Positions 1-64,000 of a DNA stretch of 64,000 nt are shown piece after piece. Under the pieces are notes generated by a model that was not told the origin of the DNA, searched no databases, and was given only the letters and a program-made list of their open reading frames with translations. Positions within the stretch are counted from its first letter, which is position 1, and each line of letters starts with the position of its first letter. The DNA is taken from contig NC_087380.1 in assembly GCF_963675165.1 (NCBI RefSeq), positions 822,303-886,302 on the forward strand, written 5' to 3'. Source of the stretch: Halichondria panicea. Its lineage: Eukaryota > Porifera > Demospongiae > Suberitida > Halichondriidae. Both the position numbers and the translations under genes were made by a program.

Positions 1-32
1 GTCTGTCTGTACTAGCTAGTATAATTATAGTA

Positions 33-372
33 GGGAGGGATTGTAGTTGAACATCTTTCAACTGCCATAACTTGAGCACCGTTGATCCAATGTCAAAAAT
101 TTTATGATTTTCAGAAAGCTTAGAACGAGACCTTTCAAATGATGTGTTCAAATCCAAAATTTGGTTCGGGCCGTAATTTGTCATTTTTCGGCCTTGGACC
201 ATGGGCTATTATTCATGGTACGGCCATATTGGTAAATACTTTTATCTCTCAAATATGAACTTTGATGACATCATTTGAAAGGTATCTTTCTAAGCTTTCA
301 GAAAATCAGAAAATCGTTAAAATTGGATGCACAGAATTCAAGTTATGGCAGCTGAAAGAGTCCCCAAACCAT
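33..372. repeat. Inverted-repeat dispersed element
   Basis: The two halves of this stretch are roughly reverse complements. The left half reads through CTGCCATAACTTGAG, a TTTCAGAAAGCTTAGAA block and CCTTTCAAATGATG. The right half carries the same blocks inverted. Related sequence recurs twice in the third POLH intron gap (5640-6015) and more weakly near 23840-23965. No coding potential is seen. It looks like a foldback MITE family of this genome. Confidence 0.6.
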
Positions 373-380
373 TGATAGTA

Positions 381-711
381 CAGTAGAACCTCGATTATCC
401 GGCCCTCCATTATCCGGAACCTCGATTATCCGGCTTGGCAGTTTTCTTTTTAAATAATTCAGAAAATGGGCGTGTCCCTCAAATGCGCATGCGCGTTGTA
501 GCTGTTACCATGGAGACATGCCTGCTTATCTTCTGCGCATGCGCAGACAACCATGGGCACTGCTGTTTATCAATAAAGTGGGTGGATCAAGGCGTGGTTT
601 ATCTATAAAGTGGGTGGATCAAGGCGTGGTTTATCTATTCGATTATCCGGCATATTCACTTATCCAGCCTCCTTCTGGAACCAAGGTGTCCGGATAATCG
701 AGGTTCTACTG
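381..711. mobile_element. Pogo/Tigger-like MITE, copy 1
   Basis: A 331-bp element bounded by inverted repeats that begin CAGTAGAACCTCGATTATCC, with TA on both flanks (379-380 and 712-713). The TIR start and TA duplication fit pogo/Tigger-type Tc1/mariner elements. There is no transposase, so it is non-autonomous. Inside, a 31-bp segment (about 571-632) is tandemly duplicated. The copy at 7286-7584 is in the opposite orientation and lacks that duplication. Confidence 0.85.
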
Positions 712-812
712 TACATGCATATTATAGCAAGTATTGTATATGCGTCTAATTTGTACTGTCCTTTCGTATTGCAATAGTGGTTTGTATGTCACCATAGTTA
801 TTGTGTGTGTAG

Positions 813-890
813 GGATCTCACAAGATAGTGTCCGAGTGTGGTCTTCCATTGACTGGCAAGAGCTGTGTGGACCTCATCATCACAGATATG

Positions 891-983
<93 letters not shown>

Positions 984-1339
984 ACACCATCACACACCCA
1001 CCCACACAGGGAGTATTTGAGGTGGACTCCACCAATGGTCTAACTCTGACTGAACTAGCCGATGGTGTTTCATTGGAAGATATCAGAGCAGCTACTGGCT
1101 CCACTTTCAAGGTTAGGGCTAGCTATAATTATACAAAATGTTAAATGTTATAAATCATAAGCCTTACAGTACCGAAGTACTCCAGCACACAAAAAGCAAA
1201 AAAGTTTAATTTGATTGTTCAGTCGTATACTTCACGTACATATCTCTGTTCACTCTAAATTATACCTATTGACAGATTGCTTCTCCCCCTCACTCTTGTG
1301 TAGGTGTCTGATGGCCTGCAGCTCATGAGACAAGTGTAG
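813..1339 (+). CDS. OXCT1: Succinyl-CoA:3-ketoacid CoA-transferase, 3' exons
   Basis: These are the last three exons of a mitochondrial ketone-body enzyme that moves CoA from succinyl-CoA to acetoacetate. Exons read at 813-890, 1010-1111 and 1304-1339, all phase 0 with GT/AG borders. The peptides SECGLPLTGKSCVDLIITD, GVFEVDSTNGLTLTEL and the ending SDGLQLMRQV match the C-terminal segment of animal SCOT, where the human protein has [22 protein letters not shown]. The catalytic glutamate lies upstream, outside the window. The intron at 891-1009 is almost entirely a CA microsatellite that starts right after the donor GT. A poly(A) signal follows at 1375-1380. The gene is partial here and its 5' part should lie to the left. 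Confidence 0.9.
891..983. repeat. (CA)n microsatellite in OXCT1 intron
   Basis: About 45 CA units fill most of a 119-bp intron. The repeat begins directly at the GTACACAC donor. Open frames of poly-His-Thr or poly-Cys-Val across it are artefacts. Confidence 0.95.
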
Positions 1340-1374
1340 CCCCACCCACAACAGAGTGTAGCCCCGCCTTCCAC

Positions 1375-1380
1375 AATAAA
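1375..1380 (+). terminator. Poly(A) signal of OXCT1
   Basis: AATAAA lies 36 bp after the OXCT1 stop codon. From here to the METTL4 stop at 1697 I see no gene. Confidence 0.7.
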
Positions 1381-1696
1381 CTGTCCGTTTTAATGTCATT
1401 TCTTGTTATCACTACCCACTCATTTTGTATTGATAAATTTCGTGTATAAATTGAAAATGTGCCAATGAGAATGAGTGTATAGCATAAGTATGGTGTGCTG
1501 AGTATACATGCATGTGTAATAGTTCAAGTTCTCTGTACTTGAAACTTGAGCACCTGTATTGGGAGGGAAGGGGGTCAGGAAAATATCACTTACACTCAAT
1601 TTCCATAAATCTTATGTACACAGTAAAAATGGAATTGTTTTAGCACATATCAATTTGTGTAGCAAGTGAGCCACATAATAATAGCATAGTTATAAG

Positions 1697-4000
1697 TTAA
1701 AGAGTGCTCACCTCATTTCCCCAAGAGGTCCAGCCTGGTAGCAGGTTCCTGGCAAACAATTCCAGTCTCCCCCCACCATTGGGAGCGTACCTATCCAGCA
1801 CATCTAGGAGGGAGGACACAGTGAAAGACATTACCGACAAACATTTTTTGGAGCGGGTAATTTTCGGGTCTTAAATTTTCACAAAATAATAGGCAATTTT
1901 TAGGAATTTCACGTACGTATACTATTTTCAATAGCAGTTTTTTTTAGCAGACTTGTATATTGAACAGGCAATGCATTTTCATGGCTTGGTGAAATGCACG
2001 AAAATATTAGCGAAAATATTGCCCCGAAAAAATTACCCGCTATACGGTAGCACAATACGACACATACCTCCAAGATATGGTTTCTGAGAGTGAATGCAGC
2101 TAGGGACGGCCATGAGGGAGTACTGGGTGGGGGGTAGCTTCCCTGAGGCTATTCTCCTTATCTTGGTGGGGGGTCCACTGGGGGAGTCACTCTCGTTAGC
2201 GCTTCTCAATCGACCAATCAGAAGAGACTCGTATGGTTTCTTGTGGGCGGAGTCCATGGGCCAAACCAGCTCACCCTTTGTCGTTACCTAGGAGACAGCA
2301 TCAACAGTACTAATTATTATTATTAGTCCAAGTCGTACATTGCACCAGCTATAAGAGCATGGCTAGTACACACTATAGTGAGGGAGAAAGGAGGCCGAAG
2401 ACTTACAATCAATACATTCACCGTGCAAGGATGGAGTCTGTGAATGTTTATATAAAAGCGATCCTACTGTAGAGATTACACAACGCTAGATACACACACA
2501 CTAGCCTCGTTTCCAGGCCGAGTTTCTCGGATAGTTGTTCGCCTATCCGATATAAAAGTAAAAGCAAAAACTCGGCCTGGGAACGAGGCTAGACACACAC
2601 ATGCGCATACAGCGATTTCCTAAGTAGCTGTACTCCACATGTGCACACCTTTATCCAGAGCCACTCTGCGATGTACTCAATGTCCCAGTGTGGAAACAAT
2701 ATCTCTCTGACAAACTGAGCAATGCTCCTCTTGTTAGTCACCCAGACCGCCACCACCGCCCCCTCAATCAGTAGCCCTGGTACCGGGAGATCTATCAGCT
2801 GAAGGTTACTCAACCAAGAGTATCTAAAATAGAATTAGCAGTAGAATTAGCAGTAGCGGTATTATTATAGATCGCTATAATCAATTGCATACAGGAATTG
2901 ACAACTTTTGCACGGTTTTTTTTTATTAATACATGTACTAAACTAGTTTGGAAATCGAAGAAATATTGAAACTCTCACTTTTTTCCTCGGATGGCCGATC
3001 TGTTCTCCCAGGGAGGGTCCATCACAACTAGACCGAAGGACTGCGATGGCAGTGTCGACAACTGATGCATCTTACTCACATCAGATAACAGAAATGAACT
3101 CTGACCTGGGACAGTGAACCTCACTCCTAGTGCGGACACAGTGACATCACATGATCCTTTGTTTGATATCACATGACCAAATAGTTCCACACTGTCTTCA
3201 TCACCTAAAAACAACAGAATAAATTATTTATAAACCAGCACACGAAATGGCTTTTTTAATGTTCTCACCTTTTAAAATGTAGGTGCTGGTTTCTTCTTGT
3301 GCTGTGGTCAGTGCATCGAGATTACACAGCGAGACCAGGTCAACCTCAGGAACTGTTGCTGTACATGGAAACAATAGATATACCGTACAGTGGGTTAATT
3401 TTCGAGTGTCTGCCATTTTTGCGCGTATAAAAATTTTTTTCTACATGTAGATAGCCATTTTTTTCGGACTTGTATATTGAACATATAATTATTTTTGCGG
3501 TTGAAAGGAAATAATTATTATCCCTCGACAGTTACTAGAGAGTGGTCTCACCGAGAGGTGTGGAAGATAGCTGTGGTTGAGTAACAGGGAAGTAGCCATT
3601 TTGCGTACCCAATGAGGACAGAGACAGGTGGCAACTCGACAACCATTCTGAAATCTGGAGCAGACAGATTCGATTAGGCCGTACAATTATACTCAACCTG
3701 ACTATGATGTTTCTGTAGCTCCAACTCTCCTTTGTTTAGCATCCTCTCTGTCTTTCGTTTGCGTTTCTTCTACAGAAGGAAATAAACGGACTTGAGAATA
3801 AACGATGAGGTACACCGTGACAAAGCTAAGGATACAATACCCACAACCTAACTATGCCTGTATGCAGGTGGTACTTTGACTGATGGCTTGCAGTGACCAT
3901 AAGGATCCTCTACCAGAGTGGACTGTACGGATGGTAGGTACGTAAGGAGCACTCCAGCTTTATTTTCAGCCACAACAGTACTGCCAGTGATGGACATCAT
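1697..4000 (-). CDS. METTL4: METTL4-type N6-adenine methyltransferase
   Basis: MT-A70 family methyltransferase that uses S-adenosylmethionine; METTL4 is known to act on m6Am in U2 snRNA and has been linked to DNA 6mA. Exons from the 5' end on the minus strand: about 4000-3875, 3769-3698, 3654-3552, 3358-3269, 3204-2979, 2823-2649, 2287-2068 and 1803-1697. They join in frame to about 372 residues, shorter than the human protein (472). The catalytic motif is VVMDPPWENRS at the end of the fifth exon. It is followed by YSWLSNLQL, VAVWVTNK, AEWLWIK, MDSAHKKPYESLLIGR and the ending LELFARNLLPGWTSWGNE, all landmarks of METTL4. An early basic stretch KKRKRKTERMLNKGELEL also fits. The first exon and its donor are the least certain part. 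It is divergent from POLH with about 830 bp between start codons. A foldback element sits in one intron. Confidence 0.9.
2502..2591. mobile_element. TAGCCTCG foldback element (METTL4 intron)
   Basis: A 90-bp element whose ends are inverted copies of TAGCCTCGTTTCCAGGCCGA. The flanks CACACACAC and GACACACAC agree at 8 of 9 positions, consistent with a 9-bp target duplication. It belongs to the same family as 43446-43503 and 62439-63501. Confidence 0.75.
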
Positions 4001-4831
4001 ACCATAGATTGAGTACTCTATCTATGATTATACATCCCCACTCAGCTAGCTAGCTCGAGCTCGAGACCAAACCAGCCCTAAACCTCATCTTCAGTGCGGC
4101 CTGGTATCGAGGCTAAAAGATCCCCTTCCTCCTACGTTTTTGACTTGTTGCAGTTCACCCATGTAGCGTGTGGGTTATAAACCGGGGCTCCGGAGCTGTA
4201 GGTGGGTGGCCGGGAAAGTAGTCTTTCATTAGATCACAGCCCTCCTGTAGTCTTTCATTAGATCACAGCCCTCGGCCTGTAGTCTTTCATTGTGATAGTC
4301 AACAGCCCCTGCTACAGTGGTAGTTTTTTTTTTTATTTTTTTATAAACATGTATTGAGTGACAGAGGCTGAGATATGGATAATGTGAAGCTATAATTATT
4401 CAGAGTTCAGACAGAGAGATTGGAGTCCGCAATGGTGAGTCCATGGAAGCAGCTAGATGGCCGTTGAAGCATAGCCATAAATTAGGTTGAAGGATGACTT
4501 CGAAGATATATAGACTTTAATAGAGCAGTCTACTACATGACACACACAAGCCATTATAAGTACTAATTTTGGTAGCAAATTCAAATATTATTTGTCAGAG
4601 CAAATTCAAATATTATTTGTCAGAGATTGGAGTCAGATACTGATGAAAAAGGGCTAGCCTTAAACTTGTCATAAATTACTTGTGTGTGGATATGTATGTA
4701 CAATTTTAATTAATACAACATCGTTTTGAGGCTGTTTTCAAGATTTAGGGGGTGGGGCTGGTTTGGTGCATTCTAATAAGAATATAACCTACCCACATGG
4801 CCAGCCAGCCAGCTAGCTAGCTGAAACAGAG
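4001..4831. other. METTL4-POLH divergent intergenic region
   Basis: No gene is seen. It contains a degenerate foldback-family scrap ending GGTATCGAGGCTA (about 4056-4113). Three partial tandem copies of a unit starting TAGTCTTTCATTAGATCACA lie at about 4220-4300. A 27-bp tandem duplication around AAATTCAAATATTATTTGTC lies at about 4570-4625. Since both flanking genes start here, promoter elements for METTL4 and POLH are expected in this stretch, but I recognise no specific box. Confidence 0.5.
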
Positions 4832-6806
4832 ATGAGTACTGAAGCTAAGCACGCACGCAAGGTGATACTGCTAGTAGACATGGACTGCTTCTATGTGCAA
4901 GTAGAGAGGCGCAAGACTCCGGAGCTATGTGGGAAACCAGTCATCGTAGTGCAAGGAACAGGCTTTGGAGAGGGAGGGTAACCACTCACCCTTACCTTAT
5001 AGTTGAGCTAGCTATTATGTACCACTGATACACACATGTACACATCTACCTACCACTGTGCTTTGTCTGGTATATTCTGTACAGTATGACTTTATGTGGC
5101 TGATTGTACATTATCTGTAGAGCAATCGCTGTTAGCTACGAGGCGAGGAAATTTGGAGTGTCTCGTTCTATTCGACCGAAGGAGGCCAAGGCCAAGTGCC
5201 CAGAACTACAGCTGGCATACGTACCAGAGCGTAGGGGCAAGGCTGACCTCACCTGTTATCGACAAGCCGGGGCTGAAGTCATTCAAATACTGGCTGAATT
5301 TACAAGTATTATTGAGAGAGCTAGTATCGATGAAGCCTACCTGGACGTTACTGAGCTCGTATCCAGAAGAATAGTAGCGGGTGATTTGGAAAATTCAATA
5401 ATCACAGCCGAGAGTGTTCCAAATACACACGTGCCGGGGTTCAAAAAAGAAATTTCAGAAGAGGGGGGTGGATTTGAGGAGTGGGTACGAGAAGAGGGGT
5501 GTGGCCAGGAGCTGGTGCTGACGGTGGGAGCAATGATTGCCAATGATATTCGTAAAGCAGTGTTTGAGAGAACTGGGTTCACGTGCTCTGCTGGGATTGG
5601 ATACAATAAGGTGAGGATTTAACGAATGTAGACTACAAAGATTGTCCCAAATTGGCGATTTTATCTCTCAAATACGAGTTTTGATGACACCATGTGAAAG
5701 GTATCTTTCTAAGCTTTTGGAAAATCATAAAATTGTTGAAATTAGATCCACAGAAATCAAGTTATGGCAGCTAAAAGAGTCCCCAAACATTGATTAAGGG
5801 GGGGGGGGGGGGGAGGATTGTAGTTGAATATTTTCAACAGCTATTAACTTTAGTACCGTTGATCCAATGTCAATATTTTTTTATAGTTTTATCGCTCGAA
5901 CGTCAACGTTGATGACACCATTTGAAAGGTATTTTTCTAAGCTTTCAGAAAATCATAAAAAATTTTAATTAGATCCACGGAATCAAGTTTTGGCTGTTTA
6001 AAGAGTCCCCAATCCCCAGGAGGGTTTTCTCTTTATGATTTTCTGACAGCTTATTCTTTGCAGATGGTTGCCAAGATGTGTGCCGGGATGAACAAGCCCA
6101 ACGGTCAGACCATCCTACCTCCGTCAGTACTACCCACTGTCTTTATGACAACACCCACCGCCAAAATGTGAGTTGGACTGTGTGTGTAGAGCATAGTGTC
6201 CCTTTTGATTGAGCTTAACTGGATTACGGTACAACTGCTTTAAATGCTACCACCTTTGCAGACGCCATCTTGGAGGCAAATTGGGTGGTCAGTTGAAGAC
6301 TTTGTTTGGAGTGGAGCATATCGGAGAGTTGACTAGCGTTTCCATGACAGCATTGGAAGGAGCCTTTGGGGCAAAAACCGGGTGAGTATAGTATCCGTGC
6401 CTTTCTTCATGCCATAATTTTCATTATTGATCGTTCAATTGTCTTTAACATTAATTATGTGAGCACTATAATTATAATTATGACCTCCCAGTGCTTGGTT
6501 GTATGGCTTGTGTCGAGGTGAGGACAGTGAGCCAGTCAGAGTGAGGACACTCCCACTCTCTGTCGGCTGTGGCAAAAACTTCCCGGGGAAGAACAAGCTA
6601 ACAACTCCCAAACAGGTACTTGTACTGATATCTACTTTGGGTAGATCTTTGAGGCTTCCATATTATATTCGGCTGTTTAATGACAAATTAATGTTTAGGG
6701 CCCATAACTTAGTGTGATTTGTCCAATTTCCAATTAAACATTTTTTGGTAGTCTTCTATACTCAACCCCCCCCCCCCCACACACACACCACACACACACA
6801 CACACG

Positions 6807-6861
<55 letters not shown>

Positions 6862-8302
6862 TACAGGTAAAGTACTGGCTGACACAGCTGGCTGAGGAGG
6901 TTGCCGAGCGACTGAGTGTTGACCAGAGGGAGAACAACCGTCGAGCTAGCCTCTTGTCCGTTCATTATCACCCGATGGAGAAGAAGTCAGGACTGTCTCG
7001 CTGCTTTCCCCTGGAGAGCACAGACTGTGCCTTTATTGTGCGGAGAGCCTGGGCTACCATCAACAAGGGACAGGGGAGGACGGACAGTGAGGAGGACCAA
7101 CTCTCTTGGTGAGTCTAATGCCCATGCTGTTTTTATTTAGGAATAATTACGGCCTCGGTGATTTCTCAAAATGGGCCTGCATATTACTGTGATACCATAA
7201 ATACCTTGTGTCAAATGATCGTGATTGCATTTGGAATGCTCGAAGAAATGCAGTATACTATACTGTTGTGTTGTTGATCCTAGTACAGTAGAACCTCGAT
7301 TATCCGGACACCTTGGTTCCAGAAGCAGGCCGGATAAGTGAATATGCCGGATAATCGAATAGATAAACCACGCCTTGATCCACCCAATTTATTGATAAAC
7401 AGCAGTGCCACATGGTTGTCTGCGCATGCGCAGAAGATAAGCAGGCATGTCTCCATGGTAACAGCTGCAACGCGCATGCGCGTTTGAGGGACACGCCCAT
7501 TTTCTGATCTGATAACAAGAAAACTGCCAAGCCGGATAATCGAGGTTCCGGATAATGGAGGGCCGGATAATCGAGGTTCTACTGTAGTTGATGCTATGCT
7601 ACAGCTATAGATTGACTGATTGTACTCTGTGTGTGTGTGTTGCTCCCATGCAGGACAGGGGGACTGACCGCCGTGTATCTATCAGCCAGCAAGTTCACTG
7701 GAGGCTCTGTCACTTCAACTACTACCACCATTGACTCCATGTTCTCTAGCACTAACACATTGACACAGCAGGCCTCACCCAAAACCATAGCAACACCCGC
7801 ACTCCCTGTCACTGATACAACCATTACGCCCACTCCATCGCAGCCCTCGAAACAGAGCACCAAACCAATCAGTAGTTACTTCACTCCTGTTAGGGAACAA
7901 GCAAACTCCTCCCCTCCCGCTAAGAAACGCAAGCTAGACATGTCTACATCAACACACGAGAACTTAACAACCCCCTCGCAAATAACTGCTGACACAGACA
8001 CAGCATCTCGATTACAAACTGATTTTGATTATGATCCTACAAAAGACGCAAGTTATAATGAAGACACCTCGATTGAACACCAATTGAACTCTGAATCGAA
8101 TGACTTAAACTCTGCGTGTGATGGTTTAACCCCTGAGTTACTGACGGTGTGTGAGGTGTGTGGGCGTCGTGTGCCCGTGTGGGAGGAGCAGGAACACTCG
8201 GACTATCACTTAGCAATGAAATTACAGCGAGGGGGTGTGAAGGGGCGTGGCAGAAGAGGAGGGGGGAGGGGCACTTCCATACTGGACTTTGTAGTCAGAT
8301 GA
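4832..8302 (+). CDS. POLH: DNA polymerase eta (translesion synthesis)
   Basis: Y-family polymerase that copies past UV dimers in the nucleus. Exons: 4832-4977, 5121-5610, 6064-6167, 6262-6381, 6492-6615, 6867-7108 and 7654-8302. They sum to 1,875 nt, a clean 624-residue frame (human 713). The palm shows VDMDCFY (D16, D18) and SIDEAY (D119, E120), the metal-binding residues. SYEARKFGVSRS carries the finger-domain arginine. IRHLGGKLG, WLYGLCRG and KNFPGK follow human polymerase eta closely. The C-terminus has a basic NLS (PPAKKRKL, about 496-503), a PIP-like box KPISSYF (about 479-485) and a ubiquitin-binding zinc finger, CEVC...HSDYH (about 575-594), with the aspartate next to the second histidine retained. 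The start ATG opens the conserved N-terminus. Introns hold two mobile repeats and a CA tract. Kappa and iota are excluded by the UBZ type. Confidence 0.96.
5640..6015. repeat. Dispersed repeat in POLH intron (two tandem copies)
   Basis: Two successive copies (about 5645-5795 and 5820-6015) are separated by a 14-base G run. Both carry the TTGAAAGGTAT, TTTCTAAGCTTT and AAAGAGTCCCCAA blocks of the element at 33-372. Most of the intron between 5611 and 6063 is this repeat. Confidence 0.6.
6766..6860. repeat. C-run and (CA)n in POLH intron
   Basis: A run of C followed by about 40 CA units ends six bases before the acceptor of the sixth POLH exon (exon starts 6867). Confidence 0.9.
7286..7584. mobile_element. 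Pogo/Tigger-like MITE, copy 2 (POLH intron)
   Basis: A 299-bp element in the last POLH intron. It is bounded by TIRs starting CAGTAGAACCTCGATTATCC, with TA at 7284-7285 and 7585-7586. It is an inverted relative of 381-711. No transposase is present. Confidence 0.85.
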
Positions 8303-8401
8303 CTCACTACGAACAATTATCATTGTTTTATTATCATCTCATTCTTGTGTTGTTGTCACATTCTTGTGTACATAATTATTACGCAATTCAAAGATGTGGT
8401 C

Positions 8402-8407
8402 AATAAA
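8402..8407 (+). terminator. Poly(A) signal of POLH
   Basis: AATAAA lies 100 bp after the POLH stop. A minus-strand AATAAA at 8327-8332 could serve the convergent hydrolase gene, so the two 3' ends may overlap. Nothing else is seen between 8303 and 8541. Confidence 0.5.
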
Positions 8408-8541
8408 GTACACACGTTGCGTATAAATTATTATCCAACGAATTGTAACAGTTACTTAATAAATTAAAGTGCAGGGCATTATACTACAAGCATGGCATAT
8501 GTATAGAGTAGCAATATCAGTACATGCATGTACAGTTATGA

Positions 8542-10080
8542 TCAGTTGTTGATTCCGTAATGCTCTCTCAGTGCATCCACGTACATCCACTCCATAGCTC
8601 TGGCAGGAGACAACAGCTTACAGTAGTGCATGCCAGCAGCGGCCTTGATGCCGTAATCACTAGGTGTGCGCATCATGACTGATTGAACCTCAATCACATC
8701 TATACCAAATGATGTCTTAGTCTTCGAGTAAGAGAGTGGGTCCCATATCCACACTGGACCAACATTATAGGGTCCCTTGTCTTCACCCATCACCATCGCA
8801 ACACCGTACTTCTCGAATCGTTTTAGGGTAGTGAAATTAGCATTCTGTATAGCCCAGTTGTAAGCTTCTTGGTTAATGTCTTTGCATATTGAGGAGCCAT
8901 CGGTCTTGTTGAAGTCAACGTTCTTATAGCCACCAGCCTCGTAGACAACTTGTCGAGACTTTAGTTTGACTCTCATTTCATTAGCAGACGTAGCAACGAA
9001 ACCGGCATCGATAAGCGTGTCTAATTCATCATATACATTCTGACTGACTGTAGTCATATTCACCACACAGAGCTTGCCGGGTGTACTGCAGCTGGTTGTG
9101 TTGAGGACGTGAGGAAGATGGACTGGATTTATCTGATACACAGGATGGAAAACATCAGTGTCGTTCACACTGCCCTCAGGCAGACCTCCCATGGTCTGTT
9201 GAGCACGCTCGCTCCAAGGAGAGCCTAGCGTGCAAGAAACAGTCTCGTCCTGATAACAAGGTGGCTTGAAATAGTAGGACCCCTCCAGTTCATACGCAGC
9301 TATGAGGGGTTTCATGAAGGTGTCTGTAGCCACAACCGCACTCGATACATACTGAAATGCAGCTGCATCTCCTAGCTTCGTAGATATAAATGCTGATACT
9401 AACAGCGCTATGTTCTTGTGCGCTTGCTCCTCGGAAATCTCAGGCTTCAAATCTCTCAGTTTTACAAGCTCTGGAGGATCTCCGGACGCAAACTGCAAGT
9501 GTGATACTCCATGTACGACAACCACAGGGAAATTATTGTTAGCACTATCTCTGTCAGTCGCATGTATTATCCTGTGGTAAAACTCTTCCATAATTCTAGT
9601 CACATGACACAGCCCGTCCAATTCACCACCGATGGTCATCGTCGGAATTGCAAAGGTTTGTTTTCGATATTTCCGTTGAAGAAACGATCCCATTAGAACT
9701 TGGCCCATAGCTCCTGAGGGGTCACTAACGAGGTAGTCCTGAAGCATTATACCACCTAACGAGTGTCCAGTGAAAAACTGTTTAGCTGTTTTATTCATTC
9801 CCTGTTCTTGCATGGACTGCAAGACTCTGCTAATCCCACCTCCGATAACGAGGGGCTCTGGAGTGTTCAGAGGGAAGTCAGGGATGCCTACCCACACGGG
9901 GAAGTGAGCTGCAGCTTGCAGGGCTTGAGCTAGTGGTGTGTAGCGCTCGGCAGGTATTTGAGCTCCTTGGATCATGACCAGAGCGATCTCCACTGGACCT
10001 GTGGTGGTGGGTTTGAGGATGACATCGTCTGCATAACAGGTTGCTCCTAGTAGTGCCAACAGGAGGAGGGCGGTAGACAT
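8542..10080 (-). CDS. Secreted alpha/beta hydrolase, intronless
   Basis: A single 512-residue open frame. Residues 1-17 form a signal peptide (MSTALLLLALLGATCYA), so the product should enter the secretory path or lysosome. The alpha/beta-hydrolase nucleophile elbow is GHSLGG with Ser107. Plausible partners are Asp155 (GGELDGL) and His194 (HGVSHLQF), which would complete a Ser-Asp-His triad. The C-terminal half (about 250-512), with several cysteines and N-glycosylation sites, has no domain I recognise. The substrate is unknown; lipase or esterase activity is a reasonable guess only. It is the only single-exon gene in this part of the window and is head-to-head with the receptor at 10410 (330 bp apart). 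A broken duplicate of the gene lies at 14101-14480. Confidence 0.88.
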   Translation of the reverse strand: MSTALLLLALLGATCYADDVILKPTTTGPVEIALVMIQGAQIPAERYTPLAQALQAAAHFPVWVGIPDFPLNTPEPLVIGGGISRVLQSMQEQGMNKTAKQFFTGHSLGGIMLQDYLVSDPSGAMGQVLMGSFLQRKYRKQTFAIPTMTIGGELDGLCHVTRIMEEFYHRIIHATDRDSANNNFPVVVVHGVSHLQFASGDPPELVKLRDLKPEISEEQAHKNIALLVSAFISTKLGDAAAFQYVSSAVVATDTFMKPLIAAYELEGSYYFKPPCYQDETVSCTLGSPWSERAQQTMGGLPEGSVNDTDVFHPVYQINPVHLPHVLNTTSCSTPGKLCVVNMTTVSQNVYDELDTLIDAGFVATSANEMRVKLKSRQVVYEAGGYKNVDFNKTDGSSICKDINQEAYNWAIQNANFTTLKRFEKYGVAMVMGEDKGPYNVGPVWIWDPLSYSKTKTSFGIDVIEVQSVMMRTPSDYGIKAAAGMHYCKLLSPARAMEWMYVDALREHYGINN

Positions 10081-10409
10081 CTTGTCTGTATTTATATTTG
10101 ATGGTGAGAATGTAAATTAAGTTAGCTCAGCAGGTACAAGCAAATTACAAGCTAATTACAAGCTAGCTCAGCTAGATCTAGCATTGATTGAGGATCTTAC
10201 ATGCTTTGCAATGTGCTCTCTTCTTTTCTCCAAGCTGCTGTGGCTGCTTTGACCTTTGCAGTCTGATCTTATGTGATAGTTACACAATACAGCATGCCAT
10301 GTATCAGATGGCTATGAATCCACTTAGTATCTAGTACAGTATGAGCCGTGCATACACTGTTTGTGAAATAAAGAAGACTACCAACTGCAAGTTACTCTAT
10401 AGTGAAGCC
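10081..10409. promoter_or_regulatory. Divergent promoter region, hydrolase/receptor 1
   Basis: A 329-bp spacer between two genes transcribed outward. The paralogous spacer before the second receptor has a clear TATAAAA box. The corresponding position here reads GAAATAAAGAAG, a weaker match. A tandem CAAATTACAAGCTAATTACA motif near 10139-10165 is present in both copies of the spacer. Confidence 0.4.
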
Positions 10410-13400
10410 ATGAGTCTTGGTGCAGCACTGTTGATGCTGATAACTACTGGAGCAATGGTCTCTGGACAGCAAAGTATGAGCACTATATACTCAATTTAGC
10501 CTGTATATATGAGCTCTACAGCATATAGATAGAAGCGTTTTTTAACAAGGATTCCAATGGTATATGAATTTCATTAAAGTATGACAAAGTTATGGAAGGT
10601 CAAACTCAACACAAAGACCTTAGATCAATTGCATGTACAGCCTCGATTTCAGGCCACGTTAAAACTAAACGCCAGCAAATAACATTTCCTAGATTATTGT
10701 GAACTTGGTGCTTCTATTTATAGGGTGGCGCTGTAATTGAAAGGAAGACGGTATAATTATAGTGTATATTGAGGGTATACTTCCGAGCATGTACGTACAT
10801 GTACCACACGGATATTTCTATCGCTGTATGCATGCGCCAAAAATTGATAGTCAACAATTAAATCCGCGAAATCCTTTCTAACGGTATTTCCGCAAAAGTT
10901 TTATACGCTTGTATAATATATACATGTACCTGCTATACAAGTATGTAGTCAGATCTGTTAATTAGCTTCAGTTGATATTCATTATGCAGTTTCCATCACT
11001 CTGGGTTCTAGCCCTGTCATCACTACTAACAATACTGAGATCCTCATCACTGACATTGGAGAGGATGCTACTGGTCTCCCTTCTCTCACCTGTAACACTG
11101 ACCTCACTACTTGCTGTAGAAGTGCTGACAACAATGGCATGGGAGCACTAGGACAGTGGACGTATCCTGATGGGAGTTTACTACTGAACAATAAGGACTC
11201 AACGACTGCTGGACAGCAGTTCTACAGGCTAAGGAATGCACCTCAGGTCATCAGACTGGCTCGTAGACAGAATGTCAACCCCATCACTCCAACCGGGTCC
11301 TACTGTTGTACTGTACCAACTACTGGAGGAGAGATGACCCTCTGTGCTAACCTAGGTGAGTGGATTGTCTGGTGGGTAAAGGAAACATGCATGCATGCAG
11401 TTTAGACATTTACTGTAGTTTAAGTTTAATTCAGATTTCTGATTTTTCCCATGTATACCGTAATTTAACAGTCCTAAAAATTCCTTTCTATCCAGTTCTG
11501 TGCTCCTCCCTCACTCCACTGATGGATGGGATGATCTCCTACTCGGACCCTACACTGGGTAGGGACACTGTGGCCACTCACATCTGTGAGGCTGGGTATG
11601 CCCTCACCACTGACCTCACTACCAGGACCTGTGGAGTGACTAGTGATGGTGTGGGTGACTGGTCTGAGTCACCTCTGGTGTGTGCAGGTATGGGACCTCC
11701 TAACACATGCAGTACCAACCATTCTCATTATCTCACAGGGAGTGCCTGTCCAGACCTCACTGATCTACAGAATGGAGTGATCAGCTACAGCACTGTATCA
11801 GATAATAGCTACAGACGAGTTACTACTGTGGCCACTCACACCTGTGACACTGGGTCTGCCCTCACCACTGACCTCACTACCAGGACGTGTAGTATGGATG
11901 GTGTCTGGTCCGGGTCACCTCTGGTGTGTGCAGGTATGGGACCTCATAACACATACAGTACCAACCATTCGCATTAGGTTGGATCTCCATTAGAAACATA
12001 TATAGAGCAGTGATTAATTCATAGACCTTTGACCGTGTCGAACTTCTTCTGTGTTTTAATTATAGTGCCGTATCAAAGGTGTTTAGTGTTATTGTTACTC
12101 ATAGCATATACCGCGGTAATATAATTATAGTTTATCTAACAGAACTCATATGGAGGTCATGAAGCCCTTATATAATTTATAGAGAATGCAACATTATATA
12201 CTATTCTTTGCAGTGGCTTGTCCAGACCTCACCATCCCAGCCAATGGAGCACCACTTGTGTACAGTGACACCACCATCCCCAGAGCTGATGGCTCCACTG
12301 CTACCTACTCTTGTGACACTGGCTACCAGATGACTGGATTGACAATGAGGACGTGTACTGTCACAGGATGGAGCACTGGAGATGACCCTGTCTGTATTGG
12401 TAAGTAGATTGATGCATGCTAACATAAGACTTGACCTAACCCTCTCCAATGGAATGATTATGCAACCACATATACTATTTCTGCTTTAATTAGCGATTTG
12501 GTATCTTTGATAGTTCAGTATCACATGCATGGTCTCATTAGTATGGTGTTTCTTAGCGCTCAGGTGCCCAGTGGGATTAACCTATCAAGAAGAATTGTCC
12601 ACTGGAGAGAGTGTGTGTGTGCCTTGTCCTGGAAACAGTTTCAGTATTGTTGAAGATAGTAGTGAATGTATATGTTTCAGTGGCTACTACAGGACAGCAT
12701 TGGAGGGACCAAATTTTCCATGTTCAAGTAAGATTCTTATTGATGATCATAATAAATTGTTCGGACAGATTGTCATTCATAATAATTATGATAGTAGTGT
12801 TCAATTAACACTACTGTATCAATTAAAGTGTATGTGAAATATTTACCAACATGACATGACATGCTTGTTCATTGATGCCGTATATAGCTCCTCCGAACAA
12901 CTGTAAGAGTTTGCAAGTAGTTGCTGAGAGGACTCGAGGTAACACAATCACTGTGCGTTGGGAGAGGCCTGGGATCACTGGGAGAGACGACTTCTACTAC
13001 AACATATTCTACTTTGAGGACAACCAGACCTTCACTCAACACAACAGGAGGCCGTATGTCAAACAAGACTCCCTGGTGGACTATTCAGTGTCTGGTCTGC
13101 AGCCACTCACCAGCTATACCATCCGAGTGATCCCTGAGAATGGAGTGAGTGATCAGGAGGAGGGAGGGCAGAGCAGGAGCTGTGAGGTCGTTGCCGTCAT
13201 GACTGGGGATACAAGTGAGTGGACTTGACTGATAGTATTCGGCAGCACTGAGCAAAAAAATGACATGAACTCAAGAAGTGGAAGCTCATAAAACTGGGGC
13301 CGTTTAATTTATAGCTCTTCGGAGGTGTTAATGGAGATTCCACTGCATGTAGATTTACTTAATTCCCTGTGCGATTGAATTGCCATATTGATATAGAAAA

Positions 13401-13865
13401 AGGTTATCTATGAATTGAATTTCTACCACCCTGCCTCAGGGTCTAACGCCCCCTCCCTGGTGATTGGTTTCTGCACTGTTGTGGTTTGGACCATGCCCAT
13501 AAGATCGTATGGGAGGATCACTGGCTATGACATCAGGTTCATTCCTCAAGGGTCTGGTTCAGATCTGACGGTGTCTAAAGGAAGAAGAGAACTTTTCCAC
13601 GCAGTTGGAGATACTGGGCTAGTCACCACTGACAACGTTATGGTGCAGGTATATAAGTTAAAGACTCTAAGATGCTCTATATAAATTGCAATTAATATTT
13701 AGGTAAGAGCAAAAACGTCAGCTGCAGAGGGGAGGTGGAGTGAGCTGGTGCCACTGGGTGAGTTTATATTGCGGAAATTTAATGTCACACAATCACATAA
13801 TTATGTATGACATTGCCACAGGTTGTAGGAATGCTGATGGTTTCACTGGCCCTCTATATGAATGA
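10410..13865 (+). CDS. Secreted Ig/Sushi/FN3 protein (receptor paralogue 1)
   Basis: Ten exons join to a 602-residue frame: 10410-10473, 10990-11355, 11496-11687, 11739-11933, 12214-12399, 12557-12727, 12888-13214, 13440-13648, 13703-13757 and 13822-13865. The order is signal peptide (SLGAALLMLITTGAMVSGQ), an Ig-like domain with GQWTYPDG, CC and GSYCCTVP, three Sushi/CCP modules, a Cys-rich module (CPVGLTYQ...CICFSGYY, like the GCC2/GCC3 type) and two fibronectin III domains. A 14-residue last exon reads GCRNADGFTGPLYE and stop. There is no transmembrane segment, so the protein should be secreted. Nearly all introns are phase 1, typical of shuffled modules. Exons 1-4 are close paralogues of the gene at 14876. 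The second half of exon 4 resembles exon 3, suggesting gene conversion. Sushi and Ig modules suggest binding at the cell surface or in the matrix; the ligand is unknown. Confidence 0.85.
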
Positions 13866-13999
13866 ATCAGACTGAACAGACATACTTTACTTTAATTTGT
13901 GAACTCAGTATAATTATACTCTACCAGGAGTGCATGAATATGCTGAATGGTTTATAAAGAACCTGTGTGAAGAAGATACAGTGATACTCTAGACCTTTG
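13866..13999. other. Spacer before the duplicated block
   Basis: No gene is seen. No canonical AATAAA follows the stop of the first receptor within this spacer. Confidence 0.4.
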
Positions 14000-14097
14000 T
14001 CTAGCACTAACACATTGACACAGCAGCAGGCCTCACCCAAAACCATATAGCAACTCCAGTACTCCCAGTCACTGATGCAACTATTACGCCCACTCTA
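14000..14097 (+). pseudogene. Relic of POLH last exon
   Basis: CTAGCACTAACACATTGACA and the following sequence match POLH exon 7 (about 7745-7835) with substitutions and small indels, including CAGCAGCAGGCCTCACCCAA and ATTACGCCCACTC. It has no reading frame or exons around it. It shows that the duplicated block began inside POLH. Confidence 0.85.
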
Positions 14098-14100
14098 TTT

Positions 14101-14480
14101 GGACACTTGAGCTAGTGGAGGATCTCCGGATGCAAACTGCAAGTGTGATACTCCATTTACGACAACCACAGGGAAATTATTGTTAGCACAGTTGCATGTA
14201 TTATCCTGTGGTAAAACTCTTTATTTATTCTTTGTTCTTGCATGGCCTGCAAGACTCTGCTAATCCCATGCCTACCCACACAGGGAAGTGACCTGCAGCT
14301 TGCACGACTTGAGCTAGTGGAGTGTAGCGCTCGGCAGGTATTTGAGCTCCTTCATGACCAGAGCAATCTCCACTGGACCAGTGGTGGCGAGTTTGAGGAT
14401 GACATCGTCTGCATAACAGGTTGCTCCCAGTAGTGCCAGCAGGAGTTGAGGAGGGGGGAGGTGGACATCTTGTCTGTATT
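14101..14480 (-). pseudogene. Decayed copy of the alpha/beta hydrolase
   Basis: This stretch matches parts of 9466-10100. Recognisable pieces are the start region with signal peptide codons, GAQIPAERYTPLAQ and HFPVWVG, the His-motif region and the segment around TRIMEEFY. The coding sequence for the entire C-terminal half and for the Ser elbow is deleted, and frames are broken. It lies upstream of and divergent from the second receptor exactly as the intact hydrolase does for the first. Confidence 0.9.
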
Positions 14481-14795
14481 TGATGGGGAGAATGTGTTAG
14501 CTCAGCAGGTACAAGCAAACTACATGCTAATTACAAGCAAACTACAAGCTAATTACAAGCTAGCTCAGCTAGCATTGCTTGAGGAGCTTACATGCTTTGC
14601 AATGTGCTCTCTTCTTTTCTCCAAGCCGTGTGGCTGCTGCTTTGACCTTGCAGCACTTCCTGATGGCATTTATAGCACTTCTTGTGAGCAATAGATTGCA
14701 TGGCATAACAATGGTGATCAGATGGCTATGAATCCACTTAGTACGTGAATGAAGTGTTCATACCCATACAGACCATGTTTGGTGCAGAACTGGAG

Positions 14796-14802
14796 TATAA
14801 AA
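14796..14802 (+). promoter_or_regulatory. TATA box, receptor 2
   Basis: TATAAAA lies about 75-80 bp before the first in-frame ATG (14876), inside GGAGTATAAAAGGAAGC. It is a good core promoter candidate for the long receptor. Confidence 0.6.
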
Positions 14803-14875
14803 GGAAGCACTATACTACAGACTGCAACTAATCTATAAACTGGTTACTCTCTATATTATAGTGAAAGTGTGTGAT

Positions 14876-17800
14876 ATGTATGCAGCCATGATGAGTCTTG
14901 GTGCAGCACTGTTGATGCTGATAGCTACTGGAGCAATGGTCTCTGGACAGGAAAGTATGAGCACTATATACTCTATGTGTCTACAATTATATAGTATTGT
15001 GCATGGTCTTTTTAATATGTCTTTCTATGCCATTGCAAATCGTAAACACCTATAATATTATTAGCGCAAGATGCATGAGAATTATCTGCATGATACAGTT
15101 TGGTTTTATATGCAGTCTACTTGACTCTGGGATCTGATCATAGGATCACTACTGACAATACTGAGATCATCATCACCTCTATTGGAGAGGATGCTGAGGG
15201 TAGTCTTCCTTCTCTCTTCTGTCACACTGACCTCACTGCCTGCTGTAGAAGTGTTGCTGACAACGGTGGTAATGGAGGACTGGGACAGTGGACGTATCCT
15301 GATGGGAGTGTGATACTGAACAATGGGGACTCAACGACTGCTGGACAGCAGTTCTACATTAACAGGAATGGTCCTCAACTCATCAGACTGGCTCGTAGAG
15401 ATAATGTCAACCCCGTCACTCCAACTGGGTCCTACTGTTGTACTGTACCAACTACTGGAGGAAATATGACCCTCTGTGCTAACCTGGGTGAGTGGATTGT
15501 TTGGGTGCATGGGGGTAAAGGAGAACAAGCATGCACTGTTGCATTTCTCTTCTGTTGTAGTTCATTTACAATTCAATTGGCTGATTTTTCCCAACATGTA
15601 TAAATGTAATTTAACAGACTAAAAATTACTTCTATCCAGTTCTGTGCCCCTCCCTCCCATCACTGACCAATGGGATGATCTCCTACTCTGACCCAACACT
15701 GGGTGAGAACACTGTGGCCACTCACACCTGTGAGGCTGGGTATGCCCTCACCACTGACCTCAGTACCAGGACCTGTGGAGTGACTGGTTTCTGGTGGTGG
15801 TCCGAGTCAGATCTGGTGTGTGCAGGTATGGGATCTCCTAACACATACAGTACCAACCATTCTCATTATCTCACAGGGAGTGTCTGTCCAGACCTCACTG
15901 ATCTACAAAATGGAGTGATCAGCTACAGCACTGTATCAGATAATAGCTACAGACGAGTTACTACTGTGGCCACCTACACCTGTAACACTGGCTTTGAACT
16001 AATTGGTACCTCAACGAGGACGTGTAGTGTCAGTGGATGGGAGGGAACTGCACCAACTTGTACAGGTATTAAAGATTGCTACATGTATAACTATTCAATA
16101 TTACTCCTTCTAGCTGTTGACTGTGGCCCCCTCTCTGCCCCCTCCAATGGAGCAGTGGACACATCCTCTGGAACTACCTTCATGATGACTGCTACCTACA
16201 CCTGTAACACTGGATACACTCTGACTGGAGACACCACCAGAATGTGTGGGGCTGGTGGGAGCTGGACACTCATGGAGCCTACTTGTGTTGGTATGTACAT
16301 CATTATCTGGCTTCAATGGTCCCCTCAGTTGTTGACTGTGGTTCCCTGGGAGCCCCCTCATGGAATAATTGGTTTTAAAAATGGGTGTACCTACTACCAC
16401 ATTATGTAGGAAGCACTGCTATGTATGCATGTAACATTGGCTACACTCTGACTGGACACACTACTAGGATTTGTCTAGCCTCAAAACCAGGCCGATTAAA
16501 ATACGGCCTGGTCTCTATTGCATGGGTGATAGTGCACATGTGCGAATTGAGCTACCCAGAATCTGGGTAACTCGTTATACTTCAGTAAACCTTTGTAAAA
16601 ATAATTATACCGTAAACTACTAGTTTCTTTCCGTATTAATTTACTAACACTTGTCTCCCGGGTATAATTGGAACAGATTTTTATAGAGCATGCAAAGTGT
16701 CCGGAATAATAGAACAAGCAAGCAGCTGCATGCGAGTTAGCTAAGTTTAATAGATCAGGGTACGACTGAATAGTTGCACTTGCTATCTAAAACTAGCTAA
16801 TCAAAGCTATCTAACTGCAGCACTCTAAGTCTTACTTGCCGTCTATGAATGGTAACTCAACTTTTCAAGGTATTGTCCGGATATTTAGAACAAATGTAAT
16901 ATTAAAGTCCGTTGTATTAGAACAACAAAAATTGCCCAAAAGAGTGTCCGGGGTAATTAGAAGTGTCCGATAAATTAGAAGATATATGGTTTAATTTGCA
17001 ATCGTAAGCTGATTGCTATATAATTATGATTACATGGTATTCTATATTTCCCTCTATAGCTCCTAGTATCACAGCCACAGTGACCTCCAGTGGTCCTCCA
17101 ATGGCTGGTCAGAGCTACTCCCTCACATGTACTGTCACTGGAGTGGAGGCTCTGAATCCAACCATCACGTATGAGTGGACTAGGGGCGGAACATCAGTTG
17201 GTGAAAATGATCCTAAGTTAACCTTTAACCCCTTGACGCTATCAAGCTCGGGTCAGTATGTGTGTACAGTGACAGTTACCTCTGACCTTCTCACAACTAC
17301 CTTGACTGATTCTGATACCTTCGTAGTCACTATCAAGGGTAAGTCCCTACAATCAATGATAAGTGTGTATGTTCATTGCCCCCTAGTCCCTCCTCCTAGT
17401 GTGAGCCTCTCCCCTCCACCCACTGGAGTGTTCACTGGTCAGTCTGTAGAGCTCTCCTGCACCATTCTCCTGGACTCTAGTGTGGATACATCTCTCACTG
17501 TGGATGTGGAGTGGTCCAATCCATCCTTTGCTATTATAGACACCACAACCCTACAAACCCCCCCTCTCACCTACCAGACCACCACCACACTCAGTGACTT
17601 CATGGCTGGAGATACTGGCACCTATAGCTGTGCTGCTGTGGTTACTCCATCGAGAGGTTTCACCACACCCAGTGACAGTGTGTCTGCCAGTGCTGTTGTC
17701 TCTCTGAGTAAGTCCATTCCCTCTCACTATCTGTATCAGTTCATTGCTCTCCCTCCTCCAGCCCCTGTCCCCTCTGACCCTGTCATTACTGCCATTGCTG

Positions 17801-18061
17801 GAACCACTTCTCTATCATTCTCATGGACTCAGCCAGAGGGTAACATTGTTTCCCACTACGTGATTGCCGCCTCTTATGTCGGAGATTGCCCTGAAATAGG
17901 CAATGCATTTCCTGGGGTCTCAAGTCCCAATTTCCCAAACACTGCAATTGATATTCCTGGCCTGCAAGAATACAGTAACTATTCTCTGAGTGTGTTGGCT
18001 GTGAATGATGCTGGTAGCAGTGAGACCAGCACTTTAGTAGCCACCACCCTGTCCACACGTA

Positions 18062-18098
<37 letters not shown>

Positions 18099-21000
18099 TG
18101 CATGGTGACTGTGCCCGCCCCCTCACAGCTCCCGGGAGTGTACAGAACCTGATGGCCATACCCACACCCAGCACAATCACCATCCAATGGGATCGAGTCG
18201 CCTGTATTGATAAGAATAGTGAGATTATGGGGTACAGAGTGACCTTTGGACCCACCTCAACTTCAGCCAGAACGACTGAAACAGTAACTGGAACTGACAT
18301 GAGGGAGTACACAGCCTCTGGTCTCATTCCAAGAACCCAGTACACGTTCACAGTTACTCCATTCAGTGCAAGTGATGATGGAGAATCAGCTGATGTAACA
18401 AGGGAAACCACTTTACCTACTGGTAACTAATAACTGTACCATTGTACACCATTCAATCCCATCCTTCCCACTCTCCCAGAGGTGATGTTTCAGTTGGGAG
18501 GACAGTTCTACTCTAGTCACAGTGTGCTTGATCCATCCACAATCAGCATTGGCCTATTCAACTCTCTCCTCTGTGTAACCAACATCATGGCGTGCTGTCA
18601 GGGCAACCAAGGATCCGGACAATGGTACTTCCCTGATGGAACGGAGCTTATATCAACTAATTCCTTCCAACCACACTACATATCTCGAGGACCCAGTGTG
18701 GTACGGTTGAACAGAGGTGCTCTAGCCACCACACCAGCTGGAGTGTATCGCTGTGAGGTTCCAGCTAGTAGTGGAGCAGAGAGTGTGTATATTGGCCTCT
18801 ACCCTCCTGGACAAGGTGGTTGTGTGTGTCAGCTAGCTGGTGTTCACACTCTCCCCATGCACAGGTGCTCCCACCATTCCTGGGGGGATACAGTTCAATA
18901 GAGCTGCCCTCACTCTGACGTGTGTGTCTAATGGTGGTCCAGCTAGTGAGGTGATGTGGACCAGGGATGGAGCTGCTGTCTCTACTGGATACACTCTCAC
19001 ACAAACTGTCACCAACACAACCACTGCTACCTATGAGAATGTCCTGACTGCTACTACCATTGCTGATCTAACGGGAACATTCACTTGTACAGTCAGCAAC
19101 AGCAGAGGAACTGCAGAGATTATATTAAATGGTGAGTTTTATAATGATTATTGCATGTGTATATATATATACATGTACAGGAGTTCAGATCCTTGGTGAC
19201 AGCCCTCCATTCACTGTGGGTAGTACAGCCACTCTCTCTTGTGTCAGTGATTTGGATGCTACCATGATTGAATGGTTTGATGGCAGTGCTACAAGAGTGG
19301 ACATGACAACCACAGGGAGAACACTGGACTATGTACTGGACCCTGTTAGTGATGATCTCCACCAGACAACCTTCACATGTCGAGTGACTAGAGACAATGG
19401 TGTTGTAGAGCAGAGCATCACACTGTCCCTGATTGGTGAGAACCTAGCTGATATAGTGCTAGTAGAGTGACACTCTCTGTGTGAGAGTGGCCGGTACATG
19501 TAATAAGGTGTATTGTTCAAGTCCTGTATGTACGAAGTAGGTTAGCTATTTAGCAGATGATTTGCGTAATCCCTTTTCTATATAACAGACACACTGTATT
19601 GACTCATTGTCCCATGCATACAGTTCCTGATGGAGCTCTTTCCATTGTCACCTCTGTCAGTGGAACTGCTACAGCTGGAGATGTGTACTCATTGATCTGT
19701 AGTATCAGTGAGGTCACATCTGGATTGACTGGAGTACCCCAAGCTGTGTGGACAGACTCAGAGGGGAACGTGATGACAGGGAATGACATCACCGTGATAT
19801 CATCAGACGGAATGTCCACTCTCACATTTAACACTTTGAAACTCTCTGATGGTGGCACGTACACATGTACTGGTAGTCTCCAGTCTCCTCCCCTCTCCAA
19901 CCCACTCACTGTTGTGGAGAGCCGCACTGTCATAGTGACAAGTGAGTGGTTAGTATGAATGAACACATACCTACTCCTCTACTCTACAGTCCCCACTCCT
20001 GGAGTGACTCTGACCACACCTCCCTCCCCCCTCACTGCTGGTACATCACTCACACTCACCTGTATCATCACCCTGGATACCGCTGTTATTGACGTGAATG
20101 TGGTAGTGGATATTGTGTGGGAGATCTCCACCACGGATACTACTCCCATCACCACCACCTCCACTGCCAGTGGTTCTGTTGTGGACACTCTCACCATCTC
20201 TATACTGAGCACTCGCTACACTGGGGTCACTTGTAGGGCTACTGTGAGAAGACCCAATAATGATCAGTTCATTACCACCAGCTCTCAAGCTTCAGCTTCT
20301 GTAGCTATGTCAGTGGAGGGTAAGTGTTCACATGAGTGTATACATGCACTGCATGACCCCCCAAACAGCTCCCCTACCCCCTGTGGTGACCATCAGTGTG
20401 TCTGGTGATTCTGTGGCAGGCTCCTCTCTCTCTCTCCTCTGTACTGCTACGCCCCCTATCCCACTAATGACCCCGCCCACTATCTCATGGGTGGGTGTGG
20501 TCTCGTCTGATGATGTCACCGTCACCAACAGCTTGACTGTGTTAGAGTCTAACACTATGGTGACCTTTAACCCCCTGCGGACCAGTCGTGGCGGTGTGTA
20601 CATGTGTGTGGCAGGTTACAATATTCCTGCAGCTGACATATCATCCAGTGTACAGAACAGTGACTCCACCACCGTCAATGTGCAGAGTAAGTGTGTGTGT
20701 GTGTGGTGTGGTGTGGGTGTGTGCGTGTGTGTGTACGTGTGTACTGTCCTCACACTGTGTTTGCATGCAGTCTCTACTGTTGCTCCCACTCCGAGAGGTG
20801 TTCCATTTGACAGTGACTTTAACACTGGTTTGGAACTGGATCTTGTGTGCAGACTGGAATTGGATCCTGCTGTAGACAGTTCTCTCACTGTGACTAGAAC
20901 CTGGATCAAAGACAACCAACCACTTGTTCCTGATGGGGCAAGACTCACTTTCACTGATGCTATAATGAATGGAACCACTCCACCATTGTATATGACAAGC

Positions 21001-24000
21001 GTGTTGTTCAGAACTTTAAATTCAAGGCTCTCTGACTCTGGTAACTACACCTGCAGTTTCTCTATAGTTCCCAACCAACCCACATACATCACTGGAACCA
21101 CTGCCACTGTCAGCAGGGACATCATAGTGGAAGGTCAGCATGCAATATTGTCATTGTACGTAATATATTGACAATTTCTCTCCAGATTTTCCTATACAAA
21201 GAGTTATTCTTGTTGCTGATACGACTGTTGCTGCCAGCAGCTCTTACTCTCTCCAGTGTGTGGCTACCAGAGATGAAGATCTAACGTCAAATAGTTTGTT
21301 AGAAGTTGAGTGGTTTGATAACAATGGATCCCCCATCACTGGAGAGACAAGTGGTGTATCTGTGATGGGAGTGTCTAGTACGAATGACCTTTCTCTGACC
21401 TCCACTCTCATGTTCACCTCCATCATGACTGGTCAAGCTGGACTGTACACATGCAGTGTGAACCTCACTATTCCTGGAGCTGATGTGATGGACCACAACG
21501 TGAGGAGAGTGTCCGCTGTGAGGGTCATGAGTAAGTCAGTGTGTGTGTGTGTAGTCATTGATAACCTGTGCCTCTCTCCTAGTCCCCCCTCCACTCACTG
21601 TGGTAGTGAATGCTAGTCGGTCTACCACACTCTACGAGGGAACTACTGGTCTGGCCATTAACTGTGAGGTTACTAGTGATGAAACTGGAGTGGACACATT
21701 GATATCAATCAACAGAGCTCTAACTGGACCTGGTTCTGACGGGAGTAGGGCTAGTACAACCTTTCCTGAACCCAACAGCATTGCTGTAGCCATTACCCCA
21801 CTGGCTCTGGGAGATGCTGGCCTGTACACATGTACTGCATCTGTTAGAGCAGCTGATAACTCAGAGTACATTGTCACTAGCAACCCTACCACTGGAACAT
21901 TCATCCTTACTGTGGATGGCGAGTGATTCAATAGTGTTGTGTAATAATGTACACGTCATGCATGTATGCATGTGTGTACAGTCATGCAATATCATGCAGA
22001 ATGCAGAGGATTAAAATTATTTCCTGATCTATGTCCTGATCCTTATTTCCTTCCCTCTCTGCAGACCTCCCTGTCCCTGTTGTGGAGATATCACCCAGTA
22101 GTCCCCTACCAGTGCTGGCTGGGTCCTCCCTCGACCTTACCTGCTCAGTCTCAGTGGTGAACTTTCTCTCTGTAGAGCCACTCATACAGTGGACACTGTC
22201 TGACCAGTCATTATCTGGGGTACTCAATGGCCGTACCAACACACTGACCTTTGACCCCCTCCTCACAACCAACGCCACTCAGTACACATGTACTGCCATT
22301 ATCAACATACCTGCAGTGGACATCACTAGTACTGGCAGCAACTCTATAGCCCTCACAGTGGACAGTAAGCAGTGTCATAACCTCACTGTCCTTTATCCTA
22401 CCCCCCACAGTCTCCCCTCCCACTGTGAGTGTGTCCTCACCCACCCCCGTCTACCATGGCACTAGCCACACCCTCTCCTGTAACGCTGGCTATGACACTA
22501 GTGTAGTGACGACTGCTGTGACTCTGGACTACTCCTGGACTGGACCCAACCTCATAGCCTCCAATGATAGTGCTGCTCTCACACTCTCACCAGTGGACCT
22601 ACCAGCACAGAGCAGCGGAGACTACACTTGCACTGTCAGCGTTATCCCAGCAGTTTCAACATTCATCAACCCTGCCACAGACTCTGATACTTACACCCTC
22701 ACTGTACTAGGTGAGTGAGTGGGTGTTAGTGAAGGCTTTCGTATGATATGTATTAGTACTGTTAGTATAATACAGTATAGGTATATAGCAGTTAGTGATT
22801 TTAATCAATATGTTTATTCTACCTTGTTACTATTATAAACGGGTACTAATTTTAGCGAATTTGTAATTAACGCTAAATTAAGTACGAGCTAATAATAAAA
22901 CGCAATTAAAAAGTATGAATCTCATTACAAATTTGTTCTAATAACTTTGAGAGTATAGCCCTTTTTTCACTAGACAAAAATCTATGATAATATATAGTGG
23001 TACTTTACTTCCTTCCCCTCAGATGCTCCCCCTCCTGAGGTGTTGACTGGTGTGCCTGTGAGAGAGGAACGTTGTGGACAAGTGTCTTCCATCACCTGCA
23101 CTGCATCTGTCATTGATAACTTTGTAGCCACACCCACCTTCATGTGGAGGGGGCCGGGTGGAGACATTGTGGACTCTGACAACATTCTCAACTTGGCCTC
23201 TATGATGACTGGAGGAGAGTACACTTGTATGGCTTGTGTGAAAGTGCCACAAGTCAATCTCTGTACCAACTCAACCGTAACCATACAGAACACCAGTGAG
23301 TTACTTGTTAGCTTGATACATGTATACCGTAAGTGTTCCAATTATAGAACCAGCCTCGGTTAGGACGCCCTCTTTTATAACGCCCATATACTTTTTCGTA
23401 CATTGTTTCTAGAAAAATAATTATTTTTTACTGGTTCTATAATTAAAACGATTACGGTATATATACGTAGGACTATTGTTAGGGGTGTGTGGTCCCTCCT
23501 ATAGAGAGTGTTGTGTTGTTCCTGCATGCTGTTGCATTGATCCCCCCTCCTCTCATATACAGCCCCCCAGCCAGTGAGTGATGTGGTGTGTTCCTCCCTC
23601 TCTCCCTCCACTCTGAGTGTGAGCTGGTCCCCTCCAACTGACCCTGTCCTCAGTTATCAGGTGGAGGTCAAACAGTACAGTCTAGAGGGTAGTGCAGTGG
23701 ACACAGTCAGTCTCTCCACTCCATTTGACAGTGAGGACATTATTACCAATACCACTGTGGAGGGTCTAGGTGAGTACTATATGGATTACTGTATTGTGAG
23801 CACAAGCTATTATATATAATTATTGAGAGTACTAGAATCGGCTCCAAATTCAATTACTAACAGGCCATACTTCCCTTTAACGGAAAAAGTGTTTCTAAAG
23901 TCCTTCAGAAAATCGTGAAATTAATGTCCAATGTAACTAAAGTTATGGCCGTTCAAAGGGCTTAGTAGAACCGGCCCTCACTGAATTCAGGATGCAAGTA

Positions 24001-25638
24001 TAAATCTTCCTGAACAGAGTCTAATGCACTGTGTACATCATAATGTACAGTACACACTTTTCTTTGTCCGTTTATTGGGTCCATCATCCCCCCCCCATAG
24101 CTTCCTCTACACGGTACCTGGTCAGTGTTGAGGCAGTGAGTGGTGTCGGCTGTAGTGCTGTCACTGAGATAGACTGCTACACTGAGCAAACACAGCCCCC
24201 AGTGGTTACCGGGGTAACTGTGGAGAGAATTGACGGGACTGCCATGAATGTCAGCTGGACTCCACTCAACAAAGCTCAGTCCAATGGCTTCATTCAGAGT
24301 TACATAGTGACATACTCTGTTGCCACGGTAACACCCAATCGTAAGAGACAAGGCTCTCAACAAGTGACAGTACCCAGTGACAAGAGTGGCACTATCATTG
24401 GAGGACTGGACCCGGGGTCAGAGTACAGTGTCGGTGTGAGCGCTAGTGGAGCAGGGGGAACTTCAGATTGTGAGTTGTCCTGTTATATTAATTATCTCCT
24501 AATTCCCACAACCTCTCCTCCGATAGTGTCCCCCACCATCGATATCTCCCCCATACGCTCAGTGTTGTTCCAGCTCAGGCTCACCAACATCCCCAGCTGT
24601 CCTGACTGGGTGGTGAGTACTACAATATTAATGTTGCTTAATGTGCACCGTATAAGTTTTCACTATTTGGCTACAGAGCCCTCAGCAGAAATGTTCGTGG
24701 GTTCTAACATTCGCTTTTCAATGCCAGGAAACCATACCCACCAATAGCTTTGCATACTGATGCGTTGGAGTTTATCCCAGTTTTAATTTTTGCATCTTCT
24801 GTCTGCCCTCGAAAAACGCGAAATGTTACGCCTCAAGAAAATGTCCCGCTGTACTGTGCTAGACTATTTTCTTTCTACAGGACCAGGATGGGAGGATAGA
24901 AACTGTGATGAGTGCGTTTGCTACCGAGGTGGAGAGTCACTGTGGGTGTGGCTTCTCAAGCATGGTCATGACTGTCCCTCTCTTCCGCTGCTTCCCTGGG
25001 TCGGACACAGCTGCTACATTCCGAGCCACTCTAACCGATTCCAGGCTCCTTACTCCCATACAAGACTGGATACAAACCAATGGATTCATTCCCATTCAGA
25101 ATGTACTGATTGAGGTGGACAAAACATGTCAGGTGGAGATCTCGAGCCTTGCAGACACCGAGTGTAACACTATACTTGTGGGTAGTGAGTCATCAGCTGC
25201 AGTGATTGGTGGAGTGGTGGGGGTGGTCATTGTCCTTATCGTTGCTGTTACCATTGCAGTCATAGTGATTGCTGTGCTGGTGTTCAAGAGTAGGAGAGAC
25301 CGTCTACAAAATAACAAAGTGAGTTATTCGTTCTGTGTTAAAGCTCATTGCTTAATTGTCTTGACCTCCCCATGTTCCTAAAGGGTTTAGTCAGTACTGG
25401 TGAGATACAACCATACGAGATGATAGAAAGGGGTGATCATGAATATGAGGAAGTTTCCAAGTTCCAACAACCGAGTGGTGGAGAGTATGAGATATTACCA
25501 CCCCCTCCACCCCGTCCACAACGGACAGTGGATGCCGGGGATGACTTTGAGGTCACTGAGTGCATTGCCTACAACACTACCACCCATGGCCCCCCTCCCC
25601 CCAACACGACCAGTGGAGACCCACTGTATGATAACTGA
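14876..25638 (+). CDS. Transmembrane Ig/Sushi/FN3 receptor with tyrosine-rich tail
   Basis: Twenty-six exons join to one 7,290-nt frame (2,429 residues). The order is: signal peptide (14876-14954; ATGs at 14888 and 14891 are alternatives); Ig-like domain with GQWTYPDG (15116-15487); three Sushi modules (15640-15825, 15877-16065, 16114-16290); two Ig (17060-17338, 17387-17707); two FN3 (17762-18058, 18129-18422); a second YPDG-type Ig (GQWYFPDG, 18480-18815). Eleven Ig exons follow (18865, 19181, 19624, 19990, 20369, 20771, 21186, 21583, 22065, 22411 and 23023 onward). Then come FN3 repeats (23563-23769, 24101-24469), a SEA-like juxtamembrane region (24527-24612, 24881 on) and a membrane segment (AAVIGGVVGVVIVLIVAVTI, exon ending 25318). 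The last exon (25384-25638) is the cytoplasmic tail. The tail has YEMI-x6-YEEV, YEIL next to PPPPPRPQR, and the C-terminal YDN. Internal introns are phase 1 up to the juxtamembrane region, then phase 0. A cell-surface recognition or adhesion receptor that signals through SH2/SH3 proteins is the likely role; ligand unknown. Confidence 0.88.
16330..16520 (+). pseudogene. Broken Sushi exon cut by a foldback element
   Basis: VDCG-like start, then GSTAMYACNIGYTLTGHTTRIC, resembles the preceding Sushi exon. Its second half is replaced at 16476 by TAGCCTCAAAACCAGGCCGA, the start of the foldback family, and no third or fourth cysteine or splice donor remains. The joined frame of the gene requires this relic to be skipped. 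The rest of the intron (16521-17059) shows nothing coding. Confidence 0.7.
18066..18098. repeat. (CA)n after an FN3 exon donor
   Basis: About 16 CA units start five bases after the GTAAGC donor, within a 70-bp intron. Confidence 0.9.
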
Positions 25639-25821
25639 CACTATAAATGGACTTTGTTACTAACAGTTTACTACCTCCTCATTATACTCCTAGTTTGTTC
25701 TGATTCTAATTTGCAACCTCTCATTTTGTTTATGAGCATGCGCGGAAATAACTGATGCGGTTTGGGTCGAGGCTTTATCATGTGTCATAATGACGACCTC
25801 TTCAACCTTTTAACCATTTCT

Positions 25822-25827
25822 AATAAA
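25822..25827 (+). terminator. Poly(A) signal of receptor 2
   Basis: AATAAA lies about 185 bp after the stop codon. The rest of 25639-26065 holds the DDX43 upstream region and no other gene. Confidence 0.55.
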
Positions 25828-26065
25828 CGCCACTACCCACGTGGTAAAAAAAAGTGCAAGACCATACATGCATGATAAACATCATCAACTATCTGCAGAT
25901 CTACTGTGTTCTATTGCCTGTGGACAAGTGTGAGTGTTTTATTAGGCTCGGGTATGCATGTATCTACCAGTAAGTAACGGATTGCAGGCTTATAGATGCT
26001 TGGCCGGCCCAGCTATAGTTGCATGTGAACACCACTAGCTATTTGTAGCTGTACATGACCATAAC

Positions 26066-32092
<6,027 letters not shown>

Positions 32093-32474
32093 ACAATAAT
32101 TATCTCTTAATAAGAACAATTCATTTATTCAATTCTTGCACAATATTTTAATCATTAATTTGTGTATCTATTCGAAATGCAACCCATAATAATAATAATC
32201 ACAAGCTCTTGTTATTATGTAATTACTGAAGAGGGGGTGTGGTTGGTATGTAGTGCAAGCAACTGCCATCATTGAAGCAAACTATAAATAATATATTATG
32301 CAGCACAAACTAATAATTAACATACACACATAATCAGCAAAATCAAAAATAATAATTAATCAGCACAAAATCATTACAAGAATTAACATAGTTTATTACG
32401 CACATCACAATCAAACTAATCACTAATTACATGTAATACATGCACACACTCGACATCAGTTTCTGTGTGCTTTG
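32093..32474. other. DDX43 3' flank and R1 3' flank
   Basis: AT-rich spacer between two convergent genes; no gene. A diverged copy of the DDX43 end plus this spacer recurs at 46565-46630 and 48030-48250. Confidence 0.6.
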
Positions 32475-33876
32475 CTACACATCATCCAGAAGTGGCTCTC
32501 TATAATCAGTGGCATTATAGTATTGACGCTGCTGCGTTGCATTGCCCAACGTCACTTCCTGTGTTGTCACTTCGTTCCTTCCACTTTCTATGAGTTCATC
32601 TTCTTGTATGCTTGTATACATTTCTCGTTTCTTGGCGAGCCTCTGAAGCTTGGGTCCGACTTTCTTGGCTATGTGGAAGATTATAATACAAGCAAACTGC
32701 AGGAGAGCAATACAAACTGAGGTAGCAGTCACTGGATTGAGGGTGTCATTTTGTCGGACATCTTCCGATTGTATTTGATAAAACAAGAATGCTCCACCTA
32801 AGATGATGAGGTTAAACAGATACAATACTTCAAGCACAGATGCAAACCATTGCTTGTAGAGATAGCCAACAAAGGATGTGTAGACTAGCAGGAGTGTAGC
32901 TATAATGGTCATTACCAGTATGTTAGCATTCGGATTGGATGTTGAGGTTGTTGAGAAAACAATCAATATCACTACGCGTGAGATGAGTAGAATCCCCGTC
33001 CACATTTGATGCTGTCGCTTGTCTTTGAAAGGACCGTAAAAAGTATCAAAAAACGGCATGAATGTGTTAATCCAGCAAAGGGGTCGGTAGTCTGACTTGG
33101 CTTTTAGGAAGGGTACTAGAAGGAGAGTCAAAGTGAATGGCAACCAAAACAATAGCATAAAGAGTAGTGCCACCACCATTAAGACAATGTGTCCCCGTGT
33201 TGTTCCATATTCAACATTTCCATCCAGGGACCAAACACTGCGAATCGAACCATCAGAGCCACTAATGTCAGATGGAGTAAACACATTTGTGATAATCCTG
33301 AACAGCTTCCCATAAGATAGGAGGATGAGAGTAGACAAAACAGCAACAGAGTTTCTACCAAAGAATCGAGTGGCTTTTATGGAATACCGAGACACTAAAA
33401 TGATGAGACCAGCAATGCACCAGATGTAGACTGGAAACACGAACTGTAAACCACTTTTAGTTACTTGATCCAAATTTTGAATAAAACAAGTCTCAATACC
33501 AAAGTCCAGATTAATCCAAGCTATAGGCACAGTGATGATGTAGTAGCCAATGTTCTGTCTGCCCTGCTGTGGGAACAATATAGCATTGTTAATCCACACA
33601 ACATTTGCGTAGAATATCAGTCCATTTATGGTACCATTGGCAACTGTGAGGTTGAAGAGTGTAATCATAGCAACCAATAAAATCCCGAGGATGGCGAACA
33701 CAATCAATAGAGCAACATAACTATTGTCATGACATTGTATGCACCTATCACCTCCTAATTGCAGGCTGTAGTTGCCTTTACATCTCCCACACAGTATTCC
33801 AGCACGGTTTGAGCTGCACTGCGAATCAGGGGATGTCAAGTGAACAGATATTGCAGACCTAGTGCAGTATTCACTA

Positions 33877-36800
33877 CACTGTAAAAACAGGGTGGTGACC
33901 GTCACTACCAAATGTGGTGATGGTCACTACCTAAGCGAATCACTACATGGTGGTGATTTATGTATGTGGTGATCCTCACTACCAATCTCAGTGACGGTCA
34001 CTACCTAAGTCCTTCACCAACATAGCTCAATACCAACTGTGGTGACGGTCACTACCAAAGTCCTTCACTACATTCAACCTCCGCGATGACTCCTAGATCC
34101 TAAGTCCTTCATCACAGTGTGCATGCAGTGGTACCTCTCACTTAACTTACTGTTCCCTGTACCTTCTCCTGTGTGTGTCACAGCTCCATTAATTATTATT
34201 TTATAGATAGGCATGCAGCATGCAATGTGATACTTTTAATATTTCATGGTGAAAGTCACAAGTTGTCATTTTTACGGTCTATCCTGCTACCGTCGAAGAC
34301 CAAGTCAGAAGAATACAACGAACTATAAAATAATATTCTATATCAGTGTATGACGACTGTTTGGTCGGCTACTTACTATAATTATAATTATACGATAATG
34401 TAATGGTGTCTTTTTAATATCCACCACTGACTGTAAACTTGAAACAACATGAAGTTTTACCCAACAAACTTGCAGTACACAATTATAATATTGTTCTTGT
34501 ATAGCTACAATTGCTCCTCCCCTAACAATGATGACAAACTGGGACATAAATAATACACTATTCCCGACCACTCCCAACAGGTACAGACGTAAGCTTTGGT
34601 TGTAACTTTAAGGCAATCAGCATCAATAATAATTATGCCGTTAAATCTAAGGGAGTGACAAACTCAAGCAGATGCTTGATGGATCTAGTTTGCTGACTAA
34701 GTATAAAGGCTGCAAAGAGGCCCCATGGTGCCCTGATATCTCACTAAGCTTTTTTGCCTGAGCAGCATTCCATATTCTGCAATAAAAGAGAAGCATGAGA
34801 TTATCAATCCATAGACGTATAATGTTACTGCTAGCTTGAACAGTTACAATGGCATATCTGCATTCATATTAAGGCCAGTACACAATAATAAGATTTTACC
34901 AAACAAAATAATTAACAATTGATTCACACACGTATTTACAAATACAATTACTAGTTGAAGCGATGTATTAATTGTGTAACATCTTTGAAAAGAGGTTTCT
35001 GTACCTGGTCGATCAACACGCAACACGACTTACTGCTAACCCGTACCAGGTAGATCTAGATTTAGTGGTCTATTTTACAGAAACTGAGTCACCAAGACAT
35101 AGTCAACACGCAACCCGGCTTACTGTTAACCATAATTGCCTCAGTAAAACAGTTCATGGAATGCTTTTACTATAAGATGTTACACGACATCAACATGCTC
35201 CATATCTAAGCTACATGATTCAACACTATTCATCCACACACTACTATTCCTTATCCTTTGGTAGCAGCAATATAAGACTGCCAAATGCCTTTCCTTGTCA
35301 CTGAATTGAACTGTAATAGGAAGATCTAGTTAGCTTGCTATAGCTCCTTCCATGTCCATATCTTCACTTGCGCGCTCTTGTTTGTTGAATAGACCTATGA
35401 CCAAATAAGGGCACGTGCAATTATGCAGCTGCAGATTTGCAGCTGCACACATCAACAAAAATTATTTGCTGGAGTTTTTAAAGAAGCAGACAAGTTGAGC
35501 TTTTAGAGAATGCTTTGAGAGTTGTTTGACAAAACTGTGTAACTAGGTAAGTTCCTCAACATGCTGCACAGTTTAAATTAATATTTTATGCAGAACTGAA
35601 TTTCTCCTGAAGGACAAGCAAAGCGCAAGTAAACACTTCATTAGGGCTTAAACAAGGGAAGACCAAAGCCCATTGCCCTAAGCTTCGTTCAGTATGCACA
35701 ACACAAGTGAGTTAATTAACTATACTAGTTCAGAAGAAGTAGGGACTTCACATTGTAATTGTAATACTTCGAGCTTCCAAGCTAACCCTCTCAGGATTGT
35801 AGGGCTTACTCTACATTCCTGTACTCTCATAATAATTGTCCATCCTAAAATCGTCCATCCTCTTTTGTTAATGCAGTAAAATTTATAGAATTCGAACTAC
35901 TGATGCTTGTACGTATAAAGTAGTCTTCAATAGAAGCCGGTCTCAAATAGTAGCCTCAGTGAATTTTGAGGCTATGTGTCTCTGCACTTTCAGCCATATT
36001 AATACTGGTATCTACAGTTGCAGCTTAATTGTTAGGTTCAGTGAACTTTGAGGCTATGTGTCTCTGCACTTGGCAGCCATATTAATACTGGTACGGTTGC
36101 AGCTTAATTGTTAGGTACCGTTATATGCTTGAAGGCCGCACTCAAATAGTAGCCTCAGTGAACTTTGAGGCTATGTCTCTGCACGTGGTTGATTGGTATC
36201 TACGGTAGCAGCTAGCTAGGGTAGCAGCTTGCTTAAGTAGTGCTTTTAGAAGACTTTCTCATGGCATAGTTCGAGTAAAAATAACTAGCTGGGGCTAATA
36301 AACACCTCTCTTGAACAATGTGCTCTCTCGAATTGTAGCCTCCTTTGTCAGCAAAATGAACATTTAGTAGCCATGCGCACAGCCTCTGATCAAGCATATA
36401 CATACTAATAATATTATTATACAGATGAGCGACATAACAGTAGTTGTGTTTGTGTGTGTATGTGACTGTCTGTCTGTGTGTAGATTGCCATAGCTGTTCC
36501 AATGAACACGAAGTGCAAGTATAATGTAAAGGCTCTATAGCCATTGCATCATTCCCGAGTTATGGGTAATTTTGCTCTAATACTTGGAATGCCGTTGCAT
36601 GCAGTGTTTTGTCTTTAAGTGTCGCAGCAATCATGTCATCATTATGTCCCGCTTGGGTTGTATCATAGCAACTGGGTGGAGTTTCACTACTCCGTTGCCT
36701 TAAGGGCGCACTGATTTTGTTACAAACAGCCAAAAATAAGTTAGCAATGGGAGGACAGATGGGTAGGCTCGTTACACATGGACAAGTTAGTGCGTAGCGC

Positions 36801-38707
36801 TAGAAGTTTAGCACTGGCTATACAAGCTATAATAATATGCACACGCTTTTCGTTCATTTTCAATAGTTTTTAACTGTTTACTAGTCCTTGCAAGGTGAGT
36901 TAGCTTAGGTATATATAGCAAGCATTTTTCATTTCAGTAGATATAATTATAATTATAAAATTTATGGCAACGTTAAACCATCCTTGGCCTTGAGACTTTG
37001 CCTTCGTCCTCGGAGGTTTATTGCCATAAATAGTGGACAAGGCATCAGCACCTGCAGCGCGTTTATTTATACTGTTATTGTTGTTACACACTATTGCGTT
37101 CAGTAACTGTTGTAATTAACTTGCAGGATATGAAGTTAAAAAAAACGTGTGGAGCAACCATACTACTGGACACCTTTAAGTATAGACATAAATCAAGGTA
37201 TGTGCATGCTGCTGCCGTATTGCCACAATTTGTTGTCAGTGATTAATATGTTAGTTCTGTTAGTCCTGCTTTTGCACACAAAACAAGAGTGTAACAGTTC
37301 ATTTTGTTCCAAAAATAATTGTCTTACTTCAACCTCTCTTCGTATCACATCTTTGTACTTAGCCTATAAAGTCAGCAAAAGATTTGTAGAATTGTTGTTA
37401 CTAGGTTACTAAACACCCCCTAATCTGTATGTATATAAATTGTGCTTGATCAGAGGCCGCTCTTACAATTATAAAGGTTGAATAGTAGCATCTCAATTGC
37501 ATCTTTATTGGTAGCCTCAGTGAACTTTGACCCTCGCTGAGACATATCTGCAGTGGGAGCCATGCTTATTGATACTGCACGGTATCTATGTGCCAGTTAG
37601 CTTGGTAGCAGCTTGCTAGTGCTTTAGTTAAGAGACTGTCCCATGGCGGAGTTTGAATGTGTGCAGATGAAAGAAAATTGTACCTATATTGGCCTTATGA
37701 ATTGTAGCATTTTTTGCCAGGAAAATAAGTAACCGCGGCCTCTGATCACGCAAATAATTATGAATCTGCCACCTGTAGCACATTGACCTTAATTTTCAGT
37801 ATGATTAGCAAGTTGTTCCTCTTCAGAGTTTTAGGCAGACCCATTGTTAACATTCATTTTGAATTATTTATAGCAAGCTATTAATTGTTTTGACAAGGCT
37901 TGCAGTATAGCAGTTCTTCCAAACCTTATTGTTCTGCTCACAATAATTGATTACTGCTCTATATAGAGTAATAAGAATTTGCATAGCCTCCCTGGCTCTC
38001 CAGTGTGCTGTTCAGGTATACCACTATAGTCCGGGCCGATACTTCTTCTTGTAGACATAATTGTGCCTGCTATTTTCTGTAGCTATAATTGGCTCAGCTT
38101 CACGCATTGTTTTCATACTTCAGTATTTGTGACATCATGGATTACTTTATTTGGCTTATAATTAATTATACATAGCAGGTAATTACGAAAACTTACCAAC
38201 GAAAACGTAAACGTGGTTTACCGGTACACATGCACGTATAATTGAAGCTCAGTAGGTATGCAAAAGTTTTGTTGTTAATCATGCGATATCCCCCGGCACA
38301 TAATCTAATTTGTATAATTATACACTTCCAACCTACATAGTTGACTCTATTACAATGAAATAAACATACTTTCTCCTTCATGCATATACAGGAGGAGGGA
38401 GGAGGTTGGGATGTAAAGACAGCCAAGAACTGATGATCAACTCAGGCCATTAGACACTGTCATTTTATACTCTGTTAGGCTAGTAAGCATAATGCTTGTT
38501 ATTATTTTCTGTGCACATTTTCAGAATTTTTGTATAGTGATTTTTACTAGTTCTGGTGATGTTCACTACCTAAATGTAGTGATCGTCACTACTTAAATGT
38601 AGTGATTTGAAAAAGTGGTGAGGGTCACCAGTCGATTTGCGGTGACTATTGTGGCAGCCGTTTCACTACCTTTTGGTGGTGACGGTCACTTTCCAGTTTT
38701 TACAGTG
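33877..38707. mobile_element. 4.83 kb inverted-repeat element inserted in R1
   Basis: It starts CACTGTAAAAACAGGGTGGT and ends with the inverted partner AGTTTTTACAGTG. TA is duplicated at 33875-33876 and 38708-38709. Both ends carry many subterminal copies of the near-palindrome GTGACGGTCAC followed by TACC (33900-34060 and 38560-38690), as expected of transposase binding sites. The AT-rich interior has no open frame above about 105 residues and no transposase I recognise, so it is non-autonomous. Repeats starting GTAGCCTCAGTGAA with TTTGAGGCTATGTGTCTCTG recur near 35945, 36030, 36145 and 37510. A smaller inverted-repeat unit sits at 34974-35185. Confidence 0.85.
34974..35185. mobile_element. 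Nested inverted-repeat unit
   Basis: It is bounded by GTGTAACATCT and its inverse AGATGTTACAC. It contains two direct copies of CAACACGCAAC..GGCTTACTG-type sequence. It lies inside the 4.83 kb element. Confidence 0.5.
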
Positions 38708-40737
38708 TAGGACAGTACTGGTACCAGTAGTATACGTCTGTTCCTTGTTCGGCAGTGTCCACTCCTACCCATACAGTTCCTTCTCTAGTGATAATGCCAG
38801 TATGGTTTTGAATCTCACAAGTTAACATCAACTGCTTACTGTATTCGTCGCAACCGCACATACTTGAAGTATTAAGCTGAAACCCCAGTGGACACTTATC
38901 GATAGTGATGTTAATGAAGATGGCCGTATGGAGAAGAGCTGCACACGGTGCTGGGGAGTACATACATGCAGCGGAGTATATGTTATTTACACTTTCTTTA
39001 ATTATGTCGTCTTGATTGCCTTGAACAAACGATTCTTCAACAGAGAGGCTTAGTTGAAGGGTCCTGTTTCTTTGGTTGGACAATACTGTGTAGGTTAGTG
39101 TCGTGCATTGCTCGTAGTCATTGATAGATTGTATATGTTGACCATCATTGATACTTCCAGCCTGCCTATCCAGTACAGTAGCAAACACAGTTCCTGTTAC
39201 TCTACTAAAGTTAAACCCCACAAGAGCTACAGAAGTCTCAAAGCTCTCCCCTGGAAATGTTATCTTGTTTAATACAAGGTACGTACTGTTTTGTGTATCG
39301 TTTACACAGAAACACACTCGAGAAGGGTTTGATGCAAGTCGAGATGTACTCGGTACTGAGTCGTCAAAATAAAAAATACTATTCTCTGAAACTGAGCATT
39401 TCTCCTCAAAGTATGATACTTTTGTTACTCCAAAAATGTCCCTTCCACCGAAACTAGCATTGTTCCCAAAGAACGTCACTCGAGTATCACCACTGGTATT
39501 GTTATAAAAGCAAGGTTCATAAAAGTTAGAGATAACGTCTTGCAAAATTCCGTTCTCCACAATAACTAGTAGCTGTGGAGGGAGAGGTGGTTCTGTAGCA
39601 ATATAGATCCCCCCACCGTACTCCAGAGCTGTATTGTTCTCAAAACGTGTAGTAGATCCTGAATCAAATATCACTTGTGATTGATACAAGGCCAGACCAC
39701 CTCCTCTTACTGCAATGTTGTTAACAAACACATTCTCTCCTGACAACTGGAAGGTACTTTGGTAGGCTAGGATTGGTGTTCCGTTGTTGTTATCGAATGT
39801 ACAGTCCTTGAAAATTGTTTCTTCTTGATTGAATACCCATATTCCAACGACTCTGTTTCGTGTGAAACAACAGTGATCTATTTCATTCCTATCTTTTCTT
39901 ATTAGCACAACTCCAACATCATTGCTATCAATCCAAGAGCTTCGCAGTGTAATGCCTGAGCGATTTGATAGAATGCCGATACTATTATCAGTTATGTTGG
40001 AATTGACAATAGTTACATTTGGTGTGTTAACAGTATATACTCCATACAAATCATTCTGAAATATCACGCTGTCCTCAATCAAAACTTTCTTTCCTGCAAT
40101 GACCCAAACTCCCATATAGGTGTGAGATATAGTCGACTTTTTGATTACTATTGAGCTGTCAGCAATCGGGTCTTGCGTGTTTTTACGCAGTACCAAGCCA
40201 CCACGATGACCAAAAAAGCTACACCATCGGAAAGTAGCTGTAAATCCTACAGAATCAGATACAGAATCAGATACAGATAGTAGAACATTCTCAAACAAAA
40301 TTTCTGCGATCAATACATTTGATGATGCGATACTAATCAAAGAATTAGTAGGGTATAATTGACCAATAACCTTCGGGCGTTGTCCCAGGTTTGGAAGTGC
40401 TGGCTGCAAGGTTATATTGTTAGTATAAATACTCAGGGTCCTATTGAGATTGTGAACTCCCTTCAGGAATATCAGAGTGATGTTGTTAATGTGGTCAGAT
40501 AAATTTCCGTGCTGAGCATAGTGGTCCAAGGTGTCGCAAGGTTGAGGACAGTCAGGTGGGCCGGCTGGGAGGGTTGGGGTGACATAGAAGGTCTCTGCCA
40601 CGCAAGGAGAGAGGAGACCAGCTGTCACTAACAGGCCGAGTAGTTGAAGCATCTTGTACATTGCTGCTTGCTGAACAACTGTACCATAGCGCGCTAGCTC
40701 ACTAAACTTTATGGCTTCTTGTAGAAAAACGGGCGTG

Positions 40738-41260
40738 GCTGTGGTAGATAGATAGATAGATCAATTTTCATTTGGATAGGAATGCTGCATCCACCATAAT
40801 GGTAGGTTTTCATGCAGGTCCTATATAAAAAGAAAAGAAAAAAAATAAATAAATAAAACATAAGTATAGATATTAATTCATATATGACAGGTGTTCTCCT
40901 AGATTGTAATGTGTAGGGTTTTCAGGGAGGTTTTGAACAACTTTAAGGTGGGGCATGATTTTGAGGATAGCGGGAGACGGTTGTAGTGCAGAGCACCTGA
41001 GTATTCAAAGCTCCTTCTGTAGTGTTCAGAGTTTGGCTGGCCTAGGTGGATATTACCTGATCCACGGGTCCCAATGTTGTACAGTATCGAGTTGAGTTTA
41101 AACTTGTTCTTCAGGTAAGGAGGGGCAAGGTTCAGCAGACATCTGTGAACTAGAGTGAGCATAAACCTCTACCACCTTTCTTGGAGTGTAGTCCAGCCAA
41201 GTTGGTCCCTGAGGGGTGAGCTGCTGGTGCGTGGAGGTTTTCCCAATATCACACGCATTC
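40738..41260 (-). mobile_element. Non-LTR retrotransposon 3' fragment
   Basis: On the minus strand, 41162-40899 encodes LAPPYLKNKFKLNSILYNIG, HYRRSFEYSGALHYNRLP and PTLKLFKTSLK. This is the C-terminal signature of metazoan non-LTR reverse transcriptases (jockey/CR1/L2-like). The 3' end runs into a short (TCTA)n tail at about 40738-40758, a common CR1/L2 ending. The rest of the element is missing. Confidence 0.75.
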
Positions 41261-41569
41261 CATAGTTCTGTATACGGAAATTAGCCTTCTGTGGCTAGGG
41301 TATAAATTTTGATGTACTGGCTTGCTGCACTGGATAGATCTAGGTATATGTATAGTAAGCTTTCCAGGCAGGCAAATAAAGAACAGAAGCGCTAAGCTGC
41401 TATATGCAGCAAAGGTCAAGAACCCAGAACAAGAATGTTTAATCCTATTAATTAAACGTGACCTTATTGACCCTGGCGTTCCTCTTCTGGACAAGACTCA
41501 ACACAGATATAGAGATACAAAAAATGGGCACATGATCATTGATAAAATCTACAATCCTAGAGACTGTTG
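41261..41569. other. Spacer between the LINE fragment and K1
   Basis: No gene is seen. The part from about 41500 (GACAAGACTCAACACAGA) recurs downstream of K2 and K3 and is probably the old 3' UTR of the ankyrin gene. Confidence 0.5.
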
Positions 41570-42654
41570 TCATCGTTTATATTTTGATTTGGAGTGTTTC
41601 CCCAGCAACGCCATTAGTTCAGTGAACCCCGCCTCTTTAGCAATGTCCAAAGCTGTTAGGCCGTCCTGGAGGGAGGAGACAGAAGGGTTAATAGTGAAGA
41701 AGTAGGCAGTGGATATATCGGGACACTAGCAGACATAATTATGCAATGCAACAATTATGTGGATGGTATCAAAAGCATGAGAATGCATCATGCAAATAGC
41801 AACCCTTGACTTACATTGTCCCTGAGGCTGGTATCTGTGTGAGGGTGTGTGAGAAGTGACCCTACTATCTCCGTATGACCACTCTGACTAGCAAACATGA
41901 GTGCTGAGGAGCCGTCCTGCAGTCATGTGATTGTCATGTGACATGCAGGTACAGATATTGCCACACCCACCTTGTCCCGGAGGTTAACGTCGGCACCTTT
42001 CTCCAGGAACAGAGAGACCATCTCCAGAGAACCACTGCAGGCAGCCAACATCAGAGCAGTCCGTTGATTTTGACACATCAAACAGTAGTTATTAGCATTG
42101 TTCGTACGTGTACACGCTATGTAATTATAGACACTGTTTTGGAGGTGTCTATAATCAATATGGAATTTAGAAGCTCAAAGGCCAGTACTGCTTTAGTATC
42201 CCGAGCGTAACCAGGGTACTATACAATTGCCTGAGGGCTTCTAAATCATGGACACTGACAAAACAGAGTCTATAATTTATACTTGAGGCACTTTTCACTT
42301 ATCAACTAGTGTCTAAATATTATGTGGTACATGTGATTGTGTGTGTTCAACAATGGATATACCGAACTGAATGCAAAGTAGTATAATGATTATTGTGTAA
42401 TGGTTGTAGCCTCATGATCACACACTATCACCAACATCACCATCTCCCTATTTGAACTGTCTATAGTACAATCATTATTACTGCGGTACACAATGCATGC
42501 TAATAATACATTGTACTGCTAACTCGTATAGTGTTGCTAGGAGACAGGCTCACCTTGTCAGCTGCCATGTCCACCAGGTGTCCCATGATATCTCTGTGTT
42601 CACCCACTTCCACACAACAAGCAACTTCCAGCATCAGTGGAGTGTATAGCCAGC
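41570..42654 (-). pseudogene. K1: KANK-like ankyrin-repeat 3' fragment
   Basis: Four short exons on the minus strand: 42654-42554 (TPLMLEVACCVEVGEHRDIM), about 42069-41971 (RTALMLAACSGSLEMVSLFL), 41916-41815 (DGSSALMFASQSGHTEIVGS) and 41665-41570 (DGLTALDIAKEAGFTELMAL plus stop). The order and wording match the ankyrin domain at the C-terminus of KANK proteins, which link the cortex, talin and microtubules in animals. No start codon, coiled coil or KN motif lies upstream. The second exon has lost its acceptor: TGTCAG in K2/K3 is TGTCAA here. It is a decaying duplicate of the 3' end of a gene. Confidence 0.7.
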
Positions 42655-42842
42655 CTGTGTGTGTGTGTGGTGTGTGACAGTGTGGTGGAGGTATGTGTGC
42701 GTGTGTGAGGGGTACCTTCTCGTCCTGTACATAGAAGCAAAAATACATAATTATTATAAATCAGTTCTTAATTTCTCTTATGCAGCACAATCAAACTATA
42801 ATTAATATACACACGTAAATCAGTTTTCTCTACATATAATAA

Positions 42843-45239
42843 TGTTGCTACACATCATCCAGAAGTGGCTCTCTATAATCAGTGATATTATAGTATTGAC
42901 GCTGCTGCTTTGCATTGTCCAACGTCACTTACAAGTCTCAATATCAAAGTCCAGATTAATCCAAGCTATAGGCACAGTGATGATGTAGTAGCCAATGTTC
43001 TTGCCCTGCTGTGGGAACAATATAGCATTGTTAATCCACACAACATTTGCGTAGATAATGAGTCCATTTATGGTACCATTGGCAACTGTGAAGTCAAAGA
43101 GTGTAATCATAGCAACCAATAAAATCCCGAGGATGGCGAACACAATCAGTAGAGCAACAGAACTATTGTCATGACATTGTATGCACCGATCACCTCCTAA
43201 TTGCAGGCTGTAGTCGTCAGCACATCTCCCACACAGTATTCCAGCACGGTTGGAGCTGCACTGTGAATCAGGGAATGTCAAGTGAACAGCTATTATACAG
43301 ACCTATTGCAGTATTCACTAGGACAGGTATACCAGTAGTATAGGTCTGCTTCATTTTTGACAGTGTCCACTCCCACCCACACAGTTCCTCCTCGGTGATA
43401 ACGCCACTGAGTATGGTTTTGAATCTCACAGGTTAGCATTCACACTAGCCTCGAGACCAGGCCGATTAAAATATGTATTTTAATCGGGCTGGTCTCGAGG
43501 CTACATTCACACATACCTGAAACCCCAGTGCAGAGATCTATTACTCTATCTCTGCCCAGTGGACACTTATCAACAGTGATGTTAATGAAGATGGTCGTAT
43601 GGAGAAGAGCTGCACACGGTGCTGGGAAGTGTGTAGCGTTGCATGCAAAAGAGTATATGTTATTTACTTTAATTATGTCGTCATGATTGTCTTGAAAAAC
43701 GATTCTTCAACAGAGAGGCTTAGTTGAAGGGTCCTGTTTCTTTGGTTGGACAATACTGTATAGGTTAGTTCCGTGGATTGTACATAGTCATCGATAGATT
43801 GTATATGCTGATTATCATTGATGCTTCCGGCCTCTCCATCCAGTACAGTAGCAAACACAGATCCTGTTACTCTGCTAAAGTTGAATCCCACAATAGCTAC
43901 GGAAATATTAAAGCTCTCTCCTGGAAACCTCGTCTCGTTTAATACAAGGTATGAACGGTTTTGACATTGTGGTGTATTGTTTACACAGAAACACACTCGA
44001 GAAGGGTTTGATGCAAGTCGAGATGTACTCGGTACTGAGTCGTCAAAATGAAAGATACTATTCTCTGAAACTGGACATTTATGATTATAGTATGATGCTT
44101 TTGTTAGTCCAAAGATGTCCCTTCCACCAAAATTAGCCCAAAGAACGTCACATTCAGAGTATCACTATTTGTGTGTTCACTGTAATAAAAACATGTGCTT
44201 GAAATTAATTCATCAAAATCTATGCTCTCCAGAGCAACTCCTAGCTGTTGAGGGAAAGTTGAATCTGTAGCAATGTAGATCCCCCCACCATACTCCCTAG
44301 CTGTACTGTTCTCAAAGCGTGTAGTCGATCGTGAATAAAATGACACTTGTGATTGATACAAGGCCAGACCACCTCCTCTTATCGCAGTGTTGTTAGAAAA
44401 CACATTCTCTCCTGACAACTGGAAGGTACTTCCGTGGGCTAGGATTGGTGTTCCATTGTTGTTATCGAATCTACAGTCTCTGAAAATTGCTAGTTGACGG
44501 ACATTCACTAACCATATTCCAAAGAATCTGTTTCGTGTGAAAGAACAGTTATCAATTATATTAAAGTGTTTTTCATTTTTATAATAATACCAAAACTCCA
44601 AAATCATTGCTATCCACTTGACAGTTTTGGAGTGTTATGCCTGAGTCATATGATACAATGCCAAAACCATTAATATGACTTATGTTGGAATTGACAATCG
44701 TCACATTTGATATACTTTGAATTAATAATGCATATACTCGTCCAACTTGTAGTGTCCTCAATCAAATAATTTTTTACTGAGTAGGCATTGACTCCTACAC
44801 TAGTGTGAGTAGATCTAGATATAATGGAATTTTTGATTGTTATTGAGCTAACATCCAGGTCTGTAACTCCTTCATAATATAGCTCTAGTGAAACATTCTC
44901 AAACAAAAGTCCTTCGATCAATGTATTTAATGCAGTTATTGTAAACAGAGACCCACCATTATTAGTGTCACATCGACCAATAATCTTCGGGCGTTGTCCC
45001 TGGTTTGGAATTGCTGGCTGCAAGATTATGAAACCAGTAAGGTAGTCACTGAGATTATGAACTCCCTCCAGGAATATTAGAGTGATGTTGCTGTGGCCAG
45101 ATAAATTCCCGTGCTTAGCATACTGTTCCAAGTCAGCTAGGGCTGGGAGGGTTGGGGTGACATGGAAGGTCTCTGCCATGCAAGGAGAGAGGAGACCAGC
45201 TGTCACTAACAGGCCGAGTAGTTGAAGCATCTTGTACAT
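42843..45239 (-). pseudogene. R2: deleted copy of the beta-helix/multi-TM gene
   Basis: The start (MYKMLQLLGLLVTAGLLSPC) and several ectodomain pieces are recognisable but in different frames (45239-44670, 44761-44579, 44607-44104, 43996-43673). The CPQPC segment after VTPTLPA is deleted. A 58-bp foldback element sits at 43446-43503 and extra bases follow it. After the third membrane segment (INLDFDIETC) the sequence jumps straight to the last 30 or so codons ending EPLLDDV, an internal deletion of about 1.1 kb that also shifts the frame. It is certainly non-functional as a receptor. Confidence 0.92.
43446..43503. mobile_element. TAGCCTCG foldback element in R2
   Basis: A 58-bp near-perfect palindrome starting TAGCCTCGAGACCAGGCCGA. 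Exact 9-bp flanking repeats CATTCACAC stand at 43437-43445 and 43504-43512, proving a transposition event. Confidence 0.9.
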
Positions 45240-45337
45240 TGCAAAACAACAGCAAGCTTAGCTTTTGGCTTCTTGCAGAAAAACGGGCGTGGCTGGTACA
45301 CAGAAGAGGAGGGGGTGGGGGAATGGTTAAACCCCTA

Positions 45338-45469
45338 CACTGTAAAAAATGATTGAAAAAAGTGCGCGCGGTGGACACACTAAAACCGTCGCATATAGCA
45401 CGCTTTTTTGAAAAAGTGTGCTATATGCGACGGTTTTAGTGTGCTCACCGCACTTTTTTTTTTACAGTG
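45338..45469. mobile_element. 132-bp foldback MITE with CACTGTAAAAA ends
   Basis: It starts CACTGTAAAAAATGATTG and ends TTTTTTTTTTACAGTG, flanked by TA on both sides (45336-45337, 45470-45471). The inner arms, such as CTATATGCGACGGTTTTAGT, are almost perfectly complementary, so the whole element folds into one long hairpin. It shares its terminal 11 bp and TA target with the 4.83 kb element in R1. Confidence 0.85.
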
Positions 45470-45505
45470 TAGTCTCTCTCATCGTGTCTCAAGCCATGGA
45501 TCAGA

Positions 45506-46415
45506 ATGCAGACCCGGTACCCGATGATAACAGCAACCGCTAAAAGAGATGTGAGAGCCCTAAACCGTGCGGAACATGCTCAACAAGCCAATGATGTCAA
45601 GGACAAGTTACCCAGTGATCTGAAACGTCACGCAGATCTGGCAAGTGAAAAAGGAGCCTCATGGCTATTGGTTATACCCATAGGCACACACGGCTTCCAG
45701 TTACACAAGGGAGATTTCAGAGACGCTCTACGTCTGAGATATAACTGGCAGCTCAGCAACATCCCTAAAACATGCAACTGTGGTGCAAACTTCTCTGTAG
45801 ATCACGCTATGATTTGCCACATGGGGGGCTTCCCGACTATTCGCCACAACGAAATTCGTGACATCACAGCCTCACTGCTCACAGAAGTATGCCATAATGT
45901 CGCTACAGAGCCACCCCTCCAGCCCCTCACTGGAGAGCTCTTTTCTGCCAGATCAGTAAACACAAGCAACCATGCTCGCCCCGATTCGTGCAAGAGGCTT
46001 CTGGAACAACCACCAAGATGCATTTTTTGATGTAAGGGTTTTCTACCCTAACGCACCTAGTAACCGTTCCGGAGATGCCTACAGGAGACACGAGCAAGCA
46101 AAAAAGAGGGAATACGGACAAAGGGTCAGAGAAATCGAGCGGGGAGTCTTCACACCCTTAGTCCTCTCAACCTGGGGAGGAATGGGCAAAGAAGCAGCAA
46201 CCTTCTACAAGAGGCTCGCTGATTTGTTATCCTCGAAAAGACAAAATCCCTACCCAGCTGTAATGGGATGGCTTAGATGCAGGCTATCTTTTGCATCAAT
46301 CCGCTCTGCAATAATGTGCATTCGAGGAAGCCGCTCATCGTTACACAGACCAGTTTACATGGACAATATCAACCTTGTATCTCAGGAGGGGCGAGTCCCC
46401 CCCCTGAATATATAA
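45506..46415 (+). mobile_element. Retrotransposon-derived coding fragment
   Basis: Two overlapping frames (45506-46030, then 45972-46415) form one old protein with a frameshift near 45990. Landmarks are LVIPIGTHGFQLHKGDFRDA, LRLRYNW, CNCGANFSVDHAMIC, GGFPTIRHNEIRD, WNNHQDAFFDVRVF, STWGGMGKEAATFYKRLA and LRCRLSFASIRSAIMCIRGS. This C-terminal module is common beside reverse transcriptases of non-LTR elements in cnidarian and other invertebrate genomes. The reverse transcriptase itself is absent, and the fragment is plus-strand against the array. Confidence 0.75.
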
Positions 46416-46564
46416 TTCCTCTATGAACTACTTATGATATATATTCGCTTTGTTTTTATTTTTGACTGCTACATAATTACTATCACTAAACTACTTCCTT
46501 CTTTTCAATGTAATTTTTTCTTAGCCCCGAGATGGAGAGCTTTCACGCCCCCCCCCCAAAAAAG

Positions 46565-46630
46565 GGGGTGGGGGAAGATCTGACCGCGAAAGGAACTGAA
46601 CAACAATTATCTCTTAATTAGAATTCTTAC
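46565..46630 (+). pseudogene. Duplicated 3' tip of DDX43
   Basis: GGGGGAAGATCTG.CCG..G.GGAACTGAACAA.AATTATCTCTTAAT matches the last codons and 3' flank of DDX43 at 32063-32112. The match resumes at about 48030 after an insertion and continues to R3. It marks a copied segment border, not a working gene. Confidence 0.8.
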
Positions 46631-48029
46631 ACGCCTGTGTAATTGCAATTCAATTCCGGATGCCTTTGAGCAAAGATATAGGAAGGGAACGGTAGAAAAT
46701 TTGAAGCTATTCCGTGACACGCTTACGTCATTGGAATGCATCACTTTGCCTCTACTTTTGTTGCCTCCAAACTATGGCTAACAGAGAGAACAAATCCTTA
46801 TTAACTCTGAAAAAAGTCATTGATGACAGATGCAAGTTGACATCCCAAGAATCTGCCTCAAGTTAAATACTGAGAGGGATTCTCAAAGTCAACAAGAAAG
46901 AGAGAAGCTCAGAAACAACACTTTAATACTTAGACAATACTGCTTGTGTTCATGTCCATTAATTCTCACATTTGATACAAGCTCTGGGCTTGTATGCACA
47001 AGAACTAGATAACATAGATAGACTGATAGTACTGTAGCCATTATCAATATTCTCTGTAACATGTTCTGTACGACATTTTATTAATACCAAATTTTAATAA
47101 ATTGTCAACATTTCACAAGTCATATAAACTGCCATAATAAGCTGCATAATGAACTGCTACTGCTGCTGCTGCATGAGATAGAGCTGGTGCTATACAACTG
47201 TACAGGTCTTTTGCATGTAACAAAGTCTTTCATTTCGTTTTTTAATATGTAGCCCAAAATAGTCAATCAACTCTTCCTTCTTCAGCTTCATAAATTTCTT
47301 CCAGCATACTGATAGTACGATGAAGATCTAATAGTATGACTGTGTATGTGGGGGGGGGGGCATATGAATGAGTTAGTAAAACACTGTGGCACTGACCTGG
47401 AGCTTTCTATCCCAGTTCTGTTTCTTACCGATAATCAGGCCTTACACCTCCAGTCATATTTTCTGCAACTGACTAAAATTTAAAGCACAAAACCTGTACC
47501 AGTTGATGGACCTGACATTGATAAACACTCTCATGAAGTCAGTATAATTTTAAAAGCATGTGTGTTTCTTAAAAAGGGAGCATAAAACGTCAGATGAAAT
47601 AAGCCATACTCAACACTACAACACATTCTAAATGGTATGAATAGGCGATTTTTGCCTTTCAGTAGATCAACCTACATACATACGTACAACCAGGAAAACT
47701 TGAAGAATAGTAATATGGATGAGTACTGTTTCTTAAAAAGGGATCAAACCTTGTAAAATTGTAGTTGTTCTGTAGTAAAAAGTCTTTGTTTCTTTAGCTT
47801 TACAAACTGGCAAGATAATCTAACTCTAAATAAAGCACAACATCAGTGTAACACCATGAGAGGTCATGAGGCACTAAAGGAAGACCATAACAGACTTTTT
47901 CTGCTTTTCGCGGGCATTCTGGCAGGAAAACGCGAGTCACGGATGGTTTCATTACAAAACTGCAGAAACACATGTAAAATGATCACGTGAACCACTTCCG
48001 TTGCCAATCCTTCCCTCCTATATCTTTGC
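46631..48029. mobile_element. 1.4 kb insertion in the copied DDX43-R3 spacer
   Basis: The spacer homologous to 32112-32155 is interrupted here. The ends carry imperfect inverted repeats around AGCAAAGATATAGGA (left about 46670-46690, right about 48012-48030). No open frame above about 70 residues looks real. It is probably a non-autonomous DNA element; exact ends and target duplication are not clear. Confidence 0.5.
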
Positions 48030-48309
48030 TTTTTGAGGACCTTAATCATTAATTTGTGTATCTGTTGAAAATGCAACCCATAATAATTAGCTCTTGTTTA
48101 TATGTAATTATCGAAGAGGGGGTGTGGTTGGTATGTAGTGCAAGCAACTGCCATCATTGAAGCAAACTATAATATTATTGCACAATCCAGCTAATAATCA
48201 ACAATCAGCACAAAAATCATACATATCCTAATCACCATACTCAAATTGCATGTAAAATTAGTATGCACACTCGGTATCACTTCTTTCGCAATGTTATATA
48301 TTATTATTG

Positions 48310-51300
48310 CTACACATCATCCAGAAGTGGCTCTCTATAATCAGTGGCATTATAGTATTGACGCTGCTGCGTTGCATTGCCCAACGTCACTTCCTGTGTT
48401 GTCACTTTGTACCTTCCACTTTGTATGAGTTCCTCTTCTTGTACGCTTGTATTGTCCATTTCTTGTCTCTTCTTCTTGGCGAGCCTCTGAAGCTTGGGTC
48501 CGACTGTCTTGGATATGTGGAAGATTATAATGCAAGCAAACTGAAGGAGAGCAATACAAACTGAGGTAGCAGTCACTGGATTGAGGGTGTCGTTTTGTCG
48601 GACATCTTCCGGTTGCTTTTCATAAAACAAGAATGCTCCACCTAAGATGATGAGGTTGAACAGGTACAATACTTCCAGCACTGATGCAAACCATTGCTTG
48701 TAGAGATAGCCAACAATGGATGTGAACAATAGCAGGAGTGTAGCTATAATGGTCATTACCAGTATGTTAGCATTCGGATTGGATGTTGAGGTTGATGCGG
48801 AAATAATCAATATCACTACACGAGAGATGAGCAGAATCCCCGTCCACACTTGATGCTGTCGCTTGTCTTTGAAAGGACCGTAAAAGGTATCAAAAAACGG
48901 CGTGAATGTGTTAATCCAGCGAAGGGGTCGGTAGTCTGACTTGGCTTTTAGGAAGGGCACTAGAAGGAGAGTCAAAGTGAATGGCAACCAAAACAATAGC
49001 ATAAAGAGTAGTGCAACCACCATTAAGACAATGTGACCCGGGGTTATTCCATATTCAACATTTCCATCCAGAAACCAAACTCTGCGGATAGAACCACCAG
49101 AGCCACTAATGTCAGATGGAGTAAGCACATTTGTGATAATCCTGAACAGCTTCCCATAAGATAGCAAGATCAGAGTGGACAAAACAGCAACTGAGTTTCT
49201 ACCAAAGAATCGAGTGGCTTTTATGGAATACCGAGACACTAAAATGATGAGACCAGCAATGCACCAGATGTAGACTGGGAACACAAACTGTAAACCACTT
49301 TTAGTTACTTGATCCAAATTTTGAATAAAACAAGTCTCAATACCAAAGTCCAGATTAATCCAAGCTATAGGCACAGTGATGATGTAGTAGCCAATGTTCC
49401 GCTGTGGGAACAATATAGCATTGTTAATCCACACAACATTTGCGTAGAATATAAGTCCATTTATGGTACCATTGGCAACTGTGAAGTCAAAGATTGTAAT
49501 CATAGCAACCAATAAAATCCCGAGGATGGCGAACACAATCAACAGTGCAACAGAACTATTGTCATTGCATTGTATGCACCGATCACCTCCTAATTGCAGG
49601 CTGTAGTTACCTTTACATCTCCCACACAGTATTCCAGCACGGTTGGAGCTGCACTGTGAATCAGGGGATGTCAAGTGAACAGGTATTGCAGACCTAGTGC
49701 AGTAGTCACTAGGACAGTATTGATACAAGTAGTAAAGGTCAGTTTTATTTTTGACAGTGTCCACTCCCACCCACACAGTTCCTTCTCTAGTGATAACGCC
49801 AGTATGGTTTTGAATCTCACAAGTTAACATCAACTGCTTACTGTATTCGTCGCAACCGCACATACTTGAAGTATTATTAAGCTGAAACCCCAGTGGACAC
49901 TTATCAACAGTGATGTTAATGAAGATGGCCGTATGGAGAAGAGCTGTACACGGTGCTGGGAAGTGCGTAGCGTTGCATGCAAGAGAGTATATGTTACTTA
50001 CACTTTCTTTAATTATATCGTCTGGATTGCCTTGAACAAACGATTCTTCAACAGAGAGGCTTAGTTGAAGGGGTCTGCTTGTTTGGTTGGACAATACTGT
50101 GTAGGTTAGTGTCGTGCAGTGCTCGTAGTCATAGACAGATTGTGTACGTTGATTATCATTGATGCTTCCAGCCTGTCCATCCAGTACAGTTGCAAACACA
50201 GTTCCTGTTACTCTGCTAAAGTTGAATCCTACAAAAACTACAGAAGTCTCAAAGCTCTCCCCTGGAAACTTCATCTCGTTTAATACAAGGTATGAACGGT
50301 TTTGGCATTGTTGTGTATCGTTTTCACAGAAACACACTCGAGAAGGGTTTGATGCAAGTCGATAAGTACTCGGTACTGAGTCGTCAAAATGAAAAATACT
50401 ATTCTCTGAAACTGAGCATTTCTCCTCAAAGTATGATACTTCTGTTACTCCAAAAATATCCCTTCCACCGAAACTAGCATTGTTTCCAAAAAACGTCACT
50501 TGAGTATCACTGGCATTGTTATAAAAGCAAGGTTCATGAAAGTTAGAGATGAAGTTTTGCAAAAGTTCGATCTCCACAGTAACAACTAGTAGCTGTGGAT
50601 GGAGAGGTGGTTCTGTAGCAATATAGATCCCTCCACCGTACTCCAGAGCTGTATTGTTCTCAAAACGTGTAGTAGATCCTGAATCAAACGCCACTGTTGA
50701 TTGATACAAGGCCAGACCACCGCCTCTTACTGCAATGTTGTTAACAAACACATTCTCTCCTGACAACTGGAAGGTACTTTTGTAGGCTAGGATTGGTGTT
50801 CCGTTGTTGTTATCGAATCTACAGTCTCTGAAAAGTGTTTCTTCTTGATTGAATAACCATATTCCAACGACTCTGTTTCGTGTGAAACAACAGTGATCTA
50901 TTTCCTTCTTATCTTTCGTTATTAGCACAACTCCAACATCATTGCTATCAATCCAAGAGCTTCGCAGTGTAATGCCTGAGCCATTTGATAGAATGCCGAT
51001 ACCATTATGACTTATGTTGGAATTGACAATAGTTACATTTGATGTGTTAGCAGTAGTTACTCCATAGAACACATTCTGAAAAATCACGCTGTCCTCAATT
51101 AAAACTTTTTCTACTGCCAAGACCAAAACTCCCCTATAGGTTTGAGATATAGTCAAATTTTTGATTACTATTGAGCTGTCGGCAATCGGGTCTTGGTAGT
51201 TACCCAGTTCCAAGCCACCACCATGACCACAAAAGCTACACGATCGGATAGTAGCTACATGAATCTCAAATACATATAGTAGAACATTCTCAAACAAAAT

Positions 51301-51651
51301 TTCTGTGATCAATACATTTGATGATGTGATTAAAATCACTGTTATGTCTAATCGACCAATAATCTTCGGGCGTTGTCCCAGGTTTGGAAGTGCTGGCTGC
51401 AAGATTATAAAACTAGTATTAACAGTAAGGTAGTCGCTGAGATTGTGAACTCCCTCCAGGAATATCAGAGTGATGTTGTTGTGGCCAGATAATAAACTCT
51501 GGTTTTGAGTAAACTGGTCCAGTGTGTAACAAGGTTGAGGACAGTCAGCTGGGGCTGGGAGGGTTGGGGTGACATAGAAGGTCTCTGCCATGCAAGGAGA
51601 GAGGAGACCAGCTGTCACTAGCAGGCCGAGTAGATGAAGCATCTTGTACAT
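48310..51651 (-). CDS. R3: beta-helix/multi-TM receptor, intact
   Basis: One exon, 1,113 residues when started at the ATG at 51651 (YKMLHLLGLLVTAGLLSPC signal peptide). An in-frame upstream ATG at 51741 would add 30 residues before the signal and is less likely. Order: signal peptide; ETFYVTPTLP and CPQPCYTLDQ; beta-helix-like repeats with NNITLIFLEG, SNVTIVNSNISHN, NNIAVRGGGLALYQ and GGGIYIAT; a second ectodomain part; a Cys-rich linker SSNRAGILCGRCKGNYSLQL; then about nine or ten membrane segments (from LLIVFAILGILLVAMITIF to VCIALLQFACIIIFHI) and a tail ending DYREPLLDDV. There are many N-glycosylation sites in the outer part. A glycosylated surface receptor or sensor is likely; I know no characterised homologue. 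R1 is its closest relative in the window. Confidence 0.85.
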   Translation of the reverse strand: MYKMLHLLGLLVTAGLLSPCMAETFYVTPTLPAPADCPQPCYTLDQFTQNQSLLSGHNNITLIFLEGVHNLSDYLTVNTSFIILQPALPNLGQRPKIIGRLDITVILITSSNVLITEILFENVLLYVFEIHVATIRSCSFCGHGGGLELGNYQDPIADSSIVIKNLTISQTYRGVLVLAVEKVLIEDSVIFQNVFYGVTTANTSNVTIVNSNISHNGIGILSNGSGITLRSSWIDSNDVGVVLITKDKKEIDHCCFTRNRVVGIWLFNQEETLFRDCRFDNNNGTPILAYKSTFQLSGENVFVNNIAVRGGGLALYQSTVAFDSGSTTRFENNTALEYGGGIYIATEPPLHPQLLVVTVEIELLQNFISNFHEPCFYNNASDTQVTFFGNNASFGGRDIFGVTEVSYFEEKCSVSENSIFHFDDSVPSTYRLASNPSRVCFCENDTQQCQNRSYLVLNEMKFPGESFETSVVFVGFNFSRVTGTVFATVLDGQAGSINDNQRTQSVYDYEHCTTLTYTVLSNQTSRPLQLSLSVEESFVQGNPDDIIKESVSNIYSLACNATHFPAPCTALLHTAIFINITVDKCPLGFQLNNTSSMCGCDEYSKQLMLTCEIQNHTGVITREGTVWVGVDTVKNKTDLYYLYQYCPSDYCTRSAIPVHLTSPDSQCSSNRAGILCGRCKGNYSLQLGGDRCIQCNDNSSVALLIVFAILGILLVAMITIFDFTVANGTINGLIFYANVVWINNAILFPQRNIGYYIITVPIAWINLDFGIETCFIQNLDQVTKSGLQFVFPVYIWCIAGLIILVSRYSIKATRFFGRNSVAVLSTLILLSYGKLFRIITNVLTPSDISGSGGSIRRVWFLDGNVEYGITPGHIVLMVVALLFMLLFWLPFTLTLLLVPFLKAKSDYRPLRWINTFTPFFDTFYGPFKDKRQHQVWTGILLISRVVILIISASTSTSNPNANILVMTIIATLLLLFTSIVGYLYKQWFASVLEVLYLFNLIILGGAFLFYEKQPEDVRQNDTLNPVTATSVCIALLQFACIIIFHISKTVGPKLQRLAKKKRQEMDNTSVQEEELIQSGRYKVTTQEVTLGNATQQRQYYNATDYREPLLDDV

Positions 51652-51950
51652 TGCTGCTTGTTGAGCAACCATAGCGACTAAGTCTAGCTCAATTAGCTTC
51701 TTGCAGAAAAGGCAGACTCGCCAGCACTTTTCGCTGTGCAACAGTGACTACTTGTGAGTCTACACGGCAGACCACCCCGGCATAATCGGTCATGTGCCGC
51801 CCTCAATTATAACCGTAAATACACAATGCACCTTATAGGAACCATTTCAGGAGTGCCTGACAAGACTCAACACAGAATGATAAAAGAGATACAAAAAATG
51901 GGCACATGATCATTGATAAAATCTACAATCCTAGAGACTGTTGTCATCGT
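51652..51950. other. R3 upstream region
   Basis: No gene is seen. The part from about 51868 matches the region downstream of the K1 and K3 stops. Confidence 0.4.
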
Positions 51951-53077
51951 TTATATTTTGATTTGGAGTGTTTCCCCAGCATGCAACGCCAGTTCAGTGA
52001 ACCCCGCCTCTTTAGCAATGTCCAGAGCTGTTAGGCCGTCCTAAGGAGGAGACAGAAGGGTTAATAGAGGAGGGGGACAGAAGGGTTAATAGTGGAGGGA
52101 GACAGAAGGGTTAATAGTGAAGAAGTATGCAGTGGATAGGGACACTAGCAGACATAATTATGCAATGCAACAATTATGGGGATATGGTATGAGAATTATA
52201 TTAATGCATCATGCAAATAGCAACCCTTAACTTACATTGTCCCTGAGACTGTGATCTGTGTGAGGGTGTGTGAGAAGTGACCCCACTATCTCTGTATGAC
52301 CACTTTGACCAGCAAACATGAGTGCCGAGGAGCCTGCAGTCATGTGATTGTCATGTGACATGCAGGTACAGATATTGCCACACCCACCTTGTCCCAGAGG
52401 TTATAACGTCGGCACCTTTCTCCAGGAACAGAGAGACCATCTCCAGAGAACCACTGCAGGCGCCAACATCAGAGCAGTCCGTTGATCCTGACACATCAAA
52501 CAAGTTATTAGCATTGTTTGTACGTGTACACGCTATGTAATTATAGACACTGTTTTGGAGGTGTCTATAATCAATATGGAATTTAGAAGCTCAAAGGCCA
52601 GTACTGCTTTAGTATCCCGAGCGTAGCCTGAGGGCTTCTAAATTATGGACACTGACAAACTGACAAAACAGAGTCTATAATTTATACTTGAGACACTTTT
52701 CACTTATCAAATCTTATCAACTAGTGTCTAAATATTATGTGGTACATGTGATTGTGTGTGTTCAACAATGGATATACCCAACTGAATGCAAAGTATAATG
52801 ATTATTGTGTAATGGTTGTAGCCTCATGATCACACACTATCACCAACATCACCATCTCCCTATTTGAACTGTCTATAGTACAATCATTATTACTGTACAC
52901 AATGCATGCTAATAATACATTGTACTGCTAACTCGTATAGTGTTGCTAGGAGACAAGCTCACCTTGTCAGCTGCCTTGTTGATGTCCCCCCTGTCCACCA
53001 GATGTCCCATGATATCTCTGTGTTCACCCACCTCCACACAACAAGCAGCTGCCAGCATCAGTGGAGCGTAGCCAGCC
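51951..53077 (-). pseudogene. K2: KANK-like ankyrin fragment
   Basis: Same four-exon layout as K1. The first exon (about 53077-52962) keeps PLMLAAACCVEVGEHRDIMG and HLVDRGDINKADK, closer to the KANK pattern than K1. The second exon has two extra bases at GGTTATAACG. The third has lost four bases at its start. The last exon runs into TELALHAGETLQIKI and a different stop. Not functional. Confidence 0.7.
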
Positions 53078-53524
53078 TGTGTGTGTGTGGTGTGTGTGGG
53101 GGTGGGGGTGTGTGGGTAGGGGTGTGTGTGTGTGAGAGTGTGTGGTGGTGTGGGCGTGTGTGTGGGGGGGGGAGGCTGTTATACATGTACACTTTATGCA
53201 GTGAAATAAACACACAAAAACTAACGACCACAGTCAATGATCGATTAGGCCTTGCCCAAATTATGCTCAGCCTATTAGTTTAGTCTCCAAGTCTCATGCA
53301 TGCATTGTACCTATTAGTTTTAAATTCTTACCAATTAATTAATTAGCAATTATTACCCAAAAATCACAACAAGAATTATAAACTATAATTTATTATGTAT
53401 TATTATACCTCATAAATCAGTTCTTAATTTCTCTACATTATGTTAAATTATGCAGCACAATCAAATTATAATTAACATGCACACGTAAATCATTTCTTCT
53501 CTACATACAATGTTAAATGTTTTG
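53078..53524. other. Spacer between K2 and R4
   Basis: A GT/GTGG-rich low-complexity tract (about 53078-53170) and AT-rich sequence nearly identical to 58520-58924. No gene is seen. Confidence 0.5.
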
Positions 53525-56500
53525 CTACACATCATCCAGAAGTGGCTCTCTATAATCAGTGGCATTATAGCATTTACGCTGCTGCTTTGCATTGTCCAAC
53601 GTCACTTCCTGTGTTGTCACTTTGTACCTTCCACTTTGTATGAGTTCCTCTTCTTGTACGCTTGTGTTGCCCATTTCTTGTCTCTTCTTCATGGCGAGCC
53701 TCTGAAGCTTGGGTCCGACTGTCTTGGCTATGTGGAAGATTATAATGCAAGCAAACTGCAGGAGAGCAATACAAACTGAGGTAGCAGTCACAGGATTGAT
53801 GGTGTCCTTTTGTCGGACACCTTCCGGTTGGGTTTGATAAAACAAGAATGCTCCACCTAAGATGATAAGGTTAATTAGATACAATACTTCCAGCACTGAT
53901 GCAAACCATTGCTTGTAGGGATAGCCAAAAATGAGTGTGTACAATAGCAGGAGTGTAGCTATAATGGTCATTACCAGTATGTTAGCATTCGGATTGGATG
54001 TCGAGGTTGATGCGGAAACAATCAATATCACTACACGGGAGATGAGCAGAATCCCCGTCCACACTTGATGCTGTCGCTTGTCTTTGAAAGGACCGTAATA
54101 AGTATCAAAAAACGGCATGAATGTGTTAATCCAGCGAAGGGGTCGGTAGTCTGACTTGGCTTTTAGGAAGGGTACTAGAAGGAGAGTCAAAGTGAATGGC
54201 AACCAAAACAATAGCATAAAGAGTAGTGCAACCACCATTAAGACAATGTGTCCCGGTGTTACTCCATATTCAACATTTCCATCCAGGGACCAAACTCTGC
54301 GAATAGAACCATCAGAGCCACTAATGTCAGATGGAGTAAGCACATTTGTGATAATCCTGAACAGCTTCCCATACGATAGCAGGATCAGAGTAGACAAAAC
54401 AGACACAGAATTTCTACCAAAGAATCGAGTAGCTTTTATGGAATACCGAGAAACTAAAATGATGAGGCCAGCAATGCACCAGATGTAGACTGGGAACACA
54501 AACTGTAAACCACTTTTAGTTAGTTGATCCAAATTTTGGCTGAAACAAGTCTCAATATCAAAGTCCAGATTAATCCAAGCTATAGGCACAGTGATGATGT
54601 AGTAGCCAATGCTCCGCTGTGGGAACAATATAGCATTGTTAATCCACACAACATTTGCGTAGAATATGAGTCCATTTATGGTACCATTGGCAACTGTGAT
54701 GTCGAACAGTGTAATCATAACAACCAATAAAATCCCGAGGATGGCGAACACAATCAACAGAGCAACAGAACTATTGTCATGACATTGTATGCATCGATCA
54801 CCTCCTAATTGCAGGCTGTAGTTGCCTTTACATCTCCCACACAGTATTCCAGCACGGTTGGAGCTGCACTGTGAATCAGGGGATGTCAAGTGAACAGGTA
54901 TTTCAGACCTAGTGCAGTAGTCACTAGAACAGTATTGATGCCAGTAGTATAGGCCTGTTTCATGTTTGGCAGTGTCCACTCCCACCCACACAGTTCCTTC
55001 TCTGGTGATGTAGCCAGTGTGGTTTTGAATCTCACAGGTTAGCTTCAACTGCTTACTGCTTTCGTCGCATTCGCACATATCTAAAGTCTTATTAAGCTGA
55101 AATCCCAGTGGACAGTTATCAACAGTGATGTTAATGAAGATGACCGTAGTGAGAAGAGCTGCACACGGTACTGAGGTATCGCTGCATTCATCAGAATGTA
55201 TGTTTTTTATACTTTCTTTAATTATATCGTCAGGATTGCCTTGAACAAATGATTCTTCAACAGAGAGCCCTAGTTGAAGGGGCCTGCTTGTTTGATTAGA
55301 CAATACTTTGTAGGTTAGCGTCGTGCATTGCTCGTAGTCATTGATAAATTTTATATGTTGACCATCACTGATATTTCCAACTTTCTTATCCAGTACAGTA
55401 GCAAACACAGATCCTGTTACTCTGCTAAAGTTAAATCCCACGAGAGCTACAGAAATCTCAAAGCTTTCCCCTGGAAACCTCGTCTCGTTTAATACAAGGT
55501 ATGCACGGTTTTGACACTGTGGTGTATTGTGTAGACAGAAACACACTCGAGAAGGGTTTGATGCAAGTCGAGAAGTACTCGGTACTGAGTTATCAAAATG
55601 AAAGATACTATCCTCTGAAACTGAACATTCATCATTGCCATATGACATTTCTGTTAGTCCGAAGATGTCCCTTCCACCAAAATCAGCATTGTTCCCAAAG
55701 AACACCACATTCGGAGTATCACCACTTGTGTGGTTATTGTTATAAAAGCAATGTTTACTTAAGGTAAATTTTAAACCTACATTCTCCAGAGGAACTAGCA
55801 GCTGTGGAGAGACAATTAAATCTGTAGCAATGTAGATCCCTCCACCATACTCCAAAGCTGTATTGTTCTCAAAACGTGTAGTCGATCCTGAATCAAATGA
55901 CACTGCTGATTGATACAAGGCCAGACCACCTCCTCTTACTGCAATGTTGTTAGAAAACACATTCTCTCCTGACAACTGGAAGATACTTCTGGAGGCTAGG
56001 ATTGGTGTTCCGCTATTGTTATTGAATGTACAGTCCTTGAAAATTATTGTTGGGTTTTGTTGACAGACATTCACTAACCACATGCATATTCTGTTTCGTG
56101 TGAAAGAACAGTTATCTATCATGATATTAAAGTGTTCTTCTATGTCTTCATTATAATATAGCACAACTCCAAAATCATTGCTATCCATCTGAGAGTTTCG
56201 GACTGTTATGCCGGAGTCCCATGATAGAATGCCGATACCATTAATACGACTTATACTGGAATTGACAATCGTCACATTTGGTATGTTTCGAAAAAATAAT
56301 GCATATGTGTCAAACTTAAATATCATACTGTCCTCAATCAAACAATTTTGTACTGATTGAACACGGACTCCTGCACTGGTCTGAGCAGAACTCGATATAA
56401 TTGAGTTTTTGATTGTTATTGAGCTGTCAACATCCAGGTCTGGAGGTACGTCACTATATAGCTGTAGTGAAACATTCTCAAACAAAAGTCCTTCGATCAA

Positions 56501-56860
56501 TGCCTTTGCTGATGCTATGATTTTCCAACCAATATCCATGTCACATTGATGACCAGTGTCCGCACGACCAATAACCTTCGGGCGTTGTCCCTGGCTTGGA
56601 AGTACTGGCTGCAAAATTATAAAACTAGTGTTAACAGTAAGGTAGTCGCTGAGAATGTGAACTCCCTCCAGGAATATCAGAGTGATGTTGTTGTAGCCAG
56701 ATAATAAACTCTGGTTTTGAGCATACTGGTCCAGGGTGTAACAAGGTTGAGGACAGTCAGCTGGGGCTGGGAGGATTGGGGTGACATGGAAGGTCTCTGC
56801 CATGCAAGGAGAGAGGAGACCAGCTGTCACTAACAAACCGAGTAGTTGAAGCATCTGCAT
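53525..56860 (-). CDS. R4: beta-helix/multi-TM receptor, intact
   Basis: One exon, 1,111 residues. Signal peptide QMLQLLGLLVTAGLLSPC, then ETFHVTPILP and CPQPCYTLDQ. The beta-helix part has its own variant sequence (IEGLLFENVSLQLYSD, SSISRINGIGILSWDSGITV, NNIAVRGGGLALYQ, ENNTALEYGGGIYIAT). The CSSNRAGILCGRCKGNYSLQ linker, about nine or ten membrane segments (for example LQFVFPVYIWCIAGLIILVS) and the ending DYREPLLDDV are almost the same as in R1, R3 and R5. The ectodomain between about residues 95 and 270 is strongly different from R1/R3 and nearer to R2. Predicted topology is an outside N-terminus with a short cytoplasmic or luminal tail; function unknown. Confidence 0.86.
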   Translation of the reverse strand: MQMLQLLGLLVTAGLLSPCMAETFHVTPILPAPADCPQPCYTLDQYAQNQSLLSGYNNITLIFLEGVHILSDYLTVNTSFIILQPVLPSQGQRPKVIGRADTGHQCDMDIGWKIIASAKALIEGLLFENVSLQLYSDVPPDLDVDSSITIKNSIISSSAQTSAGVRVQSVQNCLIEDSMIFKFDTYALFFRNIPNVTIVNSSISRINGIGILSWDSGITVRNSQMDSNDFGVVLYYNEDIEEHFNIMIDNCSFTRNRICMWLVNVCQQNPTIIFKDCTFNNNSGTPILASRSIFQLSGENVFSNNIAVRGGGLALYQSAVSFDSGSTTRFENNTALEYGGGIYIATDLIVSPQLLVPLENVGLKFTLSKHCFYNNNHTSGDTPNVVFFGNNADFGGRDIFGLTEMSYGNDECSVSEDSIFHFDNSVPSTSRLASNPSRVCFCLHNTPQCQNRAYLVLNETRFPGESFEISVALVGFNFSRVTGSVFATVLDKKVGNISDGQHIKFINDYEQCTTLTYKVLSNQTSRPLQLGLSVEESFVQGNPDDIIKESIKNIHSDECSDTSVPCAALLTTVIFINITVDNCPLGFQLNKTLDMCECDESSKQLKLTCEIQNHTGYITREGTVWVGVDTAKHETGLYYWHQYCSSDYCTRSEIPVHLTSPDSQCSSNRAGILCGRCKGNYSLQLGGDRCIQCHDNSSVALLIVFAILGILLVVMITLFDITVANGTINGLIFYANVVWINNAILFPQRSIGYYIITVPIAWINLDFDIETCFSQNLDQLTKSGLQFVFPVYIWCIAGLIILVSRYSIKATRFFGRNSVSVLSTLILLSYGKLFRIITNVLTPSDISGSDGSIRRVWSLDGNVEYGVTPGHIVLMVVALLFMLLFWLPFTLTLLLVPFLKAKSDYRPLRWINTFMPFFDTYYGPFKDKRQHQVWTGILLISRVVILIVSASTSTSNPNANILVMTIIATLLLLYTLIFGYPYKQWFASVLEVLYLINLIILGGAFLFYQTQPEGVRQKDTINPVTATSVCIALLQFACIIIFHIAKTVGPKLQRLAMKKRQEMGNTSVQEEELIQSGRYKVTTQEVTLDNAKQQRKCYNATDYREPLLDDV

Positions 56861-57285
56861 TGCTGCGAAACAACCGCGCGCAAGCTTAATATAGCTCTTG
56901 GCTTCTTCTTGCAGAAAAACAGGCGTGGCTGGTACGCGCGCGCAGTCATGCAGTCATGCAGATGACCGCATCCGATCATCGACTCTTTCTTTGTTACCTC
57001 CAACCAACCACAACAGTACTAACATTTTAGTGTTGGATACTAATCCTAAACAGAAACCTTTGACCTTGACTATATCCTCTTCTGGCATATATACATGTAT
57101 AATATAGCGGCCCCCCAGAGACTGGAGCATGGAATCAAGGCAATACAAAAACTCGGTCACACCTCAATCCGTGAATACACTTAAAATGGATGCACTCAAC
57201 ACAGAATGATAAAAGAGATACAAAAAATGGGCACATGATCATTGATAAAATCTACAATCCTAGAGACTGTTGTTATCGTTTATAT
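56861..57285. other. R4 upstream region
   Basis: No gene is seen. It should hold the R4 promoter. From about 57198 it matches the K1/K2 downstream flank. Confidence 0.4.
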
Positions 57286-58515
57286 TTTGATTTGGAGTGT
57301 TTCCCCAGCAACGCCATTAAGTTCAGTGAACCCCGCCTCTTTAGCAATGTCCAGAGCTGTTAGGCCGTCCTAGGAGGAGACAGAAGGGTTAATAGTGGAG
57401 GGAGACAGAAGTAGGCAGTGGATAGAGACACTAGCACTAGACATATGCAACAATTATGGGGATGGTATTAGAATGCATCATGCAAATAGCAACCCTTGAC
57501 TTACATTATCCCTGAGGCTGGTATCTGTGTGAGGGTGTGTGAGAAGTGACCCCACTATCTCTGTATGACTACTCTGGACTAGCAAACATGAGTGCTGAGG
57601 AGCCGTCTTACAGTCATGTGATTGTCATGTGACATGCTGGTACAGATATTGCCACACCCACCTTATCCCGGAGGTTAACGTCGGCACCTTTCTCAAGGAA
57701 CAGAGAGACCATCTCCAGAGAACCACTGCAGGCAGCCAACATCAGAGCAGTCCGTTGATCCTGACACATCAAACAAGTTATTAGCATTGTTCGTACGCTA
57801 TGTAATTATAGACACTGTTTTGGAGGTGTCTATAATCAATATGGAATTTAGAAGCTCAAAGGCCAGTACTGCTTTAGTCAGTATCCCGAGCATAGCCAGG
57901 GTACTATACAAGTGCCTGAGGGCTTCTAAATCATGGACACTGACGAAACAGTGTCTATAATTTATACTTGAGGCACTTTTCACTTATCAAATCTTATCAA
58001 CTAGTGTCTAAATATTACGTGGTACATGTGCTTGTGTGTGTTCAACAATGGATATACCGAACTGAATGCAAAGTATAATCATTATTGTGTAATGGTTGTA
58101 GCCTCACTATCACATACTATCACCAACATCACCATCTCCCTATTTGAACTGTCTATAGTACAGTCATTAATTTATTACTGTACACAATGCATGCTAATAA
58201 TACATTGTACTGCTAACTGGTATAGTGTTGCTAGGAGACAGGTTCACCTTGTCAGCTGCCTTGTTGATGTCCGGGCCCCCCTGTCCACCAGATGTCCCAT
58301 GATGTCTCTGGGCCCCCTCCCCACACAGGTGCTGATACAGCTGGGCTTTTAGCATAATTATACCCGTAAATTGTTAGGTGCTTTTCATCAATAAGAATAG
58401 AGTCATTCAGATGAATACATAATAACTAGCAGCAGTTGTATATATGCCGTGTACCTGTGTTCACCCACCTCCACACAACAAGCAGCTGCCAGCATCAGTG
58501 GAGTGTAGCCAGCCT
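57286..58515 (-). pseudogene. K3: KANK-like ankyrin fragment
   Basis: Third copy of the four-exon block. The second exon is best preserved (RTALMLAACSGSLEMVSLFL with a good TGTCAG acceptor). The last exon is shifted to FTELNGVAGETLQIKI. The first exon is interrupted by an insertion at about 58315-58450, so GHLVDR and GEHR are separated. Not functional as it stands. Confidence 0.65.
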
Positions 58516-58924
58516 GTGTGTGTGTGGTGTGTGTGTGTGGTGTGGGCGTGTGTGTGTGTGGGGGGAGGCTGTTATACATGTACACCGGCTTTATGCAGTG
58601 AAATACCTGGCCTTAAAACACACAAAAGTAACCACCACAGTCAATGATCGATTAGGCCTTGCCCAAATTATGCTCAAAATTTTGCCTATTAATTTAGTCC
58701 CCAAGTCTCATGCATTGTACCTATTAGTTTTAATTAATTAATTAGCAATTATTACCCAAAAATCATCGACAAGAATTATAAACTATAATTTATTATGTAT
58801 TATTATACCTCATAAATCAGTTCTTAATTTCTCTACATTATGTTAAATTATGCAGCACAATCAAATTATAAATAACATACACACGTAAATCATTTCTTCT
58901 CTACATACAATGTTAAATGCTTTG
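58516..58924. other. Spacer between K3 and R5
   Basis: GT-rich tract (58513-58566) and AT-rich sequence matching 53090-53524. No gene is seen. Confidence 0.5.
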
Positions 58925-61900
58925 CTACACATCATCCAGAAGTGGCTCTCTATAATCAGTGGCATTATAGGAATTACGCTGCTGCTTTGCATTGTCCAAC
59001 GTCACTTCCTGTGTTGTCACTTTGTACCTTGCACCTTCTTTGCCTGCATCTTCTTTTACACCTGTAATAATGTCTACTTCTGTTTTCTTCTTCTTGGCGA
59101 GCCTCTGAAGCTTGGGTCCGACCTTCTTGGCTATGTGGAAGATTATAATACAAGCAAACTGCAGGAGAGCAATACAAACTGAGGTAGCAGTCACAGGATT
59201 GATGGTGTCATTTTGTCGGACATCTTCCGGTTGGGTTTGATAAAACAAGAATGCTCCACCTAAGATGATGAGGTTGAACAGGTACAATACTTCCAGCACA
59301 GACGCAAACCATTGCTTGTAGAGATAGCCAACAATGGATGTGTACAATAGCAAGAGTGTGGCTATAATGGTCATTACCAGTATGTTAGCATTCGGATTTG
59401 ATGTTGAGGTTGATGCGGAAACAATCAATATCACTACACGGGAGATAAGCAGAATCCCCGTCCACACTTGATGCTGTTTCTTGTCTTTGAAAGGACCATA
59501 AAAGGTATCAAAAAACGGCTTGAATGTGTTAATCCAGCGAAGGGGTCGGTAGTCTGACTTGGCTTTTAGGAAGGATACTAGAAGGAGAGTCAAAGTGAAT
59601 GGCAACCAAAACAATAGCATAAAGAGTAGTGCAACCACCATTAAGACAATGTGTCCGGGTGTTATTCCATATTCAACATTTCCATCCAGGGACCAAACTC
59701 TGCGAATAGAACCATCAGAGCCAGAAATGTTAGATGGAGTAAACACATTTGTGATAATCCTGAACAGTTTCCCATAAGATAGCAGGATCAGAGTAGATAA
59801 AACAGCAACTGAGTTTCTACCAAAGAATCGAGTAGCTTTTATGGAATACCGAGAAACTAAAATGATGAGACCAGCAATGCACCAGATGTAGACTGGAAAC
59901 ACAAACTGTAAACCACTTTTAGTTAGTTGATCCAAATTTTGGCTGAAACAAGTCTCAATACCAAAGTCCAGATTAATCCAAGCTATAGGTACAGTGATGA
60001 TGTAGTAGCCAATGTTCCGCTGTGGGAACAATATAGCATTGTTAATCCACACAACATTTGCGTAGAATATGAGTCCATTTATGGTACCATTGGCAACTGT
60101 GAAGTCAAAGAATGTAATCATAGCAACCAATAAAATCCCGAGGATGGCGAACACAATCAACAGAGCAACAGAGCTATTGTCATGACATTGTATGCACCGA
60201 TCACCTCCTAATTGCAGGCTGTAGTTGCCTTTACATCTCCCACACAAATTCCAGCATGGTTCGAGCTGCACTGTGAATCAGGGGATGCCAAGTGAACAGG
60301 TATTGCAGACCTACTGCAGTAGTCACTAGGACAGTACTGATACAAGTAGTAAAGGTCAGTTTCATTTTTAGTGTCAATTCCCACCCACACAGTTCCTTCT
60401 CTGGTGATGTAGCCGGTGTGGTTTTGAATCTCACAAGTTAACTTCAACTGCTTACTGCTTTCGTCGCAACCGCACATACTTGAAGTATTAAGCTGAAACC
60501 CCAGTGGACAGTTATCAACAGTGATGTTAATGAAGATGGCCGTAGTGAGAAGAGCTGTACATGGTAGTGAGTTGTTGTTGCACATAGGGGAGTATATGTT
60601 ACTTACACTTTCTTTAATTATATCGTCTTGATTGCCTTGAACAAACGATTCTTCAACGGAGAGGCTTAGTTGAAGGGGTCTGCTTGTTTGGTTGGACAAT
60701 ACTGTGTAGGTTAGTTCTGTGCATTGTAAATAATCATTGATAGATTGTATATGTTGATTATCATTGATACTTCCAGTATTCTCATCCAGTACAGTAGCAA
60801 ACACAGGTCCTGTTACTCTACTAAAGTTGAATCCTACAAGAACTACGGAAATATTAAAGCTCTCTCCAGGAAACCTCATCTCGTTTAATACAAGGTATGA
60901 ACGGTTTTGACACTGTTGTGTATTGTGTACACAGAAACACACTCGAGAAGGATCTGATGCAAGTCGCGATGTACTCGGTACTGATTCATCAAAATGAAAC
61001 CATTTATCCTCTGAAACTGACCAATCATCCTCGTATGATACTTCTGTTAGTCCGAAGATGTCCCTTCCACCGAAATTAGCATTGTTCCCAAAGAAATGCA
61101 CTTGAATATTATCATTTTCATACTCTTTATAAAAGCAAGTTGGGAATAGGGGAAAGGAAATCAATTGCTTACAGGATATATCATTTTCCAAGGCAACTAC
61201 TAGTTGTGGAAGGAGAGGTGAATTTGTAGCAATGTAGATTCCCCCACCATACTCTATAGCTGTTTGTTCTCAAAGCGTGTAGTAGATCCTGAATCAAATG
61301 TCACAGTTGATTGATACAAGGCCAGACCACCTCCTCTTATTGCAATGTTGTTAGAAAACACATTCTTTCCAGACAACTGGAAGGTACTTTGGTGGGCTAT
61401 AATTGGTGTTCCGTTGTTGTTATCAAATGTACAGTCTCTGAAAATTATTTTTGAGATACTTAATAAGCATATTCCAAAGAATCTGTTTTGTGTGAAGGAC
61501 ACTTCAATCATTTGTGCATCACGCGGACTAGTTAGCATAACTCCAAAATCAGTATTATCAATTGAACAATTTTGGAGTGTTATGTTTGAGCCATATGCTA
61601 CAATGCCGAAACCATTAATATAGCTTATGTTGGAATTGACAATCGTCACATTTGGTACAACAATAATCGTTAATGCATACTTGTCCAACTTAAATATCAC
61701 ACTGTCCTCAATCAAGAGATCTGTTGCTGTGAAAGTGAATCCTACACGGATGGGAGCAAGTATAGAATTTTTAGCGTGAGATATAGTCGAGTTTTTGATT
61801 GTTACTGAGATTTTAACATCTTTCGATAATGATAATGCAACAAAAGGAACTAAGTACAAGCCACACCGTCGAATAACAAGTTTATAATCACGATTCCAGT

Positions 61901-62272
61901 TTATATATAGGTAAACATCAACCAACAAAAGTCCTTCGATCAATATTATTATTTGATGCACTGATATTTATAATTTAAATGTTGACTAATAACCTTCGGT
62001 GGTTGTCCCTGGTTTGGAAGTGCTGGCTGCAAGATTATGAGGTTAGTTTCAACAGACAGCTTGTTGCTGAGATCGTGAACTCCCTCCAGGAATATCAGAG
62101 TGATGTTGTTGTGGCCAGATAATAAACTCTGGTTTTGAGTAAACTGGTCCAGGGTGTAACAAGGTTGAGGACAGTCAGCTGGGGCAGGGAGGGTTGGGGT
62201 GACATAGAAGGTCTCTGCCATGCAAGGAGAGAGGAGACCAACTGTCACTAGCAGGCCGAGTAGATGAAGCAT
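58925..62272 (-). pseudogene. R5: frameshifted beta-helix/multi-TM copy
   Basis: Four frames cover the whole protein: 62272-61949 (LHLLGLLVTVGLLSPC to about PPKVISQ), 61961-61254, 61253-60208 and 60271-58925. Breaks lie near 61955, near 61262 (GCTGTTTGTTC where R4 has GCTGTATTGTTC) and near 60245 (CACACAAATTCC where R4 has CACACAGTATTCC). The normal MYK start has become ATA-CAA, leaving the next methionine. The membrane half (60271 on) is intact and nearly identical to R4. Three independent small indels suggest a pseudogene; assembly errors are possible but less likely. The last frame also has a changed cytoplasmic loop (TEVDIITGVKEDAGKEGARY). Confidence 0.8.
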
Positions 62273-62438
62273 CTTGTATGTGGGGCCGGGGGTGAGGAGG
62301 AAGGTCCTACCGCATATCCATGTGCGCACGAATCACTACAAGTTCAGTGCATTGATGTCATTTGTTATGCGTAGCCAGTCTGCTGTTGCACAGTTGAGTT
62401 GTGAAACCACATAGCTGCACCGCTAGCTTTGACAAATC

Positions 62439-63501
62439 TAGCCTCGATCCCAGGCCGAGTTTTCGCTTTTACAACGGTTAGGCCAACAACTAGGCCTGGT
62501 ACTAGTTGTTTGCGCATGCGTCAAATTTTCATTGTATTTGTGGTCGGCAAAAATATTTATAGTCGAAATTTGTACACAGAAAATGCACAGAGTGAGTACA
62601 CAAAAGATTCACATAGAGAGCTGCTTCACAAGGGCCTGGGGAGTTGCCAGTTGTGCTGCAGCACGATTACAGTGACCCAGGGCAACTTCAGGCTGATTGA
62701 ATGCCTTCAAATTACGTTTCAAAAAGATTTAGCAGGCTGCTGGACTTTTCTGATTCTAGGCCCCAACTCGTAACTCTTGAGAAAACATAGATTCTCTTGA
62801 TGCCTCTGAGCTACCCAGCAACGCTCGAACGAGCAGGTCATACTTCAGTCCTGTAAGCATAGGACAATAATTATCAAAGACGGTTAAACCCTTACCTTAA
62901 ACTGTCCAGTCTCGTCCGTTAGTATAGCCAAGAGGAGCACTGTTGGGATAGCTGGATATTAGCCATTGCTCCTGTACAGAGAAGTAGACATTCTAAACAC
63001 GTGTAGATCTATATTAAATTTCTCGTATTAAACAGGTTATAGTGTCATTGTCGACGAGCTGATGATGGCAGCACCAAGTTCTCTAGCTCACACTCTTCAC
63101 TTGATCCACCATATTAATGATGAAACTATAGTCTACCTAGCTTGATCTTGCCAAACATGAACAAGATTTGATAGCACAGGGCCCACACAAAAATGTCTGA
63201 CCTTAACAAGCTTGACAAAGCTTTATACCTCTTCCCTTGTTGTTCAGTCTTCAGAATAATGTTTTCTAAGCTTCAGAGAAGAGAGAAGCTTCAGCTAGCT
63301 AAGAGCCATTCCAATAATGATAAAACGGGAACTGACTTCTAGTACACGATAGTACACGAATATAAATGTCACGAAAGTGAACGAGAATATCCATTTGTCA
63401 GAATCTGACAAACGACTGACGCATGCGCAGACAACTAGTACCAGGCCTAGTTGTTTGCCTAACCGTTATAAAAGCGAAAACTCGGCCTGGGATCGAGGCT
63501 A
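62439..63501. mobile_element. 1.06 kb TAGCCTCG element with long TIRs
   Basis: The ends are inverted repeats of about 80 bp starting TAGCCTCGATCCCAGGCCGA and running through GCGCATGCGTC. Flanks TGACAAATC (62430-62438) and TGGCAAATC (63502-63510) match at 8 of 9 bases. There is no transposase frame inside. Long TIRs and a 9-bp target duplication resemble Mutator-like elements. Confidence 0.8.
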
Positions 63502-63510
63502 TGGCAAATC

Positions 63511-64000
63511 TAATATGTGGTTTCACACATCCCTCCTCTAACCACTAACCACTTATCAATGCAAACATAAGCTCATGCGGTAAATTAAAGGCTGGTGGCT
63601 TGCAAGACTATAGATCAACCGGAGTCGTGAATCAGCCGCCCTGGGACTTTTCTAGGCCGGCTGATTCATGAGACTAGATAACCGCATGTGCACGAATCAC
63701 TACTAGCATTGGTGCATAGATACAATATCTATGATTGATGTCACGATTTGATTTTATGTTGAAAATGAGTTCGAGACAAAAGTGAATTAAACTTAATGTG
63801 GAAAACTTAATGTGGAAAAACAAAGGCAGACATGTAAAACCGAATGTCCATTCGCAAAAGTTTAGTTCTGAGTTATGGAGCGCCATAGAGGACAAAATTC
63901 ATGTCTAAGAATTCATTGTACATCATAATTTGATGACAACTCTTCACCATTTACAGGTTGTAGTTCTGGCTCTATGCAGACGTCACTACAGATTTCAGTG
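63511..64000. other. Right end of window
   Basis: No gene is seen. A hairpin around GAATCAGCCG and CGGCTGATTC lies at about 63630-63670. Confidence 0.4.

Follow-up and report, generated by a model that had tools for sequence, protein, structure and literature searches.

The genes repeated in tandem in the window (the whole stretch of 64,000 nucleotides of Halichondria panicea DNA that was analysed) are likely to belong to a large receptor family of the cell surface that is still evolving, in which a beta-helix outer part is mounted on a module of about nine transmembrane (TM) helices, and whose copies are homogenised within arrays while old ectodomain segments are retained. The evidence comprises the architecture read from the sequence, the copy number, an uneven synonymous divergence (dS) along the gene, a conflict between the trees of different regions and one recent tract of near identity. 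The members are probably animal cell-surface proteins, and their best reading is that of surface recognition or chemosensory receptors, with a putative ligand and a presumed signalling function.

Organization of the array and size of the family

As originally predicted, five copies (here A to E, corresponding to R1 to R5 of the original prediction) lie in one orientation in about 30 kb, all of them on the minus strand within positions 32475-62272 (Table 1). They are without introns, and only C and D are intact, the other three of the five (A, B and E) being broken. In copy B about 0.93 kb of the membrane region that is present in A is missing, and there are further breaks. Copy A is interrupted by an element of about 4.8 kb, judged young, with inverted arms of 39 nt that are 87% complementary; one 201-base end of this element was found at 12 places in the genome including its own, four of the others at 100%, and no stop-to-stop open reading frame (ORF) of at least 120 aa lies wholly within it. 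The array extends past the window with two further copies, F and G, both of which are open frames.

Within the genome the family occupies at least about 154 places on 16 contigs, a figure that is approximate and a lower bound because each search scored only part of the candidates. For this count, starts within 2.3 kb were merged and broken copies were included, copy A is counted twice and copy B is absent, and from some searches only rows judged new were added. Frames of at least 1000 aa, by the frame lengths that the search tool gives, were present at 59 of 72 places in one search and in 56 of 70 rows in another; in a further listing the tool's value for pieces of E (1135) is incorrect. A set of 32 family ORFs was built from 29 of the 50 rows of one search and three of another, after removal of fragmentary or broken copies and of rows truncated at the fetched edges. 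Searches of genome contigs and viral contigs gave no relative confirmed by the chosen peptide patterns.

Table 1. Array copies, their parts and associated features (window positions, except where prefixed by C4).
Feature	Coordinates	Strand	Remarks
Copy A (R1), C-terminal part	32475..33876	-	Cys-rich neck, membrane domain, tail
Element interrupting copy A	33877..38707		inverted ends and TA target duplication
Copy A (R1), N-terminal part	38700..40655	-	ectodomain
Copy B (R2)	42845..45240	-	broken
Copy C (R3)	48310..51672	-	intact intron-free ORF, 1120 aa
Copy C, C-terminal REPLL motif	48322..48336	-	conserved across the family
Copy C, residues 703-1055	48508..49566	-	membrane domain, nine-helix model, N-out/C-in
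Copy C, residues 641-715	49528..49752	-	Cys-rich CGRC neck; resembles DUF7630 weakly, under the Pfam cut-off
Copy C, residues 346-420	50413..50637	-	second variable island
Copy C, residues 96-270	50863..51387	-	main variable beta-helix part
Copy D (R4)	53525..56860	-	intact intron-free ORF, 1111 aa
Tract of copy D	53400..57200		one mismatch to copy G
Spacer upstream of D	57194..58327		0.1% diverged from the spacer below G (extended coordinates 71220-72353)
Copy E (R5)	58925..62272	-	full-length, four reading-frame pieces
Copy F	C4:888493-891849		open frame
Copy G	C4:895256-898591		open frame

Architecture of the proteins

In copy C a hydrophobic N-terminus is followed by the beta helix, a Cys-rich neck, about nine TM helices and a tail. 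The right-handed beta-helix model PF13229 passes its curated cut-off of 25.9 bits in both intact copies (C 65.8, D 55.5); across the wider family it matches seven of 23 members at E up to 10, in a scan whose HMMER filters discard most weak matches. The beta-helix-type Pfam matches of the family are Beta_helix, NosD and PMP repeats, the last of which (PF02415) match 22 of the 23 members at E up to 10, two of them well above the cut-off; POMP repeats were found in two of three proteins by an NCBIfam search. On the Cys-rich stretch the window copies reach 13.7-14.6 bits with DUF7630 (PF24633; cut-off 27 bits), and in a genome search four other family places pass narrowly (27.6-27.9 bits), two of which give 21.9-22.0 bits when scored as whole proteins.

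Hydropathy and charge favour nine TM helices over seven, helix 2 being weak; in the nine-helix topology K+R are higher in four of the five predicted inner segments and D+E are higher in the outer loops. The original prediction had described a beta helix, a CGRC linker and nine or ten TM helices without a characterised member that could be named; similar architectures do exist in print (PMC5168858; PMC10901506). The stretch most conserved among 26 distant members, residues ~681-880, lies in and between TM helices and retains charged and polar residues. The motif RE[PEDS][LI][LI] occurs in 25 of 35 tails as against 45 of 35000 shuffled tails; three of six motif-less tails are incomplete, since the rows concerned (L013, L040 and L041) are cut at the C-terminal end.

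For the membrane half no Pfam match near a cut-off was obtained, those to the membrane part or tail in the 23-member scan (FAM176, DUF4231 and MurT_C among them) being weak, below cut-off and limited to one member each, with the weak FAM176 match recurring in three of four close copies. PDB sequence searches gave no match apart from one at chance level. Since the membrane half matches neither Pfam near a cut-off nor PDB sequences, the signalling module may be new. Membership in the class C GPCRs was rejected, PF00003 (7tm_3) being absent among the 18 families listed for the 23 members at E up to 10; as a positive control, this model gives 123 matches elsewhere in the genome and none at the array genes of the window.

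Divergence and selection along the gene

The near identity of the Cys-rich linker and membrane half in A, C, D and E and the heavy divergence of residues ~95-270 had both been noticed by eye, and both are confirmed. In the membrane half D, A and E each have 92% protein identity to C (A and E aligned from the Cys-rich neck onward only), and pairs among A, C, D, E and F have dS 0.090-0.161, dN 0.024-0.044 and omega 0.17-0.36. Over residues 96-270 the same copies differ heavily in the alignment and dS rises to 0.305-0.688 in nine of ten pairs, values that depend on the alignment (D-E, for example, gives 0.363 in one and 0.518 in another). The predicted division of this part into at least two groups is also found: A joins C, while E is placed loosely beside D, F and a gene from a different contig, C15 (split 90/92). 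Residues 346-420 form a second variable island, and a comparable dS pattern is present in other clusters of the family.

The dN/dS comparison proposed for the ectodomain had a divided outcome: of the four pairs that were bootstrapped, A-C clearly exceeds 1 (residues 96-270, omega 1.89, bootstrap P 0.018), but there is no dN excess in the other three (D-C15, D-F and C2a-C2b). Over the ten array pairs, omega in residues 96-270 spans 0.59-1.89, exceeding 1 in three and falling below 1 in seven; in the tail it exceeds 1 in nine of ten, where dS is small. Polar sites are little more variable than hydrophobic ones, and not in all pairs (A-C 0.22 vs 0.16, D-F 0.36 vs 0.27, D-C15 0.31 vs 0.32, C-D 0.37 vs 0.39). 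Because omega is below 1 in most array pairs and three pairs are without dN excess, the diversification may be relaxed constraint.

Recombination and homogenisation

For residues 96-280 the C4 array as a clade is rejected (p-AU 0.012), D and F joining the C15 gene, whereas in the TM tree the array clade is supported (98/96) and the grouping D+F+C15, which had been suggested by the dS already seen, is rejected (p-AU 0.015). Eight sequences entered these trees and tests, G being omitted as equal to D and B as too fragmentary. Residues 421-640, which are also extracellular, group by array like the membrane half. In a mosaic run test A and C have a run of 55 shared polymorphic sites (0/1000 shuffles), and C-D, C-F and D-E likewise give 0/1000, with P uncorrected for the 21 pairs tested. 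The very uneven divergence, the several-fold differences in dS along the gene and the conflicting trees together indicate that recombination has acted, and purifying selection as the sole cause of the likeness of the membrane halves is rejected by dS and the trees. As the region trees conflict, the units are homogenised locally, with the N-terminal beta helix keeping older lineages, and since residues 421-640 follow the array, only part of the ectodomain escapes homogenisation.

Gene conversion in the membrane half with diversification outside, as the original prediction had it, thus agrees with the uneven dS and the tree conflict, but conversion is not limited to the membrane half. Besides residues 421-640, this is indicated by copies D and G, whose coding sequences differ by a single, synonymous base; G lies about 19.4 kb away, and the flanks of the shared tract are clearly more diverged, as in a recent whole-gene tract. 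Matching spacer blocks are even closer (JC 0.039-0.095 in 14 of 15 pairs), although these blocks lean toward likeness because they were chosen by BLAST match with gaps uncounted. In one C7 pair the pattern is reversed, residues 81-480 being identical.

Alternative explanations

Neutral birth-and-death, in which a loosely constrained outer ectodomain drifts and purifying selection holds the membrane domain without any selected recognition repertoire, would agree with the low omega of the membrane half, with omega below 1 for residues 96-270 in seven of ten array pairs, and with the broken state of three window copies, which also fits drift. This account is nonetheless unlikely: protein constraint alone cannot yield a several-fold higher dS in one part of a gene, nor conflicting trees, long frames are kept at many places in the genome, and one pair (A-C) has omega above 1.

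The beta-helix fold is frequent among polysaccharide lyases, and the proteins might be membrane-anchored feeding enzymes that degrade polysaccharides or modify carbohydrates, whose multiplication was favoured by selection for dosage or for a wider choice of substrates. Such a function is very improbable, since Beta_helix, NosD and PMP were found yet no pectate-lyase or GH28 family is among the 18 listed for the 23 members (E up to 10), and nine TM helices would exceed the need of an anchor. A third possibility, that the nine-TM part conducts as an ion channel or transporter and the large ectodomain acts as its sensor, would fit the conserved charged and polar residues in and between the helices, and the family may resemble multi-TM protist proteins with Cys-rich necks; with no channel family among the listed Pfam or PDB sequence matches, the likelihood of this function is put at the lowest of all.

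Proposed mechanism

Under the preferred reading as surface receptors, each protein begins with a signal-peptide-like segment and a right-handed beta helix, which forms the ectodomain; a Cys-rich neck connects this to about nine TM helices of N-out, C-in topology, and the short tail mostly terminates in a conserved RE-x-LL-type motif. The copy-variable parts of the beta helix may bind an external ligand (a glycan, or a microbial or conspecific surface), the Cys-rich neck would relay binding to the conserved membrane module, and the tail motif could be used for sorting or docking. The genes would multiply via tandem arrays, likeness within an array being maintained by unequal exchange and ectopic conversion, while divergent old N-terminal beta-helix segments would be retained or imported from other loci; the outcome would be a repertoire of specificities upon a common signalling chassis. 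Ligand binding, signalling and sorting are inferred, as is selection as the force that keeps the ectodomains diverse. Varied old outer ends with an alike remainder within a cluster are as expected of recognition receptors, and a recognition role is suggested accordingly. More tentatively, and with considerable doubt, the family could constitute a novel type of recognition receptor in animals, distinct from the GPCR, Ig, SRCR and NLR types, with at least 150 copies, joining diverse beta-helix ectodomains to one nine-TM signalling module, diversified in the germline by array homogenisation and inter-locus ectodomain exchange, and serving the discrimination of self from non-self or of microbes.

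Comparison with known systems

A receptor-like family as large as this one would, in a sponge, be a candidate for telling microbes or tissues apart, beside the expansions of NLR genes, of which Dysidea avara has 126 bona fide ones (PMC12909245, excerpts), and of SRCR-like genes (PMC4772301, excerpts). No paper describing this family in a sponge was found by title or abstract opening, in a search that took in few subscription papers; beta helix, pectin lyase and pectin do not occur in the excerpts of PMC12909245, PMC4772301 and PMC12716839 where they were looked up, nor does any of five terms in those of PMC12465263.

At the level of single domains, the family is like DUF7630 proteins in that four of its places narrowly pass the cut-off in the genome search and the window copies match weakly on the same Cys-rich stretch, but this is just a 45-residue domain of unknown function and the window copies are far under the cut-off. 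The likeness to chlamydial polymorphic membrane proteins (PF02415/TIGR01376) is one of repeated beta-helix coils; those proteins are bacterial autotransporters and have no membrane part in common with the family.

The nearest architectures in print, as far as the excerpts of these sources go, are the pectin-lyase-fold GPCRs of gut fungi and MRC2 of Tetrahymena. About 30% of the gut-fungal class C GPCRs, of which there are about 100 in three fungi, have a pectin-lyase fold, parallel beta-helix repeats and/or an EGF-like domain in a long ectodomain, followed by a C-terminal helical bundle, and sugar sensing has been proposed for them (PMC5168858, excerpts). The combination of a beta-helix or pectin-lyase-type ectodomain with a C-terminal helical membrane part is shared with the sponge proteins, but the fungal receptors have a 7-TM class C domain, whereas about nine TM helices are predicted here and the families listed for the 23 members do not include PF00003. 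In the mating-type recognition complex of Tetrahymena, MTA and MTB have five TM helices, a Cys-rich GFR and a variable outer part (PMC10901506; PMC3608545, excerpts), and MRC2 has eight TM helices and a pectin-lyase fold (PMC10901506, excerpts). These are likewise multi-TM surface proteins, with a Cys-rich neck in MTA and MTB and a pectin-lyase fold in MRC2, although the helix numbers differ and the likeness is one of description, not of sequence comparison. As far as those excerpts describe them, MTA and MTB also resemble the sponge family in carrying a variable outer segment on a common TM part with recombination among copies; theirs are joined by programmed somatic assembly, whereas here the genes are complete in the germline.

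The gene array

The genome carrying the window (C4:822303-886302) comprises 131 Mb on 39 contigs. The five receptors of the original prediction are present as five copies (A-E) of a single gene on the minus strand; only C and D are intact, the other three are damaged, and the array extends past the window to at least seven copies (A-G). One end (201 bases) of the insert that splits copy A was found at 12 genomic places including copy A itself, four of the others being 100% identical, and for this reason we take the insert as young. No long ORF lying wholly inside it was found.

Features of the array and of the neighbouring sequence (window coordinates)
Feature	Position	Strand	Description
Alpha/beta hydrolase-like gene	8542-10116	-	single ORF; Abhydrolase_5 match; signal-peptide-like start
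Similar segments	9884-11893; 14268-16028		similar to each other
Adjoining Sushi, Ig and FN3 exons	10962-25381	+	probably a separate adhesion-like receptor gene; hydrophobic segment near 24863-25381 without Pfam match
Tandem repeat	30598-30910		imperfect, 23 bp; directly below array
Insert splitting copy A	33877-38707		4.83 kb; inverted ends, TA target duplication
Copy B		-	about 0.93 kb of membrane region missing relative to A
Copy C	48310-51672	-	1120 aa, intron-free, open
RE-x-LL motif of copy C	48322-48336		kept while the rest of the tail changes fast
Copy D	53525-56860	-	1111 aa, intron-free, open
Copy E		-	reading frame in four pieces
Copies F, G	past window		both open

Family size and protein architecture

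Protein and family searches of the same genome gave at least about 154 distinct family places on 16 contigs, 99 of them in 26 clusters, a count in which copy A appears twice and copy B not at all, each search having scored part of its candidates. Open frames of at least 1000 aa were reported for 59 of the 72 first places and for 56 of the 70 rows of one later search. Since scoring reached 70 of 520 candidates in one of the two final queries and 73 of 523 in the other, and every listed match looked at was 67-91% identical (the query's own place excluded), the family is probably larger. Contig C6 holds 67 of the places; its group includes two members (L040 and L041) with Chlamydia-PMP-like repeats, and its reported open frames extend to 2847 aa.

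In copies C and D a hydrophobic, signal-peptide-like N-terminus is followed by a right-handed beta helix above the Pfam cut-off, a Cys-rich neck carrying LCGRC, and a C-terminal half of several helices. A nine-helix topology, N-terminus outside and tail inside, agrees with the charge rule when 32 family members are averaged: the inner segments hold 0.97, 2.88, 6.34, 1.53 and 5.69 K+R per sequence, as compared with 1.16 for the outer N-flank and 1.69, 1.47, 0.22 and 0.75 for the outer loops. The first inner loop is a poor fit, and helix 2 is weak. The variable tail closes with RE[PEDS][LI][LI] in 25 of 35 members (near variants in four, none in six, three of these being incomplete tails cut at the sequence edge), as compared with 45 of 35,000 shuffled tails, and we infer a sorting or docking motif.

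Each Pfam family that matched the membrane part (23 members, E ≤ 10) did so in a single member and not near its cut-off, and a PDB sequence search gave no match. A class C GPCR domain was rejected, none of the 123 PF00003 matches in this genome being a gene of the window array. Clusters of these matches lie at C3:343-434 kb and C4:7.23-7.30 Mb, many in open frames of about 700-800 aa. Both these class C GPCR arrays and the Sushi, Ig and FN3 exons next to the receptor array are in keeping with an animal.

Uneven divergence and conflicting histories

Among the ten pairs of copies A, C, D, E and F, the membrane half (residues 716-1050, copy C numbering) has a dS of 0.090-0.161 and a dN of 0.024-0.044, and the main variable part (residues 96-270) a dS of 0.305-0.688 and a dN of 0.262-0.531 in nine pairs, A-C being the exception (dS 0.075, dN 0.143). 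A second alignment lowered dS for the pairs with E (0.363-0.455) and left the contrast unchanged. Synonymous divergence is thus several-fold greater in the outer ectodomain, which excludes even divergence along the gene and, dS itself being uneven, rules out purifying selection on the protein as sole cause.

Gene parts with different histories can explain this unevenness. A locally raised mutation rate is a weaker alternative: it would account for the high dS of the outer ectodomain, but would leave unexplained the conflict between trees built from eight sequences (five from the array, one from contig C15, two from contig C2). In the tree of residues 96-280, D and F join the gene on C15 with support that is not strong (80/84), and an array clade is rejected (p-AU 0.012). 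Residues 421-640 follow the array (89/91), though also extracellular, as do residues 716-1050 (98/96); both reject D+F+C15 (p-AU 0.023 and 0.015), p values that are post hoc since this group came from the dS table. Near residue 90, A replaces D or E as the nearest relative of C, and C15 replaces C as the nearest relative of D. The longest shared runs of polymorphic sites indicate mosaics: shuffling gave 0 of 1000 in each case for A-C (residues 231-272) and, in the tail, for C-D, C-F and D-E, and 1 of 1000 for C-E (residues 51-75), P values being uncorrected over 21 pairs.

Selection on the ectodomain

An ectodomain with dN/dS below 1 throughout, which would argue against the diversification originally predicted, is nearly what was found. 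In residues 96-270 omega exceeds 1 in three of the ten array pairs (A-C 1.89, A-D 1.18, A-E 1.02), and in the second variable island (residues 346-420) in two. In a bootstrap of the outer ectodomain in four pairs, dN exceeds dS only in A-C (P 0.018); over residues 96-345 no excess was seen for D-C15 (P 0.58), D-F (P 0.92) or the two C2 members (P 0.996). Copy A now carries the young-looking insert. A concentration of substitutions on polar residues was not clearly found. In the tail (residues 1051-1120) omega exceeds 1 in nine of ten pairs, dS being small there; the last 40 codons hold zero synonymous changes across the five sliding-table pairs.

Homogenisation of the arrays

Conversion had been predicted for the membrane half in particular, a restriction contradicted by copies D and G, the spacers and a pair on contig C7. 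The coding sequences of D and G differ by one synonymous base in 3333, and their near-identity tract of about 3.8 kb, with diverged flanks, indicates that the entire gene was copied. Paired spacer blocks (JC 0.039-0.095 in 14 of 15 pairs, 0.001 in one; ungapped sites) are closer than the membrane halves, a closeness to be read with caution since the blocks were selected by BLAST. Within the stretch at extended coordinates 71220-76838 (L009/L010), G copies D, and the spacer below G matches the one above D at 99.9%. Gene and spacer thus stand in opposite order at the two sites, which suggests unequal exchange or permuted re-insertion.

Nine more pairs were checked. The C2:828-835k pair repeats the pattern, dS reaching 0.57 in the ectodomain and staying at 0.02-0.07 over residues 801-1120. 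Two pairs from the C4:2.8-Mb cluster show it less cleanly (dS up to 0.45 in one membrane window), three pairs of a C9 trio as islands, and the C2:2.47-Mb pair in mild form. The C7 pair, with identical residues 81-480, shows the opposite, and a C6/C11 pair on separate contigs lacks it. It seems fair to state that arrays homogenise their units, the N-terminal beta helix being often but not always exempt.

Putative function and comparison with known systems

We take these proteins, whose architecture, array, copy number and mosaic history are plain from the sequence, as surface recognition or chemosensory receptors that may bind ligands, signal and serve in self/non-self recognition. A variable outer beta helix would act through the Cys-rich neck on a conserved nine-TM transducer and its motif-bearing tail, while conversion, unequal exchange and the duplication of genes in tandem would renew the repertoire. 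The likeness to Tetrahymena MTA/MTB (PMC3608545) is one of described features.
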